DNA from: a virus
Strand: one strand, 5' to 3'
Virus record (IMG/VR): IMGVR_UViG_3300003690_000017
Span: 1 to 58,803 of that record
DNA: 58,803 nt
The notes under the pieces were generated by a model. It was not told where the DNA came from and did no database searches. It worked only from the letters and a program-made list of their open reading frames with translations. Within the stretch, counting starts at the first letter, position 1. Every line of letters starts with the position of its first letter. Of the stretch, positions 1 through 58,803 are shown in pieces. A program made the position numbers and the translations under genes.

Positions 1-776
1 GGAGGCTCCAAGGGGGTGTGGGACCGTCCCTATTACCATAAGTTCTTGGCCCCAGTCCGAATTTGCGTACCAATTTCAAATTATTCGATTTCGGGGCAAC
101 AAGCCGGTCACTCCCTGAAATTTTCGCACCAAATTTCCGTATATCCGGTTGACATAACTACGCGACCGAAGCGACGGAAGGACTCCTTGCTGACACAATT
201 AGTGGCCCAAAAGGTCGCAGATCACCGCCCTCCGTCCCTGTGGCGGGACAAAAGTAGAGTCAAGATTTGGTTGACAGGCTCCCGTGCTGACATCGTGTCA
301 GCGCACTGACACAACTTGTTGTAGGGCATACGACCTACACGATATTTACGACCTTTGGTGTCGTTTTGACCGCACAAGCCAAAACGCTCTGCATCGTGGT
401 GGGTCCCGGGGCACCCCTCGCTATTTAAGCGCGGCGACGGGCGTCCGAAGGACGTTCGCACGACGCCGTGCGCTCATTTGCAATCATTTGACAACAACAT
501 TAAAATTCAGGCTCGTTTGCGGGAGGGGAGGTAGGAGGGCGGAAAGGTTGACGAAAAACAGACCCGCCGCTGCACAAAACTCCTTCGGATGCTGGCGGCG
601 GGGGAGGGAAGGGGAGCGGAGGCGGGGATCGAACGCGCGCGCGAGGATTTTGCCCTAGTTGCAGCGACGGAACGACGTGGTAGGGTGGCGGCCTATGCAG
701 GGTGGCCCTTCGACCCTTGGGTATATTAGGCGGCACAGGCGGTGCCGAAACCCTGCCCCATGCAAAGGAGTTTGCC
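1..776. promoter_or_regulatory. Non-coding left control region
   Basis: No convincing gene lies here; open frames have poor composition and no ribosome binding site. Three perfect TTGACA hexamers occur on the + strand (149-154, 271-276, 488-493), but none has a clear TATAAT-like box 16-18 nt downstream. Inverted repeats include GCTGACA-TCG-TGTCAGC (286-302) and CGTTTTG/CAAAACG (362-368, 380-386). Two imperfect direct repeats lie at about 61-83 and 120-145. The octamer TGCTGACA occurs at 188 and 285. Together this looks like an early promoter/operator region. If the genome is circular or circularly permuted, it joins the iteron-bearing right end into one non-coding region of about 1.1 kb. Confidence 0.5.
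286..302. promoter_or_regulatory. Perfect 7-bp inverted repeat (possible operator)
   Basis: GCTGACA, a 3-nt TCG spacer, then TGTCAGC. The left arm is part of a TGCTGACA octamer, and a TTGACA hexamer ends ten bases upstream. It is the only place where two copies of the octamer core face each other, so a dimeric protein could bind here. This is inference from symmetry only. Confidence 0.35.
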
Positions 777-1331
777 ATGAGATTTGCCCGCATCGCGCTG
801 AGGGTGCTTGACGTTATCGTGACCGCTTGCTGGGAAGCCGGAAGGGGCTTTGAGGCGAGGCGCTGGACTGCGGGGGCGGTTCTGGCAATCCTATTTGTAG
901 CCCTGCCAGTCACGCTATCTGCTGACCACAAAACGGTGCCCTATTCCGCATGGGTCACCGCGTCGGCATATGGCCCGTGCTGCTACGCCGGGAGCGAGGG
1001 CGCGGGAAGCATTACCTATGATGGGCGCAATTGGCACGGACTCGATCCGTGGGAGTCGAGCATTGCCAGTCCGTACCTGCCACGGGGGACGGGAATTTGC
1101 ATCGCTGTGCCGAGCCTGAATGTCCTGCGCTGCGACCGCCCTGCCGATGCCGACGGCCTGACCCGCTCGCGTCTGACGATCAGCGACCATCTGCCCGCCT
1201 ACCACAATCGCGGCCTTGACCTGTCAGTGGGCTTCCTGCGCGACATAGATTTCTGCGAGGGCGGCCAGACTGACATGGCCTGCGCCCGCTCGTGGGGAGT
1301 TCGCACGGTCAGGCTGTTCGTGTTCGGATGA
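777..1331 (+). CDS. RlpA-like double-psi beta-barrel protein, membrane-anchored
   Basis: 184 aa. The start at 777 is chosen because AAAGGAG sits 8 nt upstream. A hydrophobic segment at about residues 31-48 acts as signal or anchor and is followed by an extracytoplasmic domain. That domain resembles the barwin/RlpA fold: an early VTASAYGP block, the tract ISDHLPAYHNRGLDLS (compare the NDRGP...DLS core of RlpA) and a C-terminal VRTVRLFVFG strand. RlpA-family proteins cleave or bind peptidoglycan. A role in cell-wall entry or lysis is inferred. It has several cysteines and may form disulfides. The canonical RlpA catalytic Asp context is only partly recognisable, so enzymatic activity is uncertain. 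Confidence 0.5.
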   Translation: MRFARIALRVLDVIVTACWEAGRGFEARRWTAGAVLAILFVALPVTLSADHKTVPYSAWVTASAYGPCCYAGSEGAGSITYDGRNWHGLDPWESSIASPYLPRGTGICIAVPSLNVLRCDRPADADGLTRSRLTISDHLPAYHNRGLDLSVGFLRDIDFCEGGQTDMACARSWGVRTVRLFVFG

Positions 1332-1372
1332 GCGACCTCGAACGCGAGCTTAAGGCCGAATTCGCTCTGTGA
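1328..1372 (+). CDS. 14-codon mini-ORF coupled to both neighbours
   Basis: Encodes MSDLERELKAEFAL. Its ATG overlaps the stop of the RlpA-like gene (ATGA), and its stop overlaps the GTG start of the next gene (GTGA). It may be a translational coupler. Alternatively it is the true N-terminus of the downstream protein joined by a frameshift, because its amphipathic helix would run straight into the next protein. Existence as a protein is uncertain. Confidence 0.3.
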   Translation: MSDLERELKAEFAL

Positions 1373-1563
1373 AGAAGAACGGTCTGGCCGAGCTGGGGTC
1401 GGAGTGTTACATCCGGCGGCTGCGGGACATCGAGGGTCTGGCGGACGGCGTGGCGGCGGACCTCTGGCGTGACGTTGGCAAAGTTCACAAATGGCGTGGC
1501 GCGGCGCTCACCATCCGAAATAAAGCCGCAAAGCTGAGAAAGCAGATAGCGACCCCAGAATAG
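1369..1563 (+). CDS. Small basic helical protein, unknown
   Basis: 64 aa from a GTG start that overlaps the TGA of the preceding 14-codon ORF. The sequence is charged and helical with a Lys/Arg-rich C-terminus. There is no signal peptide or membrane segment, and I recognise no family. It lies directly after the RlpA-like gene in an overlapping chain, so it may serve the same wall-related function. A GC-rich imperfect hairpin (about 1583-1620) follows it. Confidence 0.45.
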   Translation: MKKNGLAELGSECYIRRLRDIEGLADGVAADLWRDVGKVHKWRGAALTIRNKAAKLRKQIATPE

Positions 1564-1771
1564 GTAGTCAGACACACCCTCCCCGGGGCGTTCTGCTGCC
1601 CTAGAATGAACCGCCCGGGGCGTCCTTTGATGTAGTGGCGACCCCGGGCACCTTGCTGCCGTTGGCGGGTTATGATGGTCTGGGCCGGGGCTGGACTACT
1701 CAAAATCGCTTTAATCGCGGTGGCGCATAGGTTCTCCCTAAGGTCCCGGCCCACCAACAAGAAGGGGTGCC

Positions 1772-1963
1772 ATGAAACTGAAACGCAGGTCGCTGCTCAA
1801 GCGCCTGATCGTCCTCCTCCCGTTCATGACTGCCGCCACGGCCTGCGGCGAAGCCACGAAGCCGGGACCCAATGTCGAGGGCGATGACCCGAACCACCTG
1901 AAGGACTACTGGCGGCGGAACGATGACGCAAACGCCCTTGCCGCCACGAAATGGTTGAGGTAG
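1772..1963 (+). CDS. Putative small lipoprotein
   Basis: 63 aa; GAAGGGG lies 5 nt upstream of the ATG. The N-terminus is basic (MKLKRRSLLKR), then hydrophobic (LIVLLPFMTAATA), then Cys25, the classical layout of a type II signal peptide, although the lipobox ATAC is not ideal. The mature part is short, polar and charged. Size and topology recall outer-membrane spanin subunits or small superinfection-exclusion lipoproteins, but no embedded inner spanin gene is seen. An isolated gene with more than 200 nt of non-coding DNA on either side. Confidence 0.5.
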   Translation: MKLKRRSLLKRLIVLLPFMTAATACGEATKPGPNVEGDDPNHLKDYWRRNDDANALAATKWLR

Positions 1964-2149
1964 CCGCTCTGCTATGATCTGTCGGCAGTAGCCGTCAGCA
2001 CAGGGCGTCCAAGTTGGTTGATCGCAGTGGCTCTTTCGTACTCCGTTTTGTTACTCCTTTGCGGATGCGTCTAAACGGGCCAATCCAATCTGCGTTCCCA
2101 GCGAGCACGACCGCCTGCTCACCCGGGCGAGTACCGACCCTGTGCTGGC

Positions 2150-2180
2150 CCCGGCCCGAATCTGTGCTTTTCGGGCCGGG
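2150..2180. terminator. Perfect 11-bp hairpin
   Basis: Arms CCCGGCCCGAA (2150-2160) and TTCGGGCCGGG (2170-2180) with a 9-nt loop. It is very stable but has no U-tract on either side. It lies between the putative lipoprotein gene and the zinc-protein gene, so it may be a pause or processing site rather than an intrinsic terminator. The rest of 1964-2212 shows no gene. Confidence 0.45.
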
Positions 2181-2212
2181 CGGCTCTGCTCCATCACTTA
2201 GGAGCGTGTGGT

Positions 2213-2479
2213 ATGAGCGATGACGGCGAAATCCTCGACAACCGGCACTGGGGCTTCCCGCTCATCCGCTCGGACGAGAGGTGCGGGCACTGCGATCACC
2301 CAATCTTCCCGCTGGACCTCCAGCCCGAACCGCCAGAGGAGGCCCCGCCGCCGGGGCAGATATGGTTCCCGACCATGATTCCAGCGGTCTTCGCCGAGCA
2401 CAACCAAACCGGCGAGCAACGGTTCTTCCACGTAGATTGCTTCGCGCTGCTGGAGCGCCTGAGCGAACGCGTCAACTAG
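2213..2479 (+). CDS. Small zinc-binding protein
   Basis: 88 aa, preceded by TTAGGAG. Cys24-x2-Cys27 near the N-terminus and His-x2-Cys (FFHVDC) near the C-terminus could form a single zinc site, with a proline-rich linker between them. No known family is recognised. Similar small C2HC phage proteins are often early host-takeover factors, but that is only an analogy. Confidence 0.55.
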   Translation: MSDDGEILDNRHWGFPLIRSDERCGHCDHPIFPLDLQPEPPEEAPPPGQIWFPTMIPAVFAEHNQTGEQRFFHVDCFALLERLSERVN

Positions 2480-2483
2480 CCAT

Positions 2484-2512
2484 TTGACAGGCCCCGAATA
2501 AGGGCCTACCGT
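2484..2512 (+). promoter_or_regulatory. Putative promoter with internal hairpin
   Basis: TTGACA (2484-2489) followed after 17 nt by TACCGT (2507-2512), a poor -10. The spacer contains a 6-bp inverted repeat AGGCCC/GGGCCT that fills the whole distance, so a repressor or an RNA hairpin could act here. It stands 31 nt before the next start codon. Confidence 0.45.
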
Positions 2513-2543
2513 CTCGATCTGAAAACCTTAGGAGGTCCAATAA

Positions 2544-2819
2544 ATGAACCTGAACTACCACCGACGCAAAACCTACGAGGATGGCCTCTCGAACGCGTGG
2601 GTGAACCCCGACTGGGTGCGTGGCCTTCCGCCTTACCGGGGTCACTGGCGCGTCCCGCAGCAGGTAGTGTGGCGCTACAGCGAAGGCAACCGGCACCTGC
2701 TGCCGTGGTGGTGGCGGCCGGTGGCGGCGATGGTCGGACTCGGTGTGCTGGCCTTCGTGGTGCTCGCGGGCATGGTGCTGACAATCGGGTGGATGATATC
2801 GAACGCAGGAGGTGCCTGA
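2544..2819 (+). CDS. Single-pass membrane protein
   Basis: 91 aa, with AGGAGGT ideally spaced upstream. A Tyr/Arg/Trp-rich cytoplasmic part of about 60 residues ends in PWWWRP and is followed by a C-terminal transmembrane helix (about residues 62-86). Its stop overlaps the start of the next membrane protein gene. The pairing of a one-helix and a two-helix membrane protein suggests a holin/antiholin-like or membrane-remodelling pair, but no family is recognised. Confidence 0.5.
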   Translation: MNLNYHRRKTYEDGLSNAWVNPDWVRGLPPYRGHWRVPQQVVWRYSEGNRHLLPWWWRPVAAMVGLGVLAFVVLAGMVLTIGWMISNAGGA

Positions 2820-3196
2820 TGGAAGGATTCGTAGACCAGATCGCACAAATTCTGGACATGCTCGGGGAACGCCTGAGCGAGCCAGCCGAGGCGGCTTTCA
2901 CCATCATGGTGCAGCAGCAGGTATTCAACGGCTACCGGCTGTTGGCGCTGGCGATCGTCTTCGGAATTATCAGCCTTGGGGTCATCACATGGGGGGTCGT
3001 CTTTGGGGTGAGGCGCAGCCGTAATCCACGCGAGACGGATCGGGCGGCAGAGGTGGCCGCCTTTTTCCTCACCGGAACCACCGTCGGGCTACTGCTGATG
3101 GCGGGTGCGAGCGTCATCGGGGTCGCGGCCGCAGCCCACTTTGCCAATCCCGCCTACTACGTGATTCAAGACCTGCTGCGGGCGATCCCCGGATGA
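2819..3196 (+). CDS. Two-pass membrane protein, holin-like
   Basis: 125 aa. The start at 2819 overlaps the upstream stop (TGATG) and has GGAGG upstream. Two hydrophobic helices (about residues 42-65 and 82-108) flank a positively charged loop (RRSRNPRE). The N-terminal 30 residues are acidic and helical. Length and topology fit class II holins, but the main lysis genes are about 40 kb away, so an early membrane function is equally possible. Confidence 0.45.
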   Translation: MEGFVDQIAQILDMLGERLSEPAEAAFTIMVQQQVFNGYRLLALAIVFGIISLGVITWGVVFGVRRSRNPRETDRAAEVAAFFLTGTTVGLLLMAGASVIGVAAAAHFANPAYYVIQDLLRAIPG

Positions 3197-3423
3197 GCGA
3201 AGGTGGACACACGAAACGCTGGGCACGATGCGAGGCCGTTATGTCGATCCTGAAAACTGCGCGACCGTATGGCCTCACAGCCGCGCAGATTGCCGCCCGC
3301 AACGGCGGCAGCAAGGCGGTCATACAGCGGGCACTGACCGACCTGAGCAAGGAGGGCCGCGTGTGGAAGCTGGTGGGTGAGAAGCGCGACGGGGGCGAGC
3401 TTTGGGCGGCGAACGATGCCTGA
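3193..3423 (+). CDS. Winged-helix DNA-binding protein 1
   Basis: 76 aa; the start overlaps the previous stop (ATGA). The centre shows a helix-turn-helix (LTAAQIAARNGGSKAVIQRA) followed by LTDLSKEGRVWKLV, the recognition-helix and wing pattern of small winged-helix regulators. A role in regulating early transcription is inferred. It is immediately followed by a second winged-helix gene with a similar plan, so the two may be diverged duplicates or act together. Confidence 0.6.
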   Translation: MSEGGHTKRWARCEAVMSILKTARPYGLTAAQIAARNGGSKAVIQRALTDLSKEGRVWKLVGEKRDGGELWAANDA

Positions 3424-3745
3424 GCAAGGCCGACAGCGCGCCGCTCGGGATACCAGCCAAGAGGCATACCTGCAACGCGAGATACGCGGCTTGAACGCGA
3501 AGGACCGTGAGCGCGTGTACGAACTCGTGCTACGGGCCGAACAGAACGATCCGCCCGGCATAACCGCCGATCAGATCGAAGCGGTCCTCGGGGGCAAGGG
3601 ACACCAGCGTCTCACAGAATTAGAAGCAGCGGGACGTATCGTGCGCTCAGAGGAGCGCCGTAAGACGCGACTGGGCGGGATGGCAGCTGTTTACCGTGCA
3701 GACAGCGCCCAGTCCGAGCGATTAGTGCAGCCAGAATTATGGTAA
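3416..3745 (+). CDS. Winged-helix DNA-binding protein 2
   Basis: 109 aa from the ATG at 3416, which overlaps the end of the previous gene by 8 nt. A basic helical N-terminus (about 45 residues) leads to a winged-helix core with ITADQIEAVLGGKGHQRLTE as the HTH, LEAAGRIVRSEERR as recognition/wing, and a short hydrophobic end. It resembles the preceding protein in the HTH plus LxxxGR pattern. Likely a transcription regulator; target unknown. Confidence 0.55.
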   Translation: MPEQGRQRAARDTSQEAYLQREIRGLNAKDRERVYELVLRAEQNDPPGITADQIEAVLGGKGHQRLTELEAAGRIVRSEERRKTRLGGMAAVYRADSAQSERLVQPELW

Positions 3746-3777
3746 CAATCAACCAACCGCAGCCAAAGGAGGCCGCC

Positions 3778-4119
3778 ATGGTTAAATCGAATGATAGAAA
3801 GCAGGGAAGCCCTGCGGGGGCGAACCCGTTCAAGAAGGAGGGCGTGCTTCAGGGAGAAGGCCCGCAAGCAACAGGCGTAGAGGCGGCCCTACCGGGGGGC
3901 ATCCCTGATCGCGGCAACTTTGTGCCCAATTACAGCGACCTCGGGAGGATGCTGGCAGTAGGGCCACCGAAGTCGCGCGACCGCCTTCACGCCATCGAGA
4001 ACGCGCTCGAAGTAATGGAGCGCGAAATGGGCACGATTGTGGACGACAGCGGCCAAGACTGGCCCCTGCTTTCCGACATCGTGCGTTGGCGAGAGACGCT
4101 GAACAGCCTGCTTAGATAG
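3778..4119 (+). CDS. Hypothetical protein, last of the left gene block
   Basis: 113 aa. The ATG at 3778 is chosen over an in-frame ATG at 3739 because AAAGGAGG lies 7 nt upstream. The first 60 residues are polar, Gly/Pro-rich and probably disordered. The remainder is helical (SRDRLHAIENALEVMEREM, then WRETLNSLLR). No family is recognised. A strong intrinsic terminator follows immediately. Confidence 0.55.
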   Translation: MVKSNDRKQGSPAGANPFKKEGVLQGEGPQATGVEAALPGGIPDRGNFVPNYSDLGRMLAVGPPKSRDRLHAIENALEVMEREMGTIVDDSGQDWPLLSDIVRWRETLNSLLR

Positions 4120-4134
4120 CCCTCAACTGAGGGA

Positions 4135-4173
4135 GGCTCCGGGTATTTCGGGATGCCCGGGGCCTTCTTTTTG
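4135..4173 (+). terminator. Rho-independent terminator
   Basis: A 12-bp stem with two G-U pairs (4135-4146 with 4153-4164), a 6-nt loop, then TTCTTTTTG. This is the best intrinsic terminator in the window and closes the left rightward gene block. Confidence 0.85.
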
Positions 4174-4188
4174 TACTGGCTGAAATTT

Positions 4189-4209
4189 CACCCCTACGAA
4201 GTAGGGGTG
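4189..4209. terminator. Perfect 9-bp hairpin, convergent with previous terminator
   Basis: CACCCCTAC/GTAGGGGTG around a GAA loop. It lies downstream of the leftward gene 4330-4644. On the minus strand it is followed by GAAATTTC, a weak U-tract, so it probably terminates that gene. A TGCTGACA octamer starts 4 nt to its right (4213). Confidence 0.55.
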
Positions 4210-4329
4210 CGGTGCTGACACAACTATCGGGCGTCAGGCAGCAGCATTTGGGAGCGCAGGCGTTTCACCGAGCGCTTACGCAGCAGCCCCAAATCAGGGG
4301 CCTCGTCCCCTCCCTCAACGCCGGGCCAG

Positions 4330-4644
4330 CTATACGGGTCGGGCGTTTTGGGCGGCTTCCTCGGGGCTGAGTGGCTTGGTCGCCACGGCGCGCATAAGCA
4401 TGTCCACTGTGATCTCGCCATCGTCCAAGTCCTCCAGTAGTTCATCCGGTTCCTCGACCTCCTCCACGATCGGCGTGATGTACGGCCCCAGTTGCGGGTT
4501 GAAGCCGATTTTCCCCAGCACACGCCCGTCTTCGTGGCGTAGCTCGAATTCCTCGTGGTTGTTGAGGATCAGGACAGGGATGACGGTGACACGGCCGAGG
4601 ATGTCCTTCAGTGGACTGCCAACGGACGCCTTGGGCGTGGGCAT
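4330..4644 (-). CDS. Lone antisense gene, acidic protein of unknown function
   Basis: 104 aa. The start at 4644 is preferred over a longer frame because AAGGAG lies upstream. The first half is beta-rich (VTVIPVLILNN...FELRHEDGRVLGKI); the C-terminal half is very acidic (about ten Glu/Asp in PIVEEVEEPDELLEDLDDGE). It is the only leftward gene between 1 and 33.5 kb and is bracketed by its own terminator and a leader hairpin, as a separately controlled 'moron' would be. A DNA-mimic or anti-host role is possible from the acidic tail but unproven. Confidence 0.6.
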   Translation of the reverse strand: MPTPKASVGSPLKDILGRVTVIPVLILNNHEEFELRHEDGRVLGKIGFNPQLGPYITPIVEEVEEPDELLEDLDDGEITVDMLMRAVATKPLSPEEAAQNARPV

Positions 4645-4667
4645 AAGGCTGCGCTCCTTTTTGATTG

Positions 4668-4706
4668 AAGGGGGCACCAGCAGTTCAGGTCCGCCGATGC
4701 CCCCTT
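4668..4706 (-). promoter_or_regulatory. Leader hairpin of the antisense gene
   Basis: Perfect 9-bp arms AAGGGGGCA (4668-4676) and TGCCCCCTT (4698-4706) with a 21-nt loop. On the minus strand it lies about 24 nt before the start codon and just upstream of the ribosome binding site, so it could control translation or bind a regulator in this divergent intergenic region. No clear promoter boxes are visible. Confidence 0.4.
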
Positions 4707-4743
4707 GGGCTTTCCGTTCACTTAGGAGGTCACTAAAAGCCGT

Positions 4744-5619
4744 TTGCGAGTATACCAAGAACTCTGTACCGTGAGCAGTGACATATCCATGCCGTATACC
4801 GGAATCAAGCCAAGCCGCCTTATGTCTACCACCCCGCCGTCAGCGGTCGCCAAATACGCGGGCGCGAACCGCTTTCTCTGCTACGAGGTTCACCTACTTT
4901 TCACCGATAAGCTCTGCGGTGGAACGCCGTTCGTGCCGCCGGTCATTGCCCGCTGGATCAGCCAGAACATCCAGCGCGACGAAGTCATCGCGGACTACGA
5001 GCCAGCGCAATTGGAAGCGATGGGCTACCCCCATGGTGCTGCCATGCCGACGCCCGAGGAGTTGGAATTCTGGTCCAAGCACAAGAATGTGTACGGGTTC
5101 CCATGGGACGACCAGAACGGCTATTACTTCGAGGCCCGCAAAATTCTAGCCGGGTTCAAGGAGTGGGCGCGTGTCACCGCCACTGGGGCGAAGGCGCGAC
5201 CCCTCACAATCAGTCGCCGCCTGAAGGGCAACCTATTCGTCCTACCAGAGCGGATGCCGCTGGAGAATGCCGACGGCAAGCGCGTACCGCACATGTGGGA
5301 GCGCGCGTTCCAACTCGTGACGCCGCAGGGGCCACGGGAGATCACGCGACGCACGCAGTATTTCAGTCGCCCGTACCTGCGGTTCATCTTGCTACTCACG
5401 AGAAAAGTGGAGGACGTGAAGACGCCAGCGCTCCAGCAGATGGCGGCGGTGGGCGAACTCAGCGGCCTTGGTGCCGACCGAGGAATTGGGGCCGGTCGGT
5501 TCGTCGTTACGCGCTGGCAGTTGTGCGATCCATTCCGCACCGAACCCATCCTCGACCCGATTCGTGCGGCGACGGAGATCATTGATCCGGCGTTGACGCC
5601 TCCCGAGTGGCTGAGATAG
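4744..5619 (+). CDS. Hypothetical protein upstream of terminase
   Basis: Up to 291 aa. The start is uncertain: a TTG at 4744 stands 14 nt after AGGAGG (longer than ideal), while ATGs at 4789 and 4822 lack a ribosome binding site. The protein is globular with aromatic-rich segments (YEVHLLFTDKLCGG, GFPWDDQNGYYFEARKIL) and a second half rich in Arg and hydrophobic strands (RPYLRFILLLTRK). I recognise no family. It opens the packaging gene block. Confidence 0.55.
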   Translation: MRVYQELCTVSSDISMPYTGIKPSRLMSTTPPSAVAKYAGANRFLCYEVHLLFTDKLCGGTPFVPPVIARWISQNIQRDEVIADYEPAQLEAMGYPHGAAMPTPEELEFWSKHKNVYGFPWDDQNGYYFEARKILAGFKEWARVTATGAKARPLTISRRLKGNLFVLPERMPLENADGKRVPHMWERAFQLVTPQGPREITRRTQYFSRPYLRFILLLTRKVEDVKTPALQQMAAVGELSGLGADRGIGAGRFVVTRWQLCDPFRTEPILDPIRAATEIIDPALTPPEWLR

Positions 5620-5661
5620 CCTGTAGGTACGCCGCCGAGATCACATAGGAGAATGCACTTC

Positions 5662-5856
5662 ATGGACGTGAAGCTGAATTCTGCACGGGCCGTCAGCAGC
5701 GGCAACGCCTTCCGGCGCAACGAGCGTCAGGTGGCCGATCCGTGGGCCGGTCCCGCGCACAAGCAGAGTGCGACCGAAGGCGTACACGGCTTCGAGCGCC
5801 CCACTGGGAGCGTTCCGGGTAGTTCCAAAGAGTCCGGTGGCTTCAGCAAGAGCTAA
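5662..5856 (+). CDS. Small Ser/Gly-rich protein
   Basis: 64 aa from the ATG at 5662 (AGGAG 10 nt upstream; an ATG at 5653 is too close to it). It is polar, low in hydrophobics and likely disordered (ATEGVHGFERPTGSVPGSSK). No family is recognised. It overlaps the start of the putative small terminase gene in another frame. Confidence 0.5.
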   Translation: MDVKLNSARAVSSGNAFRRNERQVADPWAGPAHKQSATEGVHGFERPTGSVPGSSKESGGFSKS

Positions 5857-6541
5857 GGGCCGCCCAAGGGATTTTCTTCAAAAGCTATCCAATAATCCCA
5901 AGCGCCTTACCGTCCTCGTCGCGCGGTCCATGGGGGCATCGTGGCGGGAGGCGGGCGAGGCGGCTGGGATTACCGAAAGTTCGGCGCGAAAGTATGAGGA
6001 TGCCGAATGGCACTGGGCCATTGCGCAGATTCAAGACAAGCTCATGGAGGGGGCCAATGCCGTCCTCGTCCAAGGGGCGCGAGCAGGCGTCAAGAAGGCG
6101 TGGCGCATCGCCCTCGGCTACGACCGCGCAAGCGCACCGCAGGTGTCCATGCTCAAGGACCTGCTGGAGCGGATTGGCGTGGGAACACGGAGGCACGAAG
6201 AGGCCACGAAGCACCTCCATGTCCACGGGCACGGCACGCTCGATGAAATCACGCAGGCATTCAACCCGTTCAGGGATGCGGTAGAAAATGGGGACATCCT
6301 CTCCCTCGAAGCGCTCCGCAAAGTCGAACTCCCAGTCAAGCATGAGCCTCGCGTCGATTCAGACGATGAAGGTGGAGGCGGCGATGGCGCTGGCGAGGAA
6401 GCGGTTCGCAGCGTTCTGCGAGACGACGCTAGAGACAGAGGACGGGCAGCCCATGAGGCCCGACAGGCATCACCGGGTCTGGACGGACAAACTTCAGGAG
6501 GCGGTGGAGCGGAAGGAAGCGGGGGTCCCGGGGCAGTCTAG
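5837..6541 (+). CDS. terS: Putative terminase small subunit
   Basis: About 234 aa if the GTG at 5837 (AAAGAG upstream) is the start; a GTG at 5768 is also possible. The basic N-terminus is followed by a helix-turn-helix (SMGASWREAGEAAGITESSA), then long helices (YEDAEWHWAIAQIQDKLMEG) fitting an oligomerisation region, as in small terminases that recognise viral DNA. Position directly before the large terminase supports the call. Oddity: the last roughly 50 codons, a Gly/Asp/Arg-rich low-complexity tail, lie entirely within the large-subunit gene in another frame. Confidence 0.6.
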   Translation: MASARAKGRPRDFLQKLSNNPKRLTVLVARSMGASWREAGEAAGITESSARKYEDAEWHWAIAQIQDKLMEGANAVLVQGARAGVKKAWRIALGYDRASAPQVSMLKDLLERIGVGTRRHEEATKHLHVHGHGTLDEITQAFNPFRDAVENGDILSLEALRKVELPVKHEPRVDSDDEGGGGDGAGEEAVRSVLRDDARDRGRAAHEARQASPGLDGQTSGGGGAEGSGGPGAV

Positions 6542-7970
6542 GGTCTTTTTCGTCAGCCCGCCCGACCACGCGAAGACCTCGTATGCCAGCGTCGCATTCC
6601 CCCTCTGGTACATGGGGCGCTTCCCCGGCGACGCGATCGCTCTGGTTTCCAACACCGACGAGCTTGCCAAGAAATTCCTTGGGGGCATTTCCGCCACGGT
6701 GCGCTGGAACGAAATCTACAAGCAGGTCTTCCCCCATATTGAGCCGGACCTCGAACGCCGCTGGAACGTCAACGAAATCTATATCAAGCGCGGTCACCGC
6801 GAGCGGCCTGACCCGACCATTTCCGCCATCGGCTTGGGTGGGGCCATCATCGGTCGCCGCCTCGACCTCATCATCGTGGACGACCCGATCAATGAGAAGC
6901 TCGCTCAGTCCGACACTGAAATGGAGCGCATGAAGCTGTGGTTCAAGCGCACGCTCCTATCCCGGTTGAAGCCCAACGGCATCATCCTCGTCATCATGAC
7001 CCGCTGGAGCCTGAACGATCTCGGCGAAGACCTGCTCGATCCGGCCATGCGCTTCCAGCTAATGCACATGAAGGCTCTTGCCGACGACGACAGCAAGCGG
7101 GTCGTCTGGTATCAGCACGATGCTGACACTGGCGGCCTTGCCGAAGGGGGCCTGATTCACGAGAACGGCCCCGCTCTCTGGCCGGAGCGCTACCCGGCTG
7201 CCAGCACGAATCCCGACATCGAGACGCTGGAAACGCGCCGGGATCAGGTCGGAAACTTCATCTGGTCGGCCATGTATCAGGGCGAGCCGATGTCAGGCGA
7301 ACACACCGTCTTTCAGGAATCCGACTTCCGGTACTACTGTGCCGTCTGCGGCCTACGCGGGGGCCACCAGACGATGTGTACCTGCCCGCCCGCGAGCGAC
7401 GAGGAAATCGCCGACTACGCTGACCGGGAGAACTGGCGGCGCTTCCAAGCGGTGGACCCGGCAATGACCGAGCGCACGCGTTCCGACTACACGGCGATTG
7501 TCACCGCCGGGGTGGATACGAACCAGAACATCTTCCTGATGAACTGTAATCGGCGTCAGACTGCCAGTCCGGCGGCGCTCATCACCTACGAGCACGAGCA
7601 CTGGTTCCCGATTCAGGCCATCGGCATTGAGAAGGCAGGTTGGCAGACGGACCTGATAAGGGAAATTCGCTCCACCACGCTCCTGCCGCTGCGTTCGATG
7701 GCACCCGATGCTGACAAGCGGACTCGCGCCCTCTCCCACGCGACCAACTACGAAAACCACAAGGTCTATCACCCGAAACGCGCCCGCTGGCTCGGCGACT
7801 TCGAGCGCGAGCACATCGCCTTTACCGGGGCGAAGAACGCGCCGGGGCATGATGACATGGTGGACGCGAATGTCTACCTCGGGCGGCTCGTGTCGCAACA
7901 CCGGCAAAAGATGCAGGGGAAGCCAGCCCGCTACCTGAAGACGCAAGTCAGGCCGACCATTGCCTACTAA
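6384..7970 (+). CDS. terL: Terminase large subunit
   Basis: 528 aa from the ATG at 6384, which has GGTGGAGG 6 nt upstream; earlier in-frame ATGs lack one. The protein packages DNA into the prohead. The ATPase domain shows Walker A (SPPDHAKT, about residue 57), Walker B (LDLIIVDDP, about 160) and the coupling motif IMTRWSLNDLGEDLL (about 204). The RNase-H-like nuclease shows AVDPAMTERTRSDYTA (about 355) and the C-terminal acidic motif PGHDDMVDAN (about 488). A cysteine cluster (CAVCGLRGGH...CTCPP) between the domains may bind zinc. Full length; all key motifs are present. Confidence 0.93.
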   Translation: MALARKRFAAFCETTLETEDGQPMRPDRHHRVWTDKLQEAVERKEAGVPGQSRVFFVSPPDHAKTSYASVAFPLWYMGRFPGDAIALVSNTDELAKKFLGGISATVRWNEIYKQVFPHIEPDLERRWNVNEIYIKRGHRERPDPTISAIGLGGAIIGRRLDLIIVDDPINEKLAQSDTEMERMKLWFKRTLLSRLKPNGIILVIMTRWSLNDLGEDLLDPAMRFQLMHMKALADDDSKRVVWYQHDADTGGLAEGGLIHENGPALWPERYPAASTNPDIETLETRRDQVGNFIWSAMYQGEPMSGEHTVFQESDFRYYCAVCGLRGGHQTMCTCPPASDEEIADYADRENWRRFQAVDPAMTERTRSDYTAIVTAGVDTNQNIFLMNCNRRQTASPAALITYEHEHWFPIQAIGIEKAGWQTDLIREIRSTTLLPLRSMAPDADKRTRALSHATNYENHKVYHPKRARWLGDFEREHIAFTGAKNAPGHDDMVDANVYLGRLVSQHRQKMQGKPARYLKTQVRPTIAY

Positions 7971-8289
7971 TCGTGTCGTCGGCTGCCCGGACTGCGGCAC
8001 TAACGTCGGCACCGTGACCTACGAAGACCAGTGGGGGGATTACCAGCACTCGCAGACGAATACGGGGGTGGCGGACCTCTTGCGAGCGTGCGAGGGCCAG
8101 CTTCTAGCCCAGCACAAGCGACTGCCGCAGGAGCCGTGGGATGAGGCCCTCGATATTGTCGTGCGCGCAGTCAGCGGCGACATCGACCCGGGCCTGATCG
8201 CCACTGAATTCACGGGCAAGATGTGCGCGAAGCTAGGCAGAATGTACTGGCCCCACTACAATCAAGGCGCGCTGCCATCCGAGGACTGA
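7960..8289 (+). CDS. Hypothetical protein with N-terminal CxxC
   Basis: 109 aa. A TTG start at 7960 overlaps the end of terL by 11 nt. The N-terminal CPDCGTNVG is half of a zinc ribbon with only one more Cys present, so metal binding needs a dimer or is lost. The rest is helical and resembles a small head-associated protein only by position between terminase and portal. No family is recognised. Confidence 0.5.
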   Translation: MPTNRVVGCPDCGTNVGTVTYEDQWGDYQHSQTNTGVADLLRACEGQLLAQHKRLPQEPWDEALDIVVRAVSGDIDPGLIATEFTGKMCAKLGRMYWPHYNQGALPSED

Positions 8290-8297
8290 GGTTTGCT

Positions 8298-8402
8298 GTG
8301 GCTAATAAGGGCAAGACCCAGCTTGGCGCGAAGCGGAACCCCATGCGGATTTACAGCCGCAACCCGCGATCGTCCAAGAAGGCAAAGCAGGGGAAAAAGT
8401 AG
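8298..8402 (+). CDS. Tiny basic protein (34 aa)
   Basis: GTG start 8 nt after the previous stop, with GAGG upstream; the stop is at 8400-8402. The product has more than ten Lys/Arg (MANKGKTQLGAKRNP ... KAKQGKK) and no acidic residues. Such lysine-rich peptides near head genes may bind DNA or capsid. A second, unrelated basic mini-protein (8638-8775) follows one gene later. Confidence 0.5.
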   Translation: MANKGKTQLGAKRNPMRIYSRNPRSSKKAKQGKK

Positions 8403-8403
8403 G

Positions 8404-8634
8404 ATGCACCGCAAAGGCGGGATCGACCCGACTGGCAACTACAAGCGTCGGGACATTCAGGAGGGGCGCGAGCACTCGTGCTGCGTCAACGAACCCGGAT
8501 ACGGGTCCTTTGAGCACAGCTTGGGCGACACTCCTGAAATCTCGAAGTTCAAGAACAACTGGCCGGGCGGAATCACGCGCAAGATTCACGGCGCTTACGC
8601 TATCTGCCCCTGCGGCGAAATCCACGGCGCATAG
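8404..8634 (+). CDS. Small Cys/His protein
   Basis: 76 aa from the ATG at 8404, adjoining the previous stop. It contains HSCC near the centre and CPCGEIHG at the C-terminus, which together could bind one zinc ion. It also has several GG and HG turns. No family is recognised. Part of a run of small genes between terminase and portal. Confidence 0.5.
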   Translation: MHRKGGIDPTGNYKRRDIQEGREHSCCVNEPGYGSFEHSLGDTPEISKFKNNWPGGITRKIHGAYAICPCGEIHGA

Positions 8635-8637
8635 CTG

Positions 8638-8775
8638 GTGGCGCGCCGGAATGGCGCTCATGGGCCTAAACGCCGCCCCAGCGTTGAACCGAAAACGAAG
8701 GAACCCAGCCGCGCCGACCCGACGCGTGGCTACCGCCGCCGCGACCAACAAAAGATTCGCAGGGGTTCGAGATAG
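8638..8775 (+). CDS. Tiny arginine-rich protein (45 aa)
   Basis: GTG start 3 nt after the previous stop; the TAG stop directly abuts the portal start codon. The product is about one third Arg/Lys (MARRNGAHGPKRRPS ... RRRDQQKIRRGSR). Tight spacing on both sides argues that it is translated and coupled to the portal gene. Nucleic-acid binding is likely from charge; its role is unknown. Confidence 0.45.
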   Translation: MARRNGAHGPKRRPSVEPKTKEPSRADPTRGYRRRDQQKIRRGSR

Positions 8776-10845
8776 TTGGCATCCTCACCCGACACATGGG
8801 AAGAAACTGAAGCTGTAATCAACAGCCTCAGATCGTTCTACGCGCCGCAGGTGGCGCAGATGAACGTGGCGATGAGCCTCTACAACCTAGAGATTACGTT
8901 CGCCACCAGCCCGGACATTGACCAGCTAATACCCCCGACTGCCTCCGATATTGTGCGCGATGTTCAGGACCGCATAGCGGGCAACTATCCGATCATCCGC
9001 TGTATCCCCAGAGGGGAGCGGACGCAGGACCGGGAGCAGGCGGAGATTCTCGCCCAGTTCCTCGACATCTACATGCAGCGAGTTCCGCTCAACCCGGCGG
9101 AGCTTCGCATGGACTACGGGATCAAGCAGCTTCTCTCTGACATGGTGTTCGATGGCCTCGTGCGCGGGCGCTGGTGCCTGAAGGTCATCTTCAACCCCAA
9201 CGGCTGGCCGGAGGAGCCGGTGCTGCCAGAGCGCCCCGAGGCACTCGCGAGGGCGCTGGACGCCGGGGCAGACGTGAACGAGTGGATTGATACGCAGGCT
9301 GGCTATCTGGTCGATCGCTCCGATTACGACGAGAAGCACGCGAAGTGGGAGAAGGACACCGAGGGGGTCCTGCCGGTCCTGATTCAGCCGCGCGACCCCC
9401 GCTTCGTGATGCCAGCGCTGGACGGCACCTTCGTCATCGAGCAGTACGACACGACCGCCGACCAGATCATGGAGAATTGGCCGGACCTGAAGCTGCCCAT
9501 CGGCGAGAAGGGCGACACGCGCTACAAGAGCGCGCAGGACCGGGTGACATGGACTGAGGTTTGGGACAAGAAGCACAAGAAGTTCTACGCCGACCAAGAG
9601 GTCGCCCTCCCGAAGACCGAGCACCACCTTGGCTTCATCCCCTACGTGATCGACGGGCCGTTCAGGACTCCGCTCCGGCATTCCGGCTCGCGAGAATCTC
9701 AGGCGTTCGCATATGAGACTGTCTACAAAGGGATCGAATCCATGCTCAAGGCCGAGGCGGCCTTCACGACGTTGGCCGGTGTCATCACGCAGTACGAGGC
9801 GTTCGGTGAGCGGGCAGCCTTCGTGGAGTCACCCGAGGGCGTGGACATCAACTCCGGCCCGGACGCCCTGTCCATGTTCAGCGACAAGGACCGCTACGAG
9901 GTCCATCGCGGGACCGGCGTGCCGCCGCAACTGCTGGAAATGCTCAAGATGATAAAGGATCGGATCGGCGACGCCACGGGCACGTCGCTGCTGGGCGGGG
10001 GCGACGAGTCCGGGTACTCGCGGGCCATCCGGGCGCAGATCGCGAAACTCAAGGATCGGCGCTTGGAGCATGCGATGGAGCGCTCACTCGAACGCTCCTG
10101 CACCTTCGTCCTGAGGATCATCGAGAACGTCGTGAAGGGGCCGGTCTACCTCACCGGCTCCAACGAGGAAACCGATGTCACCCTGAAGGTCGGGCCAGCC
10201 GAAATCGGGGGGCATTCCTATCTAATTGACGTGACGCTGAATGCCGTGCTGCCAATTGATGAGGCCGCCCGCTTCAGCCTCGGCCAAGCCAAATACGATG
10301 CCGGGATCATCAGTGCTTACACGCTGGCTACCGAATACGGCGGCATCCGCAGGGTAGAGCACGAGCGCAAGATGCGGTTCCAAGAGGATGTCATCAACAG
10401 CGACATCATCAAGGCGTTCATCGAAAACGAGGTCGTGAAGGACCTCGGCCTCCCGGGCAGCCCGGAGATCCTCGACATCTACCAGCAGCTTGCTGACATG
10501 AAGCAGGGGCAGATAGCCCAGCAGATGGACCAGATGAAGCAGCAGTTGGCGGGTGCGCAGCAGCAACCCCAGCAAGGGCAGCAGGGCCAGCCCACCCCGC
10601 AACAGCCGCGTAACCCGTTCCCGGCCAGCCCGGGCGAGCAGCAGCAGCGCATCAACCAGTCTCAGGCTCCGACGCCGCCGTCTCCGCGCGGGGCACCGGC
10701 CATGCAACCGGCGCAGGGCCAGAAGCAACAGCGGACCCCGAAGCGAAACAGGCGGAACCGCAGACGCAGGCGACAGCGCTCTGGTACTGCCGCCGCTGCA
10801 CGCAGCCGTCCCGTATACAGCCCGCCTCCGGGCGCACCTTCATAA
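8776..10845 (+). CDS. Portal protein
   Basis: 689 aa from a TTG start directly after the preceding stop; AGGGG lies about 11 nt upstream. It forms the dodecameric DNA gate at the capsid vertex. The N-terminal two thirds show the alternating helix/strand pattern of portals (for example REQAEILAQFLDIYMQRVPL, then GLVRGRWCLKVIFNPNGWPEEPV, and later the LKDRRLEHAMERSLERSCTF helices). The final 150 residues are Gln/Pro-rich, then Arg-rich. Supported by order (terminase, portal, capsid) and size. The TTG start is less certain than the identity. Confidence 0.8.
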   Translation: MASSPDTWEETEAVINSLRSFYAPQVAQMNVAMSLYNLEITFATSPDIDQLIPPTASDIVRDVQDRIAGNYPIIRCIPRGERTQDREQAEILAQFLDIYMQRVPLNPAELRMDYGIKQLLSDMVFDGLVRGRWCLKVIFNPNGWPEEPVLPERPEALARALDAGADVNEWIDTQAGYLVDRSDYDEKHAKWEKDTEGVLPVLIQPRDPRFVMPALDGTFVIEQYDTTADQIMENWPDLKLPIGEKGDTRYKSAQDRVTWTEVWDKKHKKFYADQEVALPKTEHHLGFIPYVIDGPFRTPLRHSGSRESQAFAYETVYKGIESMLKAEAAFTTLAGVITQYEAFGERAAFVESPEGVDINSGPDALSMFSDKDRYEVHRGTGVPPQLLEMLKMIKDRIGDATGTSLLGGGDESGYSRAIRAQIAKLKDRRLEHAMERSLERSCTFVLRIIENVVKGPVYLTGSNEETDVTLKVGPAEIGGHSYLIDVTLNAVLPIDEAARFSLGQAKYDAGIISAYTLATEYGGIRRVEHERKMRFQEDVINSDIIKAFIENEVVKDLGLPGSPEILDIYQQLADMKQGQIAQQMDQMKQQLAGAQQQPQQGQQGQPTPQQPRNPFPASPGEQQQRINQSQAPTPPSPRGAPAMQPAQGQKQQRTPKRNRRNRRRRRQRSGTAAAARSRPVYSPPPGAPS

Positions 10846-10857
10846 GGGCAGGGTAGA

Positions 10858-13800
10858 ATGGCTCGCAAGAAGACCCAGCAGAAGATTGTCGCCGCCATTG
10901 AGGGTGCCCGTGAGGGCGCTGCCGGAGAGATCGGCAGGATCGTGGCGGATATGACCGGCAAGAAAACCAAGGGGCGTAGTGGAATGGGCGGTGGGTATAC
11001 CCAGCCCATCCCCGGTGAAAAGCTGCCACCAGAGCCGCCGCCGTTCAAGAGGCGCAAGAGGCCCCCTAGAGCATTCCCCCCGAGGCCGTGGCCGCGCTCA
11101 GTCCAGCCCGCCGCCCCACCGACTGGCATCGACCCGCAGGGCGCACCGGAATACCGCCCCTACCAGCCGGGGTATCACCCGATGCCGGGCGATCCCTCCA
11201 GCGACGTGCGGGCTCCTGCGTGGGAGTCGCCCAACGTAAGGGGCTTTGGCAGGAGCCGGGCCATTACGCCGGGATACGAGGATAATCAGACTCAGAGGTA
11301 TGCCCACCCGATGCCGGGCGATCCCTCCAGCGACGCGAGGCATAGGCGTAGCGGCCTTCAGGGCCTCCGGGATGCTTGGCCGGGTGGCCTCGGCTTGGAG
11401 AGGGGCCGGGATGCCGACTGGCCGTTTAGCGGCGGTGGTGGTGGACGCGGCAACGCTGGGGACCACTACTCGTCCTTTGGCCCCAAGCCGGTGCCCTCGT
11501 TCTTCCCGGGCGTGGGTGGGCACGGCGGTGAGGCGGAGGACATCTTTCGCCAGCGCCAAGAGCAGATGGGCACGTCTGCGGCTGATATTCAGTGGATCAT
11601 CGACCACCCCGCAGACTTCCCCGATGCCGTCTCAGGCGCAGCTGCAAAGGAAAAGGATCGTCCGGGTGGCGCGTTCTACTCCTCAGCCACGGTAGACAGT
11701 CCAGACCAAGCGCCTGTTACCGAGGCAGCGTCCACCCCGGACGATACACCGCCCCCTGCCGACGAGGAAGCCGACGAGGACGCTTCGGCCTCGCTGCCCG
11801 ATTTTGTCAGCACCGACACGGGCATCCAGTTAGACGCGATGCCCGTTTCAGCAGCAGGCACCGACGTTCCCGACGACGCCTACAGCCTCGTAAGAGGCGA
11901 GCGGGACCCGGGCAGCGGCCAAGAGTACGAGGCGTGGCAAAACCCAACTGGCGACTGGTTCCGCCGCTGGATGGGCCAAGACGCACCACCTCCGCCAGCG
12001 GCAGCAGTAGACCCGAACGTGCCCGCCGAAGGCGAGTACGACTTCGATGTGACCGGCGCTGGGTATACGGACGCCGAGTTACTCGCTGCACAGGCGGGCA
12101 AACACCTGTCAGGGGAATCCCGGTCGTCAACCGGGGCCAGTGAAACCAACTACCGAGTCGTCAAGAGCGACGGCACTTTCGGTGTCAACGCTGGCTGGCT
12201 CCGCGCTCGTCAAAGGGAGGCTGCCGAGTTGGGCATCGACACTAGCGGCTGGAACTGGGTCGATATGCACCCGCAGTCGATTCAGGACATGATTAACAAC
12301 AGGCGCGGGCATTTACCCGGCGGGGCGTACGGGACTCAGACCCCGGTAGACCTCCAAGGCCCGGCACCGGCACCCCCATCACCGCCCCGTCCGGTAGCAG
12401 TAGGTTCGCCACCACCGGATGGCAATGAGCAGTCCCTCCTAGCCATCAGGACCATGCTTGAGCAACTCATGGCGAATCAGCAGCCTGAGCCGACGCAGCC
12501 TTGGAACCCGGCCACCGGCCCAGCGCAGGGGTACGACCCCGGCTTCGCTCAGTCGGGATTACCGAAGAACTACGCGACGATGTGGAACACACCGATGGCA
12601 GGCTCCACGATGGCTCCGGGGTCGCCGTGGCGCACGGATACGAGCCTTCAGGTGCTCCCGCAGGTGCAGTCGGAAAAGGCGGGCTCATACTATGCGCATC
12701 CCCGCGCCGTCTCCCCCGGTCAGTGGACATCCCCGGTAGTTGGTGGGCATCCCCAGATGACGCCCGGGAGGCTCACTCAATATCTCGATCAGTTCCGACC
12801 GTCAGATACGTACGAGCCTACGTTGGGGTCCTACTACAGCCAGTTCGCAAATCCCGACTCGCAGGCGGCGGGCGGCGCAGGCGGCCACATGCAGGGCACA
12901 GGCGGCTACATGCAGGGCGCAGGCGGCTACATGCAGGGCGCGGGCGAGTCGAGGTTCGCACCGCCCGGGTACATGGGCGGTGGAATGGGCGGCGATGGCG
13001 AAGAGAACGGCTATGGCGGCGGGAAAGGGCAGGGGCCGTTCGACGCTCAGGGCGGCATCGACGCCTTCGTGACCGCGCTAGGGGAGATCATCTCAAACAT
13101 CGGAGACGAGGAAGTGCAGCGGGCGGCATGGGCGATGCTCGCGCAGTCTGCCAGCGGCGACTTTGCCAGCCTCATAACGGGCATGTACGGACTCACTGGG
13201 CAACTGTATGCGGTGGACCGGCAGGCGGCCCTAGCGATGGAAGGACTCACCCAGCAAGCAGGGCAATTTGCAGCCGGGCTGGGACTCGACATCTTCGGTC
13301 AGCAGCAGGCCGGAGCGATCAGCGGCTACCAGTCGGAAACCGCGCGCATGGGCGTGGCCGGGCAGCTACAGGCGATCGCGGCGGAGCTTGGCATGGGCGC
13401 GACGATTGAGGCAGCCATAGCGGATCAGGACTACGACATAGCGGCCCGCCAGATTCAGGCAGCCATCGAGCAAATCTACTCGCAGGAGCGCCTCGGGCTG
13501 ACACAGATCGACTCCAGTACCCGAATCGCGATGACAAACGCGTACAACACGGCGAGCCAGATTGAATCGAGCGAGCGTGTCAGCATGGCAAACGTGGGTA
13601 TGCAGGGAACCCTCGGCCTCGAAGGAATCGCGCAGAGCGAGCGCGGCAACCGCACCGGATTCATCGGTCAGGCGATGAACTCCCCCGGCGCGATGATCCC
13701 GGTGCTCAACGCCCTGCGGAACCCGGAAACCATGGGTGACTTCGACCCGTGGGCGATGGCTCGCACTACTCCTTGGGGGAACATGTATCAGGGCATCCCG

Positions 13801-14481
13801 GGCATGGTGCAGGCAGGCGAACAGGCGGGCGTGGGCCAGCCTAGCCCGGCCGCCATGAACATGCAGAGCAACATGGGGCAGCCTTCACCGGACCCCGATT
13901 TCGCCCAAGCCTTCAGCCAAGCGCGGAATCGCGAGCTTGCACAAGGGCAGCCTTCGCAGGTGGAGCCAGCCGGGACTGCCATGAACATGCAGAGCTTCTA
14001 CGACCCGAACAATATGTTTCGTCAGCTTGGGCAGCCTTCGCAGGTGGAGCCACCCCGGACTGCCCCAGTCCAGCCCGCCGCCCCACCGACTGGCATCGAC
14101 CCGCAGGGCGACCCGAACTATCGCCCCTACCAGACGAACATGCAGAGCAACATGCAGAACATACAGAGTGACGCCAGCGCGGCCTCCCTGCCGTCTTTCA
14201 ATAGTATGTCGCTTGCCGCCACACCCGCAGGGTTCGCCGCGTCAGTGCCGGGCCAGTCGCAACTGAGCCAGACAGGCACCGGCACCAACTTCCCGACCAC
14301 GCAGGAGCCGGTCAACGTGATGCCGAATATCGCGGCCCCGGACTGGATGAATATGCTGGAGCCGGAGCGGAATATCTATGCGCGGGCGCTAGGCAGCTTC
14401 TACCCCGATTTCGAGGAGGAGCAGAACGCCATCGTGGGCACGGGGGTGGGGCCGGACCGCGCGATCTTCGCAGGGGTCTAA
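10858..14481 (+). CDS. Giant virion protein 1 (1207 aa), repeat-rich
   Basis: The start at 10858 follows AAGGGCAGGG. Most of the protein is Pro/Gly/Gln/Met-rich and low-complexity. Between about residues 725 and 950 a helical Ala/Gln-rich part occurs (QAALAMEGLTQQAGQFAAG, IEAAIADQDYDIAARQIQAA), reminiscent of internal ejection proteins. Internal repeats include GIDPQG-type motifs near residues 89 and 1078 (45-bp exact DNA repeat), HPMPGDPSSD twice, GGYMQGA three times, GQPSQVEP twice and MNMQS repeatedly. No catalytic domain is seen. Its location between portal and scaffold and huge size suggest a virion-internal protein. It abuts the next giant gene without a gap. Confidence 0.6.
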   Translation: MARKKTQQKIVAAIEGAREGAAGEIGRIVADMTGKKTKGRSGMGGGYTQPIPGEKLPPEPPPFKRRKRPPRAFPPRPWPRSVQPAAPPTGIDPQGAPEYRPYQPGYHPMPGDPSSDVRAPAWESPNVRGFGRSRAITPGYEDNQTQRYAHPMPGDPSSDARHRRSGLQGLRDAWPGGLGLERGRDADWPFSGGGGGRGNAGDHYSSFGPKPVPSFFPGVGGHGGEAEDIFRQRQEQMGTSAADIQWIIDHPADFPDAVSGAAAKEKDRPGGAFYSSATVDSPDQAPVTEAASTPDDTPPPADEEADEDASASLPDFVSTDTGIQLDAMPVSAAGTDVPDDAYSLVRGERDPGSGQEYEAWQNPTGDWFRRWMGQDAPPPPAAAVDPNVPAEGEYDFDVTGAGYTDAELLAAQAGKHLSGESRSSTGASETNYRVVKSDGTFGVNAGWLRARQREAAELGIDTSGWNWVDMHPQSIQDMINNRRGHLPGGAYGTQTPVDLQGPAPAPPSPPRPVAVGSPPPDGNEQSLLAIRTMLEQLMANQQPEPTQPWNPATGPAQGYDPGFAQSGLPKNYATMWNTPMAGSTMAPGSPWRTDTSLQVLPQVQSEKAGSYYAHPRAVSPGQWTSPVVGGHPQMTPGRLTQYLDQFRPSDTYEPTLGSYYSQFANPDSQAAGGAGGHMQGTGGYMQGAGGYMQGAGESRFAPPGYMGGGMGGDGEENGYGGGKGQGPFDAQGGIDAFVTALGEIISNIGDEEVQRAAWAMLAQSASGDFASLITGMYGLTGQLYAVDRQAALAMEGLTQQAGQFAAGLGLDIFGQQQAGAISGYQSETARMGVAGQLQAIAAELGMGATIEAAIADQDYDIAARQIQAAIEQIYSQERLGLTQIDSSTRIAMTNAYNTASQIESSERVSMANVGMQGTLGLEGIAQSERGNRTGFIGQAMNSPGAMIPVLNALRNPETMGDFDPWAMARTTPWGNMYQGIPGMVQAGEQAGVGQPSPAAMNMQSNMGQPSPDPDFAQAFSQARNRELAQGQPSQVEPAGTAMNMQSFYDPNNMFRQLGQPSQVEPPRTAPVQPAAPPTGIDPQGDPNYRPYQTNMQSNMQNIQSDASAASLPSFNSMSLAATPAGFAASVPGQSQLSQTGTGTNFPTTQEPVNVMPNIAAPDWMNMLEPERNIYARALGSFYPDFEEEQNAIVGTGVGPDRAIFAGV
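11099..11143 (+). repeat. 45-bp exact direct repeat, copy 1
   Basis: Identical by eye to 14066-14110 in the same gene, about 3 kb downstream. It encodes VQPAAPPTGIDPQG. Recombination between the copies would delete about 3 kb in frame. Confidence 0.8.
11176..11206 (+). repeat. 31-bp direct repeat pair
   Basis: The same 31 bases recur at 11305-11335 and encode HPMPGDPSSD both times. The two copies start 129 bp apart, a multiple of three, so the frame is preserved. Confidence 0.8.
12878..12949 (+). repeat. 21-bp tandem repeat, about three copies
   Basis: Encodes GGHMQGT-GGYMQGA-GGYMQGA. The unit core (CATGCAGGGC) recurs every 21 bp. A short flexible Gly/Met/Gln array. Confidence 0.75.
14066..14110 (+). 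repeat. 45-bp exact direct repeat, copy 2
   Basis: Second copy of 11099-11143, near the C-terminus of giant protein 1. The downstream bases then diverge (PNYRPYQ here, PEYRPYQ at copy 1). Confidence 0.8.
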
Positions 14482-17400
14482 ATGTTTGACCCGTTAGCGG
14501 CCCTCAGCCAGCCGATGCAGCGACGGCCACGCCGTCCACCCTCAGGCGTCGTAAACCCGCAGGTTCAGATGCCGGAGGTCGCGCCGCCGACCTTGCCGCC
14601 ACGCCAGACGTTGCCTTCGGCGCAGATGCAGTTCCAGCCGCCCGAGGTGCAGATGCCGCCAGTCGGAGTGCCGTCGCAAGAGGAGGATCCGTTCGCGACC
14701 TTCCTTGGCCTCTTCACGGATCGGGAGCCGAAAGAACTCGTTCCCATCCCCCTGCCCCCTGAGAAGACTGGCATCGACCCGCAGGGCGACCCGAATTACC
14801 GCGGGCTGGTCCCGCCGGTTCCAGAGGCCTCTGCTGTCTCGGCCCCTGCTGTCTCAGTGGCTCCCGGGGGCGTAGCGCCCGAGGCAGCGCTGGGGCAAGC
14901 CAATGGGATGGTGGAGGCCATCGACTTCACTGGCGATCCTGAGCAAATCTTCTCGCAAATGCAGGCGGCGGTGGACTTTGCTACCGCAAATGGGATTGTG
15001 GTCTTAGGGGGGATTCGGTACTACTACGACGCCAACGGCGAGCGCGTGGCAGTCCCCATCATCAAGTTCGGCCAGCAGGGCGAGTGGATACAGCTGGACA
15101 ACGCAGAAGACCTCAGTGGCCTCACACCTGCGGGCAGCCTGCGGGCGGACGACGACCCGGGCAGCACTTTCATACTTAGCGGGATCGGCGACTTCTTCGA
15201 CGACCTCGGCGACTTTAGGAGTGTGCGGCCCGGGTCGTGGCTATATAACATCAAGTACAACAGTGGATTGGGCGATTTAGTCGGGAAAATCGGCGACTTC
15301 TTCGACATGGGAGGGGGATTCCTCAACCCCTTCGATGAGCGCCCACCTGAGGTCCCCATCCCGGTGGGGGCACCCGGCATAGGCACCCCCCCGGGGTACT
15401 CGGCGGCCCCCACTGACGGCAGCATGGTCCCGCCAGTCCCGAAGCCGCTCAACCCCACCGATCAGGGCGGGCAGGTGTTCTACCCTGTCGTCGGGAGCGA
15501 CTGGGCCGGAAGCCAGCCGATGGGCGAAGACGCGGGGAGCGGCTACCGCTATGGCGATGCCCCGCACGGTGAGGCCAGCGACTACAGGCACAACGCGGTG
15601 GACATCCAAGGTGCCGAGGGATCAGGGATCGCCTCCACTGTCAGCGGCGAAGTCATCACCATCGACTTCGATCCGGTGTCTTACGGCCTGCACATCAGGA
15701 TTCGGGACGCGCAGGGACGCGTTCACCTCTACGCACACCTCCAGTCGATCAGCCCCGAATTACAGGTGGGCGCACGGGTTCAGGGCGGCCAGAGCATTGC
15801 GGCTATGGGCGGCGTCAGGGTCGATCAGGGTGGCACTTATCAGCTTCACAGTTCGATCACCCTCGGGAGTGACGAGCGCCTCGGACCCGGAAGATCGACC
15901 GGCTCTCACCTCCATTACGAAGTTCAGGACGGTCAGGGCAATCCGATCGACCCGGGGACCTTCTTGCCGGGGGCCTCGCCGAGTTCTGGTGCCAGCACGG
16001 CCGTGTCAGCATCAAACCTTGACTCACCGCCTCAGGCTCAAATGGCAGCCAAGTCACAGGGTTCACAAGGAAATCTTACCAATTTTCTTGGTGCCGACTT
16101 TGCTTACACGGGTCCCGCGCTGACGCAGCCGGGGCAGCGTCGGGACTTGCCTCAGGCTCAGAACATCCCGAGCTTCTTCCAGAACGATCAGGGCTTCTTC
16201 GGCGGCCAAGGCGGCGGGAAAGGGCAGGGGCCATGGATAGACCCGCAGGGCGACCCGAATTACAGGCCCCGGCCTCAGCAGGAAACCGGAGCCCAGCTTC
16301 TTCGATTTCCGCCAGAAGCACGGCCACCGGCCCAGCCGGGACAGGACGGCTTCGGAAGCTGGCTGAACGAGCAGCGACAACGACCGGGCATGGAATCGCT
16401 ACTTGGGCCAGAAGCGTTCCCATTCCGAACTCAGGACAGGATTAACAACTTCCAGCCGACGCCTTGGGATACGGCGGCTCGGTACATCACCGCAGCGAAG
16501 CGCGGCCTTGGCTATGTGGTCGGTGGCGATATGGTGGGGGACCTCTACACCGGGTACTTGGAGCACGTCCGCCGGGACCCAGAGCGGGCGCAGGCCGAGC
16601 GGGACCGAGGAGCAAACCCGCCCCCTCAAGGCTGGATCGGCGAGCATATCGACGCCCCCATTGGCGAGTTCGCGCGCAATGCTTACGAGGCGATCACGGA
16701 GACGCCGCTGTCAGTGTTCCCGTACCGGGGAATGGCGGGCAGAACATCGGATACCCCGGCAGGCCCGACGCTTTCCGACATCGGCGAGCGCATGGAATGG
16801 CGCGACCCGGAAGGCAACGTGGCAATCGGGCCGCTGGACATTGCGTTCGCGGCGCTTGGCGCAAAACCGGTACTGCGGGCAGGCGCTTACCAAGCCGGTC
16901 GAGCGGTAGGGTGGGCGGACCAAGTAGCCGCGAGGGCCGCGCAGGCCGCCGGGGCACGCCGCGCCGCGCAGGCGCGGGCAGCGGCCCCGGACGCAATCCC
17001 TGCCACTCGGGGCGCGGCGCGACTCCCTGAACCCTACATTGAGGGAGAGGTCACAGTATTAGGCGAGCAACGCCTCCTCCCGCGCCCAGCCTTTGCGGAA
17101 CCCCTGCGGCCGCCTCCACCCCGAACCCGGCAAATACCGGGCAGGCAGGCGGCTGCGGAACTCCAGCGCCCGCCGCCCTCGGGACAGGCCATCACCCCGG
17201 AGCCACCACCTTCAGCGATACCGCCCACGATACCGTCCGCGTTCCCGCTCATGCCTGTGCCCCCACGCGGGCAAATCGGGCTCGGAAAAGCGATGCTCGG
17301 CCCGGCGCACTACGCAGCGGCGGGGTCTACTGACGGTGTGCCAGTTCTCCACGCGGGGCCGGGCGAGAGCTTCGGGGTCGTACGGGACGGCATCTTGAAC

Positions 17401-19662
17401 GCCAAGCAGTTCCACTACCCGGGAATGGGGGCTGGGACGGCCATCATCCTCCTCCCTGACGGCACTGTCGTGGGCGCAGCGGAGCACGCTGCCGCCGCAC
17501 AGTGGATCCTCCAGCACGACCCCAGCTTGGGCTCGGTAAGAAACATTGGCACCTCCTTGCCGGGGCCTTGGGGGGCTACCTCGACAAGCAGCCCGGTGCA
17601 GTACGTCCAGCAGCGCGGCGGCATGCGTTTGCGCAAATGGGGCGACCAGTACGTCGTCGATGTCGCCCCCGAGCTAGGGATGACGACCCCGCAGGAAGCG
17701 GGGGATTTTGTGAGCGAGCAGCTTGCCAAAGCCATCGCTTTTTCAATCCAAAGCGCGGGGGGGATAGAAGCGGTGCTCGCGGAGAGTGGGGCGGCGGCAA
17801 CGATTAGCTGGGAGGTGAGCTACGGGCAGAACGCGTACGGCGTGGACGCGTATGAGTACCCGCAGGGTTATGACCTGAACATGGGGGAAGTGGCGCGCAC
17901 CGGCATCAACAAGCCGCAGTGGCACATACGGGTGACGCCCGAAATGATCGCCAAGCACCTGCCGGAAGTACGCGGCGGATTGGTGAGGGGGCGGGCAGAC
18001 CTGCGACCTGAGGGCGTAGCTTCCGGGCGGTCGGTCAACCTCGATATGCCACCCGGGTCCCTGTATGCGGCCATGCTGGAGCCCCGGCATGGCTTCCCGC
18101 CGATTCCGTGGCATCGGGCCGTCGCGAATCAACCGCCGGGCCATCGGCTCAGGGTGGAGCGCATGCGCGACGCCTTGGACGCCTTCATGGATGAGGTCAG
18201 GACCAGCCCCAACTTTGATCTCAAGGCGCTCAACTACTTGCGCGATCTTCGTAACGGCGTGCAAATGGGCGCGGTCGGCAGGGACCTGATGGGCTACCAG
18301 CAGATCGAAGATGGGGTTGTCAGGGCGCTGTTCGAGGGCACGACTGGCGGGAGCCGGACAGAGGGCAGGTTTGGTCAGCATGGCTATGGCTTAGATTTGC
18401 GAAATATGACCGAGAAGCTCCGGGTCGCCTACTGGGCGATGGAGAAGGTAAATTCGGTAGAGTCGTTCCAGTCCGCGTGGTCGCACATACAGCGGGAAGC
18501 GGGCATCAATTCCAAGCTCGCCAGACAGAACTTCAGCCCGATCGACGCCCTTGGGCGCGAGGCCGAGTTGCTGTTCTCAATCCTCGACCTGTTCGTGAAG
18601 GACGGCCTCAAGCTCGGAGAGATTATCAACCTCATGGGCGGCGGCTCCTACGAGGCCGAGTTCGCCCTGCCGATAGACCGCGCCATCCGGCAGCAGAGCA
18701 TCACGCTCGACCCCGACACGAAGCCCATGCAGCAGCTTCTCCTGCGGCAGCAGCCCGGCTACAACTACATGCGGCCCGGGCAGGAGAACTTGGACGCCAT
18801 TCCGAACACGGAACCCCTGACGCCTCGCGACGTAATGCCACAGGAGATTGAGTACCCGCCGCAGGGCGACTTCGACCAGTACCAGCTTGACACCCGGAAC
18901 CCGATGCCGCTGGACGAGCGGCGGTGGTCGGATGTGGATGCAGGTGAATCGCTCATGGACCCGCGAAGCGCACGCGTAACCGAGGATTACACCCGGTTGG
19001 TCCTGAAGTACCGCTTCCTGACAACGAAGGACAGCGGTCCGCGCCCGCGTATGTCGGCGCGGAGCTACAGTCAGAGCGGCTTGGTCGCCCGGCATCGGGC
19101 GGGCATGAGCAAGGCCGAGAGTGCGGCACGCGACGAGACGTTGCGGCAGGCAATGGACCACATCAAGCTGGCGCGCGAATATTGGGCGCAGGATGCCATA
19201 GACGCCGCGCTCTCAGCGCATGCGGACGCAGAGCGGCTCTTGCGCAAGCTGCCTGAATTTGTAGAAATTGAGCGCCTGCTCAGTGAAGCCGATGGCCTTG
19301 CTGAACTACTTTCCGAGGCGTCGATCGACCCGAACTTTGACGAGATCATAGGGATCGACGGGGCGGCAGACCTCCTCGAACGGGAGACGGACATCTTTGA
19401 TGAGTTCTTGCTGACAACCGAGCACGCAATCTTTGATCGCGGAGTCCAGTCGGACAATCCCGGCGTCCACGCGGCCCTGCCTGCCGACCTCGCGAAGCTG
19501 CGGCGGTTCCACGGCGTGCTGGAGCGGATGTACGATCGACTGATGGGGAGGCCGCCGGAGGAGTTCATGCCGGGAGGCGGTGGCGCAGGCGGTATCATGT
19601 TGCCACCCCAAGCCGCCGCCCTCAGCGCCGCCCCAGTCGGTGCGTCAGGGATGTGGTCGTAA
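14482..19662 (+). CDS. Giant virion protein 2 (1726 aa) with M23 peptidase domain
   Basis: The start directly follows the stop of giant gene 1. The N-terminus is Pro-rich with the GIDPQGDPNYR motif near residue 96; the motif returns as IDPQGDPNYRP near residue 585. Residues about 345-500 form a lysostaphin-type M23 endopeptidase: HNAVD (His about 369, Asp about 373), HLYAHL, and HLHYEV (about 475). These are the zinc ligands and catalytic His of the family. An Ala-rich stretch and globular C-terminal regions of unknown fold follow. A peptidase inside a virion protein encoded next to the portal suggests cell-wall digestion during genome entry. It is separate from the M23 endolysin at 42 kb. 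Confidence 0.7.
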   Translation: MFDPLAALSQPMQRRPRRPPSGVVNPQVQMPEVAPPTLPPRQTLPSAQMQFQPPEVQMPPVGVPSQEEDPFATFLGLFTDREPKELVPIPLPPEKTGIDPQGDPNYRGLVPPVPEASAVSAPAVSVAPGGVAPEAALGQANGMVEAIDFTGDPEQIFSQMQAAVDFATANGIVVLGGIRYYYDANGERVAVPIIKFGQQGEWIQLDNAEDLSGLTPAGSLRADDDPGSTFILSGIGDFFDDLGDFRSVRPGSWLYNIKYNSGLGDLVGKIGDFFDMGGGFLNPFDERPPEVPIPVGAPGIGTPPGYSAAPTDGSMVPPVPKPLNPTDQGGQVFYPVVGSDWAGSQPMGEDAGSGYRYGDAPHGEASDYRHNAVDIQGAEGSGIASTVSGEVITIDFDPVSYGLHIRIRDAQGRVHLYAHLQSISPELQVGARVQGGQSIAAMGGVRVDQGGTYQLHSSITLGSDERLGPGRSTGSHLHYEVQDGQGNPIDPGTFLPGASPSSGASTAVSASNLDSPPQAQMAAKSQGSQGNLTNFLGADFAYTGPALTQPGQRRDLPQAQNIPSFFQNDQGFFGGQGGGKGQGPWIDPQGDPNYRPRPQQETGAQLLRFPPEARPPAQPGQDGFGSWLNEQRQRPGMESLLGPEAFPFRTQDRINNFQPTPWDTAARYITAAKRGLGYVVGGDMVGDLYTGYLEHVRRDPERAQAERDRGANPPPQGWIGEHIDAPIGEFARNAYEAITETPLSVFPYRGMAGRTSDTPAGPTLSDIGERMEWRDPEGNVAIGPLDIAFAALGAKPVLRAGAYQAGRAVGWADQVAARAAQAAGARRAAQARAAAPDAIPATRGAARLPEPYIEGEVTVLGEQRLLPRPAFAEPLRPPPPRTRQIPGRQAAAELQRPPPSGQAITPEPPPSAIPPTIPSAFPLMPVPPRGQIGLGKAMLGPAHYAAAGSTDGVPVLHAGPGESFGVVRDGILNAKQFHYPGMGAGTAIILLPDGTVVGAAEHAAAAQWILQHDPSLGSVRNIGTSLPGPWGATSTSSPVQYVQQRGGMRLRKWGDQYVVDVAPELGMTTPQEAGDFVSEQLAKAIAFSIQSAGGIEAVLAESGAAATISWEVSYGQNAYGVDAYEYPQGYDLNMGEVARTGINKPQWHIRVTPEMIAKHLPEVRGGLVRGRADLRPEGVASGRSVNLDMPPGSLYAAMLEPRHGFPPIPWHRAVANQPPGHRLRVERMRDALDAFMDEVRTSPNFDLKALNYLRDLRNGVQMGAVGRDLMGYQQIEDGVVRALFEGTTGGSRTEGRFGQHGYGLDLRNMTEKLRVAYWAMEKVNSVESFQSAWSHIQREAGINSKLARQNFSPIDALGREAELLFSILDLFVKDGLKLGEIINLMGGGSYEAEFALPIDRAIRQQSITLDPDTKPMQQLLLRQQPGYNYMRPGQENLDAIPNTEPLTPRDVMPQEIEYPPQGDFDQYQLDTRNPMPLDERRWSDVDAGESLMDPRSARVTEDYTRLVLKYRFLTTKDSGPRPRMSARSYSQSGLVARHRAGMSKAESAARDETLRQAMDHIKLAREYWAQDAIDAALSAHADAERLLRKLPEFVEIERLLSEADGLAELLSEASIDPNFDEIIGIDGAADLLERETDIFDEFLLTTEHAIFDRGVQSDNPGVHAALPADLAKLRRFHGVLERMYDRLMGRPPEEFMPGGGGAGGIMLPPQAAALSAAPVGASGMWS

Positions 19663-22600
19663 ATGGCGCTGAACTTCGGGCCTATACAGCGACGGCAACG
19701 CCCACAGCGCCCGCCGCCGATGGTACAGATACCCACGCCTGCGCTACCCCCGGTTCCGCAGCGCAGCGCCTCCGTGCCCCCGGTTCCGCAGCCGCCCCAG
19801 CTTCCCCCGGTCACGATTCCGCAGATGCCCGCGCGCCGGGGCGAAGCGGACGACCTCGGCCTACTACTCGCGATGATGGGGGAGGAGCGGCAGTCGCGAG
19901 ATCAATTGGCGGCGGGCTATGAGCAGTCGGTGCGCGAAGAAGAGTTCTCTCCTCTTGCTGACAAGTGGACGAAGCGGCTAGGCCACACAGCCACTCACGA
20001 ACAGGCCCAGATTCTCGAACTGCTTGGACTTCCTGACGACGCATCGCAGGACGTTCTGGACGATGCCGTTCGCGCCGTCAACCTCATGAAGGATCGCGGC
20101 CAGTTGTCCTCAGAAGTGTTCTTCTGGATGAAAGAGCAGCACCCGGAGATTGAACTCAGCGCGGAACTGGGCCTGCCGATCGAGCCGGATGCGCCACCGC
20201 CCTCAGTCAGCGAGCAGGCGGCGCAGATACGCGAAGAAGGCGGCGATCGCTTCTTTGGTCCGACCTTTCAGGCGGAGGCGTTTGCGGAACGGGCCAAGGG
20301 GACGGACAGCCTCGGATCGCTGATAGCTCAGACGGGCTTGGCCGGGCTCCGCAAGGGGTTCGCGGAAGGAGTAGCCAAGTTCGATGAAGCGAGCAGAGGG
20401 AGTAGTTACGACGAAAGAGTCCAAGAGCAGATTATGGAGGAGATGCAGAAGCTGACTGGGCGCAAAGACGGCGAAGGGCCTTTCGACGAGTTCGGGAGGC
20501 TTGCCGGGTACGGCCCCTCAGAGGAAGGTGAGGCGTCAGTCGGAACGCGCATATACGCCGATCTTCAGGAGGCTTCGGGGCGGCCATGGACAATTGATCC
20601 GCGTGAATATGGCGGGGATTTCGGGCTCGCTCGCGGGTATCTCGCAAACAGCGCGATTAAGTGGGCCGACTTCTTCGAGGGGTTCGGGTCAGGAATGGGG
20701 CAGGACCGACCGGAGTTGTTCCAAGAGCAGATTGCAGAGTCCTCTGCCGTGCTGACACCACCTCCACCTCCGCTGTCTGGCTCTGCGCTGGACGATGAGC
20801 GGCATGCCGAAACCCGGGCGCTGATCGAAATGAGCACGCCTGAAGGGAACGACCCCTCGACTCTCTCGGAAGTCGGCTTAGGCCAGAACGTCGGCGGCAT
20901 TGTCGGCACGGTCTTCGACAACATAATGCGCCCCTTCCACGCGTCGATGGCCCGCGAGCGCAACATCGAACTGGCGGCCCTCGGCCTAGAACCGCTGAAT
21001 CCCAACGGGGCGGCATGGGATGGCTTCACGCTCGAACGTCGCGACACCTACATGGACATCCTGCTCGATCATGGCGTTCAGGACCCGGTGATCCTCTTCA
21101 TGGCCTCGCTGCCCGTCGAGATCGCCATGGACCCCGTAACGGCGCTTGGCGCGACAGGTCTTGCGAGGGCGGTATCCAAGGGCGTCTCGCACAGCATCTT
21201 CGGGGCCACCAGCGCGGCGATTCGGCACGCCCCCCCGCGGATTGCTGGGGCTATGGACACGGCCCTTGCGATCGTGCGCGTGGCGAAGAACCCGACCGGC
21301 GCGAATCTGTCGTTCTACAGGCTCGGTCAGGAGCACCTGCTCAGAACATGGATAGAGCGCTACGGCAGGCGGATGGGGCAAATCACCGGCCAGATAGACA
21401 TGCAGGACGCGAGACGGATCGTCAAGGAACTCAACGAAAGCATGACCCCCGAGCAGTTGGCCGCCATGACCGCTGAACTCGATGTCGGCACGGAGGTCTG
21501 GCTCGCGGCGAATCCAGATTTGGCCGACCCGATCATGGCGAAGTGGACGAATCGCAAGCAGGTGGCCGTGAGGGCCGGTGCCGAGCGTCGCGCAGGGCTC
21601 AACGTCGAGGACCGTATGCCCGATCCCACGATGCCGCTGGGACCGGGGGCAGAGGTGCCGCTGGGGCCGCCTAAGGCGACGGTTGGGCCGCAATACTCCC
21701 CGGCCGAGCGGGCGCTGCAAGAGAATCCCGCGTGGACCCCTGAGGCGACGGCGAAGTTCCGCGAGCGAACTGCCGGTGTACGGGATCAGGCTCCATTCGG
21801 GCCGCCCGCCCCGAAGGCGGAGCCGGTGGTGACACGCGCGCCGCGACCTCCCGCAACCGCCAGCCTTGTCCGCACCGCCACCGGAACGACCGGCACCGAG
21901 ATATTCCGGGGCGATGTTCCGACCGGCATCAACCGATTCAACCGGCGCATGGCGCGCACGCAGGCCGTCAACCGCGAATTGCTGACCTCGGAGTCCATGG
22001 CCGGGCAGACCGTTCCGCTCGGCACGGGCCAGACTTTGAGGCAGGCTGCGCCGACCCCTGCGCGACGAGCGCCCCCCGCCAATGTTCTCTCTCCAGACGA
22101 AGCTGCGGCTGCGGGGGCAGCGAGGAACAGGGGCTTCAGGGCGGCCCCTGAGCGCAGGCCGGTGGGGCCTGACGGCTTGGAGTGGGACGGATCGGGACTC
22201 GCGCCGCCGAGGGCCGCCACTGCCGCAAGGGTGGCGGGGGAGGTAGCGGAGGAAGTGATTGATCCCGCGACTGCGCGGCTGGGGCAAATCACCGGAAAGG
22301 CTGGGCAGCCGGTCGTTCCCTTCCAGATAGACATGCAAGAATGGATAGGGCGCTACGGCAGGCGGGTTGCCACTCCACCGAGGGTTGCCACTCCACCGAA
22401 GCCAAGCGGCCCGTCTCTCCCGCCCACGCGGGCGCTGGAGCATGTCCGCGAAGCCGTACAGGCGTCAGGCACCGAGCCGCTCCGGCACGCGATTGGCGGT
22501 CGCTCTGAGGCCAACATCGTGGACTACGTGGCGCACTACCGGATCGGGAAGCTGCCTGAATCGGAAATGCGGGGCATCGGCGGCTTCTTCCGGCGGCTAT

Positions 22601-25600
22601 TCGGACTGGACGAGAAATTCATTTCCCCCGAAGACCTCCGTGGCACCGGCATTCGTGACATCACCGGGCGACCCTCTCACATGCAGCAGCGGAAGATCCA
22701 AGAGCCGATTGCTGGTACGGCCCAACTAACTCCTGCTGACATCGCCATCGAGGTGGACCTTGCCCAGCGGCGCAAAGCCTACAACCTGCTGTGGGCGGTC
22801 ACCGATGTAATCCAGCAGAACGGATTCGCCGTCCACATTGACGACATCAATACCATGAGGCGGATACTCGGCCGCGAGGTGGCAGGCTTGACCGACGAGC
22901 AGGCCGCCAAGCGACTGCTGGTGGAGAGCGGCACCCTGACGGCAAAGCAGGCTGAGGGCGTCACAATGGTCCTCCTAGACGACGTAGGGGCCAACAAGGG
23001 CAAGACCCTCGTCAGGAATCTGGCGAATCATCGCCCGGGAACGCTTTGGGGGCAGACCCGCGAAGTCTTGTCGAGGAAGGCCCCCAAGGACGCCAAGTTC
23101 GCGACAGCCGCTCCCGGCACGGCCACGATGGTCGCCTTGCCAACCCCGTACGCAAAGTTCATGACGCAGTTGCTCGACGCCAGCGACTTTGGGGGGTTCG
23201 TCAGGCTCTACGACGCGCACCTGAACTTCTGGAAGCGGGCCAGCACTGTTTGGGCTCCGCTGTTCCACACACGCAACGGCGCGTCCAACCTCTACCTGAA
23301 CTGGCTCGGCGGCGTCGCCAACCCGAAGTGGTACTACGAGGCCATGCAGATACAGAAGGGCGCGCGCGACGGGCGGATGTGGGGAGTGGAAGGCGTCGAA
23401 CGCATCAGCACCGCCGACCTCATAAGGAGGATGGAGATTCAGCAGGTCACCCGCACCGGCATCGTCGGCGAGATGCAGTACCACATGGGCACCAAGAACG
23501 CGACGGTCGCCGAGAGGCGGATCAAGGAATGGGTGAAGGTGGGCGGGAATTCCGCGCTGTTCGGCACGGAGGCATATCGCGCGGGGATCAGCGGGCTGCG
23601 CGGCTGGGATCGCGTCAAGTACATATACGACTCCCTCCCCGGTGCGCCGACCGGCTCTCGCTCATGGGGAAAAATGGGCATGACGCTCGGTGGAGCGATC
23701 GAGGACAACGCGAAGATTGCTCACGTCCTCGCGAAGCTGTCCGGGGGCATGACGGTCAATCAAGCCTTCGATTCGTCCAAGATGTGGCTCTACAACTACG
23801 CCGCGCTGACACCGATAGAGCGGAAGGTCTTTCGCCGGGTCATCCCCTTCTACGCGTGGCAGCGGCACAATGTTCCGCGCATGCTTGACGCCATGTTCAC
23901 CCAGCCGCACAAGGTTCAGATGACGCAGTTCTTCATACGTGACGCCGCTGGCGCGATCAGTTCGGCGGCGGGCATGGATCAGCGCGAACTCGCTGCTGCG
24001 ATGGCCCTGATGCCTGAGTTCTTCCAGCGCATCGGCGGCTGGGTGTTCGGCAGGGACGAAGCCGGGAACGTCAAGATTCTGCGAGGACAGTTCGGCCTTC
24101 CGACTGAGGACATCGGAATGGCGGCCCCGTTTGTGGACCCCGCAGAATGGCTGGACAACTTCCTGAGCCAACTGGCACCCTACGCGAGCGTGCTGTCCGC
24201 GGGGATCATGGAGCACTCCCTGTTCACAGGAGAGTCCACAAGCGAGCAGTCCAGCGGCAACTTCTTCACCCGCACCGACGCGAATACCTTCAAGATGTAT
24301 AAGGCGTCTGACGGGGCGCTGCGATACGCCGAACCCTTCCTCGGCCCACTCGGCGGCGCGGTGAAGGACTTCCGCGAGGAGTTCCTCGGTGTCCGCGAGC
24401 AGCAATACGTGGACGCGCGAGGCAACACCCGCACCAGCTACCTCGTGAGGAATCCTTGGTTCTACGCATTCGCGACCTCGCTCGTGCAGATGACGGGCGC
24501 AGGCCGGGTCGGTTCTTCAGTACGGCAGTTATCCGACCCCCGCAAGAGCGTGGCCGACCGGATTATAGGCCAGTTCCTCCCGCTGAAGATCACCAGCGTC
24601 GATGTGACCCGCAAGGCTCTGAATTACTACGCGGGTGACGCGACCGTGTGGGACCACCAACTCGGCCATCTTTCCAACCAACTGGAAATCCAGAAACTCG
24701 GCGGGCCGAACAGCATGTCCATCGAAAAGTTCCTCGACACTGTTTACGGCCCGGCTGTCCGCAACGCCTACGCCTTCAGCCAAGCGCAGGGTCGCGGGCT
24801 TACACAAGACCCCGATTTCGCCCAACGCGAGGCGTTCCGGCGCATGGTTCTGCCGCCCGTCCAGCTTGCCCTTGAGGCTTACCGCGACGGCAATCCCGAC
24901 TGGTTGCGCCACAAGGACTGGGCACCGGGAGGCCCGCCGCTGCACGAGAACGGCCTGAAGAACTGGGATGGCTTCTTCGAGTGGCGCGACGAGTTCCTTG
25001 AGGACCCCTACGCGTGGATGAGCGAGCGCAGGCACGCGGACGGGACGCCGTATGTCAGCTTCACTGGCCCCGACGCCCGGCAGCAGATCGAGGGCTTCAA
25101 CGAGCAGGTGGCGTTCCAGATTAAGGGTGGCGAAGGCAGCCTCGCGCGAAGGGCGGACAAACTCGGGTACGATGAGGTCGCGCGATTCGAGCGCTGGCGG
25201 CAGTACGCGTACAAGAGTTACGAGACATATCTGGACATCGACCGTTGGAGCAGGCCGGAACTCAACGCGATGGCCGACGAGGCTCGCGAGTACGAGGTAA
25301 CCTACCAAGAGTTGAACCGCACCTCGATGATTCAGGCGAAGATGTACCGCGAGCGCGGCATCCTCTTCGAGCGCGCACCCGGGGGCGCGTGGGTTGAGAC
25401 GGGCGCAGTGAATCCGCGAATACCGGCGATCCTCCAAGGTGCTGGCAGTTGGGACCGGAAATATGCGAATCCGCAGAGGCGCATCTATCGAGCGCGACAC
25501 CCTGAACTGACGATCTTCGGCCTCGGCGCTCGCGTGTCCGGCTTCTTCGATCCGTCGATCATTTACACGACGGACCCGCCCGAGGAACAGGGCGTGGTGC

Positions 25601-25662
25601 CGGAACTGCCACCGGCAGACTACAGCCGCTCGTCCATGGAGGGTGTCTTTGCCGGGGGCTAG
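19663..25662 (+). CDS. Giant virion protein 3 (1999 aa)
   Basis: Begins at the ATG right after the stop of giant gene 2. Pro-rich N-terminus, long helical middle, and a C-terminal region (about residues 1150-1500) with RNGASNLYLNWLGG and FRRVIPFYAWQRHNVPRM. The latter is a recurring block I associate with large phage polyvalent/internal proteins. A hydrophobic, membrane-like stretch around residues 470-520 could help DNA cross the envelope. It contains a cyclically permuted three-block repeat (21349-21404 versus 22281-22365) and shares permuted blocks with giant gene 1. No catalytic motif is recognised. The longest gene in the window, about a tenth of it. Confidence 0.6.
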   Translation: MALNFGPIQRRQRPQRPPPMVQIPTPALPPVPQRSASVPPVPQPPQLPPVTIPQMPARRGEADDLGLLLAMMGEERQSRDQLAAGYEQSVREEEFSPLADKWTKRLGHTATHEQAQILELLGLPDDASQDVLDDAVRAVNLMKDRGQLSSEVFFWMKEQHPEIELSAELGLPIEPDAPPPSVSEQAAQIREEGGDRFFGPTFQAEAFAERAKGTDSLGSLIAQTGLAGLRKGFAEGVAKFDEASRGSSYDERVQEQIMEEMQKLTGRKDGEGPFDEFGRLAGYGPSEEGEASVGTRIYADLQEASGRPWTIDPREYGGDFGLARGYLANSAIKWADFFEGFGSGMGQDRPELFQEQIAESSAVLTPPPPPLSGSALDDERHAETRALIEMSTPEGNDPSTLSEVGLGQNVGGIVGTVFDNIMRPFHASMARERNIELAALGLEPLNPNGAAWDGFTLERRDTYMDILLDHGVQDPVILFMASLPVEIAMDPVTALGATGLARAVSKGVSHSIFGATSAAIRHAPPRIAGAMDTALAIVRVAKNPTGANLSFYRLGQEHLLRTWIERYGRRMGQITGQIDMQDARRIVKELNESMTPEQLAAMTAELDVGTEVWLAANPDLADPIMAKWTNRKQVAVRAGAERRAGLNVEDRMPDPTMPLGPGAEVPLGPPKATVGPQYSPAERALQENPAWTPEATAKFRERTAGVRDQAPFGPPAPKAEPVVTRAPRPPATASLVRTATGTTGTEIFRGDVPTGINRFNRRMARTQAVNRELLTSESMAGQTVPLGTGQTLRQAAPTPARRAPPANVLSPDEAAAAGAARNRGFRAAPERRPVGPDGLEWDGSGLAPPRAATAARVAGEVAEEVIDPATARLGQITGKAGQPVVPFQIDMQEWIGRYGRRVATPPRVATPPKPSGPSLPPTRALEHVREAVQASGTEPLRHAIGGRSEANIVDYVAHYRIGKLPESEMRGIGGFFRRLFGLDEKFISPEDLRGTGIRDITGRPSHMQQRKIQEPIAGTAQLTPADIAIEVDLAQRRKAYNLLWAVTDVIQQNGFAVHIDDINTMRRILGREVAGLTDEQAAKRLLVESGTLTAKQAEGVTMVLLDDVGANKGKTLVRNLANHRPGTLWGQTREVLSRKAPKDAKFATAAPGTATMVALPTPYAKFMTQLLDASDFGGFVRLYDAHLNFWKRASTVWAPLFHTRNGASNLYLNWLGGVANPKWYYEAMQIQKGARDGRMWGVEGVERISTADLIRRMEIQQVTRTGIVGEMQYHMGTKNATVAERRIKEWVKVGGNSALFGTEAYRAGISGLRGWDRVKYIYDSLPGAPTGSRSWGKMGMTLGGAIEDNAKIAHVLAKLSGGMTVNQAFDSSKMWLYNYAALTPIERKVFRRVIPFYAWQRHNVPRMLDAMFTQPHKVQMTQFFIRDAAGAISSAAGMDQRELAAAMALMPEFFQRIGGWVFGRDEAGNVKILRGQFGLPTEDIGMAAPFVDPAEWLDNFLSQLAPYASVLSAGIMEHSLFTGESTSEQSSGNFFTRTDANTFKMYKASDGALRYAEPFLGPLGGAVKDFREEFLGVREQQYVDARGNTRTSYLVRNPWFYAFATSLVQMTGAGRVGSSVRQLSDPRKSVADRIIGQFLPLKITSVDVTRKALNYYAGDATVWDHQLGHLSNQLEIQKLGGPNSMSIEKFLDTVYGPAVRNAYAFSQAQGRGLTQDPDFAQREAFRRMVLPPVQLALEAYRDGNPDWLRHKDWAPGGPPLHENGLKNWDGFFEWRDEFLEDPYAWMSERRHADGTPYVSFTGPDARQQIEGFNEQVAFQIKGGEGSLARRADKLGYDEVARFERWRQYAYKSYETYLDIDRWSRPELNAMADEAREYEVTYQELNRTSMIQAKMYRERGILFERAPGGAWVETGAVNPRIPAILQGAGSWDRKYANPQRRIYRARHPELTIFGLGARVSGFFDPSIIYTTDPPEEQGVVPELPPADYSRSSMEGVFAGG
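21349..21404 (+). repeat. Permuted three-block repeat, copy A
   Basis: Block order here: W (21349-21372, WIERYGRR), G (21375-21389, GQITG), Q (21391-21404, QIDMQ). The same blocks recur in the order G, Q, W at 22281-22365. Confidence 0.75.
22281..22365 (+). repeat. Permuted three-block repeat, copy B
   Basis: Blocks G (22281-22295), Q (22324-22337) and W (22342-22365, one mismatch in 24 nt). This is a cyclic permutation of copy A with about 28 nt inserted between G and Q. Confidence 0.75.
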
Positions 25663-25669
25663 GCAGGCC

Positions 25670-25837
25670 GTGGCGCGCCTACCCGAAACGCACGTCATGC
25701 GCTGCCTGAATGAGGAGCCGGGGCGACAGCGAGTCTTGTTCACCGTCAACAACGGTAGGCTCGAAGTGACCTGCAAAACGTGTAAGCACCGATGGAAATT
25801 CTCCCTCGAAGACCTTCAGCAAATGGGTGTCCGCTAA
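25670..25837 (+). CDS. Small Com-like zinc protein
   Basis: About 55 aa from the GTG at 25670 (AGG upstream); GTG 25643 or ATG 25697 are alternatives. The sequence holds MRCLNEE and TCKTCKHRWKFSL, a possible three-to-four-Cys zinc ribbon similar in size to the Mu Com translational activator. Its position just before the capsid leader would suit a regulator, but this is only suggestive. Confidence 0.45.
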   Translation: MARLPETHVMRCLNEEPGRQRVLFTVNNGRLEVTCKTCKHRWKFSLEDLQQMGVR

Positions 25838-25847
25838 GTGGTAGCGG

Positions 25848-25876
25848 TTGACAACGCGTGCGTACGCCGGTTAATT
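25848..25876 (+). promoter_or_regulatory. Putative promoter for scaffold/capsid genes
   Basis: TTGACA (25848-25853), a 16-nt spacer, and GTTAAT (25870-25875; 4 of 6 matches to TATAAT). A TGCTGACA octamer lies just downstream (25880). It is placed in the only sizeable gap of the structural region, 240 nt before the scaffold gene. Confidence 0.6.
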
Positions 25877-25948
25877 TCTTGCTGACAACGATCCACTGGT
25901 TCAGGACTGTTTGGCCGATCACCAGCAGTAGTAGGCCGGGGAGTTGTC

Positions 25949-26026
25949 ACAGCCGCCATGCTGAGTTTTGACCAGCCGGAGTAATTACCGGGTGTACTTG
26001 ATTCTCGTGGCGGCTGTATTTTTTAA
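25949..26026 (+). terminator. Terminator-like leader hairpin (possible attenuator)
   Basis: Perfect 10-bp arms ACAGCCGCCA (25949-25958) and TGGCGGCTGT (26008-26017), directly followed by ATTTTTTAA. The 49-nt apical part has its own small stem (CCGG-agtaatta-CCGG). It lies downstream of the putative promoter and upstream of the scaffold start, so transcripts from that promoter would meet it. This is the geometry of an attenuator, or of a terminator limiting read-through from the giant genes. A further imperfect hairpin (GCTACCCGG/CCGGTAGC, about 26036-26058) follows. Confidence 0.6.
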
Positions 26027-26091
26027 GGGCATGGCCGCTACCCGGACGCGCCGGTAGCCGTCTGAAGCCGAATTCGGCGCAGAGGGCTATC

Positions 26092-26928
26092 GTGACCCAG
26101 CAGGACTTGTCCGTAGAGGAAGGCCAAAAAGGCCAAAGCGGAACCCCCCCGTCGCAATTGCAGGCCATCACGGCGCAGAACGCTCAGTTGCAGCAGCAGG
26201 TGATGAAATCCCACGAGGACGTTCGCGTCCTTCAGGGACAGCACCAGTCGCTCCTGAACGCGAATCAGCAGTGGGCCACTTGGGGGACAGATATGACGAA
26301 CACAGTGGGCTCCCTCAAAGAGAAGGTTGAGTCCCTCGCGTCAGGGGCCGGAGGCGGCAACGGGGCAGACCCGTATGGCATGCCTGATCCCATGGCGGAT
26401 ATACGAGAACAAGTCCAGCGCGTTGATAATTTCGTGACTGCGCAACAGACCCAGCAGGCGGCTCACGCCGGGTTGCGGGAGGCGCAGACACGAGCAGATG
26501 CACGAATCCTTGGCGCACTAAACCGCTCCGGCGGGTTGGTGTCGAGGGAAGACATCGACTGGGCGTTCATGGGCACCTTCAACCTTCAAACGGTTGTGGG
26601 CATTGAACAAGCAGCCGATGAAGCGGGAAACAGAATCATCACCGCCATGGCCGCGAAGGCCGGGGCAGTGAGTCAGGCAGACAACGCCCAAGCAGCGGCA
26701 GGAGAGCAGGCGGCTGAAGCCCTACGGCGGAAGCGGCAGCTTGAAGCGCAGAAATTGCGCGGTGGCGGTGCGACGGACGTTCAGCTTGATTCTGGTGGTG
26801 GCACGGCTGCCCAAAATGCGCTTGAGCAGTACCACGAGTTGGTGCAGTCAGGGCAGTACACGAAGGCAGCCGAATTCCGCGCCGCGAACATCGACTACAA
26901 GTTGCGCCGAGGCCAAGCGGTCGTATAG
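26092..26928 (+). CDS. Putative capsid scaffold protein
   Basis: 278 aa from a GTG start (GAGGG upstream). It is Gln/Ala-rich with predicted coiled coils (ITAQNAQLQQQVMKSHEDVRV; DIREQVQRVDNFVTAQQTQQ), has no Cys, and its C-terminus is basic with a short helix (QYTKAAEFRAANIDYKLRR). This composition and the position immediately before the major capsid gene are typical of scaffolds that direct capsid assembly and then leave. No protease gene is evident nearby. Confidence 0.7.
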   Translation: MTQQDLSVEEGQKGQSGTPPSQLQAITAQNAQLQQQVMKSHEDVRVLQGQHQSLLNANQQWATWGTDMTNTVGSLKEKVESLASGAGGGNGADPYGMPDPMADIREQVQRVDNFVTAQQTQQAAHAGLREAQTRADARILGALNRSGGLVSREDIDWAFMGTFNLQTVVGIEQAADEAGNRIITAMAAKAGAVSQADNAQAAAGEQAAEALRRKRQLEAQKLRGGGATDVQLDSGGGTAAQNALEQYHELVQSGQYTKAAEFRAANIDYKLRRGQAVV

Positions 26929-26971
26929 CCCATCACTTGAAACAATTACACAACATAGGACAGGCAGGTAA

Positions 26972-27931
26972 ATGAGTTCTAACACTCAGACCCTAACCGC
27001 TGGTTCCAGCGGCCTGACCAATGAGGACAAACAGTTCTACGACAATGTTCTTCTGGAGCGGAGTCAAGAGAACCTGATCCACACCCAATTCGGACAGTTG
27101 CGCCCCATACCGGGGGGCATCGGTACGAGCATCGAGTTTCGGCGCTTTGAGCGCATAACCACGACCGAGGACACCACACTCACCGATGGCACCGTGCCGT
27201 CCGGCGAGTCCCTGAGTATCTCGACCGTCGTGGCGTCCGTTCCGCAATACGGGGCGTACGTACTTGGCTCGGACCACCTCGAATTGGCTTCAGTGGACCC
27301 AGTTCTTTCTGAACTGACTGGCCTCCTTGGTCAGCATGCTGGAGAAACTCTCGACCGCGTAGCCAGAAATATTCTGACTGCCGGTACGACGGTGCAGTAC
27401 GCGAACGCGCGAGCGTCCCGTACTGCTCTCAACTCGGGAGACGTTCTTGATTCCACAGAGGTTCTGACTGCGGTTGCGAACCTCAAGAATCAGAACGCTC
27501 GCCCGCTAGTGAGCCGTCGATTCGTGGCCCTTATCCACCCGTTTACGTGGCAGCGGCTCATGGCTGACACCACCATCACCAACATCTTTCAGAACGCCTA
27601 TCAGCGCTCTGATGAGGGCAACCCCCTCGCCGTTGGTGAGCTTGGCGACATTTATGGCGTCAGGTTTGTGGAGTCATCCAACTCCCGCGTATTTTCATCG
27701 CTTGGACAGTCCGGTTCGGACGTATACGCAACTCTGGTACTCGGTGCGGACGCCTATGGCGTTTCCGAAATCGACTCCTTGTCGTTGCAGTCGTACTTCC
27801 AGCCGCGCGGTTCCGGTGGTGCCACGGGCGACCCCCTGCACCAAATCTGGAGCATGGGTTGGAAGGCCAGCTTCACCGCCGTAATCCTGAATCAAAACTG
27901 GATTCGGAGAGTGGAGCACTGGAGCAACTAG
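26972..27931 (+). CDS. Major capsid protein, N4-gp56 family
   Basis: 319 aa; a short AGG box precedes the ATG. The N-terminal block LLERSQENLIHTQFGQLRPIPGG is followed by IEFRRFERI, TLTDGTVPSGESLS and ASVPQYGAYVLGSDHLELAS. This is the signature order of the N4-gp56 capsid family (HK97 fold): 'fyd..LleR', 'GxxieFRRxe.l', 'LteGvtPxG', 'qYGayv..sD'. Later segments (TLDRVARNILTAGTTVQYA; RRFVALIHPFTWQRLMAD) also fit. It forms the icosahedral shell. Full length. Confidence 0.92.
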   Translation: MSSNTQTLTAGSSGLTNEDKQFYDNVLLERSQENLIHTQFGQLRPIPGGIGTSIEFRRFERITTTEDTTLTDGTVPSGESLSISTVVASVPQYGAYVLGSDHLELASVDPVLSELTGLLGQHAGETLDRVARNILTAGTTVQYANARASRTALNSGDVLDSTEVLTAVANLKNQNARPLVSRRFVALIHPFTWQRLMADTTITNIFQNAYQRSDEGNPLAVGELGDIYGVRFVESSNSRVFSSLGQSGSDVYATLVLGADAYGVSEIDSLSLQSYFQPRGSGGATGDPLHQIWSMGWKASFTAVILNQNWIRRVEHWSN

Positions 27932-27950
27932 GCTCCAGTCACATCTAGGC

Positions 27951-28005
27951 GACACCCCGGGGGCGGCAAGGGCTTCATGGCGGCGTTAGCTGCCCCCGGG
28001 TTGTC
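27951..28005 (+). terminator. Long GC-rich hairpin after capsid gene
   Basis: Arms 27951-27964 and 27992-28005 pair almost completely (core CCCGGGGGC/GCCCCCGGG, flanked by GACA/TTGTC), enclosing 27 nt. There is no U-tract. It stands between the capsid gene and the next, so it may protect the 3' end of capsid mRNA or partly terminate transcription. Confidence 0.55.
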
Positions 28006-28026
28006 CTTAGGTAAGGAGAGATAGCC

Positions 28027-28800
28027 ATGGGACGAAAACGAAAACGCAAGAAGAGAATCTCCACCGTCGAAGAGGTGGTCGAAGAAATCACGGAAGGGGC
28101 AGCGCCTCAGCAGGCGCAGATTGTCCCGATGCAGGTAGTCGAGCCTGACTCTGAAAATCCCCGTGAGGTGCCGGTGCTGACAATCGACGCCATTCGGCAC
28201 CTGAGGGGCCTCTTCCGGCAGCTAGACGACGAGTGGGCGAAGCTGCTCATGATCCACTGGCTCGACACCAACGACCCGCTGTCCGGGTTCACTGTCACCA
28301 TCATGGTGCCGGGCGAACCCACAATCGGAATCTTCCAGAATGCGCTGGAGGCCGCTGACGAGGACCTGCTGGCCGAGTTGTTTGAGGATGCCGAACGCGT
28401 TTACAATTTCCATCAGGAGCACCCGAATTCGGGCGGCACGACTACGCGCGAAGAGGCCGTGGTTCAGACGAGGGCGGAACTTGAGGCGCAGGCGAATACG
28501 TCAATGGTCCAACGGCGGATGAATGAGACGGTCCTATTTGACGACATGGGCACGCGGGACATCTTCGTTCCCGTCGGCTGCCCGTCGCCGATCATTGTCA
28601 ACAGCATGTCCTGTCGCGTCGTACCGGGGCAGATGCAGGCCGTGAAAATCGTGTTCATACCCGTGATCGAGGAGTGGGCGCGTGCGCAGGCGGAACTGGC
28701 GGCAGTGCAGGGGCAGATCGCTCACGTCGGCAACTCCGGCGACAAGGCTTACATCACGGCCCACAACGGCCCCGGCCACGATCCGTTCGCGGGGCTATAG
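28027..28800 (+). CDS. Head-associated hypothetical protein
   Basis: 257 aa, with AAGGAG upstream. The strongly basic N-terminus (MGRKRKRKKR) precedes an acidic helical region. The middle holds mixed alpha/beta segments (LMIHWLDTNDPLSGFTVTIMV), and one part has two Cys (GCPSPIIVNSMSCRV). No family is recognised. The position after the capsid gene suggests a virion or head-completion role. Confidence 0.5.
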   Translation: MGRKRKRKKRISTVEEVVEEITEGAAPQQAQIVPMQVVEPDSENPREVPVLTIDAIRHLRGLFRQLDDEWAKLLMIHWLDTNDPLSGFTVTIMVPGEPTIGIFQNALEAADEDLLAELFEDAERVYNFHQEHPNSGGTTTREEAVVQTRAELEAQANTSMVQRRMNETVLFDDMGTRDIFVPVGCPSPIIVNSMSCRVVPGQMQAVKIVFIPVIEEWARAQAELAAVQGQIAHVGNSGDKAYITAHNGPGHDPFAGL

Positions 28801-29163
28801 GTGCCTGACGCAACCTCGTACATCCAGTACGTCAGGTACGACGACCCGGCCATGGGTGCGGGCTACAGCCCAATCGCCATCAACCATTACGTCGATGTCC
28901 ACACGCCGCGCCCGGGTGACTACGGCGATGACGTGCAGATCACCGGCCCCTCCGGGGGCATCATCGCTCTGACCAACGAAGGCACCGAGGACGTGATTAT
29001 CAACGGCTCTGGACCCGGCTGGGTGGGCGCGATCGAGGGCAAGGCGTTTGTCGAGGGGCAGGTCAGAACCGTCAACTTCAAGCTCGCCGTCAACACGCCG
29101 AGCGCCATCACCATACCGACCGCGATTGCGGATTTCCTGCGCCAAGAAGCGTGGATTAGATAG
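28801..29163 (+). CDS. Small beta-rich virion protein, paralogue 1
   Basis: 120 aa; the GTG start directly abuts the preceding stop. The core DDVQITGPSGGIIALTNEG matches DEVELTGSSGEILALRNGP of the protein two positions later (29177-29470) in spacing and residues, and both then continue with beta strands. This indicates a tandem duplication. Position and size fit capsid decoration or stabilising proteins. No family is recognised. Confidence 0.5.
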   Translation: MPDATSYIQYVRYDDPAMGAGYSPIAINHYVDVHTPRPGDYGDDVQITGPSGGIIALTNEGTEDVIINGSGPGWVGAIEGKAFVEGQVRTVNFKLAVNTPSAITIPTAIADFLRQEAWIR

Positions 29164-29176
29164 AAAGGCGGACCAA

Positions 29177-29470
29177 ATGGCCCTACGACGGAGAACAAGC
29201 ATGGCGGCAAAGGCTGCGCCCGCTGTGCCGAAGGGGCCGCCTCGGCTCGAAGTCTCAGATGAGGTCGAACTCACCGGCTCGTCTGGTGAGATTCTGGCTC
29301 TGCGCAACGGCCCGGTAGAGCAGGTCATGGTGCGCGGTGGTAACGCCGAGGTGTCCATGAACAGCGTCATCGTGAAGGTCCCGGCTGGCAAGAAGGTGAA
29401 TGTGCCCGGTCCGGTCGCGGCGATCCTCGCGGCGCTCAACCGCATCGAGGGCATCGAGAAAACCGCTTGA
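29177..29470 (+). CDS. Small beta-rich virion protein, paralogue 2
   Basis: 97 aa from the ATG at 29177 (AAAGGCGG upstream; stop of the previous gene 14 nt before). A basic, Ala/Pro-rich N-terminal arm of about 25 residues is followed by the same DxVxxTGxSGxIxALxN core as paralogue 1. The arm could anchor it to the capsid. The decoration-protein role is inferred. Confidence 0.5.
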   Translation: MALRRRTSMAAKAAPAVPKGPPRLEVSDEVELTGSSGEILALRNGPVEQVMVRGGNAEVSMNSVIVKVPAGKKVNVPGPVAAILAALNRIEGIEKTA

Positions 29471-29682
29471 GCGACGAACCGCTGAGGGTCAAATCACTGG
29501 GCATGCTGTCCAAGGATGTCATCACGATCCTCGAATCTGCACCCTCGCCAATCGACGCTTACCGCTGGGCGGCTGGGCTGCCCTCCGATTGGTCGGCGAC
29601 GCCCGAGGAACAGAGGCGAAAACAGAAAAGACGAATAGGCAAACCGGGACTCCCATTTAAGTTCCGTATCGGAAAGGACTGA
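29467..29682 (+). CDS. Small hypothetical protein
   Basis: 71 aa from a TTG start overlapping the upstream stop (TTGA). The N-terminal half is helical (LSKDVITILESAPSPIDAYRW) and the C-terminal half basic (EEQRRKQKRRIGKPGLP). No family is recognised. It ends the head-gene run and is 4 nt before the sugar cassette. Confidence 0.5.
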   Translation: MSDEPLRVKSLGMLSKDVITILESAPSPIDAYRWAAGLPSDWSATPEEQRRKQKRRIGKPGLPFKFRIGKD

Positions 29683-29686
29683 CCCT

Positions 29687-32245
29687 ATGGCAGAAGCCCC
29701 ACCAGACGCCGCCACTGCCACAACAATCACGCTCGCGATAATCGCCCTCAACGGGGAGGAATCGCTCCCCGGCTTGCTGGATTCCTGCAAGGGCGTCTTC
29801 ACGCACATCGTCTGCGCCGTGGATAGCCGAACCAGCGACGACACACGCGCGGTCCTTGACACCTACGCAGTCGCCCATGAGGACTACGAGTGGGCGGACG
29901 ATTTCTCCTACGCGCGAAAAATGAGCTTCGATCTGGCCCGGAAGACAGATCCCGATTGGATCATGTGGCTGGACTGCGACGACGTGCTGGTTAAGGGGGC
30001 AATGATCCACCCGATCCTCGCGCACGCGCCCGACCACGTTTGGGGAGTGGCGGCCGACTACAAATACATGTTCTCGAAGGAGCACCGGGCTTGGCTAACG
30101 ACACACGACCGGGTGCGACTCGTCCGTGCTGACAAGCCATGGGTGTGGCTGAACCGGGTCCACGAGGTCCTGATGCTCGCAGAAACCGACCGCGACGATT
30201 CCAGCCGACGCGTCGCCATGTCACCCGAGTTCCATGTCGAGCACCAGCGGCCAAACGACGCGTTGACATTCGACCGGAATATCCATCTGCTGGGACTGAT
30301 GATTGACGACGATCAGGGCGCTGGGAGGCCCATAGACGCGCGCGTGCTCCATTATGTGGCGCAGGAGTACTACCACGCCGAGGAATACCAGCTTGCGGCC
30401 CAGTGGTGGGTGCGCTACCTCGAAGTCTCGGGCTGGCCGGAGGAATGCTACGACGCCCTCCTGAAGCAGGCCCATTGCTACACGGAAGTCGCGAAGAAGG
30501 CGAAGGGCACCGGGCAGGACGAGGTGCCGTGGTGGGGCCGAGCCGTCGAGTCCACCTTGAAGGCCATGGCTATACGCGACGACTGGTGCGACGCCTTCTA
30601 CCGCATGGGGATGATCGCCTGCGACATGGGGAGGTACGAAGCGGCCCTCCAGTGGACCGCCATCGCGAAAATGATTCCTGACAAGAAGGCGAGGACGCAG
30701 GGCCACAACGAACTGGATTACGACTATCACCCGGCCCTGTACGTGACACACGCGTACATGGCGCTCCAGCAGCCGCGCAACGCGCTCGACATGTGCGAGA
30801 TCATCCTGAAGGACTACCCCGGCAACGCCGTCTTCATGGAGAGGAAGCAGCAGGCGGAGGTGTGGCTCAGGCAGGAGGAACTGGCTGCGTCGGCGATCAC
30901 GGTGGCCGAAAACATGCACCCGTCGGACCTTGATGCCTTTTGGGGGACTGTCCCGAAGGAGGCCAAGTCCGCCAATAAGCTCCGCGAGATGTGCGTGCCC
31001 GTCATCCACGAGGCGCGTATGGCCCTCGGGCGGTTAGCCAAGGGCAGCAACAGGATCGTATTCCTCTGCGGTGAGGGCATCGAGCCGTGGTGCCCGGACT
31101 CTCTCGATGAGGGCGGCCTCGGAGGCTCCGAGACTGCCGTGGTGCACTTGGCGCGAATCTTTCAGGCGCGGAACTTCAACGTGGATGTCTACAACTTCGC
31201 AGGACCCTACGAGGGTCGCCATGACGGCGCTGGCTATTGGGACATGTCCCGGTACGACCCGGACGACCCGGCCATGCTAACAGTTGCCTCCCGCATGCCC
31301 GACATGCCGCGACCGGCGGGCACCGATCAGTATTGGCTATGGGCGCACGACCTCAATTACAAGGACGAGTTCCGCTCCGACATGGCCCGCCGGTTCGACC
31401 GGATCATGCCGGTGTCTGAGTTCCACGCGAACTGGCTTGACCAGTGCTACCCGTGGCTGCGGGGCATCGGGAACGTCACGCCAACGCGAAACGGCATCGA
31501 CCTGAGCCGCTTTGCTGACAGGGACAAGATCGACAAAATCCCGAGGAAGTGCATTTACACCTCGTCGCCCGACCGAGGGCTGGCCGAGATTCTGGTCATG
31601 TGGCCGCAGATCAAACAGGCTTACAGCGATGCCTCCCTGCACATCTTCTACGGGTTCCAGAATTGGGACTACATCATTCGCGCAGGCAACAAGGAACTGG
31701 CCGCCAGTAAGGCGTACCTCGTGGACCAGCTTGAGCGCATGAAGCCGCTCGATGTCACCTTCCACGGGCGCGTCGGGCAGGCAGAACTGGCGAAGCACTG
31801 GATGGAGAGCGAGATTTGGGCCTACCCGGCGACCTTCATCGAAACGTCCTGCATTTCCGCGATGGAGGCTGCGGCTGCGGGGGCAGTGCCGATCACCAGC
31901 CAACTTGGTGCCCTGCCGGAGACGATCGGTGATCGCGGCATCTTGCTGCCAATGGGCTGCCCGAAGAACCGGACCTATCAGGAAATGTTCCTCGGCACCG
32001 TCGGGCAGATGCTCTCGACCAAGGAGGACATCGCGGAGCGGATCGCCAGTTGGCAGGACACCGGCATCACCGAGCTTGATGCGCAGATGAAGAAGTCGTT
32101 CGAGGACATGCAGGAAGCGGAAAATCCTGCGATAGAGCTACGCGAGCGCGGGTATGCTTACGCGAGTAACTTCTCATGGGATGGAGTCGCCGATCAATGG
32201 GTGGACTGGCTGACAAATGCGAATCTGCCTAATAAATCCCCCTAG
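29687..32245 (+). CDS. Bifunctional glycosyltransferase: GT2 + TPR-like + GT4
   Basis: 852 aa. Residues about 10-120 form a GT-A fold domain: LAIIALNGEESLPGLLDS, then the metal-binding DxD-type motif WLDCDD near 94. A helical repeat linker (about 200-420, TPR-like) follows. From about 455 a GT-B domain begins: GEGIEPW, GGLGGSETAVVHLARI, then CIYTSSPDRGL and the ETSCISAMEAAAAGAVP donor-site motif near 716. Such proteins transfer sugars from nucleotide donors. Located inside the structural genes, it likely decorates virion proteins or modifies a sugar polymer. The C-terminal half resembles the GT4 protein at 35650-36861, including the 'SSPDRGL' block. Confidence 0.8.
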   Translation: MAEAPPDAATATTITLAIIALNGEESLPGLLDSCKGVFTHIVCAVDSRTSDDTRAVLDTYAVAHEDYEWADDFSYARKMSFDLARKTDPDWIMWLDCDDVLVKGAMIHPILAHAPDHVWGVAADYKYMFSKEHRAWLTTHDRVRLVRADKPWVWLNRVHEVLMLAETDRDDSSRRVAMSPEFHVEHQRPNDALTFDRNIHLLGLMIDDDQGAGRPIDARVLHYVAQEYYHAEEYQLAAQWWVRYLEVSGWPEECYDALLKQAHCYTEVAKKAKGTGQDEVPWWGRAVESTLKAMAIRDDWCDAFYRMGMIACDMGRYEAALQWTAIAKMIPDKKARTQGHNELDYDYHPALYVTHAYMALQQPRNALDMCEIILKDYPGNAVFMERKQQAEVWLRQEELAASAITVAENMHPSDLDAFWGTVPKEAKSANKLREMCVPVIHEARMALGRLAKGSNRIVFLCGEGIEPWCPDSLDEGGLGGSETAVVHLARIFQARNFNVDVYNFAGPYEGRHDGAGYWDMSRYDPDDPAMLTVASRMPDMPRPAGTDQYWLWAHDLNYKDEFRSDMARRFDRIMPVSEFHANWLDQCYPWLRGIGNVTPTRNGIDLSRFADRDKIDKIPRKCIYTSSPDRGLAEILVMWPQIKQAYSDASLHIFYGFQNWDYIIRAGNKELAASKAYLVDQLERMKPLDVTFHGRVGQAELAKHWMESEIWAYPATFIETSCISAMEAAAAGAVPITSQLGALPETIGDRGILLPMGCPKNRTYQEMFLGTVGQMLSTKEDIAERIASWQDTGITELDAQMKKSFEDMQEAENPAIELRERGYAYASNFSWDGVADQWVDWLTNANLPNKSP

Positions 32246-33524
32246 CCCGTTCCTAATCAACGCGGACATTTTCAGTCCGCTCGGGCTGTACTACGTCGGG
32301 GCGGAGTTGAAGGGGCGCGGCCACGAGGTCGCCTATATCGACCAAGGGATTGGCGACACGATCCCTGACGGCTTCGACGTTTACGGGGTCACAGGGACCA
32401 CACCGCAGGCCCCAGCGATGCGGCAAGCCCTTGCTGACATCCACGATATGGGGCACCCGGTCGTGGTCGGCGGGCCACACGCCACGCTCGATTGGACGGA
32501 CGTGCAGACATGGCACCCCGACTCCGTGTACGTCGGAGAGGGCGAGGAAATGGGCGTAGAGACGCTTTTGGCCGCTGGTGGGGGCGACGTGAAGGATTTG
32601 GTCATCGGGGGCCGCCTGAAGGACCTGAACGCCGTCCAGCACCCGGATAGAACGGACGAGCTTCGCTACACCTTCGACATCCACGGCAAAAGGGCCACGA
32701 CGATGATGACCTCGCGCGGGTGTCCGTTCACCTGCGCCTTCTGTGCGGGACGGACCAGCGACTTCGCCGGGTTCGGGCGCGAGGTTCACATGCGCCACGC
32801 CGAGAACGTGATGGAGGAAATCTATCAACTCAAGGACCTCGGCTTTGAGTCGATCATGTTCTACGACGATATTTTCGCGATGTCGCGCTCGCGCATGAAG
32901 ACGCTTGCTCCGCTGATGGAGGCCACGGGGATGAACTTCAGGGGCTTCCTGCGGGCGAACATGATGGACGAGGAAATGGCCGATCTGCTGATGCAGGCCG
33001 GGTTTGCTGAGATTTGCTTCGGGATTGAGTCGGGCAGTGAACAGATTCTCCTGAACATCGAGAAGCGGGAGACTGTCCAGCAGGGGTACGACGCGATACG
33101 CATAGCGATGGCCGCAGGGCTGAGGGCCAAAACCTTCTACATCGTGGGCTTACCCGGCGAGTCGCCTGACACAATCAAGGAGACGGCGGAATTCATCAGT
33201 AAGGCGCAGCCAACCGACGTGGATTTCTCGATCCTGACGGTCTACGCCGGAACACCGATCCACGACCACCCCGAGAATTACGACGTTGAGTTCAGCGAGC
33301 CGACCTTCTATAAGGGTAAGCCCGGTGAGTACAACGCCCATGTCAGCACGAGCCACATGACCTCCGAGGAAATCGTCGCAGCCCGCGACTGGCTAGAGAC
33401 GGAATTCAAGGACTGGGGCGTGGTGATGAATCAAGCGGACAAAGAGTCCCTGCTAAGTACGCAGGGGGCGGCAGACCGACAAGAGCACATCGCCGACATC
33501 GACCGGATGCTGGCTACGGGCTAG
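32217..33524 (+). CDS. Cobalamin-binding radical SAM enzyme
   Basis: 435 aa; the start overlaps the previous gene by 29 nt. The N-terminal Rossmann-like B12-binding domain (INPPSPFLINADIFSPLGLYY, VGGPHATLDW) is followed by the radical SAM motif GCPFTCAFC (CxxxCxxC) near residues 168-175, then GIESGSEQILLNIEKRET and FYIVGLPGESPDTIKETAEF, typical of this superfamily. These enzymes perform radical methylation or rearrangement. With glycosyltransferases on both sides, a sugar- or lipid-modifying step is the likely role. The substrate cannot be read from sequence. Confidence 0.85.
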   Translation: MRICLINPPSPFLINADIFSPLGLYYVGAELKGRGHEVAYIDQGIGDTIPDGFDVYGVTGTTPQAPAMRQALADIHDMGHPVVVGGPHATLDWTDVQTWHPDSVYVGEGEEMGVETLLAAGGGDVKDLVIGGRLKDLNAVQHPDRTDELRYTFDIHGKRATTMMTSRGCPFTCAFCAGRTSDFAGFGREVHMRHAENVMEEIYQLKDLGFESIMFYDDIFAMSRSRMKTLAPLMEATGMNFRGFLRANMMDEEMADLLMQAGFAEICFGIESGSEQILLNIEKRETVQQGYDAIRIAMAAGLRAKTFYIVGLPGESPDTIKETAEFISKAQPTDVDFSILTVYAGTPIHDHPENYDVEFSEPTFYKGKPGEYNAHVSTSHMTSEEIVAARDWLETEFKDWGVVMNQADKESLLSTQGAADRQEHIADIDRMLATG

Positions 33525-34576
33525 ACCGCTCCAACCTTGGCGTGGGCGTCAACTAGTTCACTGATGACGGCCTGTACGCCGACGCGGGGACGCCAACCGT
33601 AGCCTTGGTGGAATCGGCGCGAATCGTTGATGAGACAAATCTGGTCCGCATGGCGTGGCTTGTCCTCAAATTGCAGGATGGCCTCCATCTGGCTATCGGC
33701 TTCGATCATTTCGATGGCCTCCAGAATGGACACCGAGTTGCGCCGTCCGCCGCCGAGGTTGTAAACCAGTCCGCCCGGGGCAGGCTGGTTGATGAAGTAC
33801 TCGCACGCGGTCATCACGTCGCTTGCGTGCAGTTGATCGCGGACCTGCTTCCCCCTGAACCCGTAAACCGTGTAGGTCTTGCGATCCTGAATCGTGCGGA
33901 CAAGATTGCTCAGGAAGCCGTGCATCGGCACACCGGCATGGCGCGCGCCCGTCATGCAGCCCGCCCTGAAGCACACCGTATTCATGTTGTAACCGCGACC
34001 ATACTCCTGCACGAGGATGTCAGCGGCGAGCTTGCTGGCCCCGTACTGGGTGTGGGTTGTCTGGTCAATGCGCAGAGATTCATCAATGCCGCCCATATCA
34101 ACCATGCGCTCAAAGTCGTAGCGGGTTGAGCCTTCCTTGAACGGGATGCTCTCCATCGTCCCGTAGACCTTACTGCTGCTCATGAACACGAACGGGCTTT
34201 TGGGGCAGGCCGTCCGCACCGCATCCAGCACGTTCAGCGTACCTTCGACGTTCACGCTCCAGTTCTCGCGCGGGTTCAGTTCCCCGTACTCGTGAGCGGG
34301 CTGTGCGGCAGCGTGGATGATGGCGTCCGGCCTGTGCTCGTGCATGATCTGCGTCATCTTGCTGGCCTGCCGTATGTCGATGTTGTAAAACTGGAAGTCC
34401 GTCCCGAGCGTAGCCGTCAGGTATTCGCGCACCAGCGTTGTGTCGCCACCCCGCCCGAAGAAGTGGCGGCGCATGTTGTTGTCGATGCCGATGACCTTCC
34501 AGTCGCGCTCGGCAAAATGAAGGACTGCTTCGCTTCCGACGAGGCCGCTGGAGCCTGTTACCAAAATCGTGGGCAT
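33521..34576 (-). CDS. NAD-dependent nucleotide-sugar epimerase/dehydratase (antisense)
   Basis: 351 aa. Extended short-chain dehydrogenase: NAD motif TGSSGLVG near the N-terminus, DIRQASKMTQI, HAAAQPAHEYGE, catalytic Ser region MSSSKVYG, and the YGASK pair (Tyr about 176, Lys +4). It resembles CDP-paratose/tyvelose 2-epimerases and GDP-sugar dehydratases more than GalE. It would supply an unusual sugar nucleotide to the neighbouring transferases. It is antisense to the surrounding operon: its stop overlaps that of the radical SAM gene by 4 nt (CTAG). No obvious promoter is seen in the 33 nt before its start. Confidence 0.8.
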   Translation of the reverse strand: MPTILVTGSSGLVGSEAVLHFAERDWKVIGIDNNMRRHFFGRGGDTTLVREYLTATLGTDFQFYNIDIRQASKMTQIMHEHRPDAIIHAAAQPAHEYGELNPRENWSVNVEGTLNVLDAVRTACPKSPFVFMSSSKVYGTMESIPFKEGSTRYDFERMVDMGGIDESLRIDQTTHTQYGASKLAADILVQEYGRGYNMNTVCFRAGCMTGARHAGVPMHGFLSNLVRTIQDRKTYTVYGFRGKQVRDQLHASDVMTACEYFINQPAPGGLVYNLGGGRRNSVSILEAIEMIEADSQMEAILQFEDKPRHADQICLINDSRRFHQGYGWRPRVGVQAVISELVDAHAKVGAV

Positions 34577-34609
34577 GTCGCTAGTATAGGCAAATGACGC
34601 CGCCGACGT

Positions 34610-34879
34610 TCATGCCTCCACATGCCAAAGATGGCGGGGATTCACGCACCCCGGAGTGTCGCAGCGGTGCATAACGATGCGGTGACGCAGCGGCTCCCCG
34701 CGATCCATGATCCACGCTGCTCTGTGCGCATACACGTTGACCGAATGGGGGGCACCGGACTGGATATGGCCGTAGCCGCGCGGGTCCTTAGCGCCAGTCC
34801 ACATCCAGCATTCGTCGGGGCCGCCGCGATCCACTTTGGACCAGAAGCGGCGGTGAAAGTTGTCTAAGGACCCACTCAT
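34610..34879 (-). pseudogene. Truncated HNH endonuclease (antisense)
   Basis: 89 aa from the ATG at 34879 (a longer frame from 34939 lacks a better signal). The sequence has ECWMWTGAKDPRGYGHI, HRAAWIMDRGEPL, and the core MHRCDTPGCVNPRHL, the His-Me-finger pattern of phage HNH nucleases. It stops four residues after HL; full members continue with a GTxxDN-type helix and often an AP2 or repeat domain. It is thus short and may be inactive. Its 5' end overlaps the start of the + strand glycosyltransferase gene by 20 nt. It likely marks a mobile insertion point beside the epimerase. Confidence 0.6.
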
Positions 34880-35618
34880 TTCAATCTTTACGCCTATCTG
34901 GAATCGCCCCAAGCACCTGAGGGCGTATCTCGCCGCCATGGGCGCGCAGACGTACCCGCGTTTCGAGGTCTTCGTTTACGATGACGGCAGCGATGAGCCG
35001 ATGCTTGCGTGGGTGCGGGAGGCTGTAGCGGAACTCGGCGAGGCTGCGCATGTCGTGAAGTTCCTTGAACATGAGCGTCAGCGTAAACCTGATGACCCTG
35101 ACGGCCATCCCGGCTACCCCCAGTGGGCGAAGCAATATAATACGGTATTCCCTCAGTCCCGAGGCCAGATCGTCGGCATCCTTTCGAGCGACTGGATGCC
35201 CGAGCCGGACTTCCTTTCGACGGTCGCGGGGCACCTTGAGCACCTCGGCCCCGGCAACATGGTCTTTGGCGACGTGCCCGAGCAGAAAGTCACCAAGGCG
35301 TTTTATCCGGAGGGGGCCACCTCAGGGTTGTATCCGGTTTACGACTTCACTGCTGCTGACACGCGCAACCAGAATTTCCTGTGGCGGCAGGACTGGCAGG
35401 ACTGGGATGAGACGTTTGATGAGTTCGGCTTCGGCCACGCGATGCCTTACTGGAACGCCTCCGTTGTGAAGAAAGGGAGGTGCAAGCTGTGGGTGTCGCT
35501 GGACATGAAGGCCCGCGAGAACATGCACGACAACCCGCCCGAATTCATAGATCAGGTGAACGCCTCGGCAAGGTATTACGTCGGCAGGATGGAGCCGTGG
35601 AAGACGCCGCTCAAATGA
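34860..35618 (+). CDS. Family 2 glycosyltransferase
   Basis: 252 aa from a TTG start at 34860 (no good ribosome binding site; GGTGAAAG upstream). GT-A signature: LISIFTPIWNRPKHLRAYLAAMGAQ, FEVFVYDDGSDEP, and IVGILSSDWMPEPDFL as the DxD-region equivalent, although the usual DxD reads SSD here. The C-terminal part is aromatic-rich. It is predicted to add a sugar from a nucleotide donor. Follows the antisense HNH remnant. Confidence 0.75.
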   Translation: MSKDPLISIFTPIWNRPKHLRAYLAAMGAQTYPRFEVFVYDDGSDEPMLAWVREAVAELGEAAHVVKFLEHERQRKPDDPDGHPGYPQWAKQYNTVFPQSRGQIVGILSSDWMPEPDFLSTVAGHLEHLGPGNMVFGDVPEQKVTKAFYPEGATSGLYPVYDFTAADTRNQNFLWRQDWQDWDETFDEFGFGHAMPYWNASVVKKGRCKLWVSLDMKARENMHDNPPEFIDQVNASARYYVGRMEPWKTPLK

Positions 35619-35649
35619 TTACCACGGGTCGAACATGGAGGCATATCGA

Positions 35650-36861
35650 ATGAAAATCACCTTCTTCAGCGGCTTCGGCTACTGGAAAAAGCTCGGGCCG
35701 AAGGCCCACTTGCAGAAAGGTTCCATGCTCGGCGGCGGCGAGACGAGCCTGATAGAACTCGCGACGGCCCTCGGCAAGCGCAAGGGCGTCGAGGTCACCG
35801 TCATCGGTGATGTCGAGAAGGTGGGCCGCTTTGGCAAGGTCAACTGGATGCAGTGGCCGGGCGAAGAGGGCGTCCCCGAGGGCTGGCAGGCCGATCCGTG
35901 CGACGTGTTTATCGCTTGCGACGCCCCCGGGGCCTTAATGGCCGCCGAAAATGCCACCCTGCGTCTGCTGGACTGCCAAAACAATCACTTCATCATCGCT
36001 CAGGTAGAGCACATGCTGGATGTGGTGGTGGCGCGTTCGGAATGGCATGGTGACACGCTGGAGAGTCACGATCCGAATATCACCCATCAACTCCGCTGGG
36101 TGATGCCTAACGGGATCAGGACGCAACGCTTCGATACCAAGCGGAAGATCGAACGCGAGCCGCTCCGCTGCATGTACTCCAGTAGCCCCGACCGTGGCCT
36201 GCACCACCTCTGCCGCATCTGGCCGAAGGTTCGGGAGGCCCTGCCGGAGGCCGAATTGCACGTCTACTACGACGTGAAGAACTGGATCGAATCCCTCCAG
36301 TGGAACATGGACTTCATGGCTGACCGCGCGTGGCAGGTGAAGCTGGCGATGGGCTACGACTACGAGGAAGAAATTGACGGGGGAACGGCCACCAAGTCGA
36401 TCCCGGGAACCCCCGGCATCATCTTCCACGGCCCTGTCGATCAGGACACGCTGGCGCTCGACATGCTCAAATCGAACCTGCTCCTTTACCCCTGCGACAC
36501 CGTGCAGCCCACGGAAGGGTTCTGCATCACGATCGCCGAGGGTCTGGCTGCTGGCTGCGGCGTGGTGACAACGAACTGCGACGCGATGAACGAACTCTGG
36601 AGCAAGTACGCCACCGTCGTCCCGCTCCCGGTGGACGACGACATTTGGGCCGAGGCGATCACGCGCTTGCTGACTGAGGACGAGCTTCGGGAGCAGCACG
36701 CGGAGAACTGGCGTGCGGGCAGCAAGTACGTGCGCGAACACCTACGCTGGGACGAAATCGCGTCTGTGTGGCAAAATAGGCTTGCCGCCAAGCTCAGGGA
36801 GAAGAAACGCTCTGGGCACAACGCTAGAGAAACTGCTCCTCGAACTCGGATCGCGCCTTAG
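35650..36861 (+). CDS. GT4-type glycosyltransferase
   Basis: 403 aa from the ATG at 35650 with GGAGG upstream (an ATG at 35635 lies within that box). GT-B fold: N-terminal FFSGFGYW and GGGETSLIELATAL (donor loop), MPNGIRTQRF, CMYSSSPDRGLHHLCRIWP, then a sugar-nucleotide motif around FCITIAEGLAAGCGVVTTNCDA. This parallels the C-terminal half of the 852-aa protein, pointing to a shared origin. Its last 50 nt overlap the connector gene. Confidence 0.8.
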   Translation: MKITFFSGFGYWKKLGPKAHLQKGSMLGGGETSLIELATALGKRKGVEVTVIGDVEKVGRFGKVNWMQWPGEEGVPEGWQADPCDVFIACDAPGALMAAENATLRLLDCQNNHFIIAQVEHMLDVVVARSEWHGDTLESHDPNITHQLRWVMPNGIRTQRFDTKRKIEREPLRCMYSSSPDRGLHHLCRIWPKVREALPEAELHVYYDVKNWIESLQWNMDFMADRAWQVKLAMGYDYEEEIDGGTATKSIPGTPGIIFHGPVDQDTLALDMLKSNLLLYPCDTVQPTEGFCITIAEGLAAGCGVVTTNCDAMNELWSKYATVVPLPVDDDIWAEAITRLLTEDELREQHAENWRAGSKYVREHLRWDEIASVWQNRLAAKLREKKRSGHNARETAPRTRIAP

Positions 36862-37717
36862 CGGTAACCGGGAGCCGGAGGCGGCTGCTGGGACGATTAC
36901 AGCCGACGGCACGCTCACGGCCTTCGAGGACACGCAACGACGCTGGGAAGCAGACGCGCACTGGAACACATCCAGTGTCATCTTCACGTCTCAGGTTAGC
37001 GGCACGACCTCGAACGTCTGGCCGAGCGCCACCGGGCTGGACAACGTATATCGGATCAGCACCTTCACCCAATCCGGGGGCTTCGTCTCCGTCCGCTCCT
37101 TTGCGGCGAGCGTCCAATCGGGCGACACGTACCAGCTTCACCGCCTGTTCAGCCCCGAGCGCAAGCGCGCCGCGATCAACGCCGAAATCTCCTCCAACTA
37201 CCCGCAACTCATGTACGAGTCGGTGGACGAGAGCCAAACCGTTCAAGCGAACACATGGCGCTACGCCGTCCCGAGCCGCATCCATGAGGTATTCGCCGTG
37301 CGCGTGGAAACCCAGCGGGGCATCGAAACCTACCCGTTCCACCGCCTGAGCCGTGAGTCGTGGTACGTCGAGCACGATCAGTCCAGCGGTGAGCGCCTGC
37401 GCTTCCTGCGCTTCGACACCCCGCTCCATCACCTCGCGGCGGTCGGCAACAGGATCAGGATTGAGGGCGCTGGCCCGAACACCGAACTTTCGGCGCTCTC
37501 CGATACCGTGCCGCTCGCGGGCGCGCAACTGGACCCGCTCTACTGGGGCGCAATCAGGCGGCTCTGGCTGGAGCACGGACAGTCGGCCTTTAGCATGAGC
37601 GAGGAGGCCCAACGGGCGCTCGCCTACGCGGAGCAGCAATACGAACGCACGCAACAGAAGGTGGGGCTGCGCAAGCCGTCTCTGCGCCGCGTCGTCGAAC
37701 GCATACGCTGGTCCTAG
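36812..37717 (+). CDS. Putative connector/adaptor protein
   Basis: About 301 aa if translation begins at the CTG at 36812, which is preceded by AGGGAG at suitable spacing; no ATG/GTG/TTG fits there, and a GTG at 36713 would overlap the transferase by about 150 nt. The start MGTTLEKLLLELGSRL resembles the N-terminal helix of head-to-tail adaptors. The remainder is beta-rich with a helical C-terminus (EEAQRALAYAEQQYERTQQK). Position before the nozzle-like gene fits a T7 gp11-type adaptor. Identity is inferred; the non-ATG start is notable. Confidence 0.5.
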   Translation: MGTTLEKLLLELGSRLSGNREPEAAAGTITADGTLTAFEDTQRRWEADAHWNTSSVIFTSQVSGTTSNVWPSATGLDNVYRISTFTQSGGFVSVRSFAASVQSGDTYQLHRLFSPERKRAAINAEISSNYPQLMYESVDESQTVQANTWRYAVPSRIHEVFAVRVETQRGIETYPFHRLSRESWYVEHDQSSGERLRFLRFDTPLHHLAAVGNRIRIEGAGPNTELSALSDTVPLAGAQLDPLYWGAIRRLWLEHGQSAFSMSEEAQRALAYAEQQYERTQQKVGLRKPSLRRVVERIRWS

Positions 37718-39667
37718 ATGGCCCGCCAGCAACAGTCAGATTTTGAGCTTGGCGTCGAGACGGTCACCAACCTGCCCCTGCACTGGTATATCGACTGGCC
37801 CAGCAAGCTATACCAACAGGACGAGGTGGCCTACTTCGCGCCCAAGCAGGAACAGGGCGACTTCAGCTACGAGGGCTTCCTGCCGGAGTCGGCGTGGAAC
37901 CGCAACAACTGGGCCTTCGGGATGGGACACGCTCAATTTGAGAAGCCGATCCTCGGGCGCTTCCACCACTCAAACGGTGTTGACACGACGATTCGCAGGC
38001 AACTCATCAAGGGGCCGCAGGCCCAGTCGGTCAGTTTCGGCACTGCTGGGGCCATGCTGGGGCCGCCGGTTGAGTTCTCTGGCAATCTGTATGCCCCGGT
38101 CGGCAGCCATATCGAGAAATCCACCGACGGGGGCGTTACGTGGGCGAACGTAGCCACCCTCGGTGGCGCGATCAAGCGGCTAACGGTCGGCAACGACTGG
38201 AACGGTGACACCGGCCAAATCCTGCTGGCGGCCCTCGGCGAAGATAAAGCGTATGAATACAGCACCAACGGGACATCGTGGGTGGCATCCAACCGCTCCG
38301 GCGATGACGCGCTGGCCGACGACTTCGCGACCCTCGACAACCGGGTTTACAAGGTGCTTGTCACAACCGACTCAACGCCGATCTCCAAGGTCTTCCACTC
38401 CACCGATCCCAAAAACAGCGGTATCTCGTGGACGGAGCTAGGTGATGTAGGCCACCCGGACGCTACCGCCCAGCGCATCGTGAATTACGACAACGCGCTC
38501 ATCATCGGCAAGGTGGACGGCATCTACTCGTATCAGGGCGACGGGACCTTCCACCACCTCCTTGACTTCACCTCAGAGCGCGACGCCGTGAACTGTCAGG
38601 CGATGACGGTGGGGCAGGACGGTATCCTCTACTTCAACATCCGGCACAAGATCGTCACCTTCAACGGCCAGACTGTGCTCAATAAATCGGCGGTTCAGTC
38701 CTTCAGCGTTGTCGGTAACGACATCAACGCATGGGACACCGGGGCCGCCAAGGGCATCCCGCAAGACATGACGTGGGCGCAGGGTTGGCTATGGGTCACG
38801 TTCCTCAACCAAAGCGGTGAATACTTCGTCAATCGCTTCAATCCCCTGCTCGTGCAGTACCCGGGCGAAGGCTGGCATACGGTCTACGCGGCAGGCAGCA
38901 CCGCCATGGGGTCGTTGGTCGTCAGTGCGCTCAATGGGGCGAACCCATACCTGCTGTGTCGGCACGGCACCGCCCTCATCTACTTCATCCTTCCCGACAG
39001 TCAGGACAACCCCCGGCAGGATGACAACTACCGCTACAGCCTCGCCGACCAGCAGGTGACGATGGAGGACTTCGACGGGGGCCTTGCTGACATCCCCAAG
39101 GTCATTCTGGCCCTCGGCGTTGACGCCACCATCCCCACGGGCACGCGCGTCGATGTCGCCTACGCCATAGACCGCTCAGGGTCCTATACGAACCTCGGGA
39201 GCGTCAACACTACCGGCGTCAAGACCAACCTTGAGTTCCCGTCCGACACGGCGGCCAAGACAGTCGCGCTGCGCTTCACCCTTGTCACCACCGACGCCAC
39301 CGTCACGCCGGTCGTTCGCAACTTCACCCTCAGGTATGAGAATCGACCCGAAATCAGGAAGCGCTGGGTCATCCCCGTCCTGATTAAGAGGCTACAGTTG
39401 ATTACGCCGGATCGCACGCCAGAGGCGGCCAAGGAGCAGTTGGAATCCATGCGGCAGACCGCCTTCCCGATCCCCTTCACAGACATCCATGACAACGCCT
39501 TCAACGTGATCGTGGACCACCTTGGTCCGACCATCGAATTCGAGCGACAAGTGGGCGAGGATCCCCAGTTCACGTACCTTCTGCACCTGAAGGAGTTTTC
39601 AGCGGGCAGCGGCGCATGGTACTTTAACGCGGAGAACGCCCTCTTCGATGTCGCCGTGTTCAGTTAG
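37718..39667 (+). CDS. Putative tail nozzle / beta-propeller tail protein
   Basis: 649 aa; the ATG abuts the previous stop. It contains beta-propeller-like segments, including an Asp-box/BNR-type motif EKSTDGGVTWANV near residue 130 and related blades (YEYSTNGTSWVAS; VFHSTDPKNSGISW). The C-terminal third is an antiparallel beta region. In short-tailed phages the nozzle (T7 gp12-like) carries a propeller and follows the adaptor gene, as here. A receptor-binding or sialidase-like tail protein is the alternative. Confidence 0.55.
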   Translation: MARQQQSDFELGVETVTNLPLHWYIDWPSKLYQQDEVAYFAPKQEQGDFSYEGFLPESAWNRNNWAFGMGHAQFEKPILGRFHHSNGVDTTIRRQLIKGPQAQSVSFGTAGAMLGPPVEFSGNLYAPVGSHIEKSTDGGVTWANVATLGGAIKRLTVGNDWNGDTGQILLAALGEDKAYEYSTNGTSWVASNRSGDDALADDFATLDNRVYKVLVTTDSTPISKVFHSTDPKNSGISWTELGDVGHPDATAQRIVNYDNALIIGKVDGIYSYQGDGTFHHLLDFTSERDAVNCQAMTVGQDGILYFNIRHKIVTFNGQTVLNKSAVQSFSVVGNDINAWDTGAAKGIPQDMTWAQGWLWVTFLNQSGEYFVNRFNPLLVQYPGEGWHTVYAAGSTAMGSLVVSALNGANPYLLCRHGTALIYFILPDSQDNPRQDDNYRYSLADQQVTMEDFDGGLADIPKVILALGVDATIPTGTRVDVAYAIDRSGSYTNLGSVNTTGVKTNLEFPSDTAAKTVALRFTLVTTDATVTPVVRNFTLRYENRPEIRKRWVIPVLIKRLQLITPDRTPEAAKEQLESMRQTAFPIPFTDIHDNAFNVIVDHLGPTIEFERQVGEDPQFTYLLHLKEFSAGSGAWYFNAENALFDVAVFS

Positions 39668-39676
39668 GTACCTATA

Positions 39677-40957
39677 GTGGCACTGTATCAGGCTATCGCT
39701 GGGCAACGGGTCACCGCCACCCGCTGGAATACCTTCTACAACCTCCTCAAGGGCGTTTCCGGCGCTGAGGACACGGTCCGCCTTGCCAATAAGGCCGTTG
39801 ACACCTTCCTCCTGCGTCCAACGACCGACCCCACCTCCGACGTGGCCCTCATGGGGGTGGCCCTAGCTGACGACACCCGCCGCATGGGCATCTGGAGCCA
39901 TGGCGGCGTCTCGGTCGGCGATCAGGTGGACCCCGGGCAGGGCATCCTGTCCACCACGCTCGGGCTGATCGTCAAGGGCGGCACCGCCAGTTTCTCGGCC
40001 CTCGGCGTAGCCGGTCTGAACCTGACCAGCCTGAAAGTTGCAGGCACCGCCTCCTTTGACATCCTCGCAGTCAACAACATGCGGGCCGGAGGCACCGCTT
40101 CCTTCGACACGATCTACGCAAGGCAGGTGTTCGGGGCCGGGACTGCGAGCTTCTCCAGCCTTGACCTGAGCGGCACGCTTACGGTTGACGGGCTATCCAC
40201 GCTTGCCTCGGTTACCGTTCCGTCGGGCACCATGTCTGGAAGCGTGCTTGGGTTGAGCGGGGCTGCCACGATCGGCGGCCTACTGACAGGACGGGCTGGA
40301 CTCAATATCAGCGGGGCTGCTGCCTCTCTCAGTAACGTGCAGGCCACCCTGCTCAGCATCCCGCAGGCCACGCTGACGACCGACGTGCTGGACGTACAGG
40401 GGGCCAGTGCCAACCAGTTCCTCAAAATCACTGGCTCGCGGCCCATTTGGGAAGCCCTGCCGACGGCCAGCCCGACCGCCGCTGGTATTTCCGAGCTTGC
40501 GACTGCCGCCGAAATCGACACTGGCACCGCCACTGGGCGCACCATGACGCCGGACGCTTTCGCCGAGGCAAAGCGAGGCGAGGTTGAGGTTCAAATCCCG
40601 TGCTTTGGGACCGGGACCGATACGGCGACCGGCGACAGTAAGGCCGAGTTCACCATCTCCGACCGATTGGCAGGCATGAATATCAAGCGCGTCTTTGCCT
40701 TCGTGACAACGGCAGGAGTCACGGGCACGCTGAATGTTCAAATCAGCAACGTCACGCAGGCGGCGGACATTCTATCCACGGTAATCACCATCGACAGCGG
40801 CGAGCTTCACACCGCGACGGCGGCGACCCCGGCGGTCATCAACGGGAGCGAGGATGACCTGACCGAGCATGACATCATCGCGATTGACGTGGATGCCATC
40901 CACAGCGGGACGGCGGCGAAGGGGCTGGTTGTGGGCCTCATCTGCGGGACGCCGTAA
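39677..40957 (+). CDS. Tail fibre protein
   Basis: 426 aa from a GTG start. The N-terminal 100 residues probably attach to the tail. Residues 100-165 carry four GTASF repeats (GTASFSALGV, GTASFDILAV, GTASFDTIYA, GTASFSSLDL) with 14-19-residue spacing, as in trimeric beta-fibres. The PTAAGISELATAAEIDTGT...MTPDAFAEA block is the familiar fibre motif (AGxxxLATxxE...TPxxL). The C-terminal globular domain probably contacts the receptor. Confidence 0.75.
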   Translation: MALYQAIAGQRVTATRWNTFYNLLKGVSGAEDTVRLANKAVDTFLLRPTTDPTSDVALMGVALADDTRRMGIWSHGGVSVGDQVDPGQGILSTTLGLIVKGGTASFSALGVAGLNLTSLKVAGTASFDILAVNNMRAGGTASFDTIYARQVFGAGTASFSSLDLSGTLTVDGLSTLASVTVPSGTMSGSVLGLSGAATIGGLLTGRAGLNISGAAASLSNVQATLLSIPQATLTTDVLDVQGASANQFLKITGSRPIWEALPTASPTAAGISELATAAEIDTGTATGRTMTPDAFAEAKRGEVEVQIPCFGTGTDTATGDSKAEFTISDRLAGMNIKRVFAFVTTAGVTGTLNVQISNVTQAADILSTVITIDSGELHTATAATPAVINGSEDDLTEHDIIAIDVDAIHSGTAAKGLVVGLICGTP

Positions 40958-41719
40958 ATGGCGTCCCCGGAGACGTTCAGCTACACGGGTGGCCAGCAAA
41001 CATTCACCGTTCCGGCAGGAGTCACGACGATCACCGTAGATTGTGCTGGGGCGCAAGGCCGAAACGGACAAGGTGGCAGATCACAGGGTGACCTATCTGT
41101 AACCCCGGGTCAAACCCTCTATATAAATGTAGGGGGGCAAGGCGTCATGAACTCCGGGCTTACGGGAGGGGCAGGAGGATGGAATGGTGGTGGCACTGGC
41201 GGTACCGCTTACTCCAACTATGGAGGCCGTGGTGGGGGTGGAGCTTCAGATGTAAGGCAAGGTGGGACCGCACTTGCAAATCGTGTAGTAGTTGGGTCTG
41301 GAGGTGGAAGCCAAGGGTCTGGGGCTGGTGGGCATGGGGGAGGTGAAACGGGTACAACGGGTACCGGCTACGGAGGAGGTGCAAGCTCAGGTGGTGGAGG
41401 AGGAACCCAAAGTGCAGGAGGCGCAGCAGGTACTGGCAATAACGTAAACGGTACAGTGGGATCATTAGGCTCCGGTGGAAATGGAGGCTCCAGTAACTCA
41501 TCGGGAAGTTACGGAGGAGGAGGAGGCGGTGGTGGATATTATGGAGGTGGCGGTGGCGCAACTGGAGCAGGAGGCTCAGGTGCCGGAGGAGGTGGTGGTG
41601 GGTCATCACTGGTACTTGATGGAGGCTCAACCACTGGTAATTACAGAGCGGGTAATGGCGAGGTCACCTTCACGTACGTGGCGGTGATCCCAGCCCTCGG
41701 CATCATTTTCGTCGGATGA
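40958..41719 (+). CDS. Glycine-rich adhesin
   Basis: 253 aa; the ATG follows the fibre stop without a gap. The first about 30 residues (FTVPAGVTTITVDCAGAQG) start a glycine-rich module that continues with long Gly/Ser/Tyr/Asn tracts (for example GGGGGGGYYGGGGGA), then closes with a hydrophobic strand. Poly-Gly sandwich adhesins such as T4-type gp38 determine host range. The coding strand of 41080-41640 is unusually purine-rich and AT-richer than its surroundings, unlike the rest of the genome, suggesting recent exchange or rapid variation. Confidence 0.65.
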   Translation: MASPETFSYTGGQQTFTVPAGVTTITVDCAGAQGRNGQGGRSQGDLSVTPGQTLYINVGGQGVMNSGLTGGAGGWNGGGTGGTAYSNYGGRGGGGASDVRQGGTALANRVVVGSGGGSQGSGAGGHGGGETGTTGTGYGGGASSGGGGGTQSAGGAAGTGNNVNGTVGSLGSGGNGGSSNSSGSYGGGGGGGGYYGGGGGATGAGGSGAGGGGGGSSLVLDGGSTTGNYRAGNGEVTFTYVAVIPALGIIFVG

Positions 41720-41946
41720 ACGGAACCGAGAGAGGCGAACTCCGGGAGCTGACGCGGCAGCTCGCCGAATTTCAGGTCAGCATCACGAAAGTCATAGTCC
41801 CGCGCGCCGAGATCGACCGACGCGAATATAGCCTGCGGGACCGGATCAGCAGTAGCGAGTCTCGCGGGATGCGCTGGGCGATATCGCTCGGCGTGCTGAA
41901 CCTCGGTGGTTGGGTCACCTTAATCTGGATGATATCGTCGCCATGA
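41716..41946 (+). CDS. Small membrane protein of the lysis region
   Basis: 76 aa; ATGA overlap with the adhesin. An amphipathic N-terminal helix (LRELTRQLAEFQVSITKV) is followed by a charged stretch and a C-terminal transmembrane helix (about residues 53-72, ending WMISSP). The layout fits an inner-membrane lysis accessory (spanin- or antiholin-like). Family not recognised. Confidence 0.5.
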   Translation: MNGTERGELRELTRQLAEFQVSITKVIVPRAEIDRREYSLRDRISSSESRGMRWAISLGVLNLGGWVTLIWMISSP

Positions 41947-41962
41947 AGAACGGAAGGTAGAG

Positions 41963-42085
41963 ATGCCGAAGCTCGGTAAGAAACATTACCCGTACACCAA
42001 GGCGGGACAGGCGGCATACAAAAAGGCGAAGGCGGGGAAAAAGCCAAAGGGGGGTGCCAAGCCAAAGCGAAGGGCCAAAAAGTGA
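41963..42085 (+). CDS. 40-aa lysine-rich protein
   Basis: ATG at 41963 with GGAAGG upstream. The product starts MPKLGKKHYPYTKAGQAAYKKAK and is nearly half Lys/Arg. Peptides of this type ('MPKVGxKxFxYTxKGxAAAK') recur near structural and lysis genes of many environmental phages as I recall them. Function unknown; DNA or membrane binding is plausible. Its last codons may overlap an upstream start option of the endolysin. Confidence 0.6.
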   Translation: MPKLGKKHYPYTKAGQAAYKKAKAGKKPKGGAKPKRRAKK

Positions 42086-42101
42086 TCCGGGGACTTTTTT
42101 A

Positions 42102-43124
42102 GTGAGGCTTCCGGTCCCTGACGGGATAGCCGTCTCACAGGAATACGGGCTGACGCCGTTCGCTAGGGTTCCCGGTAGATACCCGACGCCGGGGCACCCA
42201 GCGATGGATTTTGCTGCGCCTGACGGGACGCCCCTGATGGCTCCGGCAGCCGGTACAGTTAGCCATGTGGGCTACGGGGACCCGGCGGGCTGGGGCTTTT
42301 TCATCGAAGTCATGGATGGTCGCTATACGCACATCTTTGCGCATCTGAATGACGGCGCGAGCAAAACGAAGGTGCGCGCCGGGGACGACGTGACGGAGGG
42401 TCAGGTGCTCGCCGCTACCGGCGACACCGGATGGAGCACGGGGCCGCACTTGCACTGGCAAGTGAACGACATAGCCAGCGGCCCTGCGGTCATGCGCCAC
42501 GCGGTTAACCCGCGTACCCTTATCAATCCGCAGGACTACGATGCGAAGGCGCTTCGCGATTACGCCGCTCTCGCGGCCCTGCGCCACGGCCTCGACCCCC
42601 ACTACTTCCAGCGCCAGATCAATCAGGAGTCCGGCTGGAATATGTACGCTTACTCTAGTGCCAACGCCATCGGCATTGCGCAAATAGTTCCGCGCTGGCA
42701 TCCGTTTGTGAATCCATGGCAACCGTACGACTCATTGGACTACGCCTCAACGCTGATGGCCGGGCACCTGCGGGAGTTCGGGCGCTTAGACTATGCGTTA
42801 GCGGCGTACAACGCAGGCGGGAGCACCGTGCGCCAGTACGGTGGAGTGCCGCCGTTCCCGGAAACCGAGCGCTACGTAGCTGTAATCATGGATGGATGGG
42901 AGGCCCCACAAGTGGGTGATGAAAACGACGACATTGCGATGAACCGCTGGATCAAGAACCAGATGCAGGACCTCGCGCAGGAGGCTATCGGGATGGATAA
43001 CCGCCTCGCTTCTGGCGCTGCGCCGGAACCGGATCGGCTCGCCTATCTCAACCAACGCTTTGCGGACATACGTGACAATTGGGCGGCCCTTTGGGCCGCA
43101 GAAAAAGTTCGGAGGAACACATGA
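42102..43124 (+). CDS. Endolysin with M23 peptidase and SLT transglycosylase domains
   Basis: 340 aa from the GTG at 42102; a GTG at 42054 would overlap the previous gene. N-terminal M23 domain: HPAMD (His about 32, Asp about 36), then PHLHWQV (about 115), the zinc-ligand set of lysostaphin-type peptidases. C-terminal lysozyme-like SLT domain: QINQESGWNMYAYSSANAIGIAQIVP with the catalytic Glu at about 174, then the LDYALAAYNAG motif. It would cut both the peptide cross-links and the glycan strands at lysis. A tail-associated entry lysin is the alternative, given the nearby fibre genes. Confidence 0.8.
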   Translation: MRLPVPDGIAVSQEYGLTPFARVPGRYPTPGHPAMDFAAPDGTPLMAPAAGTVSHVGYGDPAGWGFFIEVMDGRYTHIFAHLNDGASKTKVRAGDDVTEGQVLAATGDTGWSTGPHLHWQVNDIASGPAVMRHAVNPRTLINPQDYDAKALRDYAALAALRHGLDPHYFQRQINQESGWNMYAYSSANAIGIAQIVPRWHPFVNPWQPYDSLDYASTLMAGHLREFGRLDYALAAYNAGGSTVRQYGGVPPFPETERYVAVIMDGWEAPQVGDENDDIAMNRWIKNQMQDLAQEAIGMDNRLASGAAPEPDRLAYLNQRFADIRDNWAALWAAEKVRRNT

Positions 43125-43396
43125 TCGGGGATATGGGTAACTGGGCTTACGCGCTGCTGGTGCTTGCGCCGCTCGTGGCTACCGGCGCTGTGGAGCTTTT
43201 CAAGCCGGTGATGGCGACCAAGTTCGTGCCGTTTGTGGGTGCGGTTGTGGGCGCGGTATTTACTGGCCTCGTGATGGGGGCGATTACGACCGACCCCCTC
43301 CTGATTGGGGCGGTGTCTGTCGTGGGCGCGTTCGCTCCAAAGCAGATCGCAGACCGGCTTTTGACCCCCCTCGGGATCAACAATTCCTCCCGCTGA
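43121..43396 (+). CDS. Holin-like protein
   Basis: 91 aa from the ATG at 43121, with GGAGG upstream and ATGA overlap with the endolysin stop. Two or three hydrophobic helices (YALLVLAPLVATGAVELF; FVPFVGAVVGAVFTGLVM; and LLIGAVSVVGAFA) with a short polar tail. Adjacency to the endolysin supports a holin. It lacks a family-specific motif I recognise. Confidence 0.6.
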   Translation: MIGDMGNWAYALLVLAPLVATGAVELFKPVMATKFVPFVGAVVGAVFTGLVMGAITTDPLLIGAVSVVGAFAPKQIADRLLTPLGINNSSR

Positions 43397-43453
43397 AATG
43401 CCCTGTTGATTCTGCTACCCTTGCCCTCCGCTTGCTAGACCATAGGAGGTCAA

Positions 43454-44491
43454 ATGGCTACCGCTATCTCTTGGGGGCACGCCACCCGGCTGCCCTTCTC
43501 AGACCGTCAGGAATGGCTCGCCCTTCGACGTAAGGGCCTTGGCGGAACTGACGCCGCCGCGATCCTCGGCGTCAACCCCTACCGCTCCGCGCTGGACGTG
43601 TACCTCGACAAGAAGGGGCTGGTCCCCGAGCTTGAGGAAAACGCCGCAATGGAGTGGGGGAAACGCCTTGAAGACGTGATCGCGACAAAGTTTGTGGACG
43701 ACAATGTGGTGCAACACGATTGGAGCGGGGGAAATAAGGTGGGGTTTGGGTTCTACCTTCGCTCTGCCCAAGAGATCGGTGGCCTTCTCCAGCATCCCCA
43801 GCAGGGTGGATTCGGGTTCATGCTGGCGACACCGGACTACTTTGAGCCGACGCAAAGCTGGGGACTGGAGATTAAGACGGCGGGCGCGATGATGGCCCCG
43901 CAGTGGGGCGACCCACCGTCGATGCTCAACGTACCCGAGCACTACCGGGTTCAGTGCGAGCACTACATGATCGTGACTGGTGCCGCGATGTGGTATCTGG
44001 CCGTCCTGATCGGCGGTCGCGACTACCGTGTCTATGAAATCTGTCCGAATGAGGACCGCGTGGAGAAGCACAAGGCTGCTCTGCTGAGGTTCTGGAACGA
44101 GAACATCCTCGCCGATCTGGCCCCGGAGCTTGATGCGTCCAAGGCTGCTGACACGTACCTGAGGGCCTCGCACCCCGAGGCCACGGCGGGCATGATCGCG
44201 GGCAACGCCGACGACGAGGACGATTACGCGAAGCTGCTCTTGCTGCGTGACACCCGCGACATCGCCGCAGAGGAGTACAAGACCGCCGAAAACCAGATGA
44301 AGGACCGTATCGCGAAGAACGAGGGCATCGAGTTTGCGGAAGGTGGGGCCGTCACTTGGCGGTCGCACGAGCGAAGGAAGACGGACTGGCAGGCGCTCTC
44401 GCGAGATTTTTTGCCGACGCTGGGCGAAAAAGACATAGACGACTTCACCGAATCCAGCGTCTATCGACGCTTCGTAATCAAGAAAGGCTGA
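43454..44491 (+). CDS. YqaJ-family viral exonuclease
   Basis: 345 aa with a perfect AGGAGG box. Lambda-exonuclease-like fold: RRKGLGGTDAAAILGVNPYRS (about 29-46), the WGKRLEDVIA helix, and LEIKTAGAM (about 138; catalytic Glu-x-Lys), followed by VPEHYRVQCEHYMIVTGA, which matches the YqaJ Q-containing motif. It resects double-stranded DNA 5' ends and hands them to the neighbouring RecT. The C-terminal helical region carries a Lys-rich end. Confidence 0.9.
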   Translation: MATAISWGHATRLPFSDRQEWLALRRKGLGGTDAAAILGVNPYRSALDVYLDKKGLVPELEENAAMEWGKRLEDVIATKFVDDNVVQHDWSGGNKVGFGFYLRSAQEIGGLLQHPQQGGFGFMLATPDYFEPTQSWGLEIKTAGAMMAPQWGDPPSMLNVPEHYRVQCEHYMIVTGAAMWYLAVLIGGRDYRVYEICPNEDRVEKHKAALLRFWNENILADLAPELDASKAADTYLRASHPEATAGMIAGNADDEDDYAKLLLLRDTRDIAAEEYKTAENQMKDRIAKNEGIEFAEGGAVTWRSHERRKTDWQALSRDFLPTLGEKDIDDFTESSVYRRFVIKKG

Positions 44492-44495
44492 AGCC

Positions 44496-45662
44496 ATGAC
44501 ACAGGAATCAACCGACCTAGCGTTCCCGCAGCGAGTTCAGGAGTGGGAGAAGTTCCTCGGGCACAACAAGAGCCGCGTAGCCCAACTCGTGAACCAGCGC
44601 GTAGACGTGGGTACGTGGCTACGGGTGGCAATCACGTCCATGCAGCGCAACCCGCTGCTGCTCGACTGCACCCGCGAAAGCATCATGAACGCCCTACTCG
44701 TGGGGGCAGGCATGGGACTCGACTTCGCCGACGGCAAAGACCACCTCTACCTCGTCCCGTTCAAGAACAACCGCCTCGGCAAATACGAGGCGACCTGCAT
44801 CGTCGGCTACAAGGGTTTGATGGAGCTTGCGGTGCGCGAGGGCTACGCCAAGCGCGTGGTGGCCCGGGCCGTGTACGAGAGCGATCACTTCGAGTACGAC
44901 CTCGGCATCAACGAGAAGCTGGAGCATCGGCCCGAGGGTGAGCGCATGGACGAGACTGACATCACGCACGTTTACGCGATCGCCTTCCTCCGGAACGGCG
45001 ACTCCATCTTCGAGGTCATGGACCGCAATCAGGTGGAGAAGATCAGGGCGGGCAGCCGCGCCCGCAACGCGACGGCGTGGACCGAGCACTGGGAAATGAT
45101 GGCTCGCAAGACTGTCATCAAGCGCCTGTCGAAGGCGTTCACCGGCGGCGCAGACACCCCGCCCGCAAACTCCTTCGTCACCGCGATGGCGATTGAGGAT
45201 CGCGCCGAAGGCGGCAACATGGAGATCAGCGATCTGGTGCCGGAAACTACTGCTCCCTTGGAGGCCCCGGCGGAAACGCAAGAGCCTGCGCAACGCGAGG
45301 GGGCGAGCGAGAACGGTGCTGACACGAAAGCTGCGACACCTGAGGCCCTCGCCGAACTCGCTCTGGCGGCCGCGAAGGCCCAGCCGAAAGCTAAGGCAAA
45401 GGCCAAGGCCCGCGCCAAGCCCAAGGCCAAGCCGAAGGAGCCGCCCGTCGAGAATAAGCAGGAGGCCGATATTGTCGCTTCCCCAGAGGACGCGGGCATG
45501 CCCAAGGGCGAGCTTTTGTACTGGCAGCAGGTATTCGGGGCCGTAGCGGTGCCCGAGGGCTTGGCGCTGGTCGTGACGCGCAATACATTCGAGCCGGGTA
45601 GCAAGGCGTTCCGCCAGTTCATGGACATGCACGACGCCCGCGTGGCGCAGCTAGAGGGTTAG
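44496..45662 (+). CDS. recT: RecT-family single-strand annealing protein
   Basis: 388 aa, starting 4 nt after the exonuclease stop. The annealing core spans residues about 20-240: SIMNALLVGAGMGLDFADGKDHLYLVPF and TCIVGYKGLMELAVREGYAKRVVA are RecT family hallmarks. A long Ala/Lys/Pro tail (KAKAKAKARAKPKAKPK) and a C-terminal domain of about 60 residues extend it beyond typical RecT (about 270 aa). With YqaJ it forms a two-component recombination system for replication and repair. Confidence 0.9.
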   Translation: MTQESTDLAFPQRVQEWEKFLGHNKSRVAQLVNQRVDVGTWLRVAITSMQRNPLLLDCTRESIMNALLVGAGMGLDFADGKDHLYLVPFKNNRLGKYEATCIVGYKGLMELAVREGYAKRVVARAVYESDHFEYDLGINEKLEHRPEGERMDETDITHVYAIAFLRNGDSIFEVMDRNQVEKIRAGSRARNATAWTEHWEMMARKTVIKRLSKAFTGGADTPPANSFVTAMAIEDRAEGGNMEISDLVPETTAPLEAPAETQEPAQREGASENGADTKAATPEALAELALAAAKAQPKAKAKAKARAKPKAKPKEPPVENKQEADIVASPEDAGMPKGELLYWQQVFGAVAVPEGLALVVTRNTFEPGSKAFRQFMDMHDARVAQLEG

Positions 45663-45694
45663 CGGACCGACGCGCCTAGAAAGGAGACGCACTT

Positions 45695-47815
45695 TTGCCC
45701 GGAATGACCGACATCGTAGACGCGTTACATGGCCGCAAGGAAGGCCGGTCGTTTCGGGGCGACTGCCCCGTCTGCGGCGCGAACGATTTTGTTATCACGC
45801 CACCGCGAGACTCGAACATAGTGAACCCGCTCGTCTATTGCTGGCACGGTTGCGCTGGCGAGGATGTGATACAGGCGCTCACCGAGCAGGGGCTATGGAC
45901 AACCGCCGAGCAGAACGGCACTGTCAGCAGAAAAAGAAGGGCCGTTGCCCCTGATACCTTCCCGCCCTCCGAGCATACATCCACGCACGCGAGCCAAAAG
46001 CCGGATGTCAGCAAGCCCCCCGCGGCGATCTACCAGTTCCGCTGGAACAACGGCGATGACCCGGTGGCCGAGAAGGGTAGGTGGGAGACGCCCGATGGGG
46101 CCAAGACATTCAGGTGGCGCGGCTACGGGAAGACGGATTGGAAGGGCCTGCCGAGGCCGCTCAAAGAGAAGGACGTACCGCTCTACCGGACAGAAGACCT
46201 TGAGAATCTCGCCGCTGATGTGCCCGTGTGGTTCGTAGAGGGAGAGAAGTGTGCGGATGCGCTGGTGGGGGCGGGTTACGCGGCTGTGAGCGCTGGCGGG
46301 GGCGCTGGGCAGAGCGAGTTCGGCGAGGGCCTGACGATCCTGCGCGACAGGGCGGTGATCCTGTGGCCGGACAACGACTCGGACGGTCGCAAGTTTATGC
46401 ACGAGGTCGCCAAGCAGATCGAGCCTCAGGTGTCGCAGCTTGAGATAGTGCGCCCGGTCGTCAGCAAGAAGGGCGATGCCGTGGATTTCCTCGCCGAGGG
46501 TGGGGATGTAGAAGAACTGGAAGTGGCACCTTACACGACGCAACCTACGGTTGAGGCGCTTGAGGGCGATGACAATTTCCGGTGCCGGATACCTCTGGCC
46601 GAAGGGGCCATCCTGATCGACGGGCGCGACATGCGTCAGAACCCACAACGGATCGACTGTGACTTCGTGACTCGCGTGTCAGCACCGGGTTCCAAGAAGG
46701 ACATCTTCTCGGGCCGACTCAATCTGCTCTCCCTCAGCAATCGGGAGCTTTACCGGCGTCAACTGGACGCGATGTTCGGGAAGGAATTTGGGTGGACCGC
46801 GCACATAAACATCGCGACCTCCATGATTCGGAACGCCTACCTGATGTCGGACGATGCCGTCCAGCTTGCTGATGTGGACCCGGTGGTGGCGCACAGGGGC
46901 TTCCTCGTCGCCCCGTTCCTCCCGGCGCACCAACCGTCGATCTTCTTCGGCGACGGTGAGGCCGGTAAGACCTTTCAGGCATACCTGCTCGCGCTCTGCG
47001 TCGCGCACAAAATGGCGTATCTGAAATTTGATGTGCCTGCCGAGCACGGCCGGGTCATGATCGTGGACTACGAGACGGACAAGGAAACCGCCAAGGTGCG
47101 CCTACTGCGCCTCCTGAAGGGCCTCTCGCTGGGCTGGCCGCAGGACCGGCTGATTTATTGGGGCGCGCGAGGCATCTCTCTGCCTGCACAGAAGGAGGCG
47201 ATCAAGCGGCGCGTGCTGGAGGACGATGTGCGCCTGCTCGTCATCGACAGCGCCGCCGCCGCCTGCGGGGAGCCGCGCAACGAGCAGGAGGTGCTCGCGT
47301 ACTTCAACGCTCTGGCGTACATCGGGGTGACCAGCCTGACAATCGCGCATGTGAGCCACGGCGACGGCACTCAGAGGCAACGGTACAAACCCTTCGGATC
47401 GGTCTTCTGGCACAACGCAGCCCGATCCACTTGGTACGTGACGCGGGTACAGGGTGGTGGTGCTGACATGGAAGTCGGCCTGATAAATCGCAAAATGTCG
47501 AACGGCCCGCGCCACAAGCCCCTCGCAGTCACGATGAAATTCGATGATTCGGACCCACTCGGGTCGATCAGGGTGGAGACGGCCAGCGGCGACGACGTGC
47601 CAGAGATTCGCAACGAGCTTCCACTTCCGCAGCGGTTCATGACCCTCTTGCGTGTCGGCGAGAGAGTCGGCCGCACGGAACCGCACACGACGGAAGAGTT
47701 GTGCGCGCAGTCGTGGGTTAGCGAGGACGCCGGGAAGCGTGTGCTTACTGGGCTGGAACGCAAGGGTGAGATTCATTCTGCGGGTGACGGCCTGTGGGAG
47801 TTGCCCGCGCCTTAG
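45695..47815 (+). CDS. Primase-helicase (zinc ribbon + Toprim + RecA-fold ATPase)
   Basis: 706 aa; a TTG start is preferred (AAAGGAG 9 nt upstream) over the ATG three codons later. Domains in order: primase zinc site CPVCGAND...CWHGC (about residues 24-55), Toprim-like VWFVEGEKCADAL and WPDNDSDGRKF (about 178-230), and a RepA/RecA-like ATPase with Walker A GDGEAGKT (about 417) and Walker B LLVIDSAAAA (about 512), then HVSHGD and a C-terminal winged helix. It would prime and unwind DNA at the fork. No DNA polymerase gene is present, so the host supplies it. Its stop overlaps that of a leftward gene (TTAG). Confidence 0.85.
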   Translation: MPGMTDIVDALHGRKEGRSFRGDCPVCGANDFVITPPRDSNIVNPLVYCWHGCAGEDVIQALTEQGLWTTAEQNGTVSRKRRAVAPDTFPPSEHTSTHASQKPDVSKPPAAIYQFRWNNGDDPVAEKGRWETPDGAKTFRWRGYGKTDWKGLPRPLKEKDVPLYRTEDLENLAADVPVWFVEGEKCADALVGAGYAAVSAGGGAGQSEFGEGLTILRDRAVILWPDNDSDGRKFMHEVAKQIEPQVSQLEIVRPVVSKKGDAVDFLAEGGDVEELEVAPYTTQPTVEALEGDDNFRCRIPLAEGAILIDGRDMRQNPQRIDCDFVTRVSAPGSKKDIFSGRLNLLSLSNRELYRRQLDAMFGKEFGWTAHINIATSMIRNAYLMSDDAVQLADVDPVVAHRGFLVAPFLPAHQPSIFFGDGEAGKTFQAYLLALCVAHKMAYLKFDVPAEHGRVMIVDYETDKETAKVRLLRLLKGLSLGWPQDRLIYWGARGISLPAQKEAIKRRVLEDDVRLLVIDSAAAACGEPRNEQEVLAYFNALAYIGVTSLTIAHVSHGDGTQRQRYKPFGSVFWHNAARSTWYVTRVQGGGADMEVGLINRKMSNGPRHKPLAVTMKFDDSDPLGSIRVETASGDDVPEIRNELPLPQRFMTLLRVGERVGRTEPHTTEELCAQSWVSEDAGKRVLTGLERKGEIHSAGDGLWELPAP

Positions 47816-48204
47816 GAGCGGAACTCTCCGGCCTCGCCCCTCATGCGCTTTATCGTTCCGGGTATGAGCGCCCCGCCGCCGGGCGTCGGATTCTTGCTTT
47901 GGTGGCTCGTAAGCCGCTTGATGCACAACTCCCTGCCGCAGGTCACGCGGAGCGCCTGCGCGGGCCTCCCGCATACCGGACACGAAGCCTCCCTGTGGGC
48001 CGTGCTTCCCACATGGCGTCCGGCCTTGTGACCGACGGACCCGCTGTTCGTGCTCGAAACCGACCGCCCGTGGACGCCCACCTCCAGATACGGCGAACTG
48101 CTGCCCAGCTTCCTGCACTCCGGGCAGACGTGGTGCGTCGTCTTGTGCGGATGCTCATACATTTCGCCGCAGTAGTCGCACTCGTGCTCAGTCGGCGCGC
48201 TCAT
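47812..48204 (-). CDS. Double zinc-finger protein
   Basis: 130 aa from the ATG at 48204 (AAAGGTGGGG upstream; overlaps the upstream stop). The first zinc site is CDYC...CPEC near the N-terminus (residues about 9-30); the second is CPVC...CGRELC near the middle. A basic C-terminal tail follows. This may bind nucleic acid. Last gene of the leftward arm; its stop codon overlaps that of the primase-helicase gene. Confidence 0.6.
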   Translation of the reverse strand: MSAPTEHECDYCGEMYEHPHKTTHHVCPECRKLGSSSPYLEVGVHGRSVSSTNSGSVGHKAGRHVGSTAHREASCPVCGRPAQALRVTCGRELCIKRLTSHQSKNPTPGGGALIPGTIKRMRGEAGEFRS

Positions 48205-49124
48205 GATGCCGCCCCACCTTTCTGCGACGGAATAGTCGCGTACTTCAACATTTGTGCGTCCCACGGCCCGTAGGTTGAGTACGTAGCCGCTTGGACTTGG
48301 GCTGCTGGCCTCCCGTAACGCTCGACCTGATCGGAGTCGATCTTACCAAGCTGGTAGTAGTAGTCGCGAGGCAGCGTGATGTCGTGCCCGTTGGCCCTGT
48401 CGATGACCATAACGAGAGTAATGGCATGGGCTCGCACCCCCGACTGTACTGGCATCTGCTCGGTGACCTCGATCCACGCGTGAGTGTGCCGGAAGGGGTG
48501 CTTGGTGCCCTGCACGTAGCCGTGGCAGAGCCGGGTTTTGCGTATTTCGTCAGCGTCCTTCAGATCGAGCATGTACAGGAAGGCGACCTCGAAGCAGTCG
48601 CCGTCAGAGACGAGCGGCGCAACCTGCCGCTGAAGCCCCTCGGGCGTCCATGAGCGGATTGTGCGGGGGAACGGGGGTTCTGTGCCCCGCATGCGCTTGC
48701 CGCGCAGCTTGCCCGCCCTGAGCGTCATCTCGGCCTTTTCCGCCGGATTGCCCTTGGCCCAGCGCCTAGAGTGGTCCTTGAGTTGCTGGCGGTAGCGGTC
48801 GTCTGTGTGATAGCGCTTGTTCGAGTAGCACGCGCCGCACATGCCTGCCACTCGCTTACCCGGCAGGGCTTCCCCGCCGCAGTGCGGGCAGACGGAGGGC
48901 AGGTAGTACGGATGCACCTTGCTGCCGTACTTCTTGAGGTTGGCCGCCTCCCGCTTGGCCTTCTCGCGACGCCCCCTCGTAGCGCGAGCCTTGGGCGTCC
49001 GCTGCCACTTGCCGGTGGCTTCCCTGCGCCGCGTTGCCCGCTCGGGCCGCAGGTCGTAATGCTTCCGGCAAAGGCCCTTCGCCAGATGCTTGTTCGTGCA
49101 GCCGGGTTCGGTGCAGGTCGTCAC
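48201..49124 (-). CDS. Zinc-finger protein fused to a Cys-His-Asp domain
   Basis: 307 aa from the GTG at 49124 (AAAGGAG upstream; overlaps the VRR-NUC stop). The N-terminal CTEPGC...KGLCRKHY is a C3H zinc motif often found before HNH domains, followed by a Lys/Arg-rich linker and a second site CPHCGG...CGACY. The C-terminal 140 residues are different: GDCFEVAFLYMLD, then HAWIEV, then VIDRANGHDITLP, YYYQLG and YGPWD. Cys, His and Asp in that order recall papain/transglutaminase-like folds; I recall similar unnamed phage proteins. Either DNA- or protein-modifying activity is possible. Confidence 0.6.
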   Translation of the reverse strand: MTTCTEPGCTNKHLAKGLCRKHYDLRPERATRRREATGKWQRTPKARATRGRREKAKREAANLKKYGSKVHPYYLPSVCPHCGGEALPGKRVAGMCGACYSNKRYHTDDRYRQQLKDHSRRWAKGNPAEKAEMTLRAGKLRGKRMRGTEPPFPRTIRSWTPEGLQRQVAPLVSDGDCFEVAFLYMLDLKDADEIRKTRLCHGYVQGTKHPFRHTHAWIEVTEQMPVQSGVRAHAITLVMVIDRANGHDITLPRDYYYQLGKIDSDQVERYGRPAAQVQAATYSTYGPWDAQMLKYATIPSQKGGAAS

Positions 49125-49408
49125 TGTTGTAGCTCCTTTAGCTCGCTTACGATGTCTTCCATGTCTGCGGGTCGCCAGAGCGCCCAATCTGCGCCAGCGG
49201 CCAGCAACGTGTCCCGCCAGACGATCTGGTCGGGGCCCAACTTGCCGGTCTTGCCTTTCAGTTCGCGGAAGAGGACTCGCGATGGCCCCACGATCACGCT
49301 GTCGGGGAAGCCCTCTTCGGACTTACGGGAGTCGTGCGTGTGGTAGTGAAGCAGCCCGAACTGCCTGCACACGGACGCCACCCATGCCTGTAATTTCTTC
49401 TCGCTCAT
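49121..49408 (-). CDS. VRR-NUC endonuclease
   Basis: 95 aa. It shows the compact VRR-NUC core: YHTHDSRKSEEGFPDSVIV (catalytic Asp in GFPD), RVLFRELKGKTGKL (Glu-x-Lys) and the following Q and WRP. These PD-(D/E)XK-type nucleases often act on branched or nicked phage DNA. It sits at the end of the AAA+/VWA cluster and overlaps the downstream fusion gene by 4 nt (GTGA). Confidence 0.85.
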   Translation of the reverse strand: MSEKKLQAWVASVCRQFGLLHYHTHDSRKSEEGFPDSVIVGPSRVLFRELKGKTGKLGPDQIVWRDTLLAAGADWALWRPADMEDIVSELKELQQ

Positions 49409-49411
49409 TCG

Positions 49412-51355
49412 TTACCCCCGCACCACTTCCGACGCTCGCCGCGCCTGCGCCACGTTGTAGAGGCTATTGATCGCCGAACCGATGTACCGCGGCAGGTCCT
49501 CAGCCTTGCGACAGTCGATGAACTCGTCGCCGAACATCTTCTGCATGGCCTCCACCGCGCCGCCGCCCAGCATGATGCCGACGCCAAGGATTTCGATCCC
49601 GTCGTTGCGGAGGCCACGCAACGACAAGGCGGCTTCTTCGGGATCACCCGGCTCGCCGTCGTGAATGACGATCAGCACCTTGACTGGCTCTGGCCGCTTC
49701 AGCAGCATAGCCCCGAGGTCGCAGCACACAGGGTTGACCCATGTGGTGCCCCTGCTGGGGCATCCGGCGATACGGGCCAGACCAGTTTCGTCGTCCAATT
49801 GCTCGTCGCCCGGCAGGATCATGTAGCGCTGTGCGAACGTATCCGCCATGTGCCAGATGCCAAACTCATTGCAAACGAGGTGCATCATCCCGAGCGCCCG
49901 TTTCGCCATTTCGATCTTGCCGAAGTCGTGCATGGAAGTTGATACGTCGAGCGCAAACCCGATCGCCAGCACCCCGCCGTCGGGTTCCGGCTGGCTCGGA
50001 GACAGGAAGGGTTTCTCGCCTTGCGTGCGGATCACTGCCCTCATGCTGACACGGCCACCGTACGCGCCATATTCACGCGGCAGGTGAATGACCGGCAACA
50101 GCAGGCGGTTCGCCAACTGATTCGCCAGCGGTCGGACTATTGCCTCCAGATCGGTCGGGTCTTGCGCATAAACCATGCGGTGCCCCCTGCCCGCATCCAA
50201 TTCGCCATCCCCCTTCTCCGGGTTCTGGACGGCTGTCGGGGCCGCTATCTCCGGCGGCATCTTGCCGTCGTATTCCTCGGGGTCCCAGCGCTGGTCAGCC
50301 GGGGGCGGGGGCTCGCCGGGGTCACCTGCCCTAGCGGAGTACGGGTTACCCGGCGTGGCGTCATCGTTGATGGGCGGCGCGGTCGGCATGTCCGCCCGAA
50401 CCGGCTTGCCGACACCCCCGCCCCCCTGTTTCGCGCCACCTTCCTCGTCGCCGTCTGCGTCGTCCTCGTCGGACCCGGAACCATCCCCGTCGCCGCCCGA
50501 GTCATCTTCGGAGTCACTATCTTCCTCGGAGTCGTCGTCGCCAGCGCCGCCGCCCTCCGATTCCTCCTCGCCCTCGCTACCTTCCTCGCCGCCTTCCTCG
50601 CCATCGGCATCCGGCGACTCTTCCTGCGCCCGCTCGAATAGCAGGGCGACGATTTCCTCAGCGAAGTCGCATACCTGCTCGGCGTTGTCAGCACGGTACG
50701 AGCGCTCTGCGATCTCGACTACTTGGTCCCGCAGGTCTACGAGATCGGGATGAAGCTCTATCGCGTCGAGCGTTGCGCGCTTGAGGTTCGCATCACCGGC
50801 CTTGTTCGCCAACTGCCTCAGGAGCAGATACCGCATGACGTTATCGACATCGAGGTCGCACAGGAGCGGATCGCGCGCGCCCAGCCCTTTAGCCTCGTGC
50901 TCGGCCCGCAGACCTCGCACGTTCTGCTCTGCCATGCTGGCAGCTAGTGTCCGCAGCGGTGGCTTCGTGAACGAGTACATCCCGCCCATCGCCCTTTCAA
51001 TGCGCTCATCCTCCAGCACATTGAACACCTGATGAGTGATGAAGGCCCGCTTATCGCCCGCATCAAAGCGTCTCGTGTCGTACCGCGTAAATCGAGCGTG
51101 CCCGACCTCGTGAACCATGACGCCCCGGGTGACGTTGAACTGATCCTGCGGCGTGTCCCCACGGCTCATGCCCCACACGACAGCCTCGGGCGAGACGTGG
51201 ACGATGCGGGCATGTTGATCGCATGCGCCGACGAACCCCGCCGCCTTGATTGTGTCGGGAACCGTGAACTCTATCCGGTAGCCGGAATTCCCGAGAAACG
51301 AGCGCCCATAGGATCGAAGCGACTCTCGAATTGACGGCCATTCATACCATTTCAT
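49412..51355 (-). CDS. CobT-like VWA protein with HExxH motif
   Basis: 647 aa from the ATG at 51355 (AAAGGAG upstream; overlaps the preceding TAA). N-terminal domain with MVHEVGHARF (HExxH near residue 80) and a helical EDERIERAMGG. The middle, about residues 270-340, is a very acidic Asp/Glu/Gly/Ser run. The C-terminal VWA domain has the MIDAS start ALDVSTSM (about 468). This layout matches CobT of the aerobic cobaltochelatase and CobT-like phage proteins, which partner with a CobS/MoxR AAA+ ATPase, here the gene two positions upstream. Probably a remodelling machine rather than true cobalt insertion, as no CobN is present. Confidence 0.8.
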   Translation of the reverse strand: MKWYEWPSIRESLRSYGRSFLGNSGYRIEFTVPDTIKAAGFVGACDQHARIVHVSPEAVVWGMSRGDTPQDQFNVTRGVMVHEVGHARFTRYDTRRFDAGDKRAFITHQVFNVLEDERIERAMGGMYSFTKPPLRTLAASMAEQNVRGLRAEHEAKGLGARDPLLCDLDVDNVMRYLLLRQLANKAGDANLKRATLDAIELHPDLVDLRDQVVEIAERSYRADNAEQVCDFAEEIVALLFERAQEESPDADGEEGGEEGSEGEEESEGGGAGDDDSEEDSDSEDDSGGDGDGSGSDEDDADGDEEGGAKQGGGGVGKPVRADMPTAPPINDDATPGNPYSARAGDPGEPPPPADQRWDPEEYDGKMPPEIAAPTAVQNPEKGDGELDAGRGHRMVYAQDPTDLEAIVRPLANQLANRLLLPVIHLPREYGAYGGRVSMRAVIRTQGEKPFLSPSQPEPDGGVLAIGFALDVSTSMHDFGKIEMAKRALGMMHLVCNEFGIWHMADTFAQRYMILPGDEQLDDETGLARIAGCPSRGTTWVNPVCCDLGAMLLKRPEPVKVLIVIHDGEPGDPEEAALSLRGLRNDGIEILGVGIMLGGGAVEAMQKMFGDEFIDCRKAEDLPRYIGSAINSLYNVAQARRASEVVRG

Positions 51356-51633
51356 TAAATGAACTCCTTTGCGTTCATGTTGAGTGCTATCCAGATACCC
51401 GGCTTGTCCTTGTCTACGCGACTCACCACCCGAATCCTGAGGCGGCGAGCGCACTGTACCCACGACTTGCGCATGGCGGCGGCCTCCGTGAAGGTGTCAG
51501 CCGCCACGAATAGGGCACCGTCGGGTCGCAGCGCCCGGAGGGCAATGGTCCGGGCTGAAAAGACCTTCCCCTTGTTGGGCGATTTGTACACAGGCATATC
51601 GTCGCGTGAGTGGATGTCGATTCTCTCGCCCAT
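51355..51633 (-). CDS. Small protein between AAA+ and VWA genes
   Basis: 92 aa. The stop overlaps the VWA start by one base (TAATG) and the start is 3 nt after the AAA+ stop, so it is tightly co-translated. The middle is mixed alpha/beta (ARTIALRALRPDGALFVAADTF) and the end reads KPGIWIALNMNAKEFI. No family is recognised. Position suggests an adaptor of the AAA+/VWA pair. Confidence 0.5.
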   Translation of the reverse strand: MGERIDIHSRDDMPVYKSPNKGKVFSARTIALRALRPDGALFVAADTFTEAAAMRKSWVQCARRLRIRVVSRVDKDKPGIWIALNMNAKEFI

Positions 51634-51635
51634 GC

Positions 51636-53489
51636 TTACCGCGCCCCATCCGGGCGGTGGTTACGAATCAGTTGCCGCAGCGCATTCGCGCTGTCCGCAT
51701 TCACGCTCCCGGTCGCGTCCAAGCCAGCCACGTCGGGGAGCCACGTCATTTCAGCGGCGCTCTCGACGGCCTGCCCATACGGCGATCCATCCACGAGGCC
51801 CTTCAGGAGGCGGCGGTACATGACCACCTGCGCCCATGCGATCGTGCCTCGTGGGCTTATTGGGACCGGCAAGGACCGATTGGCGAACTGCGCTCGCGTC
51901 TCGACCGCCACGCCCACTATCCATCCGGCGATCTGCTCGTCAATGTCAGTGCGCCCAGTCAGGAGCTTGACTTCTTCGTCGCGAGGCAGGTACTCGAACG
52001 GCACTGTCACCGGGAAGCGGTCCAATAGCGCGGGGTCCACCGCGTTCGTACCGATGTATGCCTGCCCGACGTTCATCGCCATGAAGACCACGAACCCGGC
52101 TCCCGCTGCGACCTCGACGTTACCCTGCTGTGTCAGCACGATCGCGCCCCGTGATATTGCGCCAAGCAGCACATTCAGAGTTTTGCTGGGCATCCGGTTG
52201 GCCTCATCCACGAAGATCATCAGGCCATCCCGCATCGCCGTGGTGAGCGGTCCGTCCGCCCACTCGAAGCCCTTGGTGCCATCCTTCTCACTGATGGTCG
52301 GGATGAAGCCACCCAGCAGGTCGTCCGGCTGCATGGACTCGTGCCCCTCGACAGTGATGCCCGCTCCGATGTCGCGACCTTCCTTCACCTGAATGTACTC
52401 GCGGCACATGCGCATCACATTCAGGACGCAGATGGACTTGCCAGTCCCATGAGTGCCGACCGCTCGTGCGTGCAGGCCGTGCAGGCCCGCCATCATGAGT
52501 TGCCCGCTCTGTGGCCCCACAAACGGGGTATCAAGCGTGCCGACAACCGAGCCATCAACGTCAGCGATTGGGGCAAGCGATAGCACGCCCGTCTCCCGCC
52601 ACTCCTTGAGCTTCTCGGGGTCCGTGAACGCGACCGAGAGATTGGCGCTCGGTCGGTCCTCGGCGAACTGGCCCTCGTCCCAGTAGTTATGCCCGCTGCC
52701 GCTTACGTTGTCGTACTTCGGGAAGGTACGCTGCCATTCCTCCTGCCGGAAGATGTGCTGGCCGAGTGCGGCATTGTCCCCACTCGATGGGGGAATCGGA
52801 CTCAAGTCGCGGAACATCATCCAGAGCGTCAACTCCGTGACCACCTTGTTCACCATGATCCAGTTTGCCTCTGGCATGATGAAGTTCCTGATCGGTGGGC
52901 GCTCTTCCGCCACGTACGCTTCGAGCAGGTCGGCGTAGTGGTTCAGCACCTTCTCGCCGCGCTTGGGGGTCGCCAGCGCCCCGCACAGGGCTATCAGCGC
53001 GAGGTATTCCACCGGGTCCTTCCCGATCTTGTAGCCACGAATGCCCCAGCCCTGATACCCGCTTTGGTGGTAGCCAGAGTGTATCTGCGACAGGAACATC
53101 CGGTTGGTCACGTTCTTGCTGCGACCCGCCCAAGCATGGCGAGTCCGCATCTCTACGTGGGTGTACACGTCCACGCCGTATCCGTCGCCTGTGGAACTGG
53201 TCCGCACGTCCACGACCTGCCCGGTCAGGGCTGCAAACACCGCCTCCAGCACGGGCAGCGGAATCTGCGGCGCAAACGGTTCCGGGTCCACCCCATGGTC
53301 CGTGTTGTGTACCACGAGTCGCGTCGGCGTGTAGGTGTCGCCGCTAGGGTGCCGCCATTCCTGCCCCCATAGCGACTCGGGCAGGTGGAACTGGGGCTTC
53401 GCGCCCCCGGCAGAATGATCGGCCATCGTGGGACGCCTGAACAGCATGTCCGCGATGTACTCGTGCTGCGCAGCCTGACGAACAGCCAT
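51636..53489 (-). CDS. CobS/MoxR-like AAA+ ATPase
   Basis: 617 aa from the ATG at 53489 (GAGGG upstream); an ATG at 53543 is possible but its box is too close. The first 300 residues are a non-catalytic region. Then Walker A GTHGTGKS (about 346), Walker B LMIFVDEANRM (about 424), sensor 1 FMAMN and the Arg-finger region LLDRFPVTV. MoxR-family ATPases pair with VWA proteins, here the CobT-like protein downstream. The system may remodel host or phage protein complexes. A putative promoter lies about 160 nt upstream. Confidence 0.85.
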   Translation of the reverse strand: MAVRQAAQHEYIADMLFRRPTMADHSAGGAKPQFHLPESLWGQEWRHPSGDTYTPTRLVVHNTDHGVDPEPFAPQIPLPVLEAVFAALTGQVVDVRTSSTGDGYGVDVYTHVEMRTRHAWAGRSKNVTNRMFLSQIHSGYHQSGYQGWGIRGYKIGKDPVEYLALIALCGALATPKRGEKVLNHYADLLEAYVAEERPPIRNFIMPEANWIMVNKVVTELTLWMMFRDLSPIPPSSGDNAALGQHIFRQEEWQRTFPKYDNVSGSGHNYWDEGQFAEDRPSANLSVAFTDPEKLKEWRETGVLSLAPIADVDGSVVGTLDTPFVGPQSGQLMMAGLHGLHARAVGTHGTGKSICVLNVMRMCREYIQVKEGRDIGAGITVEGHESMQPDDLLGGFIPTISEKDGTKGFEWADGPLTTAMRDGLMIFVDEANRMPSKTLNVLLGAISRGAIVLTQQGNVEVAAGAGFVVFMAMNVGQAYIGTNAVDPALLDRFPVTVPFEYLPRDEEVKLLTGRTDIDEQIAGWIVGVAVETRAQFANRSLPVPISPRGTIAWAQVVMYRRLLKGLVDGSPYGQAVESAAEMTWLPDVAGLDATGSVNADSANALRQLIRNHRPDGAR

Positions 53490-53621
53490 CAGGCCGCGCC
53501 CTCGTGATTGATATTGATAGCGGAGAGATTCATGTGCGTGCATACCCCTTTCATGGCTAAGTTGCACAACCAGCAGCGTCCGTCCATCCAGCAGAACGGC
53601 ATTTTGCTGCCAACCGATCCC

Positions 53622-53650
53622 ACCTTAACAGTCGGTATCGGAATTGTCAA
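53622..53650 (-). promoter_or_regulatory. Putative promoter for the AAA+/VWA operon
   Basis: On the minus strand TTGACA (53650-53645) is followed after 16-17 nt by TTAAGG/TAAGGT. Upstream of it lie two inverted repeats (CTCTGT-ggct-ACAGAG, starting near 53670, and CTATA-ttcag-TATAG near 53691-53705) in an AT-rich patch, perhaps a terminator and operator for the genes upstream. The remainder of 53490-53727 holds no gene. Confidence 0.5.
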
Positions 53651-53727
53651 GTCTGCCCTCAGTCTACTCTGTGGCTACAGAGAGAGTTGATTCTATATTC
53701 AGTATAGTTACCATGCGGTGAGTGTAC

Positions 53728-54378
53728 TCAGCTACACCCGCCCTCCTTCCGTGCTGACATGGATGCGACTAGATCAGACATGATCGTCTCAACGCTTAGG
53801 TCCGGCTCCCCCATGCGCGTCCGTATCTGACGTAGGTGCGCTATGTCCTCGATCGCCTGATCGGTTTGGGTGATGAGGTCGGACCAGACCGTGGACGCCG
53901 ACGCGCACCCGCACTGGTCGTCGTACCTAACGCTCCATGCGTCCCGTTCCGATCCGGTTCCCCCATGCTCGGCCTCGAACTGCTTGAGGCTCTTGTAGTC
54001 GGCGTACTGCGTCGTGATGCGCCCGTCGCCCGTAGTGTCGAGCGCATCGGTCAGCTTCAGCGCGATCCACATGAAGTCGCGATACCCGTGCCAGCAGGCT
54101 GCGTTGACGCGCCGGTAACCATTGGCGGTATGGAGTGAGCCGCTGATTCGCTGGTACGCGAAGCGCTGATGCTCGGGGAACGCCATCCCTCGCACATTGA
54201 ACATGAGGTCGTCGAGAATCTCAACGCCCTTCGGCCTCGGCAGGCGCTTGTTGGGCGCGAGCGTGAACCTGAAGGCGGCACCCTTGACGCCAACGACCTT
54301 GATGCCATCGCGAGGCACCAGATTGGTCATGCTCAGGGCGCGCATGATGAACGGAGCCGGGATGCCGCGAAGGAGCAT
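53728..54378 (-). CDS. Hypothetical protein
   Basis: 216 aa from the ATG at 54378, overlapping the upstream stop (TAATG). It contains an alpha/beta core (IKVVGVKGAAFRFTLAPNKRL), GMAFPEHQRFAYQRISGSLH, and a helical C-terminus (DLITQTDQAIEDIAHLRQI) ending in a CS-rich tail. No family is recognised. Last gene of a chain of small leftward genes; a TGCTGACA octamer (53752) is inside its end. Confidence 0.5.
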   Translation of the reverse strand: MLLRGIPAPFIMRALSMTNLVPRDGIKVVGVKGAAFRFTLAPNKRLPRPKGVEILDDLMFNVRGMAFPEHQRFAYQRISGSLHTANGYRRVNAACWHGYRDFMWIALKLTDALDTTGDGRITTQYADYKSLKQFEAEHGGTGSERDAWSVRYDDQCGCASASTVWSDLITQTDQAIEDIAHLRQIRTRMGEPDLSVETIMSDLVASMSARKEGGCS

Positions 54379-54860
54379 TACGGGAACGCCGCCGGGTTCT
54401 GAACCCAGACCGCGTGAGCAAGGCCGAGGCATTTCGCACACGTACCCCACGGCATCGGGTCGCCGACACTGAGGTTCGCGGCGATCTCAGCCAGAGCGAA
54501 CTCGTCCATGTCCGCCAGCGGGATGAAGCGAACACAGTCGGTCGCGCCTTCGATGCCATCCCCCATCACGATGTAGGTGTTGTTGCACTTCACGCACCGG
54601 ACCCCGCGCAGGGTGGCGATGTCGCCATCGAGCAGACGGCCAACCGTTTCAATCGCGTGCTCGATGGCCTCCTGCACAGCAGTCGCGTCCACCATCTGCG
54701 GAATCACCTGCATCACCTTGCGTAGCTCGAACTCCATCGCGTCGCGAATCCCTCTGCACGTTACGCCGATTGCCTTCGCGTCAAGCGGCGCGGCCTTCTT
54801 AGGCTCGCGCAGGATGATTAGCTCCTTCGCCTTGTCGTCCTGTCCCGATGGGTGCGTCAT
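54378..54860 (-). CDS. Zinc-binding hypothetical protein
   Basis: 160 aa from the ATG at 54860 (ATGA overlap). Helical N-terminal two thirds (DAMEFELRKVMQVIPQM; AIEHAIETVGRLLDG), then a zinc ribbon: RCVKCNNTYIV and GTCAKCLGLAH separated by about 40 residues. Probably a nucleic-acid or protein-binding zinc protein. No family is recognised. Confidence 0.55.
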   Translation of the reverse strand: MTHPSGQDDKAKELIILREPKKAAPLDAKAIGVTCRGIRDAMEFELRKVMQVIPQMVDATAVQEAIEHAIETVGRLLDGDIATLRGVRCVKCNNTYIVMGDGIEGATDCVRFIPLADMDEFALAEIAANLSVGDPMPWGTCAKCLGLAHAVWVQNPAAFP

Positions 54861-55189
54861 GAGTTCACGTAGATGAACGCGTAGGCCGGGGTGTCCTTGT
54901 CGCACACCTGACCGAATATCGCGTTGAAGCTGGCTGCGAACGTGTCCAGAAGCTCGAACAGGGTGTCGAGCAGAAGCTCGATGCGCGAGTTGGACACGTC
55001 GTAGCTGCGGCGCTGCGCGTATCTGTACTCCTTGCGAAACGCCTTGGCCGTCTCCGGCTGTAGGTCGCGCAGTGTGCGCCAGAGCCTCGGTATCATGATG
55101 GCGGGGTCGTCGCTATCGCAAACGACCTCATCGTACGAGAAGGGCACTACTGTCGTGTCGTCCATCCTCTTCGGTACAACCGCCTTCAT
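54857..55189 (-). CDS. Small helical protein
   Basis: 110 aa from the ATG at 55189 (ATGA overlap with the DUF2958-type gene). It has a beta-like N-terminus and long helices (LWRTLRDLQPETAKAFRKEY; RIELLLDTLFELLDTFAASF). No family is recognised. Translational coupling suggests it works with its neighbours. Confidence 0.5.
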   Translation of the reverse strand: MKAVVPKRMDDTTVVPFSYDEVVCDSDDPAIMIPRLWRTLRDLQPETAKAFRKEYRYAQRRSYDVSNSRIELLLDTLFELLDTFAASFNAIFGQVCDKDTPAYAFIYVNS

Positions 55190-55518
55190 CGCCCTATCTC
55201 GCGCTTGATGTCGCCAACGGTCCTCACCCGCCAATGCGAGTCGCGCTCCAGCCTGAGACTGCCACCGGGCCCAACCTCAGCGTGCGCCAACTCCGGGAGT
55301 GAGAAGTACCCGAGTTCAGCGAACATCGGGTCGTTGAAGTTCACGTACCCGAAGAACATTTGGGTGCCGGGATCGTACTCCGTCGCGTACCAATCTCCAG
55401 CGCCCCATGGGTTGAAGAAGTGGGCGACGATCTCAGCTTCATCGCCCCTCCCGTCCTGATCTCCCACATGGGCGAATCGTTTGAGCAGTTCCTTCGTGAG
55501 AAGCATCTGCGTAGCCAT
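55186..55518 (-). CDS. DUF2958-type protein
   Basis: 110 aa from the ATG at 55518 with AAAGGAG upstream. Matches the DUF2958 pattern: LLTKELLKRF, then IVAHFFNPWGAGDWYATEYDP, GYVNFNDPMFAELGYFSLPEL and LERDSHWRV, that is the TWY.tE.D, GYFSL.EL and ERD.hw blocks. These small proteins occur on plasmids and phages with unknown biochemical role. Opens a leftward operon with its own putative promoter. Confidence 0.8.
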   Translation of the reverse strand: MATQMLLTKELLKRFAHVGDQDGRGDEAEIVAHFFNPWGAGDWYATEYDPGTQMFFGYVNFNDPMFAELGYFSLPELAHAEVGPGGSLRLERDSHWRVRTVGDIKREIGR

Positions 55519-55581
55519 AGGCAAACTCCTTTCTGTGCTTGTTGCCTGTGATGACAGCTTTGGGGCTGCCAAGGTGGACAG

Positions 55582-55609
55582 CCTAACAGCAGTCCACCGA
55601 ATCTGTCAA
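55582..55609 (-). promoter_or_regulatory. Putative promoter of the DUF2958 operon
   Basis: Minus strand TTGACA (55609-55604) with GTTAGG after 16 nt. It shares TTGACA and a GTTA core with the promoters at 25848 and 53650. It lies about 65 nt before the DUF2958 start. The rest of 55519-55684 is non-coding. Confidence 0.5.
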
Positions 55610-55684
55610 GGCTTCACTGTGAACCCTGAATGAATCTATATATGCGACACGCCTTGCGTGCTATGCGCTCAAGTGTGCGTCTGC

Positions 55685-55945
55685 TTACATGGGCGCTCCC
55701 CGTGCTGACACCACGATGCGCTCGTCATCGCCCACGCAGACGATCCCGGCCACCTCCTCCAGACCGTCGAAGGCTGACGCCACGAACGCCACGCGAAGCG
55801 GGGCGACTAGGTGAGTCCCGTCGGGCTGGGGGATCGCGACGAAGAGGGGCAAGCCATCGTCGTTCGGGAATGTCCTCAGCGCCTCACCGATCAAGTCCCG
55901 AAGGCCGTAGATCGGTTCGGTCGGGTCGGTCAGGTCAGTCATCAT
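55685..55945 (-). CDS. Small hypothetical protein
   Basis: 86 aa, with an ATG overlapping the upstream stop. Alternating beta and helix (LPLFVAIPQPDGTHLVAPL; DGLEEVAGIVCVGDDERIVV). No family is recognised. Carries one TGCTGACA octamer (55703) near its 3' end. Confidence 0.45.
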   Translation of the reverse strand: MMTDLTDPTEPIYGLRDLIGEALRTFPNDDGLPLFVAIPQPDGTHLVAPLRVAFVASAFDGLEEVAGIVCVGDDERIVVSARGAPM

Positions 55946-56223
55946 GAGCGCCCTGCGTTCGCGATCTTCTTCTGCGCCGACTTGATCGCCGCGATCATGA
56001 CATCGCCCTGCTCCACGTCTATGTACGCGGTGGCCTCGACCGCCTCGTACACGACGTTGGGGCGATCGTTTAGCTCGATCTCGTACCCGGGCATCACCAC
56101 GCGAAACACAATCTGGCGGAAGTCCATGCCGACAACCAGTTGCGCTTTGCGCCCGTGTCCACTGTTCTCGTCTATCTCGCGAGCAGGCATGCTGCTCAGT
56201 TCCTTGAAGCTCATGCTAGGCAT
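55942..56223 (-). CDS. Small hypothetical protein
   Basis: 93 aa from the ATG at 56223 (GGGGGG 5 nt upstream; overlaps the previous gene by 8 nt); an ATG at 56214 is also possible. The middle is beta-rich (RKAQLVVGMDFRQIVFRVVM) and the end a helix (DVMIAAIKSAQKKIANAG). No family is recognised. Confidence 0.45.
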   Translation of the reverse strand: MPSMSFKELSSMPAREIDENSGHGRKAQLVVGMDFRQIVFRVVMPGYEIELNDRPNVVYEAVEATAYIDVEQGDVMIAAIKSAQKKIANAGRS

Positions 56224-56464
56224 TTGTGCCCCCCTTTGGGCTGCGCGGGGTATCGTCCTCGACCATTTCGAGTTCACCCTCGTAAGAACACTGCTGTTGC
56301 GTGCATGACACACGCTCCTCTCCGGTGCGACCGCTGCTACTGTGATTCAGCGTGAACCCGTCGGAATACACCTTGGGCGCGTGGCCTATGGGCCAGAACA
56401 CAGTCGCGCTCGTGATGACAAGATCGCCACCACAGTCAGGGCATTCCGATTGGAACACCATCAT
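56216..56464 (-). CDS. Small zinc-ribbon protein
   Basis: 82 aa with AAAGGGGG upstream. CPDCGGDL near the N-terminus and SCTQQQCSYEG near the C-terminus form a C4 zinc ribbon; the loop between is about 40 residues. The acidic tail ends with MVEDDTPRSPK. Possibly binds nucleic acid or RNA polymerase; unproven. Confidence 0.55.
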   Translation of the reverse strand: MMVFQSECPDCGGDLVITSATVFWPIGHAPKVYSDGFTLNHSSSGRTGEERVSCTQQQCSYEGELEMVEDDTPRSPKGGTNA

Positions 56465-56676
56465 TGGCCCCCTTTATCTATGCGCGCCTCGCGGATACCA
56501 GCCATGCGTTCCTCGCGATCGTATGCACGATCAACCGGGTCGCGAGACTCCTGATACGCGGGGCAACTCAACTCGTGAGCGCCGTAGCGCGTTACGAACT
56601 GGGCCTCAGGCGTCATCGTGCTGACATAGCACGCGCACCGATAGTGAACCTGTCCAAGCTTCTCTAGCACGTTCAT
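56461..56676 (-). CDS. Small hypothetical protein
   Basis: 71 aa from the ATG at 56676 (GAGGAAGG upstream). It contains YRCACYVS and SCPAYQES, two Cys pairs that may bind metal, and a charged helix (DPVDRAYDREERMAGI). A TGCTGACA octamer (56619) lies in it. No family is recognised. Confidence 0.45.
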   Translation of the reverse strand: MNVLEKLGQVHYRCACYVSTMTPEAQFVTRYGAHELSCPAYQESRDPVDRAYDREERMAGIREARIDKGGQ

Positions 56677-56707
56677 GATGCGACCTTCCTCTTGATTACG
56701 CTCATGA

Positions 56708-56944
56708 TTACAGGGCCTCCCGGTAGTCGCGGTACTGCCCGATGATCTCGCTCTCGCGAACCCACGCCACAGTGTCGAACACATTCGCCCACAGGATGCG
56801 TGGATCGTTTGGCATGAGTTTGTCGGCCTCGCTCTGCGCGAGTTCGATGGTCGAGTAGACCCCGCGACAGATGAGTGGCTCATCAATCACCCCGCACATG
56901 ACCGCGTAGCATCGCAGAGGCGTCCGTACTGACATGAGCGCCAT
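56708..56944 (-). CDS. Small hypothetical protein
   Basis: 78 aa; start overlaps the upstream stop (TAATG). Compact alpha/beta (CYAVMCGVIDEPLICRGVYS; ELAQSEADKLMPNDPRILWA). No family is recognised. Confidence 0.45.
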   Translation of the reverse strand: MALMSVRTPLRCYAVMCGVIDEPLICRGVYSTIELAQSEADKLMPNDPRILWANVFDTVAWVRESEIIGQYRDYREAL

Positions 56945-57273
56945 TAGGAGCGAGCCTTGCGGGCCGCCGCACTGATCTCCAACGCGTGGCGAACCACATT
57001 GATGCGAACCTCATCCACCCCCACGATGCGATCGGTGTAAAACACCAAGTCGCGATGGAGAGTTTGCGTAATCCGCGCTCGACGGTATTCCCCATGCTCG
57101 GCCCGATTGATCTCGTCCTCCAACGCGAATCGCTCCACCATATCGGCGGCAGTCGCGAGGGCCGTTTCGCGTGTATCGCACTCGATAATCTGATCCGCCA
57201 TCACGTACCGCTGGCTAAACCGCCTGTCACGCCTGCCAGACGTGACCATAAACGTGTGCTGCTGGCCTTCCAT
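56944..57273 (-). CDS. Hypothetical protein with DRIVGVDEV motif, paralogue 1
   Basis: 109 aa from the ATG at 57273 (AAAGGAG 8 nt upstream). The C-terminal part VFYTDRIVGVDEVRINVVRHALE matches the protein of 57437-57670 (VLCADRIVGVDEVCANFDEGHVRE), and the DNA is similar as well. The N-terminal half is unrelated to it. No family is recognised. Confidence 0.5.
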   Translation of the reverse strand: MEGQQHTFMVTSGRRDRRFSQRYVMADQIIECDTRETALATAADMVERFALEDEINRAEHGEYRRARITQTLHRDLVFYTDRIVGVDEVRINVVRHALEISAAARKARS

Positions 57274-57279
57274 GCGCAC

Positions 57280-57436
57280 TACTCCTTTGCACTAGCGCCA
57301 GCTAGGGGCTGACGCATTTATCCCGGCGACACCGGGTTTGCGTAATCCGCGACCGTCTGCCGCCACGAGCGCACATATACATACACGCATATATGCGTTC
57401 GAGGCGGCAGGAGTGCTCGCGCACTCCCACCTCACG
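57280..57436. other. Intergenic repeats with 14-bp palindrome
   Basis: The perfect palindrome ACGCATATATGCGT (57385-57398) lies inside an 8-bp inverted repeat CTGCCGCC/GGCGGCAG (about 57357-57410). A short CCCGG-cgaca-CCGGG hairpin is nearby (about 57325). An operator for the leftward operon is likely. No gene is seen. Confidence 0.45.
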
Positions 57437-57670
57437 CTATTTGCGCGCTAGTCTCGGAGCGCTGTACGCGTGGAATCCGGCGTCCACCATTTCGCGTACA
57501 TGGCCTTCGTCAAAATTGGCGCAAACTTCGTCCACCCCCACGATGCGATCCGCGCAGAGCACTATGTCGCGCACTACGCGTCCATCGCGCCCATCGCGCT
57601 CCTCACGCGCTTCCCTGTCCATTGCGTCATACATGGGACGCAACGCGTCCGATCCAATAGCGTGACTCAC
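57437..57670 (-). CDS. Hypothetical protein with DRIVGVDEV motif, paralogue 2
   Basis: 77 aa from a GTG start (AAAGGGG upstream). Charged N-terminal helix (MDREAREERDGRDG), then the same motif as paralogue 1 and a short tail. Duplication is evident. No function is recognised. Confidence 0.45.
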   Translation of the reverse strand: MSHAIGSDALRPMYDAMDREAREERDGRDGRVVRDIVLCADRIVGVDEVCANFDEGHVREMVDAGFHAYSAPRLARK

Positions 57671-57723
57671 AGCAAACCCCTTTGCGTGCTTGCGTATTGC
57701 GTGACCAATTCACACTGTACGCA

Positions 57724-57804
57724 TGGTGGAGGTGACGGGAGTCGAACCCGCGTTCCCGTACTGTCCCGCATGGGGTTTTAGTACAGGGCTTGCCACACAC
57801 CCCC
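57724..57804 (-). tRNA. tRNA-like element, probably degenerate
   Basis: On the minus strand the ends pair like a tRNA acceptor (GGGGGTG with CACCTCC, one G-U), followed by discriminator A and encoded CCA. A perfect T-arm stands before it (GCGGG-TTCGACT-CCCGT). However, no normal D-arm or 7-nt anticodon loop fits. Instead the central 45 nt fold as a long hairpin (CCC-bulge-GTACT with AGTAC-GGG, enclosing CCC-catgc-GGG). It may be a decayed tRNA, a tRNA-mimic, or a remnant attachment site; no integrase is present. Confidence 0.45.
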
Positions 57805-57808
57805 AAAC

Positions 57809-57838
57809 GGGCGAGGAGCGCTCATACGCTCCCCGCCC
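57809..57838. terminator. GC-rich hairpin between tRNA-like element and next gene
   Basis: GGGCG-a-GGAGCG (57809-57820) pairs with CGCTCC-c-CGCCC (57827-57838), 11 bp with one internal mismatch and a 6-nt loop. It lies downstream of the leftward gene 57847-58446. Lacks a U-tract. Confidence 0.5.
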
Positions 57839-57846
57839 CCGGGCCC

Positions 57847-58446
57847 CTAGGCGAGCTCCTTCATCACGAGCGCCGTGATCTTGGATACGAGTGTGGCGAC
57901 GTTTGCCTCACTGGTGGCGACTTGCTGTTTCGCCGTCACGCGCTCTGCCTTAGCGACGCGCTTGGCGGCCGACTTGGCTTTTTTCGTGACCTTGACCGCG
58001 TCGCGCTCCACCTGATCCTTCGAGTAGCTCTCGAAGTAGCCAACCACCGTATTCTTACGGGTGGCGACCTGTAGCGTGACGGAGGCGACGCGCTGGAGGT
58101 CCGCACGGGCCATGTCGAAGCACATACCCGTCGGGAAGCCACCCCAAGCCGTACTCTGTGGATACGGCTTGCAGCTTGGCCGCTGACCCGACACCATCTC
58201 TATTCCCGCAGCCGCTATCACGAACGTTTTGGGCGACGTGACGCGAACAGTGACGCTACCCTGTCGCGACTTGGTCCCAGCCTTGGCGTCGCGTATCACC
58301 TCCGTCATTTTGTCCACGCTCGTCTCTTCTATCACGAGCTTGACGCTTGCGTCCTTCGCCAGTGCACGCAATTCGTCGAACGCCCGTCCCGAGTTATGCA
58401 CTTGGTACCACCCGATTGCGATCTGTGCTGTCTGTGCTTGTGCCAT
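57847..58446 (-). CDS. Hypothetical protein at the right end
   Basis: 199 aa from the ATG at 58446 (AGAGGAG upstream; a longer frame from 58491 lacks one). An Ala/Gln-rich start leads to alpha/beta segments (VTVRVTSPKTFVIAAAGIEM), a Gly/Pro loop with Cys, and a Lys/Ala-rich helical C-terminus (VTKKAKSAAKRVAKAERVT). The basic helix could bind DNA. First gene of the leftward arm, with a promoter just upstream, so probably expressed early. Confidence 0.5.
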   Translation of the reverse strand: MAQAQTAQIAIGWYQVHNSGRAFDELRALAKDASVKLVIEETSVDKMTEVIRDAKAGTKSRQGSVTVRVTSPKTFVIAAAGIEMVSGQRPSCKPYPQSTAWGGFPTGMCFDMARADLQRVASVTLQVATRKNTVVGYFESYSKDQVERDAVKVTKKAKSAAKRVAKAERVTAKQQVATSEANVATLVSKITALVMKELA

Positions 58447-58499
58447 CTGTGCTTGGCTCCTCTGATTCGCCGCCACCAAATTCGGTGACAACTGCGGCC

Positions 58500-58528
58500 A
58501 AATTACCAGCGCTTCCCGGGGCTGTCAA
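58500..58528 (-). promoter_or_regulatory. Putative early leftward promoter
   Basis: Minus strand TTGACA (58528-58523), 17-nt spacer, TAATTT (58505-58500) preceded by TGG. Lies about 55 nt before the start of the first leftward gene. The best-formed leftward promoter in the window. Confidence 0.6.
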
Positions 58529-58610
58529 GTCGGCCCCCACAGGGTAGCGAACCGAGGCAAAAAAAAGTCTGGACAGGGGGCGAAAATGTGGGCCGACAGA
58601 GAGAATCAAT

Positions 58611-58696
58611 TCGATCCTCTCGATCCTATCTGGCGCGATTTCGATCCTCTCGATCCTTTCGATCCTTTCTCGCGGATCATTCGATCGTTCGATCCT
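58611..58696. repeat. Iteron array of TCGATCCT
   Basis: Six exact copies (starting at 58611, 58620, 58641, 58650, 58659, 58689) and one variant TCGATCGT (58681). Adjacent copies are 9 bp apart; the gaps are 21-22 bp, about two helical turns. Such arrays bind replication initiators. A candidate replication origin, though no dedicated initiator gene is recognised apart from the primase-helicase. Confidence 0.6.
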
Positions 58697-58803
58697 ATCT
58701 CGCGAGTACAGATGGTAGGAGGGCATCGAGCGTTTGGTTTGGGCCCATCACAGAGCAGCGCGCGAGATACCCAAGCTAACGATAATAACCATTATCACTA
58801 CCT

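Follow-up and report, generated by a model that had tools for sequence, protein, structure and literature searches.

Why would a phage repeat a single eight-letter word throughout its genome? The window, that is, the whole 58,803-nt stretch of phage DNA analysed here (IMG/VR record IMGVR_UViG_3300003690_000017), carries 34 exact copies of TGCTGACA, 25 on the + strand and 9 on the - strand (Table 1). These counts and positions agree exactly with those of the initial annotation. The density is 0.58 copies per kb (578 per Mb), or one about every 1.7 kb, and no other octamer occurs as often in the window.

Over-representation of the word

Markov models of orders 1–4 predict 1.7–4.1 copies of TGCTGACA, against the 34 counted. 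An unmasked order-6 model predicts 25 copies, which would favour an artefact arising from codon or dinucleotide usage; however, the higher unmasked expectations are circular, and with the motif masked about 2 copies are predicted at each order from 1 to 6. Within genes, synonymous-codon shuffling predicted 1.0 copies where 30 are seen, and no shuffle produced more than 4. We also used a codon-aware test, in which proteins and codon usage are held fixed and an expectation is computed for every octamer: the 30 in-gene copies compare with 1.02 expected (a 29-fold enrichment, log10P -32.6), which places TGCTGACA first among all octamers. The codon-aware test and the shuffles thus refute the artefact, whose probability we regard as negligible. 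The over-representation claimed by the initial annotation holds, and the Markov and codon explanations that it had named as able to overturn it both fail.

Selection or drive on a DNA word

Only 84 in-gene places synonymously permit TGCTGACA, and 36% of them are filled. Occupancy is similar whether the word lies in the sense of the gene (19/52, 37%) or against it (11/32, 34%), and both codon phases and both orientations are filled at 29–39% of permissive places. The initial annotation's readings hold, with 14 copies read as Ala-Asp and 5 as Leu-Thr in the gene sense and 7 antisense copies as Val-Ser; another 4 antisense copies read Ser-Ala. Thus, TGCTGACA is selected or driven at the level of DNA, and the proposal that the DNA word rather than one peptide is the target is strongly supported. 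One-mismatch neighbours stand near background and are not depleted, so the non-palindromic core is strict at 8 bp. The flanks are soft (YSNTGCTGACAH), with Y at -3, S at -2 and anything except G at +8 (YSN-core-H).

The location of the word is independent of gene position: 30 of the 34 copies lie in genes, which make up 89% of the sequence, and copies ignore gene borders and the direction of transcription (19 sense, 11 antisense). The four copies described earlier as intergenic (188, 285, 4213 and 25880) fall outside the gene calls of our analysis as well, although two mechanical open reading frames, 16-309 and 284-658, extend over those at 188 and 285.

As a count, the skew to the + strand is real (P 0.009), as the initial annotation had it, but the flip that it placed in 11.8-16.0 kb is not the only one, with minus copies also at 33.3, 45.9-46.7, 50.7 and 52.1 kb. 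Orientations are clustered (9 runs versus 14.2 expected, P 0.02). Part of the skew reflects where the proteins allow the word, namely 48 places on the + strand and 36 on the - strand, of which 21 and 9 are filled (P 0.11). Spacing is more even than random (P 0.006; P 0.04 conditional on permissive places).

Table 1. Copies of TGCTGACA and genes discussed in the text (positions in the window).
Feature	Position	Strand	Context
TGCTGACA copy	188..195	+	intergenic, left end
TGCTGACA copy	285..292	+	intergenic, 2 bp before hairpin GTGTCAGCGCACTGACAC (295-312)
TGCTGACA copy	2776..2783	+	co-directional, gene 2544-2819
TGCTGACA copy	4213..4220	+	intergenic
TGCTGACA copy	7121..7128	+	terminase large subunit gene
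TGCTGACA copy	7709..7716	+	terminase large subunit gene
TGCTGACA copy	10491..10498	+	gene 8860-10845
TGCTGACA copy	11805..11812	-	antisense, gene 10858-14481
TGCTGACA copy	13578..13585	-	antisense, gene 10858-14481
TGCTGACA copy	16004..16011	-	antisense, gene 14482-19662
TGCTGACA copy	19409..19416	+	gene 14482-19662
TGCTGACA copy	19956..19963	+	gene 19663-25662
TGCTGACA copy	20750..20757	+	gene 19663-25662
TGCTGACA copy	22734..22741	+	gene 19663-25662
TGCTGACA copy	25880..25887	+	intergenic
TGCTGACA copy	28175..28182	+	gene 28027-28800
TGCTGACA copy	30127..30134	+	glycosyltransferase gene 29687-32245
TGCTGACA copy	31513..31520	+	glycosyltransferase gene 29687-32245
TGCTGACA copy	32432..32439	+	radical SAM gene 32217-33524
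TGCTGACA copy	33341..33348	-	antisense, radical SAM gene 32217-33524
TGCTGACA copy	35354..35361	+	gene 34938-35618
TGCTGACA copy	39085..39092	+	gene 37718-39667
TGCTGACA copy	44146..44153	+	RecE/YqaJ-like exonuclease gene
TGCTGACA copy	45317..45324	+	RecT-like gene
TGCTGACA copy	45922..45929	-	antisense, primase/helicase gene
TGCTGACA copy	46006..46013	-	antisense, primase/helicase gene
TGCTGACA copy	46677..46684	-	antisense, primase/helicase gene
TGCTGACA copy	47461..47468	+	primase/helicase gene
TGCTGACA copy	50044..50051	+	antisense, minus gene 49412-51355
TGCTGACA copy	50686..50693	-	co-directional, minus gene 49412-51355
TGCTGACA copy	52131..52138	-	co-directional, CobS-like AAA gene 51636-53489
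TGCTGACA copy	53752..53759	+	antisense, minus gene 53728-54378
TGCTGACA copy	55703..55710	+	antisense, minus gene 55685-55945
TGCTGACA copy	56619..56626	+	antisense, minus gene 56461-56676
RecE-like (YqaJ) recombination exonuclease gene	43454..44491	+	PHROG 434, E 9e-67
RecT-like single-strand annealing protein gene	44496..45662	+	PHROG 148, E 1e-58
Primase/helicase gene	45704..47815	+	PHROG 239, Pfam AAA_25; candidate reader under the replication hypothesis
Small winged-helix protein gene	3241..3423	+	PHROG 1368 transcriptional regulator, E 2.5e-4; Pfam HTH_11 below cut-off; speculative candidate DNA-binding reader

Relatives and candidate hosts

Single-sequence scans of IMG/VR with the capsid, terminase and RecT proteins found no close relative and one distant terminase match (26% identity). 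A three-member capsid alignment gave 546 distant relatives, and in the best 80 of these 546, which were fetched, the enrichment is absent (0-4 copies per locus). A second candidate octamer, AGCTTATC, in one of these relatives (L169) proved to be at background level in the codon-aware test. A first scan of IMG/VR for pairs of the word, extended to whole records, yielded chance pairs, protein repeats and one local operator-like cluster (L070). The complete pair scan with flanks (106 matches) contained nothing dispersed and no second genome with the TGCTGACA pattern, and the matches listed from a third scan were mostly Ala-Asp repeat proteins, with G734 at background. In two phages, G722 and G724, TGCTGACA forms half of a longer 20-bp dyad operator.

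Among 678 bacterial genomes sampled as candidate hosts, all hold at most 121 copies per Mb, against 578 per Mb in the window. The genome that reached 121 per Mb (G583) looked enriched, but its copies sit inside a REP-like intergenic repeat and do not form a dispersed octamer. In the pieces read of five sampled bacterial genomes with high ratios, TGCTGACA was at or below Markov expectation, and matches from a pair scan of bacterial genomes were chance and protein repeats.

A proposed Chi-like mark

What reads the word? As controls for the codon-aware occupancy test we used phages P1 (Chi), HP1 (uptake sequence) and tf (nick site), and the test recovered the known word in all three. In coliphage P1, the E. 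coli recombination signal Chi (GCTGGTGG) ranked first and filled 36% of 119 permissive places, with a 7-fold enrichment, a density of 0.53 per kb and a 31/19 distribution by strand. TGCTGACA differs in sequence but behaves alike: a strict, non-palindromic octamer of rank 1, at about 0.5 per kb, placed in genes, with the same occupancy and a mild skew across both strands. Because its use resembles that of Chi in P1, TGCTGACA probably marks the phage DNA for some DNA-reading enzyme. We tentatively favour, at somewhat under an even chance, a Chi-like mark read by a helicase-nuclease of the host. Under the proposed mechanism, a RecBCD-, AddAB- or AdnAB-type enzyme of the host would gain access to the phage DNA through a double-strand end and, while translocating, recognise TGCTGACA in single-stranded form, halt degradation and load a recombinase. 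Phage DNA carrying the word every ~1.7 kb would survive degradation from its ends and recombine or concatemerise efficiently, and copies would build up wherever synonymous change can create them. The reader, we infer, is a host helicase-nuclease and the benefit protection or recombination. Absence of the word from distant relatives, presumably on other hosts, is expected of a host-specific signal.

Several observations stand against a Chi-like mark: (i) none of the 678 genomes is rich in TGCTGACA; (ii) its 29-fold enrichment exceeds that of Chi in P1; (iii) its soft flanks and even spacing, neither of which is seen for Chi in P1, recall uptake sequences; and (iv) the preference for one orientation becomes weak when permissive places are taken into account. 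A published precedent in favour is that the over-representation of Chi peaks in P1-like and virulent T5-like phages; the strongest enrichment, though, is reported for phages without their own recombinases (PMC3784561). This is a correlate and not a definition of Chi-rich phages, and here the phage differs, with RecE-like and RecT-like genes of its own; these would provide its own start of recombination and thus argue against plain dependence on Chi. Set beside Chi in P1, a Chi-like site for a host recombinase is the best match among the candidate roles listed in the initial annotation, though it stays a candidate since no host was found.

Other possible readers of the word

Could the word instead be a site spread along the genome for a phage or host DNA-binding protein, such as a chromosome organiser, a genome-wide repressor, or a replication or partition factor? 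We consider this unlikely but worth weighing. The even spacing and soft flanks, the latter as in protein-DNA sites, agree with it, as do a local cluster of 4 CTGACA/TGTCAG units within 150 bp of the non-coding DNA on the left (P 0.027), the perfect hairpin GTGTCAGCGCACTGACAC adjoining the copy at 285, small winged-helix genes nearby and the operators of G722 and G724. However, the copies in the window have no dyad partner after them and disregard gene borders and transcription direction, and such sites usually tolerate mismatches, whereas neighbours of TGCTGACA are at background. Compared by literature description, the stoperators of cluster A mycobacteriophages likewise number 20-30 per phage genome of 50-60 kb and are asymmetric, but they lie in short intergenic gaps aligned with transcription (PMC9283540), unlike the mostly genic copies here, whose orientation does not follow transcription. 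A promoter reading, with CTGACA as a -35 box, was discarded: in a consensus scan of positions 1-1100, neither the copy at 188 nor the one at 285 coincided with a promoter.

It is similarly doubtful that TGCTGACA is read by an enzyme or DNA-binding protein of the phage's own, for example the primase/helicase, a factor for packaging or nicking, or an organiser of the genome. The word would then form a phage-private, genome-wide address system that lacks any described counterpart and fills a third of the protein-allowed places.

Alternatively, the host could be naturally competent and TGCTGACA its DNA uptake word (USS or DUS), built up in the phage just as the Haemophilus USS was in HP1; we find this reading distinctly improbable. 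Known uptake dialects include AAGTGCGGT, ACAAGCGGT and GCCGTCTGAA, and TGCTGACA matches none of them. The HP1 control is close in pattern, since its USS (AAGTGCGGT) lies on both strands at 0.53 per kb, evenly spaced, with soft flanks and 31% of permissive places filled. HP1, however, is a temperate phage whose host genome abounds in USS, whereas neither an integrase nor any lysogeny gene could be recognised in our phage and none of the 678 genomes came near the several hundred copies per Mb required. USS accumulation is published for temperate Pasteurellaceae phages, while the large phages of such hosts, which are likely lytic, carry few USS (PMC6776037).

About as improbable is that a phage enzyme reads TGCTGACA as a signal for replication or packaging (a primase start or a pac-like scanning site), or that the word stems from a functionless mutational drive. 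The ~1.7 kb spacing and the phage's own primase/helicase suit such a signal, and synonymous accumulation wherever allowed is also expected of neutral drive. Yet the phage primases known so far recognise some 3 bases, and no related phage shows TGCTGACA, though such enzymes would be inherited; against drive, neighbours are not depleted, so near-misses show no sign of having been converted.

That TGCTGACA directs nicking at specific sites, like the motifs of phages tf, phiKMV and T5, appears very unlikely. Motif-associated nicks are published (PMC3517423, PMC11780129), and TACTRTGMC, the nick motif in Pseudomonas phage tf and its relatives, is, like TGCTGACA, a strict short word dispersed through genes, filling 30% of permissive places in tf. 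In contrast to the 25/9 distribution here, known nick motifs occupy one strand only (11/0 in tf; all groups per PMC3517423). Opposite-strand copies of TGCTGACA occur within the same genes, and its sequence is unrelated to TACTRTGMC. TGCTGACA matches Chi and uptake sequences in density and two-strand pattern, and it fails the nick pattern for its strands and the stoperator pattern for its location and orientation. Restriction avoidance is dismissed because it would deplete the word, not enrich it.

Implications

If TGCTGACA is Chi-like, a phage genome alone would reveal the recombination signal of a host enzyme. To our knowledge, few Chi sequences are known outside model bacteria, so TGCTGACA could in addition provide a lead to the host's identity. 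Should the phage itself encode the reader, the word would represent a new kind of genome-wide signal. Applied to further phage genomes, the codon-aware occupancy test, validated on Chi in P1, the USS in HP1 and the nick motif in tf, offers a cultivation-free way to predict words of the Chi, uptake and nick kinds.

Enrichment and placement of the octamer

The window, a 58,803-base virus record of IMG/VR that is classed as linear, belongs to a phage that appears podovirus-like from its capsid and terminase, and a phage collection searched with its first 25 kb yielded no near relative. Our recount gave exactly the 25 plus-strand and 9 minus-strand copies of the octamer TGCTGACA reported by the initial annotation. 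Markov models of orders 1–4 predict 1.7–4.1 copies and motif-masked models of every order about 2. The octamer is a strict word because its 24 one-mismatch neighbours number only 0–7 copies each (both strands summed; mean 3.0). Within genes, 30 copies were observed versus 1.0 in synonymous shuffles kept within the phage's own codon usage (300 shuffles, maximum 4). We also computed an expectation for every octamer, keeping the proteins constant and sampling codons according to the phage's usage, and found that TGCTGACA ranked first (30 versus 1.02 expected, log10P −32.6), the runner-up, overlappers of TGCTGACA set aside, reaching log10P −4.8. A suspected bias toward GCT in Ala-Asp pairs was present: GCT accounts for 12.6% of all Ala codons versus 18/39 in Ala-Asp-A contexts, where T precedes 14 of the 18. 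With codon and Markov models predicting few copies, the octamer is enriched through selection at the DNA level, as the initial annotation had proposed, or through a drive at that level.

Synonymous codon changes could create TGCTGACA at 84 permissive in-gene places, 30 of which are filled. The filled fraction differs little between gene-sense places (19/52) and antisense ones (11/32), or between the two possible codon phases (29–39%). Amino-acid shuffling left permissive places nearly as numerous (43 and 31); thus, the proteins are hardly bent to fit the octamer. Copies ignore gene borders (30/34 in genes; gene cover 89%). Their distribution along the genome is uniform (KS P 0.82), with spacing more regular than under random placement (P 0.006; given permissive places, P 0.04). 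The claimed 25/9 skew and orientation runs were each modestly significant, and the skew weakened given permissive places. The flanks show preferences that are soft yet genuine: position −3 is a pyrimidine in 31/34 copies (P 4e-7), −2 is C/G in 32/34 (P 2e-5) and +8 is a base other than G in 32/34 (P 4e-4). The −3 pyrimidine was not seen at partial core matches.

Other features of the window
Position	Observation	Possible nature
150–312	Left non-coding end: TTGACA units near 150 and 271; octamer copies at 188 and 285, the latter directly followed by perfect hairpin GTGTCAGCGCACTGACAC	Related half-site cluster, possibly operator or origin
29687–36861	Inside structural region: glycosyltransferases, B12-binding radical SAM protein; opposite strand, NAD-dependent epimerase	
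45328–46441	RecT-like gene end and primase gene joined by two perfect inverted-repeat pairs (23 nt, 19 nt), partners 0.9–1.1 kb apart	
48201–49408	Small VRR-NUC-like nuclease gene adjoining gene with weak HNH family match	
49412–53489	Minus-strand pair: CobS-like AAA ATPase, acidic protein matching phrog_1576 (family of unknown function)	Possibly MoxR/VWA-type or CobS/CobT-like system
58610–58705	Right end: GATCC-rich direct repeats of TTCGATCCTCTCGATCC units	Perhaps terminal or packaging region

Comparison with known words and other genomes

We applied the same scripts to three phages whose genome-wide words are already characterised. Chi ranked first in P1 (50 copies, 0.53 per kb, 31/19 by strand, 36% of permissive places), as did the Haemophilus uptake sequence (USS) in HP1 (both strands, 0.53 per kb, 31%). 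In tf, the nick motif was the top 9-mer of the Markov scan and among the two top octamers of the codon test, on one strand only and 30% filled. Other phage contigs mostly gave log10P −4 to −8, the exceptions being repeat-rich. From this calibration, therefore, the window resembles P1 Chi or HP1 USS. It is unlike nick motifs, whose sites all lie on one strand (PMC3517423, PMC11780129), and unlike stoperators, which occupy intergenic gaps and are themselves aligned with transcription (PMC9283540).

Among the best 80 (38–44% identity) of 546 capsid relatives, TGCTGACA occurs 0–4 times per locus, and whole records of capsid relatives hold 0–9 copies each. A complete IMG/VR scan for two flanked copies roughly 530–560 bp apart gave 106 matches, none from a genome with dispersed copies. 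Each scan has an estimated 24% chance of catching an equally enriched genome, from the window's pair density, and therefore the IMG/VR records searched, from which entries closest to the window may be missing, probably include at most about a dozen such genomes. The scan also met two GC-rich phages, G722 (L494–L497) and G724 (L498–L499), where a 20-bp dyad (TGCTGACACCAC.GGTGTAACA; TGCTGACATGTAnnACATTACA) recurs with TGCTGACA as one of its halves, probably as a repressor operator.

Across 678 sampled bacterial genomes, TGCTGACA reached at most 121 copies per Mb versus 578 in the window. The top genome, G583 (L359–L385; phylum of an actinomycete), was rejected as a dispersed-octamer genome, the octamer there belonging to a longer intergenic repeat; its REP-like intergenic arrays combine TGCTGAAATGCTGACAAGC with G+C hairpins in hundreds of copies genome-wide. 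In the portions read of five further bacterial genomes, TGCTGACA did not exceed expectation. Chi has an O/E of 2.3–2.4 in E. coli and Salmonella (PMC3784561). Because a host Chi need only be about two-fold enriched, the 678-genome result opposes an uptake-type host in the sample, not a Chi-type one.

Possible readers of the octamer

What reads the octamer? Copies as numerous as the proteins allow, anywhere and in either orientation, are the pattern of a word read by a translocating or scanning machine, which differs from a few addressed control sites. Its reader, mechanism and benefit we infer. The most economical reading, held tentatively, would be a host-specific Chi-like word, for which T5 is a precedent beside P1 (PMC3784561). 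However, the phage has its own RecE/RecT-like genes, no host was found among the 678 bacterial genomes, and the flanks and even spacing are nearer to uptake sequences. Alternatively, the reader may be phage-encoded, consistent with the phage's primase/helicase and small winged-helix protein and with the small cluster of CTGACA units and hairpin at the left non-coding end. Were TGCTGACA instead a Chi-like word, its host specificity would explain why relatives are without it.
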